This document shows positions 1-64,000 of a DNA stretch of 64,000 nucleotides, piece after piece. Positions within the stretch are counted from its first letter, which is position 1, and every line of letters begins with the position of its first letter. Source of the stretch: Ischnura elegans. Lineage: Eukaryota; Arthropoda; Insecta; Odonata; Coenagrionidae. A program made the translations under genes and the position numbers. The notes beneath the pieces were generated by a model. The model had not been told where the DNA came from, made no database searches, and saw only the letters and a list, made by a program, of their open reading frames with translations. The DNA lies in assembly GCF_921293095.1 (NCBI RefSeq), contig NC_060247.1:53603111-53667110 (forward strand), given 5' to 3'.

Positions 1-133
1 CTTGGTGATTTTCATTTCGTGCGGGAACGGAACTAAATCTAGAACTCGTATTTTCGTTGCCCTCCCGGTCGAAACGATATATTTTCGTTTCGTTTCACTT
101 GCCATCCCTGGTTTTTTCTCGCTAGCATGACTC

Positions 134-394
134 GCATATCGATGGCTAAGTTCTTACAACACGTACCTCAAAAATAGCAACTTTTCAGGGGAACAAATCA
201 TTTTTTTTTAATTCTGCACTGAATTTAATAACCAAAAATACATAAAACTGAAAAAGAAGCATGTGTCCATTAATTTTTCGACATAAGGGTTGTTAGAATT
301 AGGGAAAAAATTGTCCTTACTTCCAAACGGCAGTATTAACTCAAACCGGACAAATTTTGAAAAACGTGTGGTTAGAACTTAGCCATCGATATGC
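134..394. mobile_element. Small TIR element (MITE-like)
   Basis: The 31-nt arms 134-164 and 364-394 are reverse complements with about two mismatches. Both begin GCATATCGATGGCTAAGTTC. The interior is AT-rich and non-coding. I see no convincing target-site duplication, so the superfamily is unknown. Short length, terminal inverted repeats and lack of coding capacity fit a MITE relic. Confidence 0.6.
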
Positions 395-1121
395 CTTTTT
401 AGAGCATCTTCTCGAGTACAGGAGGAAGGCGCTATTATATTAGATTTGTCATCACTTTCATGTATATGCACTCAAAATTCTCTCGCGTCAAGTGCACTCA
501 CTGATCGCTGTAAAAAATGGATTTAGTGTTTCCTTCGTAATTCACTGTTTTCGGTTAATTTTAACATAATACCTATCGTAGCGTCGTAAACAAATCGCAA
601 TTTGATGTACTAATCGCAGATTAATATACTAATCGAATTAAAAATACTGATCTACATGAAGGAAATTGCGCTGTGTGTAACTCACTGCAGTGAGTACTGA
701 TCTATTTTTTTATAAGCGTTATACCACCTCGGTACAGCATTCAAACATGTCTTTATGTTCGGACATTCGCTTACTCAATAATCCCTCTATCTAATCGATG
801 GAATACATTTCGGGAGTAATTTCTTCACACTGCGGCTGTTTTCCCTGCTTCCATTGCCCCAGCGAGACCTGTTTTGGAGATTTACCGTTACGCCTGTTCA
901 GAAAGAAGTGTATTGCCCTCGGGTGAAAAATACATTTTTGCCTTAGAATACGGTATTTTGTGCTTTAAGTTTTTTTTGAAGTGAAAACTTCTTTAGCGGC
1001 GTTAAGCGCTTTTGCGGGATGGGGAAAAGTATAGAATTCGCGTAAGCGTCACCGACCCGACACCGCGATCGCTACAGCGAGAAATACATTTTAGTCTTAA
1101 AATTCGTCTATCAGAAACAAA
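395..1121. other. AT-rich intergenic sequence, nothing recognised
   Basis: I see no ORF with protein-like composition, no repeat shared with the rest of the window and no RNA gene. Its right end is the 5' flank of the tRNA-Asp gene; tRNA promoters are internal, so no upstream element is needed. Confidence 0.5.
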
Positions 1122-1193
1122 TCCTCGGTAGTATAGTGGTCAGTATCCCCGCCTGTCACGCGGGAGACCGGGGTTCGATTCCCCGCCGGGGAG
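1122..1193 (+). tRNA. tRNA-Asp (anticodon GTC)
   Basis: This 72-nt cloverleaf decodes aspartate codons. The acceptor strands TCCTCGG and CCGGGGA pair over 7 bp with one U-G, and G is the discriminator. The A box lies in TAGTATAGTGGTCAG, the anticodon loop CTGTCAC carries GTC at 1155-1157, and the B box is GGTTCGATTCC. There is no intron and the 3' CCA is not encoded, as usual in eukaryotes. A seven-T run at 1196-1202 is a standard RNA polymerase III terminator. With every stem intact and a terminator in place it looks functional, unlike the tRNA-like repeats elsewhere in the window. Confidence 0.97.
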
Positions 1194-1194
1194 A

Positions 1195-1202
1195 ATTTTT
1201 TT
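1195..1202 (+). terminator. Pol III terminator of tRNA-Asp
   Basis: A run of seven T residues starts three bases after the discriminator base, which is the typical RNA polymerase III stop signal. Confidence 0.85.
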
Positions 1203-2330
1203 CTCAATTTCATAAAATTTAAAATATTTTACAATGGATATTTCAACTACGCAGGCTGACTAGGTATACGTATAATATACGTGTGTACTAATCTGTCTTA
1301 ATATATAGACGGTTTAAGTCTTTTTGTTTAAAAAATATTAAAATTGAAAATAAAAATCTATAGTGTATATTGTATAAGTTCATTAAATATAAAGAGCTCG
1401 TGCATGAACGTGCAGAAGAGTCGACACGCTATACAAATATAGGTCAGTACAATTTAAGGCAGTTTCTTTTATGTGCATAGTGAACAATTTTAGGTTTAAA
1501 GCATATTAAATAAAAGAAATAAAAGCATATTATATTTTAATATGTAAATGATGTTATTTTCTATTCATACACATCGTATTTTTAATATATATTTAATAAT
1601 AAATAGTTTACTGAAAAAAATAATTTCAATTTTTGTTGAAAAATGAGTATTACTGGAAAAATTAGTTCTTTAATAATATCAAATCTATATAAAAAATAAA
1701 TGGATAATAATCATTTCAGTTTTCACTTCTGTCGGCCAGTCCCACGACTGCCCCGTTTTTTTTTACTATGGGCAGGACTTAATGAACTTTAAAAAAATTA
1801 TTAAACAATTGTGCATTTCTCGAGACAAATGTGCAATAAGTACCTAAATCGGAAAAAATTGTCGAATAGAATCAGGAATTTAATTTCACTACGCTTAGGT
1901 ACCTTTAGTGTTTTAAGCAGAATTGCGTTGAAATCTATCTCCACTCCCCAAAATTTAAGCACTATTTACCTTAACGTGATAAATTTTTGTATTCCTCACT
2001 GATGAGTCGGAATATTAAAGTGGTTAAAAACATGCTTTTCTCATGCATATTTTTAACCGTTGCTCAAACACTTAGCCAAATATTTTTCCTGGGACATCAC
2101 ATGGAGAGTATATTTGCTATGATATATCAGAAGCCAAGGGGATATGGATGGCTATGCTGGTACGATTGACGACTTGAATTGTATTGTCAAAAAGTTTCAA
2201 CTTTAACGCAATATGGCTTTTTTCTTCTTCTACATCCAGTCTAACTGCATAGGGAAGGGATTATTTATGACAAACTCAACAATTTTCATAGTTTGGCGCC
2301 AATATATCCTCGAGTCTTTCTTGAATTTTA
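1203..2330. other. AT-rich non-coding sequence
   Basis: The 1200-1720 part is very AT-rich with many short A or T runs. The short open frames at 1.8-2.2 kb are leucine, isoleucine and phenylalanine rich, as expected by chance in AT-rich DNA. Nothing is recognised. Confidence 0.5.
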
Positions 2331-2820
2331 ATCGTCTGGGTGGTGAGCGGCGCAGCTCTGTATCTTCCGATCAATTCAGCCATTATCATTATTCCCACCG
2401 AAGTTTTCCGTTCGCTTTCCCTCCAATCCTGGGAGCTGTTCGAGCTCTTCCCACCGCCTTCTCTCTCGCCGGTGCTAAATCCCTTCCGTGACCCTCCCTC
2501 CCACACCCATCCTAACTTCCCATCACGGCTCCGAAGTGTCACACTCCTGGTTTTATTCAGGGAAATAATTCCTCTGAAAGCCTTCCTCCCTCCACCAATC
2601 CACCCACACCGAAGCCATCGCCTCTGGCCATGACCACCTAGATACTCAAGGCCTCCGCACTGAGTTGTGACGTCAAAGCTTTGGGGCTGACGGACGGCCG
2701 GAGAACGACCACGGAACCCTGATCCCGTACCATAGGACTGGGAGGGTAGGCGCCGGTGGAAAACAATGCGAAACGCTTCAAGAATAAACACGGAATGAAT
2801 CTTTTGGCAAATGCACGGTA
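2331..2820. other. GC-rich island with pyrimidine-rich + strand
   Basis: Base composition changes abruptly from AT-rich to GC-rich, with long CT-rich runs such as 2470-2510 and 2580-2610. Overlapping open frames on both strands here are serine, proline and arginine rich, and reflect composition rather than genes. The island contains the block shared with 6.4 kb (2628-2675). Confidence 0.5.
2628..2675 (+). promoter_or_regulatory. Copy 1 of block shared with THAP upstream region; CRE-like TGACGTCA
   Basis: The sequence CCATGACCACCTAGATACTC, followed by AAGGCCTCCGCACTGA and TGACGTCA at 2668-2675, recurs on the minus strand at 6386-6443. In that copy the distance to TGACGTCA is about 10 nt longer. 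TGACGTCA is the palindromic CREB/ATF site. The other copy lies about 170 bp upstream of a THAP-encoding exon in the same orientation, so a promoter-type role is an inference. No THAP exon was found downstream of this copy. Confidence 0.5.
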
Positions 2821-2831
2821 CAATGCCTTCA

Positions 2832-3371
2832 CTTATCTATTGAATGATTTGTTTGAGTTATCCTCCAATATCATATTCGCCTCAAAATAATTATCAATGC
2901 GCGGAATAATTGTCAATGATCATTATGAATGCATTGGAAGACTATATTTCTGTACCTGACGGCTCTTAAGACTAAAGAAGTGATTTAAGTCCTTCAACTG
3001 CACTATTAGCGCTACAGTCATTCACCAAAATAAAACTTACGAATGAAGACGATAGCGGAATTCTTGCCAAATTACGAGAAGAATGAATTTCTAGATATTG
3101 TTTATGAAGTTAATATCCATGACCATACCGTTCACGAAAAACATTAGAAAAGGGAAAATAAAGCATTAATCCCGGTATCAAGGCTAGCACTAAGAAACCG
3201 TAAGATTTTTTATGGATATTAAAATATCATTTTAAATTTGTCCAACCTCGAAAACGGATGAAAATCTGTTGATTAAGGGTACGGAAGAATCGCGACGGAG
3301 AAAATCAATGAGGTCTGTTTAACGAAACCAAAAGAGATAATATATAGACTACTTCCTGCGCTAATGATTTT
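2832..3371. other. AT-rich sequence, nothing recognised
   Basis: No open frame of note, no RNA gene and no repeat detected by eye. It ends at the start of the tandem duplication at about 3372. Confidence 0.4.
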
Positions 3372-3839
3372 AAAATGTGTCAAAAAATACCTCGTTTCAT
3401 CACATTGTTTAGTGTCGGACGAATTATTGAACAGGTTCTACGTAAAGGATACACAGAACACAACAGTCACAGGCTTGTGAAATTTTCAGAATAAGAACCC
3501 CTAAACTCATTACATTCAGACGCACTCTAGAAGGGGTTAGGAATATGTCTGATCTCTATCAGAGTGAAACCAATCATTAATCAGATTTAACATCCCACAG
3601 AGCCAGACAACACTAGACCATTTGCTACCCAAATCATTTAAAAATGTGTGAAACATTTACCTCCATTTCTCACCACCAGCAGAGAGGACACCAATAAACC
3701 AAATGTCACTTGCTTGTCTGTGAAACTTTCAGAGTAATACCCCTAAACTCAGCCCATTCACAAGCACTCGAGAAGGGTTTGGGAAATTGCCTGATATCTA
3801 TCAGGGTGAAAACAATCATTGATCAGATTTAACAGCACC
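3372..3839 (+). repeat. Diverged two-copy tandem repeat, period about 245 bp
   Basis: The unit at 3372-3600 recurs at 3640-3839. Clear shared blocks are CCCCTAAACTCA, the GAGAAGGG/TAGAAGGGG region, TATCAGRGTGAAA and CAATCATTRATCAGATTTAA. Divergence is substantial, so the duplication is old. Neither copy is coding. Confidence 0.7.
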
Positions 3840-6060
3840 TAAGTTGTATCTCAGTGCCTCTTTCTTCTTATGAAGTAATTGCAGTTGGGTAGAAAAAAGT
3901 CATTAAATTTTTTATTGTTTTTAGCATTTATTTTAATGTCATCAAGAAGCTTACAAATCTTTGAACAGTAGTTTATGTGATCAGTTTTTGTCTGCCAGAG
4001 TTAACACTTTATCGAATGAGTTAAGTTCCTGTCGTGCCTCCAAAGGATTTCATCTTAATGGCAACCCTGGAAAAAAGATTATCTTGTTAGTTTTTGACAC
4101 TTATGGGCACTGTAAGAATAACAAATTTCTAAGCTTTCTGGCTGAGCAATGGATATATCAGAGAAATAAATTGAAAGATTCAAGATGCTGTCATAAAATA
4201 AGGTAAATATTCTGAACAAATTACTAACTTATTGGACCGGCAAGTATCCATCCTTGTTACTAGGGGTCACAATAGACAGTCATCATGACTACCAAAAAAG
4301 TAAAAGCACCCTCTTTCTCATTTTTGACTATTTATGCAGCTTCTTAAAAATAGGGAGTACAAAGAGCATGCATCAATTAAGTCATTGGAAACGACAGTTT
4401 TGAGAAAATGGAATTTTGATACCATTCGCCGCTCAATGCAACCCTATGGCGAGCAATCACCGAAGGACTCACACAAATGAATGAAATAAAACATTAATAG
4501 GTGAGGGAAGAAAATTGCTGATAAAATGGAGGTTGGAATGAAAAAATTCAGATGATATGCTTTGTTGCGCATATTTTACGAGCACAAGTCCCAATATAGG
4601 CAAAGATAAGAAAACCCAATAAATGAAATCGCATGTGAGAAAACAGAAATGAAGCCAGATGTAAAAGATGCAAGAGTATGTGGATGTGGGGCATACATCC
4701 AAATTCGAGATACATTAATTGGACAAAGGAAAAATGACGATTTTAAGTAATGTGAAAGGATAAATGCTTTGGGATCCTAAAACCTGAAAATCTGTGAATG
4801 AGAGGAATTGGATTTCTAATAGAAATAAGAAAGTGGATGGCAAGATGTCATTTGAGGATCACGATAGCGAAGAAAAAAATGTGAAGCCACAAATTTAAAA
4901 TTTAAAAACCAGTAGCAAATTGATCACGATATGTATTTTGATGACATATTTAATTACTATTGACAATTCTTCAGGAGTAGCATTTAGTAATGAATGAGCA
5001 CCAGTCATCATACGCAGGATCGAGATGATAATGGAATGTGGTTAGAACAGATTAAATACCCTTTAATACATAATATAACTTTATCAGTAAATAGCGCAAA
5101 GCCAACCACTTGCTAATGAACGGGGTTACGAATACGGGACAAGAATAAGGAAATTTTATATAATTTTGATGATAATTTAATATGAATAGTATTTCCGAAG
5201 CTTTTTTATACTTTGAGATACAAGAAATTGACGTAAACATAGCTGAAACAGTAGATTCTGATAGATGGAGAGAGAGAGCGAATAATTCCAAGCCATTGAA
5301 ATAAAGAAGTGTATGACAAGGTTAGATGATTCACATTTGAGGATCCATATGATGAAGAAAAAAAGAAGCGAAGACTAAATAAAAAGCAAACAAATAACCT
5401 ACACACCCGCCTTATAGAGTAGCAGCTTACTTCACGGATTGCTTTCGCAGCTATTTTTCAGGAAAATATCGGTTAATAAATGGAAAATACATTAACACCT
5501 ATCAATGCGATCAAATAAATAACCTTACCTTAATCACAACGGTACTTTTATGATGCTGGAAATATTTCTCAGCGTATAGTAATGATTCTAATCCATGATT
5601 TTGAACGACTAAAATTTATTAAAACTCACAACTTTTAAAATCCTTCTCTTGCAAATAGAACAGTTAGCAACAAATGCAATAGGACATGGCCAATGTGACT
5701 ATCGTTTTGACGATCAATGTAAAAATTAATCTTTGAATTCACGAAGGATAAGTTCCGGAAGCTGCAATAATTAATTGAGACCAACAGATGACCATTTCCT
5801 AACTCAAACGTTTCACTGCTTTCTATTCGTACAATCCCTGATGCTACATAGTTGATATAATAACTTTATTCGGTGCACATGTATACAATATAAGATCAAG
5901 CCCAGAAAGAATTTAACCCCGAAAAGTTTATGAGAAGAGAATGCATGTATCGATATGGCAGCAATTACCTCACGTTTAACTCCTCTAGTATAAAATATTT
6001 AATTCAATTATTAGAAAATATTCACCTTACTATGCTTAATTTTAATAGGGAAAAATAAAT
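3840..6060. other. AT-rich sequence; possible downstream part of the THAP gene, none recognised
   Basis: Any second exon of the minus-strand THAP gene should lie here and begin with codons for V-C-x(n)-H-F to complete the C2CH zinc site. I searched by eye for that pattern after a minus-strand AG and did not find it. Open frames at 3.96, 4.5 and 5.05-5.4 kb are short and unrecognised. Confidence 0.4.
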
Positions 6061-6066
6061 ACTTAC
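6061..6066 (-). other. 5' splice site of the THAP exon
   Basis: On the minus strand the THAP frame runs to ...TCAAGA and then GTAAGT. The break falls between codons for S-R and the expected V-C, giving a phase-0 intron. Confidence 0.6.
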
Positions 6067-6216
6067 TCTTGAGTGCTTTGAAGGTTGATAGTCCTTCCTT
6101 GGGATGGCATTCATCCACCTCCTTCTCAGTCCTTCCTTGGGAAACTGGAAAACACTCACTATCTCTCTCCCGTCGTAATTACAACTATATTGATGTACAC
6201 AACACTTGCCTACTAT
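6067..6216 (-). CDS. THAP zinc-finger domain exon (start codon apparently lost)
   Basis: This frame encodes about 50 residues matching a THAP domain, the C2CH zinc-dependent DNA-binding module of THAP proteins and of P-element-type transposases. Seen in order: IVGKCCVHQYSC with the first zinc-ligand pair (C6 and C12), then NYDGRE, the VFQFPKE segment that fits the usual F-x-FP step, RRRWMNAI with the invariant W, and RKDYQPSKHSR leading into the usual V-C-x-x-H-F. The last codon is followed immediately by GTAAGT, a consensus 5' splice site, so the remaining Cys-His pair would be in the next exon, which I did not find. The position where an M-V-G start is expected reads ATA, with an in-frame TAA four codons further upstream. 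Either the start codon has mutated, making this a pseudogene or transposon relic, or an upstream exon splices in at the TTTTCAG just before it. The block upstream is repeated in the window, which favours a multicopy element. THAP recognition is firm; functionality is not. Confidence 0.75.
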
Positions 6217-6385
6217 ACTGAAAACTTTTTAAACACAGCAAATCGATAACTTCACCACAATAAAGGCTTGAAAACTCAAATCGCTTGCTCACACTACAAC
6301 AACAAGGATCGCAACTGACGCTACTCACATGTGCTCTGTCGCCTATGTGCCTATGATTCCGGTTTTTTCGCCAGCCGCAATCCTG

Positions 6386-6443
6386 TGACGTCAGAGAAAA
6401 GAGAAAGTTCAGTGCGAAGGCCTTGAGTATTTAGGTGGTCATG
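6386..6443 (-). promoter_or_regulatory. Copy 2 of shared block, upstream of THAP exon
   Basis: On the minus strand this reads GCATGACCACCTAAATACTC, then AAGGCCTTCGCACTGA, a CT-rich spacer and TGACGTCA (6386-6393). It sits about 170 bp upstream of the THAP exon in the same direction. Its similarity to 2628-2675 shows a repeated sequence. A CRE-like site at this distance fits a promoter, but no start site is proven. Confidence 0.5.
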
Positions 6444-6790
6444 CTCTGGCTGCGTATCCGTTTTTCCCGCCCCCAATCCGTCTCTGCTCCCAACTCGTCC
6501 CGTGCAATTGACTGAGCGTTTGAGGTAGTTTGTGGCTGTAGGGTTTCACGGGGGGGCGGACGGGTGGGTGGGGCCGCGGTGGCCAGGCGTTTTACATCGT
6601 TCAGACTACGATTGCTCCAGCGATCGTCCTGACGATGGCTGGCGGAAGTAGCGGTGTGAACGCAGGTCCGGAAAATTGTTCGCGTAATTCCGAACATTGC
6701 CACTATACGATGGTTCGGCACTGCGAAACCGGAAGAGGAAGTGACAAGAGAAATAGAAAAGTTTCTAAGGCTCCCATCCACGAATATTAC
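6444..6790. other. GC-rich island, no gene recognised
   Basis: GC-rich sequence with a G run (about 6551-6557) and CpG-dense stretches. A 116-codon minus-strand frame here (6431-6781) has an R, T and S rich composition and matches no family I know. It is probably a composition artefact upstream of the THAP exon. Confidence 0.4.
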
Positions 6791-8430
6791 AAATGAGGAT
6801 CCTCAAGTCGACCTCCAAATGTGTTGTCACGCACCGCGCATTTAAATGGGTTTGCAAAAGTCGCCACTCGTGTAGCTGATGGACAAAGAGATTCGAGTTT
6901 CACGGGGAAATAAGGTATAAGTAGGGGTTAACTAACCGAAAATTATATATGTAGATGATAATTGTGATCTATCAAATTCATAACTTTTCATTGCTATTCC
7001 TCGCGATTACAAACCCTATACTGAAAAATTTGAAAAAAATCGGATCGCTTTGCACTCGTCACCGCGCCGCAGACATTTTTGAAAACCGATTCAAATGCGA
7101 CCAAAGTGGCAACAGAAATCAGCCTTCTATGGGAAGGTTTTGGGCCTCCTCTATGGAGTCCCTTGTTCCCATCGCTCCTTTTTTTTAATATAGTTGTCCC
7201 AGCAAGGTAGAATATGGACGGAAGAAGTACACGATAAATACACGTTGAACACGATAATATCTTAACCCTACTTACCACGACAGTTTTTCTAACCATCAGT
7301 TTCTCGTTCGCTTTAGATTTTAGCTGTGGAGGTCAGCACAGGTTTCACGATCGTAGTGTAGTGTGAACACACGCTAGTTCGTACGATAGCTGGTACGATC
7401 GTTTTCTGAACGAGGCATGAGGGAGACGTCGGCGGCGTTGGGCGTGCCTCAAGGTACGATCCTTACCCATTTCTGGTTCCCGTGGCGTCACACACGGAGG
7501 AAAGGCGATTTATGGAAGGCCCGGGCTCTCGTGTGTGTGGGGACGGGTGGAGAGGACACGTTCTCTTTCTGTAGTCATCTGAAAAAAATGCAAAGTTCCT
7601 CCCTCTCCCCTTTTACGCTTCCCTCGCGATCTTTCCTCCCCGGATCTCATGGCGTCGCCGCGTCTAGTTGGAGGGCTTCGACGGTGGCCTTGGTAAGGTC
7701 AAGCCTCCGTATGGGGGATCAGCTCCGCTTGGCACGAAAGGTGAGGTGGTGTCAAAGGCAGTGTCATAAATTTACGATGCCGCGAAATGTTCAGGAGATA
7801 TTTACCCAAGTCGGTGTGGCTTAATGAGCCTTCACTGTTCGAAAGATCTCTAGATATCAATTTAAATTGATTTTCCTAATTATAATTATTTGATGTTATT
7901 ATAATGTAGATGCAAAACTGCAGTATATACGTTTCTAAATTAAAAGCAGCTATGATTTTACGAAAAGACAGCAGATGTCGCTCCTATCTATCTCCCGTTC
8001 GCCCCATTTAAGTAATAAAGACTGGAGCAAGAGGATGATTTCTCAGGAGGTATTCTTACACTACCCTCTGGATTATATTCATTATAATTGATACTTTATG
8101 ACAAACGAGTTCAAAAATGGTCAATCGTCAGCTTGTATTAATCATCAAGAAAAATTTTCCCCATCCAACGAATATGAGCCCTGAGTTGAAATATGGTTTT
8201 CTAAATGTTCAATTGTAACTCAGGTCAATAACACAAACTCTTACATAACGGATGAAAAAACCGTGCCATGATTCACTCAATCAATTATAATAATCCTTAC
8301 TGCGAGATATTCATCAAGACACCGAGAATAAGGCTTCACCAAAATAAAAATGTACTTTTAATTTGGGCCGATTTTACGACCTTAGGGCATCCATCATTGT
8401 TTAAGTGTCGTTGGCCAGTTTGGTCCTCCC
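6791..8430. other. Mixed sequence with GC-rich patch at 7.3-7.8 kb
   Basis: The patch at about 7320-7800 contains the inverted pair CACGATCGTAGTGTAGTG / CGTACGATAGCTGG and a 135-codon open frame. The frame has no recognisable domain. One short stretch in it, GVPQGTIL, resembles a reverse transcriptase motif, but nothing around it supports that reading. Confidence 0.35.
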
Positions 8431-8830
8431 GATTGTCGATTACTCCTCCTCCCCATTCCATTCCATATATTTTCCTCTCGTTCCATTTCATTCGCTATGG
8501 CCTGTCGCACTCCAGCTCCTCTCCTCTCAAGTCTGCGAGATATACCGCCGGCTTATGCTTCTCAAATATTTTCCATACTTATCGATCCATCGCAGCTCGC
8601 CCCACTTTTCTACTTTTCCCATAGCGCCCGTCCGCCTTCGCCCATGTTTGCTCTGCGCCCATGTTTTCTTTTTGCCTCCCTCAATTTTCCTTTGCGTCCC
8701 TATTTCAATGCGTGTTTTCTTCGAAAACAACCCATTTGTCCCCTACTCCTTCAGTAACGTGGGTCTTCGTTCGCTGAAGCTCCTTCCTCTTTCCCCAGTT
8801 CCTCGTTGCGTCAGCCAGCGGAGGTGACGT
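8431..8830. other. Pyrimidine-rich tract (+ strand C/T)
   Basis: A C/T-rich strand produces three overlapping open frames rich in P, S, L and F, none of them recognisable. This looks like compositional asymmetry, not coding. Confidence 0.5.
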
Positions 8831-9950
8831 ACACCCTCATCGAGAGAGATTCCCCACACCACGGTTCTCCATCTCACTTGGCTGCTTTCGGAATTTATGT
8901 TTATTTTCTGCCTTTCGCGTTGAAGCCTCGTTCGATTTCTGCCCCGGGTTGAAGCCCTGTCTCATTGTCGTCGTGGATAGTGCTACAATCCTTAGCTTAT
9001 TCCTGTTATCATATCAGTGAAAGATTCTGTATGAGTCGCTTACTTAATGTATGGTGCGCATCGAGACACAATTTTGATTATGAATCTCTCTCATATTCGA
9101 AGTCCTCAATGCGCAGGAATTTTATGTGAGGACATATTTTATATAAGACTTGTTTATCCAGCATTGAATTCGATTAAAGATATTGAGAGTACTTGAGGAA
9201 TTTACTTCCATTTCATGATAGACTTAACGCATATAATTTTTTTTCCGTTTTAATAAAACATCCAATTTGATTCTCCATCACATTTGTCGCACGAGGTCAG
9301 AGTTCTCGCACAGCTGCATGAGTTTGTTTTGCTGTTCAAAACTGATTGTACCCATTCCTCCGTAGAAATTTGATGAAAATTAATCCAATTAGCTTTTTTT
9401 TAATACCTAGGTACATTCGCATAATCCATAACGTAGGCATTGCTTCCTGACTGCCAATAGTTGCTTTTATTGGCATGGATATTTTTGAAACTTCCTTCAG
9501 AAGACCTATGACCTCAATGCTCTTCTCTCCGAATATTTTCACTGCATAAACCATCTTGAACCGTACTTCGCATTGCGCTCGGAAGATAAATTCTCGCGGG
9601 TTCAGGGTCTCAACGCAAGAGACGGAAGTGTTCTCTGGTATTTGATGCACGGCCCGACCTTTTCATATCGCCCAGTTTGCAATACTTGTATTGCGAGGGT
9701 CGACCCGAATACGAATGGATTCAGACGTCAGAGAGGTGCTCCGTTTTCTCATTCCTGGAGCACTCGATTGCGCCTTTAAGCTCGTGTACTATGGCCCGGA
9801 TCAAACCTTCCTCGTACCTCTATCTCTCCTATTCCTCCTGCTACGCGCTTATCGACTCGACCAACTTGGCAATTTAACCTCCGCCTCTCTACTCAAACTT
9901 ATTCCTCCGTGAGTCTCGCCTTCTCCTATTTCCTCTATCCCTCTCTTCGT
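8831..9950. other. Non-coding sequence left of the first hAT element
   Basis: No conserved frame. The CT-rich part at 9820-9950 contains the left target-site copy CTCTTCGT (9943-9950). Confidence 0.4.
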
Positions 9951-10484
9951 CTGGGCCGGATTTTGGATGTGGGTGGACGTAGACCCATTTTGATAAGAGG
10001 CCCACTGTTACAAGGTGCTGAAATTTGTAACGTAACAACAGGAAATGTAAGTAACACAATTTTCAGCAAATTAATTAACAATATGTATACAATATTATAT
10101 TAATACAATCCACCTCCGCCAGAGTTAGGGAGATATTTCCCACCGTAAATTTAGTTTCGTTAGTGTTTTTTCTTTATTGTGTCTCTTGTGTGTGCCCAAC
10201 CTGGGACATTTTTTGTGACAAAGAAATTCACATATAAGGAAAGAAAGGGATAGGGACATATAATAGAAAAAGGACGAGGACAACGATGTTGTGGTAGATG
10301 GAAATAGCCAGAAATCAGAGGTTAAAAATGCGGCCTGACTGGGACTCGAACCCAGTTACTCCTGGCCGAGTGCTCTACCAATTGCGCTATCAGGACACAG
10401 ATTTTCCATGATTTCGGCGGGAGTTTATATAGCGAAAACTCCCTAGGCCCATGCATTTTAGGCCCCTCCTTTGATCCGCCCCTG
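9951..10484. mobile_element. Non-autonomous hAT-type element with nested tRNA-like repeat
   Basis: The left end reads CTGGGCCGGATTTTGG and the right end, reverse complemented, CAGGGGCGGATCAAAGG. The first 11 bases agree at nine positions. A perfect 8-bp direct repeat CTCTTCGT flanks it (9943-9950 and 10485-10492), the TSD length of hAT transposons. There is no transposase frame in the 534 bp. A tRNA-like repeat also present at 44.6 kb occupies about 10239-10455, so it probably inserted into or was carried by this element. Confidence 0.75.
10239..10455 (-). repeat. tRNA-like dispersed repeat, copy 1
   Basis: The minus strand at 10396-10330 has a near-perfect A box (TAGCGCAATTGG), a B box (GGTTCGAGTCC) and acceptor halves pairing at 6 of 7 positions, followed by TTTTT. 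The anticodon arm is deleted, so it is not a functional tRNA. Homology with the copy at 44562-44792 extends on both sides of the tRNA-like core, for example AAAGGGATAGG on one side and TGATTTCGGCGGG on the other. The repeat is therefore larger than a tRNA and probably a SINE-type family. Confidence 0.7.
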
Positions 10485-10509
10485 CTCTTCGTAATCTGGA
10501 ATACCCTGC

Positions 10510-11117
10510 CAGGGGCGGTCTGGTTACATCGGCTGGTCGGCAATGGCCGTGGGCCCCGAGGTTATGGGGTCCCCATATCGCTCGTTTCTATCGTGAAGCG
10601 AATATGAAAGTTGTAATAAAAAAAGACATTATTTGAGTCAAAGTTTTTTTATTATGAAGTTCTTCGTTTTCATTCGTTGCATTACACTGTATGCACACTC
10701 ATCGTGAAAAGATTAAATGATAAATTAGTAAAATTAAACTGTCATAAGATCAAAGGGAACTTAATGCTTTTTTTGGAAAGGAATATTCGAAAAGCTTATT
10801 TTTGTTTGCGAGGGATTTTTTTTTAATTTCTGCCGTTTCAAAGAAAAATTCACTAAGTGATAGAAAATAGAACCAGGTTACATTAATAAATTTTATAAGC
10901 TTTGAAACTTTCACTTTTCATAGTATTTTGTCTTATGAAATTTCTATTTTCTTATTGAATTTTATCTGGTTTTTAATAATCAGAATAGCGTCAAAATCTA
11001 TTTCAGGGCAAGCAATTGAATAAAATTTTGCGAAGGAAGACCCCCGAATTCCCTCGGTAAGGGAGGCCCCATCATGAGCCCTAGCCGAGGGCCCAAGATC
11101 ACCCCAGACCGGTCCCG
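10510..11117. mobile_element. Non-autonomous hAT-type element, 608 bp
   Basis: The ends are CAGGGGCGGTCTGG and, reverse complemented, CGGGACCGGTCTGG, matching at 11 of 14 positions. A perfect 8-bp TSD, TACCCTGC, lies at 10502-10509 and 11118-11125. The interior is AT-rich with GC-rich, GGGCCC-containing ends and has no transposase. It begins only 17 bp after the TSD of the preceding hAT element, so two independent insertions lie side by side. Confidence 0.8.
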
Positions 11118-11199
11118 TACCCTGCTCCTGCCGCGGACCCCGCCGGCGTCGAATCCTTATACCCTGGTCCCGTTCATCCATCTCATCTCCCCGCCACCT

Positions 11200-12010
11200 T
11201 CGTCATACTTAGATACGTCCCCCCTCCCCTGATCCGCCCTCCTTTTTCCAAAGCAGCGTTTCACTCCAGCGGCGTCGCCCTCCCCTCCGACGCCTTCCCC
11301 AGGAGTAATTCCGGTCGTCCCCACCGACGCTGGCGCCGGTGACCCTCTTTTTCTTCACCCCCACCCCCCGAGCTCACAACCAACCCACCCCCAGTTTTTT
11401 TAAGCCTCCTCCTCCTCCGGCTCCCTATCTTCGTCGTCAACCAATCCAGGGTAAGAGTTGGGAAAGGTTGGGCACTTATTGTTATTATTATTTCTTTTTT
11501 ATTTTTCTCGGTCTGGTGTCTCCGAGTCGTCCCCTCCTTCCCCCGTTCCACGCGAACTCTTTTGCCTCCCCCCTATCTCTCCCACCTTCCCCCACTCCCA
11601 CCCACTCATTGTTCCCTCCCCTCCATCATCATCATCTTCTTCCCCTCCTCTTCATATACCATCTTCACCTCTTTCCCCACATCACGCGCACAATTTTTAC
11701 CGGCTCATCCCTTGCTCATTCTCCTCACGCCTCCTCCCCTTGCTTATCTCGCTATCATACCCCGTCTGTACCCCCCCGTAACCTCCTCCACACGCAGTTC
11801 GCCACATACTAAATACAGTCATTCCACCAGAAACTCATCCCTTCTGCTCTTAATCTGGAAAAATCTAACTTATTCTTCTCCCTTGCTCCCTCCAATTAAC
11901 GACAGTGTCCCTCGCCGTGAGGTGACATCGCGAGGGACCCAATCTCTTGGTTTTCCAGACTGTCTCCCCCTTTACCCCCGACACTCTCTCTCTCTCTCTC
12001 TCTCTTGACC
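11200..12010. other. Long pyrimidine-rich tract
   Basis: The + strand is strongly C/T biased for about 800 bp. Open frames in all three frames encode P, S, H and L rich low-complexity peptides, which I do not call as genes. It ends in a (CT)n microsatellite at 11984-12005. Confidence 0.6.
11984..12005 (+). repeat. (CT)n microsatellite
   Basis: Eleven perfect CT dinucleotides at the end of a pyrimidine-rich tract. Confidence 0.95.
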
Positions 12011-12976
12011 CCATCCAGTGATGACGGCCGATGCCACCTAACCTATCTTTCCACTCTTTTTCCTCCCATTTAAGATCATAGGGGATAACTTTTAGTTCGC
12101 TACTCTTTCTACTGTTTAATCTGTCTTTCTCTAGCCTCCTTCCGCATAGGGTCATCGGCTACCGTTGCCATTGATCTATAGGTGCGGTAGAATAAAAGCA
12201 AACGTTTTGGATGGGTGCACCGACGAGGATGGTAGAAAATATTTTTGTCTTGGAAAGAGAGTAAGGATCGACCTGACCCTACCTGTCCGTTGCGTTTCCG
12301 TTCACCAGCCGAATTCACGCACAAATGGAAGATAGAATAGATAAAATCGCATTATATTATTAATCTTTTTTCACACTTATTTGATCTGAATTTAAATATT
12401 CTTTATCAAGCCAAAGAATTAAAAATGGAGTTACTAAGTGGTTAATTGACGTACAAATATGTCGAAACGCTTGAATTTGGCTATTTATCTATTCCCTCTT
12501 ACTTTCCCATTGCCTTTACTTGGATGCTTTGTTGATTTTCTATGCCGACCACTGTTGAATCTTGTCGAATGATAATATTTGGGCGTAGGAACCTACTTCC
12601 TTTGGCACCATAACCTTCCCTTTCCACATCGTTTCCCTTACATTCGCTTTTCTTGAAGTTTCCAGTCCTGCTCTCCGCCTGTATTCCCGTTTGTGTTTAC
12701 TGGAGAGTTACCAAACCCTTACCGTTCACTCCATCGTCTCAATTCGCCAGGTTATCCTTTTTTGACGCTTATTTTGGTTTCTCAGAAAAGAGGGGAAATT
12801 AATTGCCCGGAGTACCTTCAGCTGGAACCCACAGCAAATTTACTGTTCGGAGCAAATATATATGAGTTGTGCGCGAATAGTTATCCTCATTACCTCCGTA
12901 TTTCATCTGTCCAAAACGTTTTTCAATTTCCAATTATAACTTAACTTACTACAATTAATATAAAATGAAACTTCAT
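12011..12976. other. Non-coding, nothing recognised
   Basis: Mixed composition. The short open frames here have no recognisable motif. Confidence 0.4.
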
Positions 12977-13091
12977 TTTGGCATGTGTATTCAGATACTT
13001 GGATATATATTACCAGAGTTAAATGAAACATAGGTATAATTAGACAGACCTACATTTTCTAGAAAATGCCTGAATGTTAGCTTTTACTATC
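12977..13091 (+). repeat. Exact direct repeat, copy 1 (115 bp)
   Basis: Identical by eye over 115 bases to 13472-13586, beginning TTTGGCATGTGTATTCAG and ending GCTTTTACTATC. It is non-coding AT-rich sequence with no TIR. Identity implies a recent duplication, gene conversion or an assembly artefact. Confidence 0.9.
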
Positions 13092-13471
13092 ATTATTGCT
13101 ACTTTTAGGTAAGTTTTTAAATTTCTCCTGGCCTTTATCTACTTTTCTGTAGTCTGGCCCTTTGTTTAGGTGAGTATATTCTTGGCAAACGAATATCTAT
13201 GCTTTGATCATATATTTTACAATTAACAATCTTAGTTATATTCATTGAAATGTCTCGATCATTTCTCGCTGAATTTTATTTATTCATTGAAATATTATAA
13301 ATCATCTTGCATTCCTTCTCTTGCCTTTATTTTCCGAGGAGTTTTCTATCTACTAAATCATCGTTTCCTGCATTTTTTTCATTCTGTGGTCCGCATTTTA
13401 TTTCTCTTCTGTCTTCCTCTTCCTCAAAGTCCTTCATTCCCCACCATTTGACCACCACCATTTCACCACCA

Positions 13472-13586
13472 TTTGGCATGTGTATTCAGATACTTGGATA
13501 TATATTACCAGAGTTAAATGAAACATAGGTATAATTAGACAGACCTACATTTTCTAGAAAATGCCTGAATGTTAGCTTTTACTATC
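13472..13586 (+). repeat. Exact direct repeat, copy 2 (115 bp)
   Basis: Second copy, 495 bp downstream of the first. It begins immediately after a run of ACCACCATTT-type short repeats (13440-13475), so the breakpoint lies in low-complexity sequence. Confidence 0.9.
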
Positions 13587-14459
13587 CCCTTTACTATTCC
13601 CTTCTTCCATTTTCCTTCCGTTCATAAATTACCTACATAAGTTTCACGTTTTTTTTTCAAAGGATAAATTCCATGCAGCAGAGTGTCCCCATCATACTAC
13701 CCTCGTTGTTTTTTTATTTATTCTACTCTATCTACATTTTCTCATTCTTCTCTTTTACTCTTCCTATGTTTCTTGGTAGAACAAATGGTTGGAATAACTA
13801 TTGGTTTCTTCCTCTAATCGCGCAAGGGTGGAAGAAATTTAGTGCACTATTTTAAATTTCCTATAATGATTTATCGTATGGATATTTTTATTAAATGGCC
13901 ACACCTTTATTTGAGACAAAACCGCAAAGGAGGTGGTATTCCTAAAAAAATTATTTTTCTCCAAAACTTCTTTTGAAACATATGGAGAAAGTTAATTTTT
14001 GGGGTAACATTTTCCCCTATGAATTATTGTCACTTCGTTACGTTGAGTCTGGATTATTTCTATACATATTTCTGTTGAGCATTTTTATAGGTAGAAAATG
14101 GAAAAATAATTTTAATTTCTTACAATTCGGTATGGATTATAATGAATTAATTTAATTAATATCAACCGGAAATACTCCCTTGTGCTCCAAAAATCACATT
14201 TACCCATCCTCGTTCATATTTCCGTTGGAAAAATATTTTTAATGAGCATTTAGATAAATGCAAAAATATAAAGAAATGAATATCAAAAGAAGATAAAATT
14301 CTTATACGCACAATATAGACCATTGGGAAAAATGACTTGCTTATTAGCAATAAGCTAATAAAGCTTCGTGTGGGTATTTAATTGTGAATCGTAATTTTAG
14401 TACACCATTTTCATTGTATTATTGCACCAAATATTAATTTGACACGGCGAAGCAGATTG
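13587..14459. other. AT-rich non-coding sequence
   Basis: No RNA gene, recognised frame or repeat. Confidence 0.4.
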
Positions 14460-15060
14460 GACAGGGTAAATGACAAGAGACGAGTTAAGTGCTGGCGGAG
14501 GGCAGAGGGTAAAGGAGACATGGTTGGGAGTTGGAGCTAGTGGGGGCGTGAGGAGAGGGTTTTTACTTTTTTCAGAGCCAGGGCGTGTAAGTTGGGCAGG
14601 CAGATGAGGCGGAGAAGGGGGAGGCGTACGTGTGAGGAGGAGGGGGGCGTGGCGGGACGTGGAAAAGGGATCGGGGAGGATGGTGAGGAGGCGGGAAGGA
14701 GGGCAGGAGGTGGGGGAGGCGGCGAGGCCAAGGCTGCAGGGGAAGGGGGCGAAGGAGGGGCGGTACGGAGCGGAGGGTGCGGAGGTAGAGGGTAAGGGGC
14801 CGTCTGCCCCTGTCGCGCCGCAACCGGCAGTGCAGTGTCTGCTCTACGCTGGAAGCGAGCATTTCTCCAGCTCCTATCCTCCCCCGTCTAAAGTCTCTCG
14901 CTCTTTGTCAAGTCTCCGGGGCAGGAAGACTTCTTTTTTTTCTACCCGTGCGATGGAGGAAGGTGGACGAGGAGGAGGAATGAGGTGGGGAGGAGGATTG
15001 TGTCACAGTGTGTGTGAATGTGCAAGTTCGTGCTCCCTGGGGAGTGTGTAGGGGTCACCG
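14460..15060. other. Purine-rich GC-rich tract (+ strand G/A)
   Basis: A G/A-rich strand gives mirror-image open frames: G, R and E rich on +, P, S and L rich on -. No frame has domain-like sequence. This is the opposite polarity to the tracts at 11.2 and 22.4 kb. Confidence 0.6.
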
Positions 15061-17860
15061 GAGGTAAAGGATTAGTCGGACAGGATTGAAGAGGGAATTG
15101 GACTGATTTCGGAAATGCATTTTCTGATTAGATTCCTCTGATGAGACACGGGAAGAGGGTAATTGGCGAAGGGTGTAAAGTACTGCAAAGTTCGTGAAGA
15201 TAATTTTCCGACTCGTGCTCCGAATGATTCGGAGGAAGGAATCGTTAATTCCGTATTAATCATCACAGTGGACCTTTTTCTCGCGTGCTATCACTTCGTC
15301 TGTGGTATTAAACCATTGTCCCTGAATTTCCTACCTCGTTCAACGAAAACTCTTCAAGTTATTTCGTCGCAAGTGTTGCGATTATTTGGTTTATTTGGCA
15401 CATTGAGGATGTGTGCAGTCCCTGGCGGATCACAGAGCTTTCAAAACCGTCTTCCCTCGGTATTTGTGTCAAAAATCTCTTATATGAGCTGGAGGAGGGT
15501 TTAAAGACCTGAAAATCTTAGAAGGAATGCGAATTTCGAAGAAATTATATAGAAGAGGGTCGGATCAGTTTTATGACGAAAATTATACGTTATTATCCCA
15601 ATCCCACCAAATATGGGAGTATCTGATCCCGGTTTTGAAGCTATTCGGAGAGACCTTCCAGAGCACCGATGTCTAGTACAATCTCAAGGTGCATCACATT
15701 CTCGGCATTTTCATACTGACATCAAGTTTATCGTCACCCTCTCACCCGAGTGAAGCGAGCTACCCACTATTCTTTGTATAGCTAATGACTTGAGTGTCGC
15801 TGTTCGACTTTCCGCGCAACCAATCAGGATTTAGGCTTATTCGTGGGCTAGCAACACTTGGTGGTGGCTTCATTTTCCGTTCTGTCCCTTCTCAACCACC
15901 GACTTTTTCCTCGGTTTCTTCCGGCATTCCCAGCCCCTCTTCTCCTAACTCGAAGACCTCGAGACGGGACGGGGAGATCAGACGTAGAGGATGAAACACT
16001 TTTTTCTTTCCGTATCTCTTTAGTCGGTGCCTTACTTGGGTTAGTCTGACTTTTATCCCCTTGGGTATTGTGACGAATGAGCATCAATGCAAAGTCGACT
16101 GAATTCAAGCAAAAATGACTATCAAGTCATTTTAATTCTTGCAAAATTTTTTATTTCCTACGTAAACTATCAGTTCTGATCTAATTTATATACTTTGGCA
16201 AAAAGCGATAATTATAATCATGAAATCAAATTTTCCACGATAGCACTGAACCCAGTTTGATTTCGGAACTTAAATCGCTTAGGAACCATAGATTTCTATC
16301 AAGTCCTATCAATTGAATTACGTTTCTCGAATTATATATGTTGTAGACATTTCTCTCTCTTCTGTCGAGCAATTGCAATGATGGCATCGGTGTCTGTACC
16401 ATGAGTTGAAATGTTGATCACCAAAGCACTATTAGCCGAAAAATGCCTCCTTTTCATTTCCTCGAGAAATTTTTATCTAGTCAAGCTCTCTAGTGGCTGG
16501 ATCAATACACATCCATTCTTTCGAATTCAGTAAAGCATAGGGGATGGTGGAAAAAGGTCCCTTTGATTATACGTTTTAACTTTGTTTCCCGTTACCAAGT
16601 GCGAGGAATTCTTCGGTGGTACCTTCGATCCATTCTTAGTCATAGGGTACCTCTTGAAGGGCTTCACAAGTTACGGATTTAGTGGACTCTATGAAGACTT
16701 TTCTTCACAGTCGTTTCCTGAAAACTCATCCGGTGCTCCTCATCGCCTCGCGGGACTTCGTTCATTGAGGTGAGTGAATGAGATGGGGGTGGGGGAAATT
16801 CAAACGAGGAGTCGGAGATATAGTATTTAGAGGTCGTGCTGTCAATGAAAGACTTTAAGCCGTATAGAATCCGTATAGAATCGCACCAGGGCATGAGAAC
16901 AATTGAATGCCTATTAAGTTGCTTCCTCCTTTAATAATGAATTGGCATCTTCTTCGTGGCTCGCCGCACTACAGTCAAAGCACTATGTGTGTACGCAGAG
17001 TTTGCTGCAGAGAATATCTTGTCGAATCTATATTTTATTTTAATAACATTTATTGCTATATTTCTTCTTGTTGCTGTATCAATGTTTATGGGCGCAGAGT
17101 CTACACTACTAGATATTTGACATAAATTAGTTCTGGTAATTTTCTGTATCTGAACGAATTTTTTATGAAAAGATCACCAGTAACAGAAGTCATTTTGATA
17201 ATTCTTCTTCTATTATTATCCTTTTCATTTCAATCATAGTATTGACCTATTATTAATAAAATCTGAAAGTTTAAACTTTGCTACTGTCATATTTTTTATC
17301 GATTGACAAAAAATCTGCTTTATACGAATAATTGATTTTCATGGATATTAATTACAACTACACTTTTTTAAAATAATGCTGTGGCTTTCTAAACCTAGCT
17401 AGGGGATAAGAGAGCTGAACGAAATTTGGAGTGCAATTTGTGATGACGGAGATGTATTCGTTAAATGTGCGGAGGGTAAAGTTTATAGATAGATCCCAAG
17501 AATTGGATTTCAACCTCCAATTTTTCTTACTTCCTTGTAAAAATATCTAGAATCTGTGCAGGTGGTGTATGGTGCGGAGTAAAGTGTCGTCCTCCATACC
17601 ACGTATTGATTTCGTCTCGTGAATATATGCATTGTGTTCAATAGCCTGTTTTTAAAGAAATAATCTTTAAAATTTTGAAATACTTAAATGGTTGCTTTTT
17701 TTATTAATTATTTTGATGGGACCTCTTATGTTCATTTGAGCGCGAGACGTTTGAGAACTCAAATAAATAATTTTCTTCTTTTACGGCCAAATTTTGTTTT
17801 TTTTTTTTAAACAAGATTTTCTTTGAAAACAGTCAGTAAATTTTGTTATATTCATGGAAA
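15061..17860. other. Mixed sequence, no gene recognised
   Basis: A 63-codon frame at 16582-16773 ends at a good donor-like AG/GTGAGT (GT at 16771-16772), but has no recognisable domain and a weak upstream acceptor. The patch at 15.8-16.05 kb is GC-rich. Nothing else was found. Confidence 0.35.
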
Positions 17861-17889
17861 TTATATATATATATATAGATATATATTAT
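17861..17889. repeat. (TA)n microsatellite
   Basis: Alternating TA over about 17 bases, then AGATATATATTA. Confidence 0.85.
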
Positions 17890-18165
17890 GTAATTAGAGG
17901 GAATATAAGAGCTTCTTATTATTTCATTCATTTTCCAATATACCTCTCGACCCTCATCCAGATTTGTGCATTATCACTACTTCTTTTAATACCGATATAG
18001 GTAAGAATTCAATGAAACTCTCTTTTAGGAAAGTGTGGAATACTTTAGGGTTTGAGCTTTTATTAAATTAATGTGAAATATCTTACAGCCATGTATTTAT
18101 TTTTCTGAAACATTACATTTTTATGGTATCCTCCCCTCTACTTTCCTCGGGCGCCAATATTTGTT

Positions 18166-18435
18166 GCATCATATTATTAATCCTATGAGATAAACGAATA
18201 TCATAATGTTAAAAACCCTCTTCCTTAATTTATGCAAGTTTATCTTTTGTTTCTCTTTGCTTACAAACTGTTCTTCAGTGTACGAAGTCGATAATTTGTT
18301 GTATCCTTATATTATCCCTATGAGCTAGATGAATATCATGACGTTAAATTCCTTTTACTTGCATTATTTATGCTAGTACTTTGTTTCTCTTTGCTTTTAA
18401 ACATTTCTTCCATGCCCGAAGTCGAATTTTTAAAA
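18166..18435 (+). repeat. Diverged two-copy tandem repeat, period about 130 bp
   Basis: Units at about 18166-18295 and 18296-18435 share TCCTATGAGATAAACGAATA versus CCCTATGAGCTAGATGAATA, then ATATCATRAYGTTAAA, TTTGTTTCTCTTTGCTTW and GAAGTCGAWWWTT. Non-coding. Confidence 0.75.
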
Positions 18436-20496
18436 TGTCCTTTCCTCACAATTAGTTTTTCCTCATCATGTCCCAAAGATAGGTAATTTTATGTCCTCCC
18501 ATGTCTTCCAGCCCCGTCGCACTGTATTCAGGGATTTCCCATCCTTTGGGTCGATGGTGCTTTAGATAAGAAAGAGGAGGAGTGAGTCGGAGACGGTGCT
18601 GGAGGCAGCCTCTCCTGCCGTCTCCTCTCCCATTCCTGGAGAGATCGATTGATCCTGTGGGTTACGTCGACGGGTGTTGGGGAGGGATAGGACCATTGGG
18701 ATTGGTTGTAAGGCCGCCGCCAACGGGGATGGTTGCCGTCGGCGACAGTGATAAGATCGACGGACTCCGGGATTGAATTTTTGCTAGAGATCCGCGGTTA
18801 CATCACCGTAATTTGTCAAAGCCCCTTTGCGGACCGGAGCTGTAAAGAAACCTGGCTCATCTGCCGCATTGGTAGATTCTTTGGTTGACACAGCTGCTGA
18901 CTCGTTACGTGAAAGAGATCTTTTGTCAAGCTGGGTTAAAGAAACATATGTAACACTTATTATTGCTTAAAAACATCAATGGTTGCCTATATTATATTCA
19001 CATTTTAATACGTTTCGATAAACCCTAAACTTAGATCATATTAAAACCTTTGGGTGATTGAAAATTGGCCACCCAAAGGTTGCGTTTACCGTAGATGAAT
19101 TTCGCTGGGATATACTATTAGCAATGTATTGTTTAAATTTAGAATGAATTACTTTTTCAGTCGAAGATTTCTCTTTAAAATGCGGACAATATGCTAAGAT
19201 ATTCACGACTAATATGATTAACATCTGTATAGTGAAAGATAATTCTGTTGTACACACGATTGTTATCACCTCAGGCATTTATTTAGGGGTGATTAATTTC
19301 TTTCTGTCACTTAGTGAACGTAAAAATTTTGAAATAGGATAATAGGATTTCCCTTGATTCCATTTTTTAAATTTCTGCTGGTTATATACACTTACGCAAT
19401 ACGTACGAATTATGTGAAATATGGAAATATAGCGAAGGAAACATTTACCTTTCTGATTTTAAGAGGTATGGAGGGCGTATTATATGTGAGGATATTGTAC
19501 AAATTAGAAAGTGGAACTAGATGTCGTCATACACCTTAATAAAAGCGATTGGTTAAAAACGCATTTTGCCATTTCATCTGCGTGCTCACAACAGTAAATA
19601 TTACTCCAGCATAATTTTTTGAGCATTGTCTCACTGGATATTATTGAATAGGTCAAAATGCTCCTTATGTGACTATGCTGTGGGTTCATTCCATCGAATT
19701 AATGCATAGCGCCCAAAGGAATTGGATTAATTCCTTATATCTCCTCCACACTAGATTAGAGAACAACACATTTATCTTTTACTCTTGTTTATATCTATTT
19801 CTTAGATCTTGAGTGATCAGAGGTTTCTTATGCCATCTCAGCGAACTAAACATGAAATCAAGATCAATGAGGAGAAAAGTGCCTCAAATTTTCGATTCCT
19901 TAGTGAAAGAGTCCGAGTAGTGGCTCACGAGCTGATTAAAACTCCGTGATTAGGATTCATTGGGAGAGAAAGGATAAGTATTCTTCCGGAAAAGTTTTGT
20001 TGCTAATTCTTTGATTTTCGTATTTGATGTTGGATAAATTGTTTGAGGAGGAGATTTCCGTGCCTCTAATGTGTTCACTATAGATGCATTCATTAAGAGA
20101 TTAATTTCAATTCAATTCCAAGTCATGACTTCAGGCAAATTTGGGGTTACTCTATTTATATTCGTTTGCTCATAGTAATGGAGTCGTACATGGAGAATAG
20201 AAAATAGATAAAGTCGCAACCGTTAGCAGTTGTGGAAATTTTATCCAACTACATTATGAAGTAAGAATTCATTGCTCATTTATAATCCTCCTGTTATAAT
20301 TTTTTGGAGGCGTAAATGGTCGTAACTCTTTTTTGTACGAAATGTGTCTTAATATAATTTTATTTCACTGTCTCCAAATATATTAGGTCTCTCTTTTTTG
20401 GTCAGATAGTGCAATAAACGGGAAGATTTAATATAAACATTCCTAATAAAAGGAATAGAAGCAGGTGAAATATAGTGGAATGACATCCTGTAAGTG
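18436..20496. other. Non-coding sequence with GC-rich patch at 18.55-18.78 kb
   Basis: Apart from the GC-rich patch, which has a 64-codon frame of unrecognised sequence, it is AT-rich with no gene or repeat seen. Confidence 0.35.
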
Positions 20497-20610
20497 TTAA
20501 AAGAACAGAGAGATGGCACTTTTCCACAGGTTCACTGTACTTGATAATGACCTAACGGTCGAAACGCGTCGTACTTTCAATAAACCTGTGCCATCTCTCT
20601 GTTCTTTTAA
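20497..20610. mobile_element. Foldback element of the GAAAC-core family
   Basis: Perfect 23-nt arms at 20497-20519 and 20588-20610 (TTAAAAGAACAGAGAG... and its complement) flank a unique centre. The centre holds TTGATAATGACC-TAAC-GGTCGAAAC at 20541-20565, in which GACC and GGTC can pair. The same core organisation occurs in the foldbacks at 43.4, 45.7 and 47.0 kb. No coding capacity. Confidence 0.8.
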
Positions 20611-21702
20611 TACGTACAAAAATATTCGTAGCTAATTTTAATGGCTGAAACTCAGGTCACCGGTAATACTATACTCTTAGGTTTCTCCTTGCGTTGTTAT
20701 TTTTTAGGCGCAATAGTTTTGCAAGAACTGCCGCTTCCGTATTCAGGTCGAAGACAGGTGATAGAAATTGACATTTTTAGACTGATGACATTTGTGTGAT
20801 ATTGCCTAAAAATAACAACGCGCGATGGAATTTGTAAGCATGACATTGACGCTCTAGCTCAATGAAAGCCATCAATTCTACTCAGGGTACTGATTCATCC
20901 TACTGGTCGTAAATAATTTAAAGTAAAAATGTATCGAAACTCTAATTTTCTACTTTTATTTGGCGTTAGGGGAAATAATTTTTAATGATTTTAGGGATGA
21001 GGTATCTGTTAAAAAGCAGAAAACTGTTTCGTCGGTGTTGGAGGATTCAAGCTATCTTCAGAGATTCGGGATGCAAGGCAGGAGAATATTAGGGAACTGA
21101 TGGAACTTGGCTTGGGTAATAATAATAATTCGACTTTATTGGGCGATATTAGGAATAGAAAGTCCCATCGTCCATCTAACCCCTGGGAAAGGGAGAAAAG
21201 ATGGGATGCAGCATGAAAATCATAGGATTAGAGTACTATGGATGAATGTAATGAAAATTAACTATCCGTGGGATTAGGAGTTCTCCTAAATATCAGAAGC
21301 TGACGGCGTTCGAGCCAAGACCGTTCCGTATTGCAGAAAATTGTCTAGCCACCGCAGTACCAACTCTCCCGCCTAATCCCCTTTAACGTACCCTCAGACC
21401 AAAAATGTCAAGCTCTTTCCACCCGTGCTGCCCTCGTATCGCTCCGTTTTCCTCCGTTCGCTCCACACAGAATACCGTTGCGTCAGCGAAGAGCCAGACA
21501 GAGACGCCGAGTCTGCGAAAAAACTTCACGCCTTGCACCACGGCGGCCTCCCGCTCAAAACCATATCCTCCACCCTCCTCCCCCCACTTCGCCCTTAAAT
21601 TTCAACCCCGTTTTTTTCTTCCCTGTGTCCTCCTCTTCGTGTTACCCACATCATATTCTTCTTTTTCAACCCTCCGCTTCCCCTCCCCAAATTCCCCTTC
21701 CA
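20611..21702. other. Non-coding sequence with short (AAT)n
   Basis: AATAATAATAATT at about 21119-21131 is followed by CGACTTTATTGGG, which looks like the tail of a dispersed repeat. CCTAAAAATAACAACG at about 20806-20821 recurs inverted as CGTTGTTATTTTTTAGG at about 20694-20710. The CT-rich frames at 21.4-21.7 kb are compositional. Confidence 0.4.
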
Positions 21703-22293
21703 CTGGGCTGGGTAATATTTCAAATACAAGTGTAATTAAATGCGTATTTGAAATAGATTTTTAATTTGTATTTGGTAATTAAAATATACGACCTGAATGT
21801 ATCTTGTATTTTGTATGTATTTCAAATACAGATTTTTGTTTTTTTCCCATTCTAAAATAAAAAAATACATTTCTAAAATACTTTTGAAGTAGATCTTATG
21901 GCACTTCTGTAAAATTGTGCTTCACAGATTACTTCGTTATCTTTAGAATCGTCTTCTATATGTTTGCAGCTATCCATAACGTGTCAAGGCAGTTTATATA
22001 TGTTGAAAGATCTCTTAGTTCCCATGAAAAGGATTTTGTATTTTTAAAGGTATTTTAAATGCTATTTTATAGCTTGTTTTTCGAATACCCAATTCAAAGG
22101 TATTTTGTATTTCAAATACATTTTGATAGGCATTTTATTTTTACTTCAAATACATTTGGAGCGGCATTTTGTATTTTTTATTTAAAATACATTTGGTATT
22201 TTTAATTTGAAATATTTTTGGAGCTGTATTTAGTATTTTTAATTTCAAATACATTTGTAGCGGCATTTTGTATTTCAAATACTCCCCGGCCTG
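21703..22293. mobile_element. MITE-like element made of TATTTCAAATAC modules
   Basis: The ends CTGGGCTGGGTAATATTTCA and, reverse complemented, CAGGCCGGGGAGTATTTGAA form imperfect terminal inverted repeats of about 26 bp. The right third (22085-22280) repeats a roughly 40-bp module of the form GGCATTTTGTATTTCAAATA with a palindromic centre. I see no matching TSD and no coding. The modules imply a non-autonomous DNA element with internal amplification. Confidence 0.65.
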
Positions 22294-23140
22294 AATTTTG
22301 CCCACATCACATTCTTTCCACTCCCCACTCTTTCGACCCTTCCCTTCCCCGTCCATCCATCCCCCGCATATTCTTCATTTCTTTCCCGTCGGAGGACGGA
22401 CACCACGAGCTCAACTGGCACAACCGTACAGGAGAGAGAGATGAGAGACGAGTACACAGCCGTCCCTCAACTCTTTACGGGGACACCCCCGAATCTGTCT
22501 AGACACCCACCCTATCCTCTCTCTCTCTCTCTCTCCACAGCTGCGAAAGACTCCCCTACTCACGCTCTGCCCGTCCCCCCCATCCCACTGCCCTCTTATC
22601 TTCACCTTCCCACCCCTCCCTACCCAGTGCACAATTTTTTTTCTCTCCACACATCTTTTGCACACACACGCACGCACCAGATCACATGCGTACGCGCACA
22701 CATACGAACTCACACTCGAGAGCTCACATGTGTACTCACATACTTTCCCATTTGCCATTTAGTCTCAAGGTTCTCCTTATCGAGCCGGTTTTCTTCCCTC
22801 TCCTCCTCTCATACTCTTTGTTGTTTTTCTCCTTGTCTCGTTTTCTTCCTTTTTATTGTTTCCCCTTCCCACCTCCTCCCTTCTTCCCTCTCCCACGTGA
22901 CTATCTCCGCTCCGTCCTCTCCTTCTCTTCCTTCCTTTCTCACGTAAGCACACTATATCTTCGTTTTTACCTTTCCTCGTTTCTTTTCGGCGAGACGGGT
23001 AGTAAATATTTACCCGATCGATTTTTTTCCTCTCCCCCTCTTCCCCCCCCTCCATCTGCTCCTTTATTTCGTGCGGCCGTTAGGTTTCTCCTGAATCACT
23101 ATAACTATCTCCCTGCTCACTTGCTCTCCTCCTCTTAGCG
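22294..23140. other. Pyrimidine-rich tract with CT and CA repeats
   Basis: C/T-rich + strand giving P, S and L rich artefact frames. It contains (CT)n at 22517-22535 and an alternating purine-pyrimidine stretch at about 22660-22740 rich in CACA, CGCA and GTACGC. No gene is supported. Confidence 0.6.
22517..22535 (+). repeat. (CT)n microsatellite
   Basis: About nine perfect CT dinucleotides. Confidence 0.9.
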
Positions 23141-26100
23141 TAAAGGCGAGCAAGAAGACTCAAGACATGGGTGATCCAAGAGCCGAATATAAACCTTAGA
23201 TATTTTTCCAAGTAGATAGATATGTTCAGACTTAAAATATTCTGTATAACTGGAAATTTATATTAACTCTAAAATGAAGTGAAAATTTTTGGTTCCGTGG
23301 TCATATATAAATCATATAACCAATTTTACTGACTAAACGAATAACAACTTACCCTTGTGTATTTCATCCTTGTAGAGCTGGTTGTATTGACCTTTCATTG
23401 TCAGTTTTTACCCCAATAATCGGTTTTTACGCTAGCCATAATGAAAATATTTTCAGAAAGTAATGACCTGTGGATTTCTTTTATTAATAAAGTTGGGAAT
23501 CAGCGAGTTCTTTTTACAATTTATTTTCCAAATTGTAGTACTCGGCGTCTTAACCAAAATGATGTTCTACATGGTGATACTTAAAATAGTCTCATTGTCA
23601 CCATTTTTTCTCCCCACGTTTCCTGTGGCTGTACGTGGTTGATAGTGTAAGAGATGCAAAAGACCATAATAGGATTCCATAATATTAGTTCAATTCACCA
23701 ATTGTATGACATAGAAAGTCTCGTATTCGTCAATGCAGAAGTCAGTCTGTAATGCTCTTTCGGCAAAAAGAAGACTGAAGTTTATATCCCTCATCGCCAT
23801 TGGATGCCATTAATGCTAGCTGAAGCTGTCCAACCATGCTCTTTTCCACCTTTAAATTTAATATTCTCACGTTTTTTTCAGGGGCATTCTACAAAATCTC
23901 TCTCGTAGATCAATAGTTTTTGGTGAGATATCTTATTCTAAAATATTCCTTGCAATCATATTCTCCGGGTTCCATAGACGCCTTGTCTTAGTGTTGTGTA
24001 CGTCGCGTCGTAGAGCTTTCATTTAGTTTTCTCCTCGTCATTCGCATCAGATTTCTTATTTCAGCCGTTGGCTTAATGCTTTTCATTATTTATTGGCAAG
24101 ACTGCATTTCGCATGAATGAATGAATTTTACGTTTTTCGGTACATTTTTTCTCCCTTGTATTATTTGACTTTTTTGGGCCGATGAAAAAAGCCTAACGCT
24201 ACATGAATTGCTGCATCAAATTCTCACTTGGCGTTATCATTCGGCAGGTAAATCGCTGGTCTATATGCTCATATTTGCTACAATGAACGCACGCGAGTCC
24301 ACCCTCAGTGTACGTCGACTCCCATTTGTGTTAATTCCATCCTCAGCGGACGATACCATAATATCTTATCTGTATTCACTCAAATTCCCACATGCGTCCT
24401 CACCCGTTTCTTTCTCATACCCGTCTGGGATGAGAATCGTATCTATCAGTATCTTATACTTGGTCAAATAGTCTGGAAGCGATACAAAGTCGTTTAAAAT
24501 GTTGCCATCCATCCGGATAGTGACTCTTCTTCCAAGATATTTTTTATTCTAAAATTTTCTTTTCCTCAACATGCGTACTTATTTCGCAGCAAACTTCCTC
24601 GATCATTATACCCTCTTACCTTCGTTTCTGTTCCATAATTCCTTCTCCAGGAAATGGCGTAAAGTCATACACATTGCTGAGCTCTCATTATCATTATAGC
24701 GCAGATATATTCATTACACTGCATTGAGTTTTTTTTACATTGTATTTAACTTTAGATAATATTTTTTCAAGTTTATTTAGACACCCAGGAATGGTTTATT
24801 GCTACCGGTTTTGCTGGGCGACGGTCCCTCCTATTTTTTGTACCGTAGTATCGCTCGGCTTCTTAAAATCCGGCCTCGGTTAAGATTGAAATCGTCGCAT
24901 TTCGGGGACGCGGTGAAATTTATGTGTCATTCGGAAATTTTTTCAATAACGGCGCAAGCGTTTTGCTGCATATTATTGATCCTGTCTTCGTGAGTCAATT
25001 TCTTTTGAAAGGTTAATGCACAACTTATTAAAAAGACTTCCAAAATGTTCCAAAATTTCACGAGTTTGAGACATTGTCACAATTTGTAACCTCTACGCGA
25101 TGTATCGAAATTTCCATACGAATATCGTGGGAATTTTTCGCCTTTCTCTGTTTGATTACGTTTAGTTTAATTTTGCCTCCGGATGCATCATCCATTGATG
25201 TTATCTTGTTCTAAGAAATGCAATAACTTATTATGACTGGTTATTAAAATACTCGGGAGTCAACTCAATGACATATCATGCATATTGTGAGGAATGTGAT
25301 GTTTATGTGGATTATTGTTTGCAGATTTTCTTCAGGTTTTCTTCTTACTTCTCTTGATCGCTCAGGTGTGTTCTTTCACGGAGCCTAGCCTCAACTAAGT
25401 TCGTATTTCACGGAAAAATTCTACTCTCCATTCATTTTCCCTGTATTTAATTTTATTATTATGCCCCAATTCACATCTAAATAGGCACTGGATATTGCCA
25501 GTCTTATTTTAAGTCTGAATTTTCTATAACTGAATTCTAATTAGTAAATGGAATCGGATAGTATGGTCATTAGTGGACTAGATGGCATACATTAACCCTG
25601 ATATGTCTAAATCCATCGTTAAATTCTTATGAGGGAACTTTCATTGCGTTTAAATATCTACGGCTTTACCTGCGCAGTCCACGTAACTTTTCGCAAACAC
25701 AAATCAAAGTGATTTCAAAGGACACCGTGATGTTATCAATATTGTTATCGCTCAAGTCTTATAAAAGATTAAGACCTCAGCAGGATCTGATGGTTATGCA
25801 TTATTTACGCGCTATTTTTATTCTTTTTGTTGAAGTGGAATTGAGGATAGACTTGGATTATTCCGAACGGCGTTTTATCTTTAAGTAATCACTGGGCACT
25901 ATTTGTCACAAATCTTTTGTGCGTGGTGTTTATTTAAATTATTTGTGGTTCCTTATCCGCATTGGGTCTCTGAAATTTTTCTTTCAATTATTATCGAATT
26001 CTCGATGTCAAAGACGTGACCTTAGGTAGCGTGTTCTGCAACGGCTGATTTTTCTGCATACCCCAGTCAAATGGCGGCTCTTAGTTCGTTGATCCACGTT

Positions 26101-28199
26101 TTTGACTCTCCTACAAATCTTTTTCTTGTTCTTGCCTTACTTAACGTAAACTTTCTCGTGTATTGCTTCCCCCGCCTACCCATTCGTAATCAGATGATGC
26201 ATTGACGTTCAACTGGAATGAGATCACTCTCTCTGACAAGGTTTTCAGCAGAGAATATGAGACGTTGGTCAATTTATAAATTTCATGCCGGGAAATATAC
26301 AAAAATATTTTTTTCCGAATGTTCTGAAAGGAAAGAAAGAAAATTCTTCAAGTTTCATCGGCGATCATGTATGTAATTGAGCCTAAATTATTCTACAAAA
26401 TGTACCAATTGCTACGCATTGCTCAGGCAGCATGGATGTTGAATTAGTGAATTAGGAGACATTTTGTGGTGTGATAGTTCGTTTATTGTACGTATCCGTT
26501 GAACCTATTCCCCAAGACGACTTCTTTAAGCTGCTTATTTGTGATTGCCTTTAGCTAAACTATTCATCCTCTCGTACATGAAGACAATCCTTCAGTTATT
26601 TCCCTGGTAAAGGAAACTGCCGCGTATAGTTTTCGTTTGACGCAGAGTGTATGACAATTAGATAATCGTTCTTCCCGACGTTAGTATTTTCACCTTTTGC
26701 AGAAAAGCAGTCAAAGCTTTAAAAAAGGCAAGCACTCCCAAAAATCCTGATTAATATCGGTGTACTCTCTGGTGGGACAAGAATTTTGACAAAGGAACGC
26801 AGAATTAAGGGCTTGATGAGATGAACGAAAAGTATCTGCTCGAGGAGACGAAACAAAGAGGATGACGAGGGGAGTGGAAAATGAAATCTCGGGCGCATGA
26901 AAAGGGCGCCAAAATGACTTACCTGCAGAAGTTTGCGAGGGACGCTGAACCGAGACGAGGACGCAAGTTTGGCGGAGGAAGTGCGCGGAGGCTGGAGGAG
27001 GAGGCGGGAATGATTTTGGGTGAGGAAGGGAGAAAGGAAGAGATGAATTTCAAAGAAGCGGTACAGTGAGACGGAAGTTGATTCTGTGATTATAGTCTTT
27101 GTGGAACGAGTCTGGGATTGGGACTGAAAAATCTGGCCTTTTCTTGAAATGAAACATCAAAACTAATTGGTCATCTTACATCCAATGATTCGCCGAGGGA
27201 TTAAAATACTTTGATGTGTAAGGTTGGTTTCTTATTTGCGACTTAAAATATTGGCGCCCCTAACATACTTTACGTAACTAAAAAATCTCAATCAATCATA
27301 AAAATATTCGCCTTCCTTTTCTCGATACGTTTATATTGATTCGGAATAGAGATTGCTTGCTACGAGCGAAGAAGTGATGACACTGAATGATATCCAATGA
27401 TTATTAATTATCCATAGATTTAAAAATACCTTCGTTTCCTCCAGATTTGCGATGCAGTCTAATAGACAATTGGAGTTCGAGTTATTTCAGCACATCTTAC
27501 CACTTATTATCAATAGCTTATTGAAAATAAATAACAGTTTAGAATTCCGAAATATGAGTTGAGATTTCTTGTTTTTTTTGTCGGCTAATAAACATGAATT
27601 TTGTAACTAGACGTGCGTGCGTGCATAAGGTGGAACGCGGTGTCCAAGTCTCAAAGAGTGTTGGATGCAGGCCTACAAGAAATCAATCTGTTGTGGTATT
27701 GTGCGTAATTGTACGCTAGGAGGGTTTGTATTAGAGAGAGAGCTAGACGGTTTGAGTAAGACGTGATGATGAGATTGGATTACAAACGGAAGTGGTAAAA
27801 AAAAGCTGATAAATGGGAGAAAAGTTACAACTGGTGAAATTGATCCTCAATGCTTTGTGGCAATTCTTATTCCTGGGTTCTCAAGATACATTCGGGAACT
27901 GCGATATCGTCAGTATCAATCATAAATGTCCGCGATAAAGATAACACTTAACTTTTACCACGTGGCGTTAATGAACAACCCCCTTGAAAAGTGTTTTTGA
28001 AAATAATATTTTTGCTATGCCAATGAGTTTCTTCGCATTTTTACTTCTTAGCTCACTAATTGTAAGTATTATCATTACCTTTATGCAAAGGAACGGGATG
28101 TTTTTCATGGCAGTATTTGTTTCTATTTTTCTGACGAATAGATCGGCGAATATACTGCAGCATGACTTAACGACTAGCTATCTCTATCTTACGAGATAG
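23141..28199. other. Five kilobases of AT-rich sequence, no gene recognised
   Basis: No RNA gene, no TIR pair found by eye, and only short open frames. One signal: on the minus strand a GC-rich stretch (27100-26924) ends in CTTCTGCAG followed by GTAAGTC, a strong donor that could mark a first exon. No protein is recognised. Confidence 0.4.
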
Positions 28200-28480
28200 A
28201 ACGGGACAGGGTGGAGCGAGATGGGATGGAAGTTCAAGAGGGCGAAAAGGAGAGAGAAGTGTTCTCGTGCGAGTCCCAAAATCCGCGCTACCTCGGGGGA
28301 AGAAGAGTGAGAGAATCGCAATTTGGCGGTGGTTATCGTCTACAGACAGGGACGGTGTGGAGGGGGGAAAGGAGGGAGGGGAAAGGGAGGGGAGACGGGG
28401 TAAATGGTAGGGGAGGAAGGGAGGATAGATAGATAGGGAGGGTGGGCGTGGGCGAGGTCAATAACACACACCAACCTTCC
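28200..28480. other. Purine-rich tract with (GATA)n
   Basis: G/A-rich + strand with GATAGATAGATAG at 28424-28436. Then 28480-28560 switches to C/T-rich, giving mirror-type open frames that I do not call. Confidence 0.55.
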
Positions 28481-28664
28481 TCTACACCCACGGCCATCAT
28501 CTCCCGACGCATCCCCCTACCTCCCCACTCTCCCCTCCGCCCTATCTTCGCCCGCCAGCAGCCACCCATATCCCTATAGTGCCACAGTTGTCTTCCATTC
28601 CGACGAAGGCCTCGCCGGGAGAGGGGTTGGGGTGAGAGGGGAGGTTGTTGGCTAGGAGAGTGAG

Positions 28665-29490
28665 GGTGTAATGGACATGAGAGAGAAGAAATCGCGGCGG
28701 TAATGAAGCGAAGAGGAGGAATGAGAAGAAGGCAGAACAAGCGATTGGAAAGAATGGGATTGAGAAGAGAATTAGATTGAATTTGTTTCTGTAATGCGCT
28801 GATCGGTCGATGATTGGCAAAGTACCTACTTATTTTGGAATAGGTGACGTGAATGCAGATGTGAGAATAAAACTCTGAGAATGTAATGGTGCATGCAATA
28901 ATTGTGTCTTTGCTATTTCACAAGGCAAAATCGACTTTTAAAAATGCTCATAATGTGATGTAAATGACGTTTAAAGAGAGAAAGAGGGAAGAATAGTGCT
29001 GGTTATTAAGCGAGAAGAGGAGGAATAAGGAGAAGACCGACCCAAGACAAAGAGAAGTCGCTGTAGCGATTTTAAAGAATGGGAGTATGGAGAGTATTGG
29101 ATAAAATTTGTTTCTGTCATTAATTTATATTTATTGCAAACTAAAACAGCACTAATTGACCTTTACGTGGGGGGTTTAAAAACATTTGGCAATTAAACGT
29201 TGACGTACATCCGTCATCACTGGGTAGGTTATCCCCAACCGTGTCCCGGATGGGGATAACCTACCCACGCGGGGCTCGAACGCACGACTTTCGGTTAGGC
29301 AGGCGAGTACTTCACGTCGTCGGCACCGCTGATTTTCCGACGAATGGAAAGGACTTATTTTCCATCAACGTAAATGCAGATGTGATTATAAAACTCAGCG
29401 AAAGAAATGGTGCTGTTAGAAATTGTTTCTTCGCTAATTCCTAAGTCAACATCGATTTAAAAAATGTTTATATTGTGATGTAAATGTGGA
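28665..29490 (+). repeat. Tandem duplication; second copy interrupted by tRNA-like SINE
   Basis: Copy A (28665-28975) and copy B (28976-29490) share GAAGAGGAGGAAT, AAGAATGGGA, AATTTGTTTCTGT, then after a gap in B ACTTATTTT, AATGCAGATGTGA, AATGGTGC and ATTGTGATGTAAATG. Copy B carries about 200 extra bases between CTGTCATT and GACTTATTTT, holding the tRNA-like sequence at 29221-29340. The insertion therefore followed the duplication, or was lost from copy A. Confidence 0.75.
29221..29340 (-). mobile_element. tRNA-like SINE fragment with 17-bp hairpin
   Basis: The minus strand shows GCCTGCCTAACCGAAAGTCG and the B box GTTCGAGCC, then GTGGGTAGG. The 3' part forms a perfect 17-bp hairpin: TGGGTAGGTTATCCCCA at 29221-29237 against 29251-29267. 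The cloverleaf is incomplete, so it is not a tRNA gene. Confidence 0.6.
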
Positions 29491-32400
29491 CCGGGAGTAA
29501 ATGAAATCCGTAAAGGATGTAGTATATGTCTTACAGTATATCTAGAGACCCGAAGATGACGCATGAATGCATTGAAACTTATTGTACGTAAAAACATTAA
29601 AATGTGCATATACCTCATTCTTAACGTATTTTATTTACATAATTATACTTCACAGAATATCGCCTGAAACTGCTGAATTCATTCTTGGTCAAGGAGAGTG
29701 GGAATGGAATAGATTTTAGGCATGTGGGCAAAATGAATTGTTTCAATGAGTGAAATTGAGGTAAAATTTTGAATCGGTGAAAACGGATGGGAGGAGAGGT
29801 TTCTGCAGGAAAGGTACGGTGTAGAGGAGATTACCGGAATAAATTTAGTATGTGAGAAAGAAAGGGATGACGGTGAAAAGACCGAAAAAAACAGGATAGA
29901 TGGCGAGCAAGGGAGGGAAAAGGGGATAGGACCCTGCAGAGAATAAAAGTAAGAATATGGATGAGGAGGAAATAAAAAAGGAACAAGAGTGGAGGAAGGA
30001 AAGAACGACTTCCTCTTTGTTTTGTGTTCAGGCGATTCGGGATATTCGTTTCGCTATTTTTTTTATTTCTCGCTGCTCGTCCCAGAAGGTTGAAAATTTT
30101 CGAGCAGAATGGGTGGAGTTGGGGTGGGGTACATAAAAGGGGATAAACTGAAAGTGTTTGAGATAAATGGAAGGGGTTTTCGGATGCGAAACGCTTCATT
30201 AACGCGGTGAATATTTAAATTTTATTTTTCTAAGACACTTCCAGGCTAATAATTTTTTTTCTACCTCGAGTTGCCCGAAGGTGTTTTTCCAGGCTTTTAT
30301 TCATGGGAAATGGCTCAAAATAAAAGCTACGGTGCTTATAAGAACTTCAAGTTTCTAAGTCTCGCGAGATATAAGTAAGGATTTTGAAAAAAAAATTCTG
30401 TATTCATCAGCGGCTTTGTTCACTCTGTGTAAAATGGCAAACGGTTAAATTTGTGCCGAAAAAATTTTGAAATGCTTTGTTTCTACGTTGGTGAAAATTG
30501 AGGCTTTTTAATGTACGCTGTTAGGTAAAGATGTTTCACATTTCTCTTTCGTTAGATGCTATTATTGCTTGAACAACAAAGGTTATAGATTGAAATCATT
30601 ATGAGCCTCATGCGATACATATCTTAAATGTTATAGAATATTTTTTTTGTCGCAATAAAATGACTTTAGAATTTCTTTTTCGCCAACGGAATAATTTCTG
30701 TTTAACCGCCGAAATACGTAGCTTTTTTAAAAGTAGTCCTCTTATTCTCTTTGTTTGATGGATGGAATAATGGCATTGAAGAATTTTGGCGGCACTTATT
30801 TACTCAATCAAAAACATATAGGAAGTTATTCTTGGCGGAAAAGTGAAATTTGGTAATCAATTTAGCCTTTTTAGGTCAATACATAAGCAAACTATTATCT
30901 CTGAGGATAGTTTAGTTTCCCGTGCTGCTTTCTTAAACTTCTCTCTAGAAAAAAAATCCACTCCATTGAAGATCTATCATTGATCGTTATCGAATAACAC
31001 TTTCAAAACAAAATAAAGATTTTATTTCCAGTCACTCGCATCTGCTCTTGGCCTGCATTCGGAAATTATAACCGATAAAGTAGGTGGAATCAAGACACCA
31101 TATCGCAGTTTAATATAAATCTTGCAAAAAATGGTGAAGATTTTTGTTGAGAGGCATACATTCATATTACACTTGCAATTCTTCTTCCTTTATTCAAATT
31201 AGGCTTAGTCTGTATTAGCACTCCTGTTAGCTCTCTTATCTGCTCATATTTTCACTTCAGGATAAAGGGTAAAGCTCAAGCACTGCAGTAAATGTTTCAC
31301 AGAATGAAGCAGTGGTTTACTTCCACTTAAGTATTTCCCCTGATTTTTGCCTTCTGTCAGTATCGTTACCATTTCCCTTGGTTTGTGCCCCAATATTTCA
31401 GTGCTCTTTATAGATGCCTATTTTTCATTATTTTATCCTATTTTCTGATTCGATTTTTCATTTTTATTTTATTCACCCAAATGATCTCTAGCGTCAAAAT
31501 TTTACTTCTCAAATGACTTAAGCCTCCTTTTCTCTTCTATCGCCATTTTCATGTTTCAACCCCCTTAAGGCAACGAACAACATGTACCTATCATCTACTC
31601 CTCGTACTGTATGTAATAATGAGGAGAAGAGAGTTTTGACCATTAATTATTTACTTAGCCGGAAAGTTAGCAATATCCATTCGCATTAATTTCCTATTTT
31701 GCATATGGCACTGCTGAAACTCGGCGATTGAGTATACATTTCCCTATCGGAGGCACTCATCCTGTTGTATATTCGCACAGCTTAAGGTTAACCCAAATGT
31801 AAAAGTTTTCGGTGCGGAGATTTATTGATTGCTTATCATCACGCTGTCATACATCAGAGGCTTCGATCAGTTTTGAGTAAGTGCATTCACTTTACGATTC
31901 ATGAACCCTCTCTAAGGACGTGATCCTAACCTTATCTGGTCTTTGATTTTAAGGATTGTTTTTCGGAAGCTATAAATCACTACGGTGAATTTTGCTTAAT
32001 ACAATGTTCTTGTATACGTTATACTTAGGTGTTGTTAATGAAAATAATGTAATTATAGCACTACCGATCCAGAGGATATCATACTTATTTCAATACTAAA
32101 ATATACTAAAAATAGGCAAATTCTCCTAAGCATTTTTTCCTTTCAATACACACCATGAGTTCTTGGTATCACTCTCATATTCAAGACAGGCATTTCGGCA
32201 CCTTTCACTCATCATCTCAGCTGCGTGGAAAATGTTACGCAAAAGCTGAATCGAAGGCAAAGCATCTGTGTAGACTTCATTTTTATTAAATCTCTCTGCA
32301 TCACAAACCCTTGGTGAAAGACGTTTATTTCCAGCTCACAGGTTCACGGAGATTATCGCAGTATTACTTAAGACCACGATCTAAATGTGCATCAAGTAGG

Positions 32401-34256
32401 ACGAGAGATGAATGATGGATTGGAGCGAATCTGTCTGAGCAGTTGAAGCGAATGCTGCTAGTGCGAATCTGGCGTTAAAAGGATGAGAATGAGTGCATTG
32501 TGCGTGTCTGCTCCCTGGCGGACCGGGATACATTGAAGCCGCGAGGATGCCGTAGCCCTTTCGCTTTTGGGACGTGGCTGTGTGGAGATTGATTGATGAC
32601 ACTCATGACGATAATCCGATGGACATGATTAATGGTGATCTGAGTTATCGTATCCAAGTCTGCCTTTCACTGGTCTTAGGTGCGGAGGAAAGGAGCTGTA
32701 ATTTCCTGGTCAGGTTTTCCTGAATTAACCATTTGGCCACACGGTTATCATAGGAAGTGTTTGCGGAAAGTGCCAAGAGAAACTTTGCTTGATTCGACAC
32801 GTACTTATGTACACAATGCTTGGGCTACTCGTCGGACAAACGCAAACAATAAATAATTGGTGGAAAAAGAATTAGTTACGATGTTTATATGGTAGGAACT
32901 CGTATGTAGAAATGAGGTCCATCGAAATGAAAAAAATGATATAAAGAGGAGAATACTAAGTTAGTGTTATCTTAATATAAGTATAAAAAAAATAAGTGCT
33001 TTATTTTATGTTATGGAGAGAAGGTTATGGAGTTTTGGCCGTAGTTATTATTAAAAATATTTAGCTTATCTTTAATGCGAATATCATCATAGTTTCAGTT
33101 TCAACAAGTTATATCCAGATCATAGATGCAAAAATTTAAATTATGGAGGTTATATTATAAAAAGTAATGCTGATGCAACTTTGAAGAAAGCCAGGTGGGA
33201 TAAAGTTGTGGGCTCACTTACCGTTTGCAATGTAAAACTCCGCTCTAGCAGGAGCCAGGGGTCGATAAAATAATAGGTATAATTCATGGTTAAATCTCTA
33301 GCCTCTCTCTTTTGAGGACTGACTCTTCCGTGATTCTTCTTTAGAATTGCTGGAGAGTATTTAAATGCAGTAATTTTGTCGTAGTGAACCTGAGGCGAGT
33401 ATTTTTTTAATTTTCACAGTTCAGTGACCGCAATGAAAAACTAGTCAGTAGTCAACTTAGTTATGCCGCTGTCTACGATGCTGCATAATATCTTTTACCT
33501 GAAACTGATTCAGATGGGTATCCTCATACTCTCGGAATTTACTGATCTGCTACAATATATTTAAAATCATTTCTACTCCTGGAAATAGAATTTTTTGTTT
33601 CCCAGTTTTTATTTCTTTATTATTTTTTGCCAAGTACCTATAAACCCGGGTGCTATTGCCCAAAGGTATACTACAATTCTACGTCGAAAATGTGATCTTG
33701 CGAATGTCTTACTGCATATCTCACTATTAACGTCGCTATATAATGAATGAGGTTGGTGCAAGCAAGGTGAAAGCAGCCGTTAACGAGAAGCAGAAAATAT
33801 TTTTTTCAGAATTTATCATCCTTGGAGGCGACCGAGCAAAAAATACCTGACCTTGGCATTGAAACATGAACATATGTTTCACTTCGAATGGAGGTCATGC
33901 TACGTTCGTCCTCATACTAATCGTCTGCCCTTCCTAACCTTGGAGAACTCGCGGTGCCAGCATGACCTTCAGTGCTAACTCCGCCTCACAACCAGACGCT
34001 ATCCATTGTTACCACCCGCCCTTTTCGTGAAACCTGGATAATGAGATCAAAAATAGGCCAACCCCGATGTGATTATAGTCCCGCTGTTTTCCATGGCCAC
34101 TCCGTTTGTTTTGAAGGCCATATTTCGATGTAAGTAACTTCTACTCTTCTTTAATAGCCAGCGCAGTGGATGGTGCTTAAGTTAATGTAGAAGCCCAAAT
34201 AGTTTCCTTTTAATTCCTCACTTATTGCACTTAGATTGTTATTTCTCAACACATAT
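29491..34256. other. AT-rich sequence, no gene recognised
   Basis: 29730-30170 is purine-rich, producing a 122-codon minus-strand frame (29831-30199) of S, L, F and P rich composition. 32390-32660 has a more even composition with minus-strand frames of 60-73 codons, none recognised. No TIRs or RNA genes seen. Confidence 0.4.
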
Positions 34257-35352
34257 CCCATACAGCACAAACGGTCGCAAACTGGCATACAGATCGTGTA
34301 TTTCACGTGTTTTATCTCGTGTGAAAACCGTTATTACCCGAGTAAAAACGGAATAAATCTGGTGTATAAATGGTCTTATGTCCGCTAAAAACCGGATAAT
34401 ACACGTGTATGCGCAAGGAACCCAATAACGGGACCGCTGTAATTATTCCTTTCTCCACCAGGGTTAAGGCTTCTTGTTGATGACCGGAAAATGGCAGTGA
34501 CCACGCAAACGGTGGCACTTATACTAAACAGCTAATAAGACAAAGGCAACATATTCGTTCAAAATAATTCATTTATTGTCTAAGTAAAAGGTTCCTCAGT
34601 ATAAAATAATTCATCAGGAAATACGTACAGGACAAAATGAGTGGTGATGATGTGAAAAATAATGTGAATGCCATAATGGACAGGATGAAAGCGAATATGA
34701 GATGATGGATGGATCTTAAAAGTACTGCTGAATCGTTTAAAAACCACGAAACCTTGGTAAAACCGCAAGTCGTTTCACTAAGCACAAGCACACCAGGGTA
34801 AAGAGAATGACCGAATTGTTGATGTCGTTGATGTTTCCAGTTCGAGTCGCACAAGTTATATCGTTACGTGATTGTTTTCCCAGCATTCAATTCGCGTGGT
34901 GCGAGGCTATGACGGATATAATTCGATATTTCTAAGATTTTTAAATTGATAGACAGAATAATTCTAGTTGCAACTGATGATTAATTCGTTCATATCTCGA
35001 CAGGAGCACTTATATAGTCCTAATAAAATATACACCTATAAAATATATGCTGCAAGATGATTCGTAAAATGATTTTAACCAGATTTCGTCAGGAAAATTT
35101 TGCTGGCATTAAGGTGGACGACTTAATTGAATCATCTTGAAACTTTCATCATGTTCAGATTACTGCTGACCACAGCATATGCAATATGCATTACCACATT
35201 TAGCTTCATATTTTTTGTATATAAGGGTCAAAGGAGTTGGACCAAATTTACACAGCAAGTACACGTGTAAAAATGGGCGAATTCTCGACTTATTCCTTAC
35301 ACCAAATTTCGACTTAGTATACACGAGTAAATTTCTCCCTGTGCTGTATGGG
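34257..35352. mobile_element. 1.1-kb TIR element (DNA transposon, non-autonomous)
   Basis: Perfect 13-bp terminal inverted repeats CCCATACAGCACA (34257-34269) and TGTGCTGTATGGG (35340-35352) are flanked on both sides by TAT (34254-34256, 35353-35355). Next to the ends are repeated subterminal motifs related to ACACGTGTAAAAA and CGAGTAAA in both orientations. There is no transposase. A 3-bp TSD would fit PIF/Harbinger-like elements, but the terminal sequence is not diagnostic. Confidence 0.65.
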
Positions 35353-36264
35353 TATTCTGCATATAAGTGGCAACCTAACTGTGAATAAGTATTGGATACT
35401 CGTGGCATGTAATTTAACGGTTCAAAATTCTAGCACTCAATTCTCAGTATCAAGCATAATCATTTCCATGGTTTTTCAAATGGATATTACAGAGCTTATC
35501 CAATTTTGCAAAATATTGCGCAAATAGCCTGAAATTTGGATTTTCTGTCAAATTTGGAATCGGTTCCCCATGCAGTTAAAATCACCAGTGTAAAAATGAT
35601 ATCCTATTCCAACGAAGAAATACACCATTATGTCCTTCTTGTCCATGAAAATTAAAGGTTTGTTATTACCATATGAAATGGATAATTGAATTGAAATTTG
35701 TGCCAGTTAAAAAAATATGCATACTACCGTGTGTATCGAAAACAGTTATATTTAGACAAAATCCAAGATTTATATAATAGTAAAAATATGCCGCAAATGG
35801 TTAAACCGCGTAGTATACAATATATATGTAGTACTCTTATTTCAGCTCGAGTCATAAGGAGGAATGTTGGCGATATAAATGGTATTACAGGCTCTTGGTC
35901 AATTTTTTAATAATTGTTTTGGTGTATTATTGCCAATGATATGCTTTTTTAATATATCAAACGTTAGAAATTGACGGTCTTGAAAGTAATAACTTCATGG
36001 CGAAGAATATTTTATTTTTTCCCCTTTAGCCTGCTTTGAAATGAAGGTTTGTGAGTTCACACAAAAATCTGAACATAGATACATATCATGTTCGCTGATG
36101 TTGCTGCTAATCATTCTTCGTTTTTGATAACTTTTGAAATGCATTTACTTCAATTCTGAGGAGTAACTTTGTTTCTTGCTAATGTATTCCTAAATATTAA
36201 TTTATTTCTCTCACTGAGAATTAAGAGATCTATTCACCTGCGATAATGGAGATATATTTTTGTA
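35353..36264. other. AT-rich non-coding sequence
   Basis: A 70-codon frame at 35698-35910 is unrecognised. Nothing else seen. Confidence 0.4.
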
Positions 36265-36272
36265 TAAGTGAC

Positions 36273-36538
36273 CATAGTTGGATATACGGGAGTCACAGAG
36301 CCCCCTCCAGACGCTTAAAAAATAGACAAGATTTTAATACGGTTATCATTACGTTCATTTTATTTTGTTTATTACGGAGCCTCAATCATTAAATTTAATC
36401 TTAATACCTTTTATCTCAAAATAAAGAGAATATTTTATACAGTAATTGTTGTATTTTGTTTTTAATCTCAAATATGAGAAACTTGTCAGACCCTTGCGCC
36501 ACCCCCCCACATAGAAAAAAATCCTGGATCCGCCCCTG
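36273..36538. mobile_element. Non-autonomous hAT-type element, 266 bp
   Basis: The right end, reverse complemented, is CAGGGGCGGATCCAGGA, a classic hAT terminus. The left end is CATAGTTGGATATA, a weak match (8 of 14). A perfect 8-bp TSD, TAAGTGAC, lies at 36265-36272 and 36539-36546. G-rich subterminal segments occur near both ends (GGGGGGGTGG and GGAGGGGGC on the minus strand). No coding sequence. Confidence 0.8.
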
Positions 36539-36546
36539 TAAGTGAC

Positions 36547-38620
36547 CATATTTAGTTCATCTTAATACCTTTTTAGCAACTAAATTGTGGAAAGCAAGGT
36601 GATATTCTCCACTAAAAAAATACGCCATAGGATACAAATTTTTGGTGATTTTCTTCTGTTAGTTAATTATCGTGATAGTTTATCCCTAAAATATGATAGC
36701 ATGCGTAATTAGTCACTTATGGTAGTAAGGGTATGTTATAGTTCACTCTTGATCTCTTTGCCTCCCGTGCTGTTTTCGAATATCTCCTCTTTATTGAGGT
36801 AACAGTTATTTTTTTATGGCCACCGGACGGCCGTTCTCGAGGGGGTTTTACGGCACATCACTTCCTCGCTCGTGAGTGTGCCTATATTTATCTCGGCGCG
36901 GCATAAAAAATGGTCTCGCGCGTGCATGAGATTTCCGCGACTCTTTTCTAGTTTCCGCATTCGCCATTCAACTCGCTCTTTTCGCTTTTTCGGGTTATTC
37001 ACTCTCTCAGACCACCTCACCTCCTTCTCCTCCTTGCTTGTCAGGAAATATTCCGCCAGACTGGTCAAGGGAGATGGGGTAGGAACCGTAGCCAAGATTC
37101 GCCATCTCCAACTTCAGGGACTTCGCTATTTCCCCCCGCTATGAAATGGCTTCATGCCAACGGAGAGCGGAAAAGGAAAATCGGAGAAAAAGACATGGAA
37201 TGTAGGATATACGAAAAGCAAGGAAGGAGAGAGAACAACTGGGGACCGGAAAAGAGAGAGAAAAACGTATAAACAAGAAATTTCTTCGGATGTGATTTCT
37301 CTATGAACATTGCGTAAAGTGCATCGCTTGAGGATATCCTTTGCTTTGAAGAAGTCTGATACGAGAGAGGGAGAAATGATCAAATGGAGTATTGGATGGA
37401 AAAGTTAGTATTTCTCGCAGAGGAAAATATCATAGTTTTTTTTTAATTCGGAGAAAATAAAATCATTTGAAGATAATAAAAGACTCCATTTTAAATTACG
37501 TTCCAAATGTAATATGTATGTTTAGAGGCCTAATGAAAATTGCCAGATGTAAAATCAGATCAGGACGGATCTTCGCATTCCGTTGTAAATGTAATAAACA
37601 GTTTTCGTCAAAACACCAAATATATCAATTTTCGTTCAAATGTAGCGAAATGAATTATTTATCTGTTCTTTGAGCAAGTCATTGAACAGTAAATGTTTAA
37701 GTATTTTTATGTTTGCAATGCGGTTAAAATCCTGATATCGGTAGTCCACTGAGGCAATTAGGATGTTTAGAACGTTGTAGATGATTTAAGCTGAACAAAG
37801 TCACAAAAAAGTAGAACCCGGTGAAGACAAACGATTTTCCCCTGCGGAATTGTTTTTCCTTTTACTACACTTGCGGATGATTGTGTAAGGACGCCTATGC
37901 CTCTAGCTAGTCCGCTTTTATTTCCTACCAAATAAATAATTGCTATACATAATTGAAATAGCATATTTACTCCGTCAATCACCTTTACGAATCACCATTT
38001 TAAAAAGCATTTACTCTTAAATTCCGTTAAACTTCGAATCAAGGCGTAATCATCGATGAAAAACACTGATTCGGGGAAATATTGTGCTCATCAAGCCAGC
38101 TTCAACCCATTACCGCCCACCTTAGTCATATAGGCTACATCCTACCATTCTGAATATATGAGGCTCTTTAAGAAATTCCGCACTCCCTTTTGCTATCGAT
38201 TTGTCGCAATTATGTTGTTGAAGGTCTCAATTACTGAATCCACTCATTAGTTTACTTTTGAAAGCGGTCGGAATAAGCTCACTGATGGAAAGGGACAGGT
38301 GCGAAACGGAAATTCAATATGAACGCCTTTTTTCAGTTAATTGCACGCAAGTATCATCAAGTAAACAGGAAATTGTATTTTGTAGATTATTTTATCTTCG
38401 CCTCATCCTTGAATAGACTTGCCTTGAAGATTCATCCTTTCTATCAAGGCTACCTCTAGAAATTGAACAAAATTAGATTCTAAACTCGTTACTACCCACT
38501 GTATTTGAATGATTCTGATTTGAATTCTAAGAGTGATTCTGAAGATTAACAAGTTGATGTATCGCCAAAATATCTCTCTGTATTACTAAAGACACCATAG
38601 GAGTAGCGTGCCTAAATATA
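36547..38620. other. AT-rich sequence with GC-rich patch at 36.8-37.15 kb
   Basis: The 36.81-37.15 kb patch gives frames on both strands (93 codons minus, 90 plus) without recognisable domains. A frame at 37467-37673 is cysteine-containing but unrecognised. No repeats seen. Confidence 0.35.
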
Positions 38621-38802
38621 TCCATGATAAAAGAAAACATATGGTGATTTCCACACTTTGAACACAAAACTCAACAACCGACCATGGTTTCAACACATTG
38701 TGTCATTTTCATGGAAATGTCACAATGTGTTGAAACCATGGTCGGTTGTTGAGTTTTGTGTTCAAAGTGTGGAAATTACCATTTGTGTCCTTTTATCATG
38801 GA
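38621..38802. mobile_element. Foldback element, about 80-nt arms
   Basis: The sequence is palindromic almost throughout. TCCATGATAAAAG at the left matches CTTTTATCATGGA at the right, and the 55-nt inner arms (from TTTCCACACTTTGAACAC to CACATTGTG) pair with hardly a mismatch around a centre at about 38710. The right half contains GAAACCATGGTCGGT and GTGTGGAAA, which also occur in order in the 43.4-kb foldback, so they are related. Non-coding. Confidence 0.85.
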
Positions 38803-38958
38803 TCCACAAAATCGAGCCTGAAACGATTTCATTAGTGCTTAAATATGTTCGTAATCGCAAGCAGATATTTTTGGCGGAAGTGGCGATACCTCCACTGCAC
38901 AAACGCTCGTCCACCGAATCAAATCCGCTCATCTAGTACTATTGGGGATGTGGTTCAG

Positions 38959-39261
38959 GTATATGGTATTTGGAGGAGGCGGCCGACAGCTGAGGTCATT
39001 TGCACCATGAGGGATGGGTAGGTGAGGAAGGGTGGAGAGAAACCCGGCGTCGGCATTAGCCTGCTCTGAGCGAAAGGCACCAAGGGGACCACGGAATAAC
39101 GTCCCATCCGACGGACGGAGTGTTGCGCTTGAAATGTTCTCCACACAACATTCAAGCAGGGATCGGGCAGTCTCTGAAAATTCTCTGCCGCAGCCGGGAT
39201 TTGAACCCGGGCCCACCGGGTGGGAAGCCAACACTCTAGCCACCACACCAACCCGATCCCC
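38959..39261 (-). mobile_element. Complete tRNA-derived SINE, 303 bp, with 9-bp TSD
   Basis: On the minus strand it starts GGGGATCGGGTTGGTGTGGT, with an A-box-like TGGTGTGGTGG, a B box GGTTCAAATCC (39197-39207) and a tRNA-like head of about 75 nt, followed by a tRNA-unrelated body. GTGGTTCAG occurs at both borders (38950-38958 and 39262-39270), as expected for target-primed insertion. The head is related to but different from the heads at 10.3, 29.3 and 56.2 kb. Two overlapping minus-strand frames inside it are artefacts. Confidence 0.85.
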
Positions 39262-39270
39262 GTGGTTCAG

Positions 39271-41584
39271 TGGGCGATTGTTGAGCGTTTTTGAAGTGGA
39301 GGAATGGATGGGTTAACCGATGGTGATAGCAGGTGAGGATCGTCTTCTTGGAGACGGCGGGAACATCAGTGTGGACATGTGAATATGGGTGCGCCTACTC
39401 CAAAACCTTGACCCCCACTTTCTTCATGCTCCCCCCCCCCCGCTCCTTCATCCGTCACTGCGCTAAAGCGAGAACTCGTGAGTTAGCTCCCTCCAAGTGC
39501 TCTCGCTTCACTATCGTGCTTTCCATATCAACTCTCCGCCATCATCTTCTTTCCTTCACCTCATCATTTTCGATCCAAAACCTTCGCCCTCCCACCCAAA
39601 TGCCCCTCAGCTCCTCTGCCCATCGCGAGGGTGCCAGCCGGCACCCTTCCATCCCCGCGGACCGAGGGGTTTCGACCCATCCACTCCCTATCCCCCGCCC
39701 TAGCAGCGCATCTCCTTCCTCTCGCCCTTTCCTTCCCGTCAGCTTCTTGAGCCATTTATCTTCGCTCGCCTTTTTCGGACACGGCTCGCCTTCTTTCGCA
39801 TCCGTCATCATGTAGCCGGACGCTCGGGATTTCCCTTCCATTCCCATCTCATCCTCCAAATCGACTATTTGTCATATTAACTTTGTGATGGCTAGAGACG
39901 AAATGGCGTAAACATACGTAAGAAGTTGATGTGGCGATGGTTCCCGAAAATTACGATTGTTTTCGAGGTACAATCATTGGGTGTTACCAAGATTGAGTGT
40001 CTTTCTCACGAAGACCTTCCAGTACGGAAGGCTTGTATGTTTGACCCAGGGTGATGCTAGACAGCTGATTCCAGTGGTTAAAATACCTTCTCGCAAGAAA
40101 AATTATTTTTATCGTATGTAGCCTACCTCTTGAAATGGCTTGACGTTGTTTCGATGATAATCTCACTTTTAGAATGCCGTCACGACATGGTTTATGATCA
40201 TCACTCTTTATTCACAGATACAACCATAAGGTTGGTTTAAAGGAGTATTTGTAGGGCTTACCTCAGATCAATTTACAGATGCGGATATCACAGATTCGGG
40301 ATAGGTTAACAAGTTTTTTTTCTCCAAGCAACTTCGAACTTCGAGAGTTTTTAGGTACATCCCTTTTATTCTTTAGCTTTAATGATTAAAATTTTGTCGC
40401 GTAATTTTTAAATTTTAATACGATTTACTAATATTGCCGCTTAAGCTTAGTCTTTTTATCCTATTTATTCTTTGCTTATGCCTAAAAACTCTCAGAAAGG
40501 GCATTAAATTATGTTTATTCCTATGTTTATAATCTTAACAATTCCATTTTCTTCCAGCCGATTTTCAGAATTTAGGAGCAAAAATCTTTCATGTCCGTAG
40601 TGTAATGAATATGCAAATTGTAGTTCGCTGAGGATTGTGTCTTCGGTGGAGACTTGTCTGTGCCTCGATAAAACAGGTGATCGTGAGTTATATGCGCGTT
40701 TCTATCTTATTCGCTAATTTTTATTCTAATACTTATATGCAACTTTTTGCGATGTTTCCGATGTTTTATTCGAGACTTGATTAGTTTTATAACATCAATT
40801 TATCGAATGTATAAAAAGTGGCTTATTTTGCAAAATAAAAATATTTTAATTCGCAAAAATTGAATGAGCAAAATTTAATTTCATACAACTCTCGGTTAAG
40901 GTTAAAGTACTCCAATTTTCTAATGGCTTTTTGTAAATGACAGTGACTCGAAGCCCTCGCCTTATGTGGTGCATTCCATTAGGCCCTCAGTCTGAGGTTA
41001 ATATTTCACCGGATGACGACAGGCGGAGACGAAAGAGTTTCTAGGATATGAATCGAAGGGAGTGGGAAGGGAGAAATGATTATGACTTCATGAGTGCGCG
41101 ACATAATCGCTCTACCATATTCGAATCTATTGCTCCAAAAGATTTTGAGATTTTCTTCTACAATGGAATAGACCATCGATCAATCTTTCTTACCTCTGCT
41201 AATAACATTTTCAACAATAATATAACTTTCTGATGAATTATTTTGGCAGTTCTTTAAAGTTCTGGAAACAACTAAAAAAAATTCATATTTGACCAAAGTT
41301 GTAGGTCCTGAGGGTCCATGTGTTTTGACATGCATTTTTTAGACACAATTTTTTAAATATACATGCCATTCCCATATTCTTATTTAAGTGCGCCAAAGGA
41401 GGACGTTGTATTTTCCTTCGTTAATACAGCGAAGTCCCCAAGTACTTATATGTTTTCATCGATTCAGTCAAGTCTAGTCTTGCTGTCCTCCCTTGCTTGA
41501 TCAACTCTCAAGAATTTTCCTTGTGACGGAAAGAGAATCCGTTCTTCTCCGTCCACTAGCGATCAATACCAAGTTGCGATCTTA
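39271..41584. other. Mixed sequence; CT-rich 39.4-39.85 kb, AT-rich after
   Basis: 39.4-39.85 kb is C/T-rich and includes an 11-C homopolymer at 39431-39441. The 160-codon + frame and the 105-codon - frame there are low-complexity. 39.9-41.55 kb is AT-rich with nothing recognised. Confidence 0.4.
39431..39441 (+). repeat. Poly-C homopolymer
   Basis: Eleven consecutive C residues. Confidence 0.95.
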
Positions 41585-41621
41585 AAGGTTGATGTCCATG
41601 GATTAGGACATCAACCTTTTG
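41585..41621 (+). repeat. Perfect 14-bp hairpin
   Basis: AAAGGTTGATGTCC, an 8-nt loop, then GGACATCAACCTTT. It sits at the left edge of the GC-rich island. Too short for a typical miRNA precursor, and there is no evidence of function. Confidence 0.8.
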
Positions 41622-41639
41622 TTTTCCGAGAGCTCCCAC

Positions 41640-42060
41640 TGACTCCGAGACGCGTCGCGCGTCACGGAGGAGTGGAGCGGGAGGGAAGCCAATGGAGCGA
41701 GCGATCCGATTCGGAGCGGCCAAAGCCGTCGAAGGAAGAATTGCAGGAGGAAGACCGCGCGCGCCGATCACCTTGAGGCGTCGCACCTGCGATCCCGCGG
41801 CGTGGTTGTGTAATCGCGCCAGCCAGCGACGACACCCACGCCTTCCCCGCCACGCCCGGAGGACTCGTGGAGGGCGCGGCGGCTACACACCGCCACCGCC
41901 AGCAACATCTATAAAAACCCCGTTTCCACCCCCCACCGCGGGCCCTGGGGGCGGCCGCCCCCTTCCCGCCTCTCGCTCACTCCACACACACACACCGCGG
42001 TCTCTCAACCGCCGCTGCCGCGAATCCTTCCTTCACGACAGACACTACGCTGGCGAGACT
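41640..42060 (+). promoter_or_regulatory. GC/CpG-rich island with TATA box, candidate promoter
   Basis: This 400-bp island is dense in CpG within AT-rich surroundings. TATAAAAA is at 41910-41917. About 30 bp downstream lies a perfect 16-bp palindrome, GGGGGCGGCCGCCCCC (41947-41962), then CT/CA-rich sequence that could be a 5' UTR. A 215-codon + frame runs straight through the TATA box (41692-42339), so it is unlikely to be the product. No downstream protein is recognised. A donor-like ACA/GTAAGTAA lies at about 42388. Confidence 0.35.
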
Positions 42061-42109
42061 CGCTGCAAAACACTTGTCTTTCGCGGAGAGGAAAAAAAGC
42101 CAGCCATTA

Positions 42110-42142
42110 CTCGCACCAAAAGGCCATTGCCCTTGGTGCGAG
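42110..42142 (+). repeat. 10-bp hairpin downstream of the island
   Basis: CTCGCACCAA and TTGGTGCGAG pair around a 13-nt loop. Possibly part of a 5' UTR if the TATA box is used; function unknown. Confidence 0.7.
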
Positions 42143-42339
42143 CAATTGAGACGAGGAAGAGATTCTTTCAGGTTTCCAATTCTACACAGCGTGGTGTTGA
42201 TGCCAAGTCTTGTGAATTAACGTTTTCTTCCGGTTTCCTCACTCTGCTCTTTGTGCGGACGGATAGCAAGAACGTATTATTCATTCAAAATATCTCCTTG
42301 TGGGTTCTTAGCATGCGAGTTTTAATCTGTAATGTTTAA

Positions 42340-43088
42340 GCTGCCGAGTCACCAACAAAACTACTTTAACTAGTTTCCATCAGACAGTAAGTAATAAATC
42401 AGACGCTTAGTTATAATGCTACTGTTTTGATGATAACTTTAGTTTTGCTGTGGTGCATAAAATGAACACGATAATGGTTACAATTCGTCGGTTTTATTAT
42501 TTCCCAATCGGTATTTTTTTCGTGGGAGGAAATAGCTTGTTGTGATGAGAGTGGCGTTTGGGGATTACGTCATTTCACGGGGGAGCGAAAATTTGTCGTA
42601 GCGGTCTCGAGGAAGACAGCCAGTCGGCCCTTTCCCTCCCACTCCCATGCCTCTTCTCCCTCGTCTGTCTCCGCCGCCGATCGAGCCCGTCAAAGATGGA
42701 AACAGGTCGTGTGCTGGCCGTATGTCCAGCGTGTTTGTGCCTGCGGATCCAGCATTTGGACCGGAAGTTGACATCACGGCGGCGGTGAGGAGTCTTGCAA
42801 CCTATCGGTGATCGTTTTTAGCGAGTCGGCCGACTGTGCGGAGGGCCGACGGAGTTTGCGGCTCCCACGGAAGGCTTAGCTCGTTCTGAAAGCAATGTCG
42901 AGGAATGTATCTGTTGCTGTATTTTTGGTATGGAACGCTGATCCTCCGTTCAGAGCTGGGCGATGAATATAGTGAGCATACATAAATATGACGCACGTAT
43001 TTTAATAGCAGAAGTACGTTTCCGTCGAAAATTTATATATTCATATTACGAAAATTGTAGGCACTGAAAGAATCAAAATTTTACTTCA
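42340..43088. other. Mixed sequence, GC-rich 42.55-42.9 kb
   Basis: The GC-rich patch yields short frames on both strands with no domain. The remainder is AT-rich. Confidence 0.35.
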
Positions 43089-43178
43089 AGGTTTTCCTCT
43101 CGGGTTCTACACAAGATAAATGCATTCGTATTGGCCGATCTTTCGGAAAACGACCTGTCTTCCATTCTCACTCTATGA
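43089..43178 (+). pseudogene. Coding-like fragment with SENDLSSIL peptide, copy 1
   Basis: The frame reads RFSSRVLHKINAF then VLADLSENDLSSILTL and stops. It matches a second locus at 53747-53833 with conserved spacing, R-x-SS-x3-H-x2-N-x2-VL-x-D-x-SENDLSSIL, while silent and conservative differences accumulate. That pattern suggests descent from a protein-coding sequence. In both copies an AG precedes the frame (TTCAAG/G here), so it may start at a 3' splice site. Family unknown; possibly part of a transposable element. Confidence 0.45.
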
Positions 43179-43442
43179 ATATCGAAATCTTCATAAATTC
43201 ACTGATTATTTATTTGCTTTATTATTTCAATTAAATATATTTTTATATATTTACTCTGTATTTCCATCTCCATCAGTTCGACTACATTGAGACTGTCAAC
43301 TATCTTTTTTAGCTTAGCGTTTCCCGCTTTAATGATTAGAAATTGGGATGACAACTAATTTAAGTTTACAATATTAACGCTTAAAAATTTCAGTAGGCCA
43401 TATTTTCAGAAACGCCTATGAATATATCGATTTCTCTTTCAG

Positions 43443-43593
43443 CTTATTAAAACAACTTGTCTGTTTCCACACTATTTTATTTTCACCGACCAGGGTTTCG
43501 GCAACTTGTGCCACCTTGACAATGGCACAAGTTGCCGAAACCCTGGTCGGTGAAAATAAAATAGTGTGGAAACAGACAAGTTGTTTTAATAAG
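43443..43593. mobile_element. Perfect foldback, 71-nt arms, 9-nt loop
   Basis: Arms 43443-43513 and 43523-43593 are exact complements (CTTATTAAAACAACTTG... outward). The right half carries the family core TTGACAATGGCACAAGTTGC then CGAAACC, in which GGCA and TGCC pair. It is followed by TGGTCGGTGAAAATAAAA and GTGTGGAA, the same order as in the other members. Non-coding. Perfect pairing over 71 bp implies recent formation or ongoing conversion between arms. Confidence 0.92.
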
Positions 43594-44561
43594 CCGGATA
43601 TCAAAGATTGTGCACACTGAAGCACTTCATCAAAGACACTGTGCTTTGATTTCTCTTTCTATAAATGAGAGGAGAAATATCCTGGTAATTCAGTTTTATA
43701 ATCAGCTGATTGTGTCGCCCCTGAATTAAAGTTATATATACTTCTATTTCTCACACCCTTGAAAATTTTTCTCCGCTCCCTTTATTTTAATGAAATATAG
43801 CGGAGTGAGCGCGGAATGAATCCACGCCTGCGATGAGGAGGGCGTGAAGACTGGTTTGAGTGTCGCGCGGGAGGCGAATGGTAGGTCGGCGGCGCGTTGC
43901 ATGTGGCGGGGTCGACCGGCGGGGCGGAGGAGGGTGGTTCTTACCAGAAGAGTGCCGAGGGGGTGCGGGGCGGGAGAAACACGTCGGGGCGTATATTGGC
44001 GTGCGGGTGTGTGCTAGCGTATTTTGTGCCCTTCTGACCCGGAGACGCCAAGGCCAGAGACGGAGAGAGAGAGAGGGCACTGCACTCCCTCAGACTCTGA
44101 TTTCCCCTTCCCCCTCCCCTACACTTTATCTCCCCCAACCCCCTCCTCGCATCCCCCCCTTCACTTTTTTTTTCACCCCTCGGTTCGTTTCAACCACCTC
44201 CCCCTTCCCCTTTCACTCCCCCTCTCCGCCGCCCCGTCGTGCTATCTTCCTCCTCCTCCTCCCGCCCCCCTCCGTCGCTAGGTTCCCCTCAGAGCCAGAC
44301 ACCAACCCCCTCTCGGGAGTCCACCCGCGAGACTCACGCCATTTCTTCCCCTCCCCCCTTCCCCCACCCTCTTTCTCGCTGGCTCACTCGCCAGTCTTCC
44401 CCGAGCCTCCTAGCTCTTACCCTTTCATGTACGAGTTTACTACACTCGAGCGACAACAATGTTTTAAATCGAGTTTCTACGTGCAATTGACCATAATATT
44501 TATTTATTTACTCCTTAATTCATTCCATGAGAGCAAACATGCAAATAAATTCATCATGTAG
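43594..44561. other. GC-rich island and pyrimidine tract (43.8-44.42 kb)
   Basis: The GC-rich part at 43.8-44.05 kb passes into a long C/T-rich run. A 233-codon + frame (43860-44561) is G/R rich then P/S rich, as expected from composition. (GA)n at about 44065-44076. I do not call a gene. Confidence 0.5.
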
Positions 44562-44792
44562 GATAGAAAGGGATAGGAACACATGGTAGTAAAAGAAAGA
44601 GGACAAAGGTGCTGTGGTAGATGGAAAAAGTCAGAGATCAGAAGGTAAAAATGCGGCCTGACTGGGACTCGAATCCAGGACCTCCCGTTTTTCGACCGAA
44701 TGCTCTACAAGTTACGCTACCAGGACGCTTAAATTTACAATGATTTCGGCGGGGGTGTATGCACAAAAAACCCTTTGCTTTGGCCCACAAGA
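44562..44792 (-). repeat. tRNA-like dispersed repeat, copy 2
   Basis: Homologous to 10239-10455 on both sides of the tRNA-like core. The minus strand at 44726-44653 has GTCCTGGTAGCG, an anticodon-arm-like TTCGGTCGAAAA, a B-box-like GATTCGAGTCC and CAGGCCGCATTTTT. It keeps the anticodon region that copy 1 has lost. Confidence 0.7.
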
Positions 44793-45197
44793 ATAAACAA
44801 TAGATGGTACTGGGGCAGCTCACCACTCACCAACAAAAGAAATGGACAAGAACACAAGAGTGAAAGGAAAGATGTACTCTCATATGATAGCTGGAAAGAT
44901 ACATGAGAATGCGTTCTTTATATTTTACATGCTTACATACAGCATTTTCGCCAGTTTGCAGCGATGCAGTAACATGAAATATGAACGTAAACATTCAAAC
45001 AATGAATACAGACAAAAAATAGTAAAGAACGCAAATTCAAGACACGTTGAAAGGGAGGTAGAGGGAGTATTTACTCGTCGATTAAATGGAGATAAACATT
45101 AGATTTAAGATTTGATTTATCGGTAAGCAAAGTGCAAATAGGCGCTGATGAAGATGTAAGAACATATCGAATCGCCAGCAAAAATGTTTGTATTTCA
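44793..45197. other. AT-rich sequence, unrecognised short frame
   Basis: An 86-codon frame at 44842-45102 is lysine, asparagine and histidine rich. No family recognised. Confidence 0.35.
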
Positions 45198-45290
45198 TTC
45201 CCTTACCAATACTCCGAGATTATTTTAATTATGCATTTCGTTCCCTGGCTAATACTCCAAAATTATTTTAATTATTATATAAATTGAGGG
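45194..45290 (+). repeat. Two-copy tandem repeat, period about 47 bp
   Basis: ATTCCCTTACCAATACTCCG, then AGATTATTTTAATTAT, recurs as GTTCCCTGGCTAATACTCCA, then AAATTATTTTAATTAT. Confidence 0.75.
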
Positions 45291-45509
45291 CATGGAAATT
45301 AAATCAAGTCACATTTGGTCACTGTGTAACCCATTATAACCTAATGTTGCTTCTAAGCAACATCAAAAATGTATAAATTTTCTGCTTTATTTAGGAAATT
45401 TCTAAACTATGCATTTTTTGTGGTGAAAATATTAATGACTAAATATTTAGCTGCCAAGATAATTATGATTGAGTGTAAAATTTTCAAGAGAAAATAAAAT
45501 CACTTCGTA

Positions 45510-45600
45510 TTTTCCACACAATTTTAATGTTTTGCGACCGGTTTCGACGTGTTCTACATAATTTTCAAGCTGGACTGCCATTTTATTTTATCTTTTGATT
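45510..45600 (-). repeat. Solo degenerate copy of the GAAAC-core repeat
   Basis: On the minus strand CTTGAAAATTATGTAGAACA is followed by CGTCGAAACCGGTCGCAAAA, then ATTGTGTGGAAAA. This is the order of blocks seen in the foldback arms, here without an inverted partner. Confidence 0.6.
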
Positions 45601-45700
45601 TCATTTTATTTTATCTTGTATAACTTCCACAAAGTTAATTCACCAACCATCAACTTCATTAAAAATTTCAAGTTTTCAAAATGAAAAGTCTTTAAATTTG

Positions 45701-46008
45701 TTCATGGTTAAATAAAAAACACAGTACTATTCCACAACCTTATATTTTTGCAGTCTACTAGTTTCAACGTTACAACGTCATTATCAAGACTAACTGAGAA
45801 AAGCATACAACATCCAGCCTTATTTATCCAACAATAGTGTGAGGGAAGGAGGAGGGGTAAATAAGGCTGTTGTATTGTTGGATAAATAAGGCTGGATGTT
45901 GTATGCTTTTCTCAGTTAGTCTTGATAATGACGTTGTAACGTTGAAACTAGTAGACTGCAAAAATATTAGGTTGTGGAATAGTACTGTGTTTTTTATTTA
46001 ACCATGAA
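45701..46008. mobile_element. Foldback element, about 137-nt arms
   Basis: Arms 45701-45837 and 45873-46008 (outer end TTCATGGTTAAATAAAAAAC) pair almost perfectly around a 35-nt centre. The family core occurs in each arm: right CTTGATAATGACGTTGTAAC then GTTGAAAC (45921-45948), left its complement (45761-45788). ACGTT-GT-AACGT is self-complementary within the core. No coding. Confidence 0.92.
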
Positions 46009-46995
46009 TATCTCATCGTTCCACCAAGTAACGCCTAAATCTGTTGATTTTATTCTTGAAATTTGATTTCTCCCAGCAGCAGCTCTGGGTTGGAAAGGGT
46101 TAAAATCCTTCCGGTTGTGTTCATCCTCTGTTTTCCCTTCTCGTGACTCTCTCTCTCTCTCCGTTTCTCTATCTCCTTCGCTCTGCCCTTCCCCTCCCAC
46201 CCTTCCCCCCCTTCCTTCGCCAATCCACCCACCCACTCTCCTCTCCTACTCTCTCGCTATTCCTCTCCATTGACCATGTCCGCGGGGGCCAAGGCTCTCA
46301 CAAATTTTGAGATATGTTCCTCGTCTTTCCTTTCGGGAATGGGTTTTTATATTTATTTTTCCTTCTCTCTCCGTGTCATCAAAGTTGGTCGTCTTTTGCC
46401 GTAAATCTTTAATTTACGTCTTTTTTTATTGTAATTTTTATGACGATGGCGCTCGAATGTTCAGTAGGGTTATTCTTGTGGTCCCTTGATGTTGCCCAAA
46501 CAGTAGCTCCGACTTCCTCCTTTACTTTTCGCCTTCTTGGTCCATCTCCGCCGGATATTGTGGGCGTTATCCTCTACGAGCTGTGCGGAGCTCGGCTCTG
46601 GAAATTTCATCGCGAATGTGAACCGTCTTGTAGTCCTTGTAATTCAATGTGCCACCTTCATGAACTCAACGTTTCTGGTTCGCCGGCATAGGAATAGCGT
46701 GTCTTCTCTCTCGTCTTCTAATCTGTTCTCGCAATTCCTGGTATCTCTTCTTGATATGTTCCTATCTCATTTCAGCATAGTTACCTTTGAAGGTGAGAAT
46801 ACTCTTTCTGTTAAAAAGGCTCACTTCGCTAAAGGCCATCTCTTTCGGCAAGCAGTCTTTCATGAATACACATTGCATATACCACGCAGATGCATGCTGA
46901 ACTTTTATTTCTTTCGATTTTCCGGAATTATTATCCCTATTTATTCAAATGAAATCGACTTATTTTGGCGTGACTTGGTGGAACGATGAGGTATT
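46009..46995. other. Pyrimidine-rich patch then mixed sequence
   Basis: 46.1-46.27 kb is CT-rich with (CT)n at about 46147-46162. Frames at 46.44-46.99 kb (83 and 150 codons, overlapping) have no recognisable domain. GAATCGACTTATTTTGGCGT-type sequence adjoins the next foldback. Confidence 0.35.
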
Positions 46996-47167
46996 CATGG
47001 TGAAACAAAAATCGAGTATTGTTCCATAAACTTTTATTCGCTGTCAACTAGTTTCGACGGCTATAGCGTCATTACCTGATTGTCTTGATAATGGCGCTGT
47101 AGCCGTCGAAACTATTTGACAGCAAATAAAAGTTTGTGAAACAGTACTGGGTTTCTGTTTCACCATG
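46996..47167. mobile_element. Foldback element, about 75-nt arms
   Basis: CATGGTGAAAC at the left pairs with GTTTCACCATG at the right. Inner arms carry the family core, right TTGATAATGGCGCTGTAGCC then GTCGAAAC (47085-47112), left its diverged complement from 47051. After the core come AAATAAAAGTTTGTGAAACA and GTACTG, shared with the 45.7-kb member. Confidence 0.88.
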
Positions 47168-47905
47168 TCTATTAATTCAAGTTAAAAGTATGTTATCGTA
47201 TCAGTTCTTGCACGAAGAAATTGAAAACCAATCTATGTAGAAGTTTCGCGACTGATGAATAGACGACATTACCCTTACTGGTTAAGAGACTGTGATTCTG
47301 CCCAGGATGTTGTCTGTTTTAATGCACGGGTGATCAGAAACTAAATGGATTACATTCACACGCATTGTTTTCTTTTGGGAATGGTGATATCCCCTAATAC
47401 CAGCGCGAAAGAGGCTATCGCACCACAGTCGCCCATTTAACGGGAGATTCTCCATTCGTCTGGTGGTATAGCGTCCAAACATAGAGCTGAACCTATGGTC
47501 TCCTGGTTTGCATGCGTCATCCGCCCGTGTCTGCCTAACCCCTTTTGCCGCGACCGACCTGCTCCTCAATTATCCCATAGTCATTTGTTTTTTGCGCTCT
47601 CTCCCCTCCCACGTCACCCCATCCTCTCCTGAGTATCTCCTATTCTCGCGTTTTCTCTCCTCCATCCATCCTCCTTTATCACTTCTCCTTCTCCTCATCC
47701 TCCTATCCTCTCTCTCTCCCTGTTTCCCATTCCCTCACCATGCCACATTACCTCGCGGACTGGACGGCGTTGCCAGATCGGTACCGTAGAGATTTTTGCT
47801 CGTCGTTTAAGACTCGTTCTGTTCATCTTTATCCGTGTTGTATCCACCTCCTTCGCTCTTCCCATACTAGAAGCAAACATTGCGCGGAACTCAGCCATCT
47901 TCATT
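47168..47905. other. Mixed sequence with CT-rich 47.55-47.74 kb
   Basis: Low-complexity frames only; no gene supported. Confidence 0.4.
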
Positions 47906-47965
47906 CACATCTACATAATACCCTGCGAGCCACCTTTAGGGTGTATAGCAGGGAGTGGTCAATTA
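47906..47965 (+). repeat. CCCTGCGAGCCACC repeat, copy 1 (truncated)
   Basis: CACATCTACATAATACCCTG, CGAGCCACCTTTAGGGTG, then AGCAGGGAGTGGTCAAT. Shares this block with copies at 48110, 54247 (minus) and 55208. Confidence 0.75.
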
Positions 47966-48109
47966 TCAGAATTATTAGATTAGCAAATCAAAATTAGTAT
48001 AACATTAGAATGACCTTAATTATTAAGACTTGCCCAATAAAAAGAGCATTAAGGGTCCTTTGAAAATATTCAGCAAGAATGTATACACACTGAGTTAACT
48101 GATGTAAAC

Positions 48110-48460
48110 ATCTACATCTACAATATACCCTGCGAGCCACCTTTAGGGTGCATGGCAGGAGGTGATCAATCACCAGCATGCAATAGGATCCCACAAGCAC
48201 TCCACTAGGTCATTTAAATGGTACGCATACTAACAAATTATACTTCCACACTCATGCAAGGGCAAAATTTGCATACTTCTAATGAAAGCAACCTACCGAT
48301 AAAGCAAGTACATACAAAATATGGCGTTGGAAATACCAAGAAAATTCAGAAATGTGCATTAAGGAATGCATAAGTAAGTAGGCTACACCACAAGTCAACA
48401 AACCTATTAGTGAGTTCTAACGCTGCCTTTATTGTCTCTTATTGATTTGGAAAAAAAACG
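48110..48460 (+). repeat. CCCTGCGAGCCACC repeat, long copy
   Basis: Begins with ATCTACATCTAC, then the CCCTGCGAGCCACC core, GGTGATCAATCACCAGCATG (which contains a palindromic GGTGAT/ATCACC), ATACTAACAAATTATACT and, further on, CTACACCACAAGTCA and GAGTTCTA. All of these reappear in order in the copy at 55208-55470, which lacks about 80 bp in the middle. A (TACATC)n start plus a constant body suggests a SINE-like or non-autonomous retro-element. Confidence 0.7.
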
Positions 48461-48998
48461 ACATTCGGAATCTATCTATTCTACAGTCTATCCCTCTTAT
48501 TTTATTTACATGAACTGATCTATCGCAGTATGTTGGTGTTCGTAAGATTTGGCTAACTTAGTAAAAAAATAAACTTTTATTATGCTAATTAAAGATCATA
48601 GATAAAGAAAATAAACTTATTAATCTAACGTTTTGTCAAGAGCGCTGGAAATATTTCGTCATGACCCTTGGTCGAAGCGAAGAGAAATATTTCGCCAGGC
48701 TTCCTCCCACGGCAGTTAAAAGAGTGCCTGGCGTTTTTTTGTGCCTCGCGTGGTGCGTGTTGTAATTCTCGCTACTCTCTCTCTTTTGGGCGGTTGTCCG
48801 CGAATGGGTTGCGTGAAATGGGGGTGTTAGCCATCGACCAATTTTCTCAACAATATTTCTCGGGCATTTTTGAGCGGGGTCTTAGCGAGCTCGGTTTTTA
48901 GCCTTTTCCTTTTCCTCGGTCAGGGATTTATTTCGCACATTCTTTCCTTGCCTTACTTGACATTTTGAGGAAATATATCTTTAAAATACTTACCAGGA
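48461..48998. other. Non-coding sequence
   Basis: A 77-codon + frame at 48668-48901 is unrecognised. Nothing else seen. Confidence 0.35.
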
Positions 48999-49114
48999 AT
49001 GAAATATGAGGAAAAATTCCAATTTTATGCGTTCTTTTCGTCCGAGTCTTTGCGGCGTCTGAGAAATGTTTCCAATTTAGAAGAGACGGGAATGTATCGG
49101 AGAAAAATACAGAG
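48999..49114 (+). CDS. Speculative exon (MKYEEKFQFY...) before strong donor
   Basis: An ATG opens a 38-codon frame rich in charged and aromatic residues (MKYEEKFQFYAFFSSESL, then RRLRNVSNLEE). It runs without a stop into AG/GTAAGTGAATGG, a strong 5' splice site. A weaker acceptor-like TTACCAG precedes the ATG by two bases. No homology is recognised and this length can occur by chance. Confidence 0.2.
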
Positions 49115-52100
49115 GTAAGTGAATGGAAACGTTAACATCATCTCGTGTATGTACTTATTGAAGTTTAATAATAATAAGTGTCATTATGTGCATTTATACT
49201 ATACCTTAGAATCCGCCTGTTAGGGTTTGGCAGAAAGACTATAGACATATGTCCATCAAAGCTTTATGTTCTATATTTTATTGTTAGCTAGTTACTAAAT
49301 GGATCTCAGCAGAAGTATTGGATATTATTTTAATTTTTGACTTAACGAACTCTGGGCTTATTAAAATCGCAGGGATAGAAGCGCCCCGCAAATTTTTACC
49401 TATTCAATATTTAAAATTCATATGATTTTAAAAAAATCCTTAAAATTGTTTTTATTTCTCCTTTTAATATTGATTTTATATTCTCTTTACCCTTAAAGAG
49501 GCAATTTAGATGCATTCGTTTCCTCATTATTGTATTGCAGTTTAGTTTTCTTCATCAAAGATGTCACAAACGACACTCTTCCTTAAATTCCTTTAGAGTC
49601 TAATTTTAGGAATCCTCATTCCACTCCCTTACATCTAAGCATTTATCTCCAACTCAACTGTGCCCTAAATTACTTAATACCGAAATACCCATGGCGATAA
49701 AATCCGTTTGCCTCTCAAGGCCCGTTTCTACGATACATGAACACGTACGACTCAATGGCTGTTTACATGAACGGACTTTGTGTACTGGAACAGAACATGT
49801 ACGAATGAATCAACCAAATTAGAATTGGTTATATTTTCTGTACAGGCACTCGCACAAGTTGGGTGGTTACAGGGTGCATTTTCGTGTTCATTCACGCACA
49901 TTCACACATTTACTTGAGCGGGTTAATGTAGCGTGTAAACTGGCCTTTAAGAACGGAATTTCAAGAATATGCCCTCCACTTACGACTGTCTTTAGTCGTA
50001 CCCAAAGTCTATGATTGCAACTATCGAAGCATTTCCTTGTTGGGCGTGAATTTTGCTGTCTCATTTAATAAACTTTTGCCAAAATGACGATTTGCCGTTG
50101 AAATTCAGCCTTGTATCTGAGTATACCAACTTCTGAACCAGCCCAGAGTGAATGAAAATGGAACAAAAACTGATATATAGTCGTAAAACCATACACGCAA
50201 TTTTTAAGCCAGCAGAAATATCCTATTTTAGTCGCAAGTGTAGCACCCAACAAATAAGCTTCGAAATGATTGCCCAAATCGCTGCGAAACAGTAGTTAAA
50301 AAAGTGTCAGTATCATTTGGCTTTCTCTCTCCCTTATCGAACCCGAATCTGAATTGTCCTGTGGTGGAAATGACGAAACGGAGAGTTCCATTTTTTTTAT
50401 CTTAATGCCTGAGGCCTCTCACTTGGCGAAAGTCCTGGCCCACAGCCAAAGCCCCTCGGCGTCCGCATCTCCTGCGGGTGAACGGCGGCGACACTGGATC
50501 GTAAAATCGTACTTCCCATGGCGGTTGCAATGCAAGCAAATGAGGCTAACTGTAAGATTCCCCGATAAAGCGATATGTTGCTCTTGACCATTTTCATTGT
50601 CGCGCTCCAACTGCCGCCTCCTCATTCCGTGATCGCCATTTTCCCAGTGCCAAGAGAGCTCTATCCGCCTTGTTCGCTGGTGTTCCGTGAAGAATAATGA
50701 CCCACGCGAGGTGCTTGGTAAACAGCTCCGTCGCCACTTAATTAGTCGGAAATATTTAAGGTAAAAAATTACGGCCGTTTCCTCTCGCCCTTTAGTTTTC
50801 TTTATTGTTTACTCGAAGCTTGCAAATGAGTAACTTCATGGAATTTTAATGGAATAATTTCACGTTAATTTGGGTTACGTGGCGAGCAGTCCGAGATAAT
50901 TTATTTATCTGGAGACCCAAGTCTGCCTTTTTCTTTCCGCGGCTTCTCTTTGATGCCCTGATTTTGTATGGACACGAATTATGACTGCGGGGAGCCCACG
51001 CTCGCAATCGTCGCTTCGGCATTCAAAAGCATAAATTACGACGATTCAGGTGCAAATGTGGCGACCATAATGCCGTTCATTCAGGGACTAGCGACCGATG
51101 AACCAAGAAATATTTACGAATGAAGAATTGCAGCTCAGGCCATTGCTATATTACTATTTTTGGTAGAAACCCGCAACAGCCTTAATTTCCTCGCTCATGC
51201 TAGTTTTTGTCCATTACCTAAAGGAAATCTAAAGGAACTTATGTTATTACTCATTAAAAATGGGAACTATATTAACTATGAAGGCTTCAGTATACCTCCC
51301 TTTTCTTCTATTGAAGTTATTCCAGTCCCATGACACGATGTCATATTTTTCTTTACACGCACAGTCCTTCCTATGTGTAGTCTTTATTTGCGTTAAGGAT
51401 TTTTTCCTAAAAAAAATACAAAATTATCCTGAGGTACGCCGAATGGAGATGTAACTGCATTTGGTAAGATGGTAGAAATTACGTATTTGACGTTCTACAA
51501 TGGTATTGGCATTTGTATTGAGGAAATATAAGGTCTAGCCAATTGTATACACATGGTTGTTTTTATTGCATTATTTTGAGCTCTTATGAGAGTTTTCGTA
51601 AACAAATTTTAGTTATCCCATAAATGTTTAATATATGCTAATTAGGGTACTTGCGTCAGATGCAAACTCGAGAAGTCGCCATTCACCAAACCAGTCACCA
51701 TGAAATATTATCCTTCAATGCTTACTTCCATGTGTATCTTCTCTTATTTAGGTTTGATCCGACTTCTGAAGCTGGCTAGCATAAAAATGCTTAATAAATT
51801 GATGAAGATCTTCTGATGCAATCCTACCATTGTTCTCGTTACGAGCGCTTAAATGTTTGGGATATAACTTTTGACATTGTTACTTAAAAATCGGGTTTTC
51901 TACTGTCGCGGATTACTAATTGTAAGAAATAGCAAAGTGGTTGTGGCTTCCACTGGTGCAGTGAATGTTGCTTGGGAATAAATCGTCAGTAATCCTATTT
52001 CTTTAGAAGTTGACTCTTCGCTAAGATTCCGTGCGGAATTTTAATTTCTATATTTTTCTATAATCCGGCTTGAAGTGTTTGTGCCATAACCATGTATAAT

Positions 52101-52194
52101 TATAGATGAGATACGGAGGAAACAGATGGTATGCATTAGCGAGAACTTAGTATGGAAGGGACATTGAAAATGTTGTCTACCATGAGGTTATTGC
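49115..52194. other. Mostly AT-rich sequence, no gene recognised
   Basis: 50.34-50.7 kb is GC-richer, with a 77-codon + frame lacking known motifs. Otherwise no repeats, RNA genes or TIRs seen. Confidence 0.35.
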
Positions 52195-52470
52195 CTATCA
52201 AATGTACGTGATTATTTTTCGTACTTACGAATCCTTTCTTTCCCTCCCATCCTACTCGACACTACCCTTATAAACTGGGTGGGCTCGAGTTAGTGTAAGC
52301 GAGAGGAAATTGTCCATCAATTGTACTGGATTATTTTCCATACTTACGAATCCATACAATCAGGAAACTTATTTTTTGATTTTCCCTCTCTCTATCTCTC
52401 TCTCTCATCCTACTCGATACCACCTTATAAAACTGGCTGGGCTCGAGTTGGTGCATGCGAGAGAAAGAGA
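52195..52470 (+). repeat. Two-copy tandem repeat
   Basis: Unit at 52195-52306 and unit at 52315-52470 share GATTATTTTYCRTACTTACG, AATCC, CATCCTACTCGAYACYAC, CTTATAAAACTGG and TGGGCTCGAGTTRGTG. The second copy is longer because of a (CT)n stretch (52384-52407). Confidence 0.75.
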
Positions 52471-52479
52471 GAGAATGGT

Positions 52480-53050
52480 TTGTGATGGGACTCCCGATCT
52501 GGCAACGTGGCATCCGCCTCTGGTGATGGCAAGAGACTTTGCAAAGGGGTGGGGTGCGTGTCGGTCGGGGGGAACGAACGTTTTGCGAATACCGCCCCTC
52601 CCCCTCCAGACCCCCACCCCCCTCTACATGCCCTCCTCTTCCACACGGGCAGATATCCTCTCTCTCTCCCCCCCCCCTCCTGACGCCCAGGGCCCGTAGG
52701 TCGCGAATCTCTCTCCCTCCCTCCCCTCCTTTCCCCCTCCCCCCGCGACGGCTGCGGCGGAGGGGAAGTGAGGCCTGGGGTGTGAGGAGGGAGGCGGTGG
52801 GATGAGGTGTTGCTTGCGCGTTAGTGGAGCAGTGGGATGGGGTGGGAGTTTTTGAGACGTGAGTTTGTGTGTGGAGGGAGGGCGGGAGGAGGAGGAGGTG
52901 GAGGAGCTGAGGCGAGGAGGCGGCAGGAGAACGACCTTGAGCGTTGAAGATTTGGCGGCTGGTGGAAGACGGAGGTGGCGGAGAGAGCAGACTGTGCGGG
53001 GTATGGAGGGGTCCTAGGGCGTAAGAGAAGGGAAGGAGGGGGAGTATACT
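52480..53050. other. GC-rich tract, C/T-rich then G/A-rich
   Basis: 52.58-52.76 kb is C-rich on + and 52.76-53.05 kb is G-rich on +, so the two halves are compositionally inverted. Frames on both strands are low-complexity. Confidence 0.5.
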
Positions 53051-53178
53051 ATTATATACACTAAATATTAATTTTTTACGTTTATAAGCCCGTTGGGTGT
53101 ATATATTGAAATTGTAAAATACATCGTCTAATCCGTCACATCGTCACGCTTCCCCTATCGTCACGCTCGTGCTGTGTG

Positions 53179-53746
53179 TGGAGTATGCGTGATAGGAGAG
53201 AGAAGAAACGAGGAAATTAGAATACGTGGGTCGCAAAAGTCATGTTTTGTGCCGTCAAGTGCATCGTATCTTATTATTATTCTTAATTTTTTAAATATTT
53301 TAATTAAAAAGTTTTTAATAATGATACAAATTTAATTAAATATTCCCATAGTATATAACTTTATGGCAATTTATAGATTGTAAATTTAATATTTTATAAT
53401 ATAATTATTTTTTAATATTATTTAATATAAATGGCATTTAAAATTCACACGAGAAATAATTTTTCCACAACTTAAGCCAGAGAAGTAATAACTTACGTCG
53501 GTCATTCCCCGAGGAATACCATATTTTTAATTCTACTCTTCCTGAGTGTATGCACAAGCAGAGAGAGACAAGAAACGACTGGAGGAACGAATACATGGGT
53601 TGCAGAAATCATTTTTGTACTGCTACATGCATCGTATTTTGTTGCTAAAAGTACTAATTTTAAATTTTATTAAAGCGTCAATCAATGTCTAGCACTGATT
53701 TTTATGACAATCTATAAATAGCAAAATATTAATGGCTATAAATTTC
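53179..53746 (+). repeat. Diverged tandem duplication, period about 365 bp
   Basis: 53179-53450 and 53542-53746 share GAGAGAGAAGAAACGAGGAA / GAGAGACAAGAAACGACTGG, then TACRTGGGTYGCARAAATCAT, GCATCGTAT and TATGRCAATYTATA. A further piece (53449-53518) is repeated near 55137-55207. Confidence 0.65.
53449..53518 (+). repeat. Block repeated at 55137-55207
   Basis: Both contain ATTCCACAA-type sequence, then CCARAGAAGTA, AACTTMCRTCGGTCATT and GGAWTAC in the same order, 1.7 kb apart. Confidence 0.65.
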
Positions 53747-53833
53747 AGGTACTCTTCTCAGACTCCGCACCAGGTTAATTCAGTCGTATTGGATGATGAT
53801 TCGGAAAACGACTTGTCTTCCATTCTCAAGGCG
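53747..53833 (+). pseudogene. Coding-like fragment with SENDLSSIL peptide, copy 2
   Basis: The frame reads RYSSQTPHQVNSV then VLDDDSENDLSSILKA, homologous to 43089-43178. It lies in a 133-codon open frame (53732-54133) that soon enters LINE-like and unrelated sequence. A 13-bp hairpin, TTTCACACAATTTC / GAAATTGTGTG, follows at about 53858-53890. AATTTCAG/G directly before it resembles a 3' splice site. Family unknown. Confidence 0.45.
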
Positions 53834-53942
53834 TGCTACTGTTTGAATTTCCAATTTCACACAATTTCAACGAGTGTGAAATTGTGTGTTAACCTCGCGT
53901 GGAGCCCGAGAAGAATTCCTAAATATCATTCATCATCATCAT

Positions 53943-54003
53943 CATCAATGGTCAACAACCCTAAGATTGGTTTGACGCAGCTCTCCACTCAATTCTTCTA
54001 TCC
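53943..54003 (-). mobile_element. Non-LTR retrotransposon 3' end, short fragment
   Basis: TGGTCAACAACCCTAAGATT, then GGTTTGACGCAGCTCTCCAC, matches the 3' end of the LINE copy at 59.77 kb (minus strand W-R-A-A-S-N-Q and tail). It is followed on the minus side by a (GAT)n tail at about 53930-53947. Confidence 0.65.
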
Positions 54004-54246
54004 ATGGGGCCTGAGGGAGCCCGAGCCCCCTCAAAAATTCGTTATGGGGGTGAGAAAAAATTGTATCAGGCCTGCCGATTTTACCCGGAGTGTCCAGTTA
54101 TCGAGAGTCGAATTTTCAGGGTCCTCATGTTGATAATATGAACCTTCTAAAATGCTTTAAAAGCCTTAAAACTCACTATTTATAAATTTTCCCGGGGTAA
54201 GACCCCCGCTGTGGGCCCAATATTTTTTATAAGTCGGCAACCTTTG

Positions 54247-54330
54247 CTGGTGATTGCTGGTGATTGATCACCCCCTGCCAAACACCCTAGAGGTGGCTCG
54301 CAGGGTATTATGTAGATGTAGATGTAGATG
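54247..54330 (-). repeat. CCCTGCGAGCCACC repeat, inverted copy
   Basis: The minus strand reads (CATCTA)n, then CATAATACCCTGCGAGCC, ACCTCTAGGGTG and GGGGGTGATCAATCACCAGC. It abuts the LINE fragment at 54331 and is inverted relative to the copy at 55208, so the two flank the LINE-derived segment. Confidence 0.8.
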
Positions 54331-54786
54331 AACCCTGCCTATCAGCCAATCTTTTCACACCCACATATTTCTTCTCTTTCACAGCTTTCTTTACCTGTTC
54401 CATATATTTTGTTCGATATCTTCCTTTTCTGTTCTTGCCATCCACTTGTCCCTCGACGATTGTCTTCATCAGGCCATCTTGTCTCAATATGTGGCCTATA
54501 TTGTGGCCTATTCTTCTTCTTATTAAGGTTTTCATGAAGATTGTCTTCAATCCCATTCTTCTTAGGACCTTCCTCATTACTAACTCGGTCGATGCATTTG
54601 ATCCTCGTCATTTTCCTGTAGCACCACATTTCGAAGGCCGCTACCCTTGATTTATCCGTAATAAGCGAAAACATCCACGTATGGCATGAAAATGCAACGC
54701 ACTGAACCCACGACCTCGAAAGTGTATGAGATAAATAATAACTCGGACTATCCATTTCATCCTCATCATTCTTCATAAAACTCACA
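54331..54786 (-). pseudogene. LINE (non-LTR retrotransposon) ORF 3' end, frameshifted copy
   Basis: Minus-strand frames encode AAFEMWCYRKM and CIDRVSNEE, then, in a shifted frame, LIRRRIGHNIGHILRQDG, LMKTIVEGQVDGKN and TKYMEQVKKAVKEKK. This is the C-terminal tail typical of LINE reverse transcriptases. Frameshifts near 54550 break it. It is not functional. Confidence 0.8.
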
Positions 54787-55139
54787 ATCTCTAGGAAAAA
54801 TTAAAATCGTTTAGTTATAAGTTTTTTTTGAAAACGGCATTTTACATTACAATCCATAAAATGGGGAAAAATTCATACTCTCCTTAAGACCTCCTCATTA
54901 CTAACTCATTCGATCCATTTGATCCTAATCATTTTTCTATAGCACCACATTTCGACGGCTTCTACCCTTGATCTCTCCGTAATTAGTGAAAACAACCACG
55001 TATGGCACGAAAATGCAATCAATCCTGGACAACACACCGAACGCACGCTCAATCACTACGAAAATTTAAAATCGTTTAGATGTAAGTTTTTTGGAAACGG
55101 CATTATACATTAAAATCCATAAAATGGGGAAAAATTCAT
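54568..55139 (+). repeat. Tandem duplication inside the LINE-derived segment
   Basis: 54568-54870 and 54889-55139 share CTCATTACTAACTC, CGATSCATTTGATCCT, CACCACATTTCGAMGGC, CACGTATGGCAYGAAAATGC and AATCCATAAAATGGGGAAAA. The first copy has about 55 extra bases. The unit covers LINE plus flank, so it duplicated after the LINE inserted. Confidence 0.8.
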
Positions 55140-55207
55140 GTGCGAAACAATTATTCCACAATTTGCGCCAAAGAAGTATTAACTTCCATCGGTCATTTCC
55201 TAAGGAT

Positions 55208-55470
55208 TACATCTACATCTACGTAATACCCTGCGAGCCACCTCTAGGGTGTTTGGCAGGGGGTGATCAATCACCAGCATGCAGCATGCAATTGGATTCC
55301 CACATGCACACCACACGGTCCAAAAAACGTCACGTATACTAACAAATTATACTACCATATGCTGTTAGAAATAATAATAAAATTAAGAAACATGCATGAA
55401 GTTTTACATAGGTTAGTAGGATACACTACAAGTCATGCAATCTATTTATGAGTTCTATCGCTGGTATATT
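55208..55470 (+). repeat. CCCTGCGAGCCACC repeat, copy 4
   Basis: Same order of blocks as 48110-48460: (TACATC)n, CCCTGCGAGCCACCTCTAGG, GGTGATCAATCACCAGCATG, ACTAACAAATTATACT, ACACTACAAGTCA and GAGTTCTATCGCTG. A central segment is missing. Confidence 0.75.
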
Positions 55471-56196
55471 TTTCTATCTATCACTATATTTTTTATTCCA
55501 TTCTGTTTTTGTTTTTTTTTACATAATAAGTTTGGGCGCGGGGTTTGGGCGGAGGTGGTCGGATGGGTGCGAGGTGTTGTGGGCTCGAGTCGTGAGGGTG
55601 AAATTTGTGTGTGGCGGGGGGGCGCAGGAAAAAGAGCTTTGGGTGGATGATATATTTTTGTGGGTAGGGTGAGAAAAATGGGAGAGATGGGGGGAAGGGG
55701 TGAGGTGGTAGCTCTCGCTGAGAGGATGGGGGGAGTGGACAGGACGGATGGAATTGGCGTTTTGCGAAACGAGGTCGTGAGATGGGAGAGCGAATGGATC
55801 GGAGGACATGCGGGTAGAAGGGGAAGAGACTAGTTTTTTTCGGGGGAGGCAGTAGTGGAGGAGTTTGGAAGCATTGAATAGGATCTGTGTTATGAATTAA
55901 GAATCGCTCGCGTCGAGGATATTCGATTGAGAAATAGGTCGAGCGTACTTTTACCCGCAGGTAACGATGGCTCGGATGGGAGAGATGATGAATTGGCTGA
56001 AGTTTTTCGTCTCGATGAGGTTGCATAGGTGGAATATGACCGGTGTGTGAGAAAGACTCTTGGGCTTGACTCATCACTCGACTTGACACATCGTGTGGTG
56101 ACGTATACCTTGCACGAATCACAGAAAATAATTAAAGTATACCGGGACTAGCCACGGTAATAACTTTTGCGAAGTCTCCCGCAATTCACAAATTGA
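55471..56196. other. Purine/G-rich tract, no gene called
   Basis: 55.54-55.87 kb is G-rich on +. The 209-codon minus-strand frame (55493-56122) is P, H and S rich with no domain and is most likely compositional. Confidence 0.45.
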
Positions 56197-56477
56197 GCGA
56201 AAAATCCACAGAGGAAAAATCATTCGCCTTGACCGGGATTCGAACCCGGATCCCGTGTTCAAAGTTCAGGCTTTGCTCTCCGGCTGTGGCGCCATGCGCA
56301 CGACCTGGACTGCATAATATGCTCAGCAGTCCATACCACCTTGTCCGGTATAGTCCACAAATTTCCACAGGGGATGATGACGCCTCGGAAGCTGGCTAAA
56401 GCACTCGGCCGGAAATCGAGGGATCCGGGTTCGAATCCCGGTCAAGGCGAATGATTTTTCTTCTGTGGATTTTTCGC
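56197..56477. mobile_element. Head-to-head pair of tRNA-like sequences with 58-nt inverted arms
   Basis: Arms 56197-56254 and 56420-56477 are complementary with one mismatch. Each contains a T-arm with the B box GGTTCGAATCCCGG, then TCAAGGCG and ATTTTTC. The right unit (+) has GAAGCTGGCTAAAGCACTCG and an anticodon-like arm CTCGGCCGGAAATCGAG; the left unit (-) has a different D and anticodon half (GGCGCCACAGCCGGAGAGC). Between them is GGACTGC...GCAGTCC. Likely two SINE heads, or one inverted element, rather than functional tRNAs. Confidence 0.75.
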
Positions 56478-56564
56478 ACAAAGAAAATAATATGGCAAGC
56501 AAAATTATTATAAAAGTTTTCAACCGATTATGGTAGTTTCCATGGAGTACCAGGTCTATGGTAA

Positions 56565-57390
56565 TCTTTCTAAAAAAATTACCGGAGAAACATATCGCCT
56601 AAGCTTTCCTCGAAGACATAAAACTGAATTGGAGGAAATGTTAACGGTGACGAATTTTAAGCTGCATTATTGACGTTGGGGTTCTTTACCTTTAGAGATA
56701 AATGTAGTTGTGTGTCCTGGCTGGTGTTTACCAGCACTAGGTCCCTGTGTTTCTAAGTTATACGACGAAGAAATATCTTGTTTCAGTTTGAACTAATTTT
56801 TAAAAGAGGTAAATCGTTTTATTTTTTAACGAGTATTTTGAAGTAAAGATTGAGTAAAAATACAAACTTAACGGAAATGTATCAACTGTCATTTTGTTTT
56901 AGCCTCGCTATTTTTTCTGTGGCAGCATACAATTTTTTTCAATATATTCAGGAAGAAACTTTCGGGCAGCCTTCCCTTCCTTCATGTACTTCCCTCTTCT
57001 ATTTACTGTAAGGGCTGAGCCCTAAAAATCCTATTCTCTTTCTTCCACTCCCTCGTTTACCCAACATTCTACCCTCTAACACAGTTTTCAAAATCCCCTT
57101 CCCGTAAGAACTTCCTCAATCCATACTTTCTGTTTCCTCCGTATCTCTTCTATCTTTATGAAAAAATTACCAGAAAAACATATCGCCTAAGCTCTCCTCG
57201 AAGTCATAATATTGAATTAGAGGAAACATTAACGGTAACGAGTTTAAGCTGGATTTTAAAGTTTAGACTTTGTAGAAAAATCTAATTGTCTGATCTGGTT
57301 AACAGAAATAGGTCCCTGTAATATGTACTAGGTTAGGTTACGAACAAATATCTTGTTTAAGTTTGAGTTAATTTTACCAAGAGATCAAGA
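56565..57390 (+). repeat. Diverged direct duplication, about 590 bp apart
   Basis: 56565-56815 and 57158-57390 share AACATATCGCCTAAGCTYTC, CTCGAAG, TTAACGGTRACGA, AGGTCCCTGT and AAATATCTTGTTT in order. The spacer (56820-57155) is unrelated and AT-rich. Non-coding. Confidence 0.75.
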
Positions 57391-57675
57391 GAATATAATT
57401 GTTTCAATCAGTACAGCATATAAGCGTGTATCTTGCTCTATTAATTGTACGGTGTGTCTGCCATATTCCTCAGGGATTTTAATAAAATAATCGCTTTCCT
57501 CGTAACAATGGGCGTATTTTAAAAGATTTCCGTTCCACGTACATTTACACTTGAACCTAAATTGGTGAACTAGTTTGCAAGTATGATCATTGCTCCTAAT
57601 AAATCTTAGAAGAGGAGTAAGGTTGGTAATGGGGCATTTTTTATACTCACCAAGTATTGCTCGGGATTTCTTCAT
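57385..57675 (-). CDS. Unrecognised 96-codon ORF
   Basis: Begins MKKSRAILGEYKKCPITNL and includes HQFRFKCKCTWNGNLLKYA, HCYEESDYFIKIPEEYG and RLYAVLIETIIFS before the stop. It contains five Cys, one Trp and several Tyr and His, unlike the low-complexity frames elsewhere. The frame stays open 9 codons upstream of the ATG. No signal peptide, membrane helix or domain is recognised. Its 3' end slightly overlaps the duplicated block to the left. It could be a small gene, a TE-derived exon or chance. Confidence 0.3.
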   Translation of the reverse strand: MKKSRAILGEYKKCPITNLTPLLRFIRSNDHTCKLVHQFRFKCKCTWNGNLLKYAHCYEESDYFIKIPEEYGRHTVQLIEQDTRLYAVLIETIIFS

Positions 57676-58620
57676 TTCACGGGATAATAAGGGCGGCTGG
57701 CTATATCAAAATCATCGAAAGCACGTTCAAAATTGAGGACTTAAGATTTCCCCCCCAATTTAAGCGTTGAAGTTGAGGAGATTTTAGATGTTCAGAGCAT
57801 TTTTCCTTCAAGTAAGGGCTTTATTTCAGCTATTTTTTCGGCTATATCTTTGAGTGTTAACTAATTTTTTACTCTTCTCTGACGTTCTGACGTCAATAAG
57901 CGAGTTCGTCCTGTTTTCTTGTAGTTTCTAGGTAACCATTTACAAAAATCATTTCCACGAATGGGATAGTAAATTGGTTGACACTGTATTTGGCCGACAG
58001 TTATGTGAAAATTGCCCTAATTCAGGTCCGAAATCCATATCATGCCATGATAAATTCATCACATCCGTCGGCAATCATTATATTTTATTACAGCATTCAC
58101 GGCTGTGTGGAACATTTTTTTTCAAATTTGGTTTTAGGGTATGGTAATCAGTAATATTATGCTTTATAGGCTTTGTGCCTAATTTTTAGGGACTAATGGA
58201 TTTGTTTTTGCTTTATTCCCAGTGCTATGCAACCCAAAGAACTTCCTTCAATGCGACTAGAGTGTCCTTTACTTGACGCCTCTTATCTCGATGTATCTTG
58301 TTGCCTCACTGCCTCAAATTTTGCTCATTGCTAACGTAATTACTGCCAAGGATGAGTTATTTTTAATGAAATTGCCGACAGCTCGAAAGAAATGTATCCA
58401 AGAAAACATACTGTAGTGAGCATTCACCTAAAAGCCTTTAAATGTTAATCCTAGAACCAAGTTCATTGATCGACTGAATTTGGACCATGAGACTTATTCG
58501 GAAGATTAAAAATGCATTAAAAGTATATGAAGAATTCTATGAGGGAAGTCAATGTTTTTCGCTCTGTGACAAATGTACTTTTAATTATTTAAAGTTAAAT
58601 GAAGCTAACTATCGGTGCAC
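57676..58620. other. AT-rich non-coding sequence
   Basis: Nothing recognised apart from the left target-site copy of the next element (58613-58620). Confidence 0.4.
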
Positions 58621-58873
58621 CAGTGGCGTAGCGAGGAGGGAGGTCTGAACCTCCTTCCTCCCGAAATATAAAAACACAATTACTTTCCTTCATGAAAAAA
58701 AAACAAAATATTGAAAAGTCATGAATTTACAAAATTTCTCTTTGACAAATGAAGTTTTTTAGATTATTACATGCGTTAAAATTAATTTTAAACCCTCTAC
58801 TTTGTACCCTGTTTTTTTTTATTTTCCCCCATGGTTTTGGGCTCCCCTGACGAGATCCCTGACTACCTTACCG
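58621..58873. mobile_element. Non-autonomous hAT-type element, 253 bp
   Basis: The left end is CAGTGGCGTAGCGAGG, a common hAT terminus, and the right end, reverse complemented, CGGTAAGGTAGTCAGG (11 of 16 identical). Flanks CGGTGCAC (58613-58620) and CGGTGTAC (58874-58881) match at 7 of 8, consistent with an aged 8-bp TSD. An internal GGAGGT/ACCTCC hairpin lies near the left end. No coding. Confidence 0.7.
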
Positions 58874-58881
58874 CGGTGTAC

Positions 58882-59763
58882 ATTGGTTTTTCAAAAGTTA
58901 TTCTGGGTTTATGGCTTTTATAACCCGATATGGGTGAAAATTAAATTAATATACTTTTGTTACCGAGGATGACCATGGAAACGGCGAGGAGTGTTAAGAA
59001 TATTGACAGATTACCAGGATTTTCGATTACCAGGAATTTGTTTTAGAAAAAGTCTTGAGAGAGAGTGAGAGAGTCAAGGTGATATCCTTTCATGTACGCA
59101 TGATTTTCAATGTAGGCATGAATTAAGATCATGGCTGTGATAAATAATCCAGGGGAAAGAGCCTTAAAGTTTATACGTATTTAATGTGCAAGCTGGCGTA
59201 CACTATCGTGGAAAGTATTGGAGACATTTTTGGAAGCATCTGAAAGGACACTTTTAGTTTTAAAGAATAAAAAACATGAAAAGATAAATTAAAAAAACCA
59301 TGAAGGTGCTATCAGCTCAATCATAATCCACGCTTGGGAGGTGTTAGAATTTACTTTCAGAAGAGAATTTGATATCGAGGTGGAAAATGAGAATTTTTAA
59401 AATGATGTACGAATCCCGGAATGAAGACAAGCAGTGAAAGGTAAGAAGAATGAAGAATAGTGACATTTTATTGGGATAAAGTAACAAATAAACAAATCAA
59501 GACATGTGCTGGGTATGATTAAAGAATCGACTAGAAATTTATAGGTGAAGAAAAGACCAAGCAAAAAAGGTCGTCAACGTAGGGGAAACTTTGATGAAAT
59601 TAAGAAAATATATGTTGAAAAATCTCCATATCATTAGGAAAGAAGTTATAAATACGTAATGGCCATGGTCTTGCGTGGACTGTATTTCCGGAAACGATGA
59701 TAATGAGTGTATCTTAGCATTCACAATTCGATCACGTTCCATATTATACTCATGTGCTCAAAA
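58882..59763. other. AT-rich sequence, nothing recognised
   Basis: No frame or repeat of note. Confidence 0.4.
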
Positions 59764-60393
59764 TTTTTTCATCGTCATCACTGGTCAACAATCCTAGTAT
59801 TGGTTTGACGCAGCTCTCCACTCAGTTCTCGTATCAGGTAATATTTTCACACCTACGTATTTCTTCTCTTTCACATCTCTCTTTACTTGTTCCATATATT
59901 TTGTTCGAGGCCTTCCTTTTCCATTCTTGCCTTCCACTTGTCCTTCGACGATTGTCTTCATCAGGCCATCATGTCTCAAGATGTGGCCTATGAGGTTGTT
60001 CCGTCTTCTTATTAAGGTTTTCATGAGGCTTCTCTTCTCTCCTAGTCTTCTTAGGACTTCCTCGTTACTAACTCGGTCGATCCATTTGATTTTCATCATT
60101 CTTCTGTAGCACCATATTTCACCACATCCTTGCTTTCTCCGCTGCGGTCATTGTCCATGCCTCACTTCCGTATAGGAGCATACTCCAGATGTAGGTTCCT
60201 ATAAATTGTTTCTTTACATCCATATTTAAGTTTCCCGCTGTAAGCAGGTCTCTCTTTTGGTGGAATGCTCTCTTCGCCTGGGCTATTCTGCTGATAATTT
60301 CTTTCTTGCTTCTCCCGTCACTAGTTATCTTGCTTCCCAAATAACAGAATTCATCCACTTCTATCAGTTTTTGCCTCCCTATTTTAAATTTTT
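59764..60393 (-). pseudogene. LINE (non-LTR retrotransposon) 5'-truncated 3' end
   Basis: Minus-strand frames encode KLIEVDEFCYLGSKITSDGR, ISRIAQAKRAFHQKRDLL, FIGTYIWSMLLYGSEAWTMT, then after a frameshift near 60118 IWCYRRMMKIKWIDRVSNEE, IGHILRHDGLMKTIVEGQV, GRPRTKYMEQVKRDV and the C-terminus EWRAASNQY. YLG, GSEAWT, AFEMWCYRRM-like and LGHILRH are the usual post-palm landmarks of LINE reverse transcriptases. The palm domain and endonuclease are absent. The 3' end has a GTTGACCAGTGATGACGATG tail. The clade (RTE, CR1/L2 or other) cannot be fixed from this part. Confidence 0.88.
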
Positions 60394-62949
60394 TATCTAG
60401 TTAATAATGGAATATGGTCGATGGCAATTTGTATTCATCAAATACTGGTTTCCACGAGTTTCATGTTTAAGTAGGTATGAATTGGGAATCTTCGCATTGT
60501 TTATAATAAATTGCATTCTAAAAGATCAATCAAAATTGAAGCAAAATAAAGCATGGCTGAGAAAGGTAGAAGCACAAAACGATATTTCAAGAAAATACTG
60601 TATGAAATGGCGAAAAAAGAGCAATGGAAGACAGTGATGGAAGGTTATTAGAGTGTATGTTTACTTATGTTGCTTCACAGTGAATTTGCACTGCTCATAA
60701 ATCGTTCCTTTTCCTAGTGGGAACAAAACTTTTAATGACTGCGTTCACTTCCCAATCATTCTGATGATTTATCTATCGTTAAATGAGCCAAGGTGAAGAC
60801 CCATATCCACTATCAGAAAACACTTATGTAAAGTGCACTGTAAATATAGATTTGAATCATGAAATTGGATCATAAAAATTGCTTTTCAAGCCAAATTTTT
60901 TAAAGCTTAAATCTAGGGAAATCTTTTAATTTTGATTTCATATCAGTTTCCTCATGAGTTCGTTTCTAAAATCGATGCGGAAAAAAGTCAGTGACAATGT
61001 ATGGAAACATTTGGATGTAATTTTATTTTTTTAAATGATTAATGCCAATTCTTAAAATTTACTTTAAAATTGTAGATGACAGATTTTGATGACAATTCAA
61101 TTATAAATTTCAGGAAGTGGTGTGGCAAAGGCCTTCATTTAGGGAGTAGGTAAACATATCAACTGCTAATGAATGCATGGCCGAAAAGTGAAAGCGTTAT
61201 AGATATCAGCCTGTATTAAGGTTACTTCATGTAATGCCAGAAAGAAAAGAACTAAGAAGAAATGAATACTTTTTTCGGCATTATAATATCATATTATCCC
61301 CAAGAGAAGTCCATCTTCTTACTTAATGATCGTTTTCTTTATATTCTCTGTGAGAATGCGTATTGGCACTTAAATCTGTCAAAGACCCTAGAAACAATAC
61401 AGTGAAATTTCTGGTGATTACGAAGGCTTCCGTACAAACACTCTTACAGGGCTTTAACTTTACGTCAGTGCAATAAACGTAGGGTAGTATGATACAGCCA
61501 TTCATTGGAATTAACACGGAGTTTGAAAGGTAAGGGTTGGGAACGAATCTCGCTGCCTGTATGCGGTAATTTTTTTAAATAATTCTTCGTCGCAAGGCGT
61601 TTATGTGAGGCAAAAATAAAACGAGACATTTATATAAGCTTTTCTGGGGATTTGGGAATTCCCTCCGATTGATCGAAAGGCGTTTGGCTACAAGATATCT
61701 GAGTATGTAGGTTCCCGCGCGCGGGAGCTCCCTCTTCCAAGAACGCGCATGATCCGTACGCCCGTGAACTCCCCCTTGTGCGAGTGGCGAGTGGCGAGTA
61801 ACGGTCGAACATGACGACAGCACTTTCGAAGAGTAAATGAAGGTCACACGCCGGACGGACGCTAAGCTACCTTTCGGAGGTTCGAATTCGATTCTTAATT
61901 ATTTTCTTGCGCGACGAGGAGGTTACTTAAGTCTTCATCCTGAAACTGTATTCGTCTGTTTTTTTATGGCAATTTATTAGAATCTCATGTAAAAAGAAGT
62001 GCGAATCAGCCGAGTAATTTATGGGGGAGAACGCATATTTTGTGGTCGTTTGAAATTCTGTTTTTATATCTTGCGGGGTGGAAGAAGAGTTTCAGTTAAA
62101 TTGATTTGTTTTTATCATTTATTGTGCACTTGTATCCTGAGGAGGAAATATGGTCCAGTTGTTAACACTGACAATTTTTGACTGACTCCTGTTCAGCATT
62201 GTGTGGCAAATGGACTTTGGACCTGGGTACATACGAATACACCAAGGAACTATATGATGTCTCGCACTAATTTCTCCATTAAACCGAAAATAAAAACGAG
62301 AGATAATTTCACGCATAAACAGCATGTGGAATTAGTTAACTTTTTGTAGAAATACGATTAGCTAGATTTAATGCCGTGATCCTGGTAGCTAGTATTACTT
62401 TTCCGGGATTAAGGTTGGCTATCCATAAGGATTGCCATAATTGTTATGTTTATGTCGGTCGTATTTGATTAATAAGTCGGAGAAAATGTTTGCTCAAGTG
62501 TTTCATTTACTCAGGAGAAAAATTACGATAAAAATAATTTCAATGGTAATCAATGAAAAATAGTTCAGTAGTACGTAATTTTTCCATTTTTACTGATGGG
62601 TGCTTCCTTTAGCATATTTAACGGTCACTTTCACTTATATTTTTAAGGCGAAATATTCTTAAGGAAAAAAATTCTGGAATCCATTACGAGCTCGAATCCA
62701 TGCTCAATGAGAGTAAAAATTAACCAGAGAAATCCGATGCATGTCCGAGCATAATACATGGTTTCCAAATAATATTTCATCACTGTTGAATGCATCAATT
62801 TTTAATAATGATATGAATCCATTCATATTGATTATAAATGTAGTATTTCTGCCCAATGTGCTATTGTCAGCAATTGCTCATGACAATATATATTTGTAAA
62901 AAATGTAATTATTGTGCCATTTTTGAACGATTTCCTTCCTTCTTTTCAG
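60394..62949. other. AT-rich sequence with GC patch near 61.7 kb; no gene recognised
   Basis: 60407-60637 holds a 76-codon unrecognised frame. 61.6-61.9 kb is GC-richer and includes the hairpin-prone GCGCGCGGGAGC. Nothing else found. The right end is the polypyrimidine tract of the candidate exon. Confidence 0.35.
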
Positions 62950-62997
62950 GATTTTAAGTGACTCTAATGAAATTGGATACGTCATGGAGACTGCAAA
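62950..62997 (+). CDS. Candidate 48-nt internal coding exon
   Basis: An excellent acceptor (GATTTCCTTCCTTCTTTTCAG) ends at 62949 and an excellent donor (GTAAGTA) starts at 62998. The 48-nt segment is a multiple of three and only one frame is open: ILSDSNEIGYVMETA, plus split codons. The other two frames stop at once. The peptide is not recognised. If real, the gene lies on + with flanking exons outside the searched motifs or outside this window, and much of the surrounding AT-rich DNA would be intron. Confidence 0.4.
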
Positions 62998-64000
62998 GTA
63001 AGTAAAAATCTTTATCTAAATGACTTCCTTGTGAATCTTATTCGTAGGGAAATAAGTAATTAAAGTTTTTGATGGATAGTAAATTTGATCCCACTTATGA
63101 ATTGCATAGACTGGGATGAACCCAGACTGTGTGTGTATGCAAACCAATTATTGGCCCTTTTAGCTCGAGCAGTTTAATTGGGAAAAGTATTGCATAGCCA
63201 GTGACTCTATTTTAATATTTCTTGCAATATGACATATGGTTACATGTGTAATATATGTAACCATTCATAAAATAAAGTCTCATATTAAGCGACTGTTAGG
63301 CAAAAATTTTAGTTTTTCTGTAAGACTTGCTACAATGAATTTCTGAGCAAATCATTTTCTACATTGACGTAAAATTGTGTCATATTAACGTCTACCGTAA
63401 ACTGATTTTTAAGCCGGTAGTAAAACGAAAAGGATTTTATGGAAAAAACACGGATTCCTGTACCCTTTCCTTCGTGGTGTTAGTACTTCAATTGTAACTA
63501 TTTTTAGTCATGAATTTTAAATGTTGATCAAATGGCATACTATTTGTGAGAGGGTATTTAAATATCTGCTTTTGAAAAAGTCAATCGATCATAAAGAAAT
63601 ACTGTGACCTGGATTTTATATAATTGCTTGCGTGCGTCACACATCCTGCTCAGGGAGTGACACCTGAGAATCTGTCTGAAAAAAATAGTGTTTCCGAAAG
63701 TCGGGGCCAATTTAAATTGTAGTACACTGGTGGAAGCTATCATCGAGGGATAGAATCTTTTAGTCTAATTTTATCCTCGGAAAAATCGAATGAAAGTGTT
63801 TTTGCTCGAATTTTTAACTCTTTATGTGCTCAATATTAAATGTACTAAAATCACATCCTGGTACCCATGTCCGTGTACACGAAGAGCTGGAATGTTGTGA
63901 ATATCCTTGAAACAGGATAAGCAACAATATAGGCAACAGTAATGGCTGATTAAACATTGATAAGAGCGTGATGTGGTGACACCTAGAGAAATTATTCGTC
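62998..64000. other. AT-rich sequence to the window end
   Basis: Contains GGTTACATGTGTAATATATG with TAACC shortly after (63238-63262), a short palindrome. Nothing else recognised. It would be intron if the candidate exon at 62.95 kb is real. Confidence 0.35.

Follow-up and report, generated by a model that had tools for sequence, protein, structure and literature searches.

Foldbacks of the Ischnura elegans genome as probable short insertions of Penelope-like leaders with a predicted U3-A8 hammerhead

What are the foldbacks that recur in this part of the Ischnura elegans genome, and why do they share a small core, TTGAYAATGRC...GAAAC, whose central segment changes in sequence and still pairs with itself? 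In the window (the whole stretch of 64,000 nucleotides that was analysed) an inverted-repeat search located foldbacks at 20.5, 43.4, 45.7 and 47 kb, as the preliminary description had stated. That description had the sites right and the extents too short: the arms reach about 20451 on the left, about 46055 on the right and 46948 on the left. Exact cores lie at 20541, 43516, 45922 and 47085 on the plus strand and at 45787 on the minus strand. The foldback at 38.6 kb (38620-38803) has the downstream blocks in common, as had been noted, and additionally carries a degenerate core (ATGAAAAT..GAAACCATGGTC) in its minus arm. The stretch 45510-45600, described as a solo copy, does hold GAAACCGGTC and the GTGTGGAA block; its stem II, however, is poor and the anchor search missed it. 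None of the ten open frames in the window matched a Pfam family above its cut-off. The features are as follows.

20489-20519 and 20588-20618, inverted-repeat arms of the 20.5-kb insertion
20451-20532, minus strand, long arm of the 20.5-kb insertion; leader positions 42-127, into the start of the open reading frame (ORF), without ribozyme
20536-20618, plus strand, its other arm; starts at leader position -5, anchor-aligned to 20590, inverted repeat to 20618, end unclassified
20537-20574, plus strand, predicted hammerhead; core UUGAUAAU 20541-20548; stem I GUAC 20537-20540 with GUAC 20571-20574; stem II GACC..GGUC 20549-20560; GAAA 20561-20564; stem III ACGCGU 20564-20569; C17 20570, the predicted cleavage site
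38617-38711, minus strand, short arm of the 38.6-kb foldback; degenerate core, A at position 3
38716-38821, plus strand, its long arm, by anchor alignment
43442-43513 and 43523-43594, inverted-repeat arms of the 43.4-kb foldback
43441-43513, minus strand, its short arm, by anchor alignment
43513-43609, plus strand, its other arm; end at +93, counted as short (one of two short-short pairs)
43512-43552, plus strand, predicted hammerhead; stem I CACC/GGUG; core UUGACAAU 43516-43523; stem II GGCA..UGCC 43524-43536; GAAA 43537-43540; stem III ACCCUGGU 43540-43547; C17 43548
45510-45600, minus strand, degenerate single relative, identified by eye; GAAACCGGTC and GTGTGGAA block, stem II not kept
45689-45700, possible target duplication of the 45.7-kb insertion, left copy, TCTTTAAATTTG, one mismatch
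45701-45836 and 45873-46008, inverted-repeat arms of the 45.7-kb insertion
45701-45795, minus strand, its short arm; intact predicted hammerhead, core from 45787 (minus)
45914-46055, plus strand, its long arm; runs to ATGAATATCTCATCGTTCCACCAAGTAACG..GATTTTATT (ORF start)
45918-45957, plus strand, predicted hammerhead of the long arm; stem I AGUC/GACU; core UUGAUAAU 45922-45929; stem II GACGUU..AACGUU 45930-45943; GAAA 45944-45947; stem III ACUAGU 45947-45952; A17 45953
46054-46065, possible target duplication of the 45.7-kb insertion, right copy, TCTTGAAATTTG
46937-46948, possible target duplication of the 47-kb insertion, left copy, CTATTTATTCAA, one mismatch
46996-47074 and 47089-47167, inverted-repeat arms of the 47-kb insertion
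46948-47074, minus strand, its long arm, truncated inside the core
47082-47167, plus strand, its short arm; core UUGAUAAU 47085-47092
47093-47107, plus strand, stem II of the predicted short-arm hammerhead; GAAA 47108-47111; stem III partly decayed
47169-47180, possible target duplication of the 47-kb insertion, right copy, CTATTAATTCAA

By its anatomy the core is a type I hammerhead ribozyme, of predicted activity, with a minimal stem III. Set against the consensus CUGANGA...GAAA, it has U4, G5, A6, A9 and GAAA (GAA(A) was a search requirement); positions 3 and 8 are U and A, so that U3-A8 replaces the C3-G8 pair, and one additional U stands 5' of stem II. The replacement pair looks unusual yet compensated, and cores with C3-G8 are present in this genome as well. 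The U3-A8 pair occurs in several natural hammerheads and is said to be active in vitro, according to the part of PMC3088659 drawn on here. The self-complementary segment singled out in the preliminary description is stem II; helices I and III, and with them the hammerhead identity, had been missed. Stem III is often self-complementary and the ribozyme is expected to work as a dimer; energy folding hints at the same, the predicted homodimer having held the double hammerhead in seven of ten sequences (the exceptions being S1a, S2 and S4). The U3-A8 hammerheads would be active and act as dimers. Rfam hammerhead models gave no match in the window (E up to 5) or at ten loci (E up to 10), not even at L020 with its C3-G8 copy; the shortness of stem III is the probable cause. 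We read the foldback itself as a product of insertion, not as a functional structure. MicroRNA precursors were considered and rejected: the many weak Rfam miRNA matches on the foldbacks fall below gathering scores and often lie on both strands, as is usual for long hairpins.

Selection of the core for its structure as a nucleic acid, as had been proposed, is supported by pairing in stems II, I and III that is maintained despite sequence change and by genome-wide covariation of positions 3 and 8. The exact U3-A8 pattern has 6,856 matches in the 1.72-Gb genome (82 for the reversed-pattern control) and the C3-G8 form 2,602 (control 18), against 596 for U-G at the same positions (control 62) and 493 for C-A (control 28). 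The 9,458 exact matches of the Watson-Crick forms compare with 1,089 for U-G and C-A together, and the raw odds ratio is about 61 in these genome counts, in which matches represent copies, not events. Among the C-A matches listed, at least 41 places have an identical 41-nt span and probably belong to another repeat. For the stems, 125 core candidates in arms yielded 110 with a readable stem III, 104 of them distinct, and 94 that passed the core and stem III filter; these structure-aligned rows were compared with the best of 1,000 shuffles, which ignore relatedness. Stem II, whose persistence the preliminary description had anticipated, is paired in 85 of the 94 rows at both pair 2 and pair 4 (best shuffles 78 and 59), and stem I in 82 at pair 2 and 71 at pair 3 (58 and 55). 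Stem III is paired in 87 of 92 rows at pair 3 and in 33 of 34 at pair 4 (62 and 27), though its boundaries were picked by pairing, which favours it in the test; only 57 of the 94 rows have a perfectly palindromic stem III. No excess over the shuffles appeared in the same comparison at stem I pairs 4 and 5 or at stem II pair 5. Because A15.1 and U16.1 were required for row choice, position 17 alone counts as a test: it is C in 61 rows, U in 18, A in 14 and G in 1, with G in 2 of 104 before filtering. The window by itself is not beyond chance, since a loose structural descriptor found 4 matches there, while 40 shuffles averaged 0.7 and reached 5 at most.

These patterns bear on two other readings. 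One could take the units for a DNA transposon or foldback/MITE family whose core is a protein-binding palindrome and whose covariation is incidental, as the inverted-repeat shape and the frequent perfect DNA palindrome of stem III would allow. The conserved ends, however, are internal, at the junction, while the outer ends lie at two sites, and both the 3-8 covariation and the near-absence of G17 suit a hammerhead; we regard this reading as extremely improbable. Alternatively, the ribozyme might be a relic, its pairing reflecting active ancestors and the leader of the present source serving only as promoter and binding site. Most of the copies inspected are indeed truncated fragments, and in the relevant part of PMC11167929 cleavage is dispensable for insertion of an Anolis Penelope-like element (PLE) in vitro. 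Yet several subfamilies with different stems maintain pairing and position 17, and the matched 3-8 forms are both abundant where unmatched or wobble forms are fewer, which makes a relic unlikely.

We read the units as leader (pLTR) fragments of PLEs, with a TATA box, a ribozyme near the inferred RNA start and an ORF start. Of 14 single copies from three subfamily groups, 8 have a TATA-like box at -32 to -40, and by our reading of their listing the copies continue into a reading frame with a common beginning. The RNA would start just before the ribozyme region of the leader. The longer retroelement hinted at in the preliminary description gains indirect support only: the genome does hold a leader of the same layout together with an open reverse transcriptase (RT)/GIY-YIG frame, but its core is C3-G8. 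At this locus, L088, an 824-codon open frame has RVT_1 and GIY-YIG over the Pfam cut-offs; a C3-G8 hammerhead with a 5-bp stem I follows the ORF, and the same leader, reduced to its 3' part with the core cut off, precedes it. At a second locus, L087, an 840-codon frame contains both domains and is followed by a hammerhead-like motif, also of the C3-G8 form. Of 150 places scored for GIY-YIG, 149 gave a match. Directly behind U3-A8 leaders the search met no RT/GIY-YIG ORF, L089 and L090 being rearranged or inverted relatives of L088; we infer that the U3-A8 leaders have or had such an ORF of their own.

The thousands of short copies, for which no linked ORF was found, could also be non-autonomous SINE-like or retrozyme-like hammerhead elements, mobilised in trans by a PLE or LINE, instead of truncated PLE leaders; hammerhead retrozymes are known in animals, as part of PMC7229834 relates. 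Against this, the copies enter a reading frame with a common beginning and have two end sites like those of pLTR and tail, and a sibling PLE has a same-layout leader before its ORF. A tandem arrangement is likewise missing among arms less than 300 nt apart, of which 57 neighbours stand head to head, two tail to tail and none in tandem. Taken together, this makes an origin of that kind rather improbable.

The two-armed copies were followed at L001-L086, the first places listed on contig C1 with exact cores and not a random sample; L003 and L006 were dropped from copy counts for overlapping L002 and L005. The 3' ends of the leader copies fall into two groups, both in copy-to-copy comparison and in anchor alignment. 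In the latter long ends cannot pass the anchor length, so that their sharpness is partly built in; the copy-to-copy comparison, with 230 nt downstream, gives the same two groups (15 of 95 cores, with fewer than two relatives, were left out, and 57 of the remaining 80 had a head-to-head partner). Three of the 57 pairs are unclassifiable; in 52 of the other 54 one arm ends at the long site and one at the short site, and two pairs are short-short. Target duplications, most often of 12-13 bp, reached a score of at least 10 in 27 of the 57 pairs and in none of 57 chimeric controls, and an empty site was found for L001. The remaining 30 pairs, which lack such a score, include all five of the window: the possible duplications at 45.7 and 47 kb score 9 each, equal to the highest control score, the 20.5-kb insertion has no credible one (score 6), and none was found when looked for at 38.6 and 43.4 kb.

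The explanation that we favour, at a probability of roughly 0.77 for the whole, is that the units are short PLE insertions made of U3-A8 hammerhead leader cDNAs and formed most likely by priming on both target strands. Each arm would be a leader cDNA running from near the inferred RNA 5' end through the type I hammerhead to one of two RT start sites near the ORF beginning. The protein of the element would cut both target strands about 12 bp apart, and leader RNA would be reverse transcribed from both exposed 3' ends, starting for one of them at the distal site, so that the "tail" is included, and for the other at the proximal site, so that it is left out. Near the RNA 5' end both cDNAs would then meet and be joined, leaving a head-to-head foldback inside a target duplication. 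The regular two-armed shape suggests that both cut target ends were copied from element RNA, and priming of both strands would be the route. In the part of PMC11167929 concerned with the purified PLE protein, cutting as well as extension by this protein affects both strands, and the "tail" occupies the interval between two RT start sites; the PLE hammerhead described there needed the protein for cleavage, and no RNA-seq ends were found at the cut site.

One could also envision self-priming, in which one leader reverse transcript folds over at the complementary segments of the ribozyme and is copied into the inverted arm, with centre deletions trimming the arms later. It is the route preferred for head-to-head Penelope palindromes in the part of PMC3846280 used here, and it agrees with arm junctions at or near those segments, with the arms of L037, both of which have a stem II variant absent elsewhere among the copies listed, and with between-arm differences that are private for the most part (223, and 36 shared; 14%, where random pairs give 24%). 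Self-priming, however, predicts a nested second arm and gives no reason for a fixed internal stop, against the 52 long-short pairs. In 20 of 53 pairs (53 instead of 54 because the target-duplication analysis used a looser limit for short ends) the short arm contains 5' leader that is missing from the long arm, the reverse is true of 7 and 26 are even; at L012 the arms do not overlap at all. Furthermore, among the 46 pairs that could be compared arm against arm, 30 have at least one arm nearer to an arm of another locus than to its partner, and 14 have both, a pattern that decay of old copies can mimic. The long-short ends, resembling the two ends of the Penelope "tail", favour two-strand priming over self-priming, not decisively, and we consider the latter a minor though real possibility. 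Later deletion at the palindrome centre could also produce non-nested arms. In each of the 57 pairs the two arms fit a single anchor or sibling anchors; this, like the mostly private differences, is also expected from self-priming.

It is tempting to speculate that reverse transcription of the two strands is coupled, two leader RNAs being held in one particle by the dimeric hammerhead and both primed, the tail being included in one of them only. The palindromic stem III would then belong to the ribozyme and also act as a dimerisation signal. We regard this as a doubtful elaboration.

These data bear on how PLEs insert and on what their hammerheads are for. A single genome with thousands of short, well-delimited copies provides natural insertion data in which both ends can be read. 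In our sample, the almost regular pairing of a long with a short arm speaks against simple self-priming and for the two-strand priming made plausible by in vitro work of 2024. The coexistence of C3-G8 and U3-A8 forms in a single genome amounts to a natural double-mutant test of a catalytic base pair.

Hammerhead-bearing Penelope elements and U3-A8 hammerheads are both previously known. PLE hammerheads are type I, lie in the pLTR, have a very short stem III and are expected to act as dimers; minimal type I examples were reportedly described by Cervera and De la Pena in 2014 and by Luense, Weinberg and Breaker in 2017. Those of the present study are likewise type I in a pLTR, but their commoner form is U3-A8 instead of C3-G8. 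Animal retrozymes are tandem monomers of about 150-450 bp, in contrast to the arms less than 300 nt apart seen here, which include no tandem. The natural U3-A8 hammerheads in the part of PMC3088659 considered have the same compensated pair, listed there under rare core variation, whereas here it is the commoner of two motif forms, with thousands of exact matches in one genome. Inserts of Penelope (PMC3846280) and of Anolis Poseidon PAc (PMC11167929), as far as the parts used describe them, are alike in the TATA box, the ORF start inside the pLTR, the head-to-head inverted pLTR, the short target duplication and the tail on one arm; the RT/GIY-YIG ORF is here found in a sibling. The present inserts differ from them in being mostly leader only and in following the long-short near-rule (52 of 54). 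In the Anolis assay, as given in the same part of PMC11167929, the RT start sites are alike on both strands, while here the two ends differ, and the target duplications, 8 and 9 bp in those parts of PMC3846280 and PMC11167929, are mostly 12-13 bp in the damselfly.

Foldbacks sharing a small core, TTGAYAATGRC followed by GAAAC, had been reported in the window by the preliminary description, and both foldbacks and cores were recovered where it had placed them by an inverted-repeat search and an exact-core search:

20489-20618, foldback (inverted-repeat search)
38620-38803, foldback (inverted-repeat search)
43442-43594, foldback (inverted-repeat search)
45701-46008, foldback (inverted-repeat search)
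46996-47167, foldback (inverted-repeat search)
20541, 43516, 45922 and 47085, plus strand, exact cores (exact-core search)
45787, minus strand, exact core (exact-core search)

Applied to just the window, a permissive structural descriptor gave 4 matches against a mean of 0.7 and a maximum of 5 in 40 shuffles, which is not significant; the case therefore depends on the genome. Across 1.72 Gb in 110 contigs (the window lies on contig C2), TTGAYAATGRCN{5,30}GAAAC has 6,856 exact matches, against 82 for the reversed pattern.

As judged from sequence, an intact copy with its flanks is a type I hammerhead. The 5' strand of stem I (GUAC/GUAC, CACC/GGUG and AGUC/GACU in window copies) is followed by UUGAYAA, one added U, stem II (GRC..GYC) and GAAA; 3' of this come stem III, which starts with A-C and ends with G-U (ACGCGU, ACCCUGGU and ACUAGU in the window), an unpaired A, C or U, and the 3' strand of stem I. 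Stem III is perfectly palindromic in 57 of 94 aligned copies, and position 17 is G in only one. Rfam models detected no hammerhead in the window copies or in copies from ten loci, and are blind even to L020, a locus with a standard C3-G8 copy.

The proposal that the core is a structured nucleic acid is supported by an alignment covering the window plus 86 loci (8 with a search, 78 by place; L003 and L006 excluded). Of 125 candidates in arms, stem III could be read in 110; 104 of these were distinct, and filtering left 94 copies. Pairing exceeded all 1,000 shuffles at pairs 2 and 3 of stem I, 2 and 4 of stem II and 3 and 4 of stem III, in a test that ignores the relatedness of copies and for which stem III boundaries had been picked by pairing. 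The best shuffle was not exceeded at stem I pairs 4 and 5 or stem II pairs 5 and 6 in the same 94 copies and 1,000 shuffles; the first pair of every stem, the third of stem II and the second of stem III are nearly invariant and uninformative. When each stem type was represented by a single randomly drawn row (44 in total), the shuffles were still exceeded: in stem I, pair 2 was paired in 35 rows and pair 3 in 33 (best shuffles 27 and 28); in stem II, pair 2 in 40 and pair 4 in 35 (39 and 29); in stem III, pair 3 in 37 of 42 (29).

The core departs from the standard CUGANGA at positions 3 and 8, described as pairing in the active hammerhead structure (PMC3088659). Genome-wide exact matches number 6,856 for U-A (control 82), 2,602 for C-G (18), 596 for U-G (62) and 493 for C-A (28), a raw odds ratio of about 61 for matches that are copies, not independent events. 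At least 41 of the C-A matches listed (CTGAYAATGRC..GAAAC) share a single span of 41 nt and probably belong to some unrelated repeat dispersed in the genome. The U3-A8 swap is not new, since several natural hammerheads are described as carrying it, with variants reported active in vitro (PMC3088659); a literature search including "U3-A8" found the term in none of the 10 papers listed out of 15. A second hammerhead-like family, with a CTGAAGA core and stem III ACTGT, was seen at three loci, the two copies in L023 also lying head-to-head:

L012, 8466, CTGAAGA-core copy
L023, 7162 (plus strand) and 7133 (minus strand), CTGAAGA-core copies
L051, 352, minus strand, CTGAAGA-core copy

A TATA-like box lies 32-40 nt 5' of the core in 8 of 14 single copies (three subfamily groups), and the leader match reaches less than 15 nt 5' of the core in 38 of 44 foldback arms. 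Together these would place the RNA start just 5' of the core, with the ribozyme at the RNA 5' end. On our reading, several subfamilies enter, 3' of the core, a reading frame with a similar start (MNISSFHQVTPKSVDFI, NIKDFHRITPDTVSF, MDIKNFHKIEPDTILY). In L023, a single copy with its promoter region sits inside a longer polypyrimidine foldback, upstream of the minus-strand core, and the left arm of that foldback stops within the leader.

Two open frames in the genome point to a Penelope-like element (PLE). L088 has an 824-codon frame (823 residues searched) starting MEYHIVNQELVNF, with RVT_1 (1.7e-10) and GIY-YIG (6.4e-6) over cut-off; 5' of it lies the 3' portion of the same leader, core missing, and 3' of it a C3-G8 hammerhead, AGCGC CUGAUGA U GAUGAUUACUCAUU GAAA CCCGGGUC GCGCU. 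The 840-codon frame of L087 (839 searched) likewise has RT and GIY-YIG domains and a hammerhead-like motif 3' of the frame. In L090 an inverted leader arm stands immediately 5' of a related, 5'-shortened ORF copy; the junction falls directly 3' of GGGTC, the predicted ribozyme cut site, and a 2-nt microhomology may equally account for it. By architecture and the sibling element, rather than by a linked ORF, the U3-A8 leaders are provisionally filed as PLE. In L010 (1-3140), open frames judged by eye only resemble a polyprotein of the gypsy type and one envelope-like protein. Of 2,199 candidate places 150 were scored, and the Pfam GIY-YIG model matched 149 of them; by eye, 32 of these form 16 minus/plus neighbours less than 5 kb apart, and no plus/minus neighbours were seen among the 150. 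Because such minus/plus neighbours are frequent, longer Penelope copies also seem to be head-to-head. Examples are:

C2, 47393575 (minus strand) and 47394607 (plus strand), GIY-YIG neighbours
C9, 45956 (minus strand) and 48119 (plus strand), GIY-YIG neighbours

Thirteen leader anchors applied to the window and 84 loci yielded 143 arms. Neighbouring arms with less than 300 nt between them stand head-to-head 57 times and tail-to-tail twice, and never lie in tandem. Measured from the core, 60 arms end at about +75 to +99 (short) and 67 at +115 or beyond (long), the upper limit of the latter being partly built in, as the anchors themselves extend only to between about +120 and +134, and one of them to +90; the same two groups appeared in a copy-to-copy comparison with 230 nt downstream. 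Among the 54 of 57 head-to-head pairs that could be classified, 52 are long+short (long arm left in 25, right in 27), 2 short+short and none long+long; the window's five comprise three long+short, one short+short (43.4 kb) and one unclassified (20.5 kb). Bounding direct repeats are mostly 12-13 bp and score at least 10 in 27/57 pairs versus 0/57 chimeric controls (highest control score 9); the window pairs score 9, 9, 6, none and none. For L001, an insertion inside a LINE, the homologues L021 and L010 preserve the empty site, and comparison with them reveals a duplication of 12 bp. Two more inverted repeats in the window, 54248-54326/55208-55286 (95%, 881 nt between arms) and 56193-56254/56420-56481 (97%, 165 nt between arms), are not matched by the leader anchors. 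Rfam tRNA matches over cut-off lie at 1122-1193 (60.4 bits) and 56382-56449 (41.1 bits).

How do two unequal arms come to face each other? For Penelope palindromes, self-priming, in which the cDNA snaps back on itself, was the route preferred in PMC3846280. In 20 of 53 pairs the start of the long arm lies downstream of that of its partner by more than 5 nt (equal in 26, reverse in 7). Since in those 20 the tail is found only on the long arm and the 5' part only on the short one, neither arm, as far as sequence can tell, is a simple copy of its partner, barring later loss at the palindrome centre, which could also yield non-nested arms. Arm-to-arm differences are private in 223 cases and shared in 36 (14%, versus 24% in random pairs); being mostly private, they suggest that both arms derive from one RNA or from closely similar RNAs. 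In 30 of 46 pairs, one arm or both are nearer to an arm at another locus than to the partner. A PLE protein is described as cutting and extending both strands, with the tail between the two RT start sites and no difference between strands in RT starts in vitro (PMC11167929). The one-genome counts favour two-sided priming, in which both target strands prime cDNA; in a literature search on twin and self-priming, palindromes and inverted pLTRs, covering titles and the starts of abstracts, no other listed paper stated this.

The finding is real and its kind already known: Penelope leaders bearing hammerheads. A typical Penelope insert is described as having an adjacent inverted pLTR and a short target duplication, a 31-bp tail being optional on one inverted pLTR (PMC3846280). 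Two features set the present case apart as a variant: U3-A8 predominates, and the ends of paired arms are almost always unequal. What is added to the earlier Penelope work is counts from one genome.
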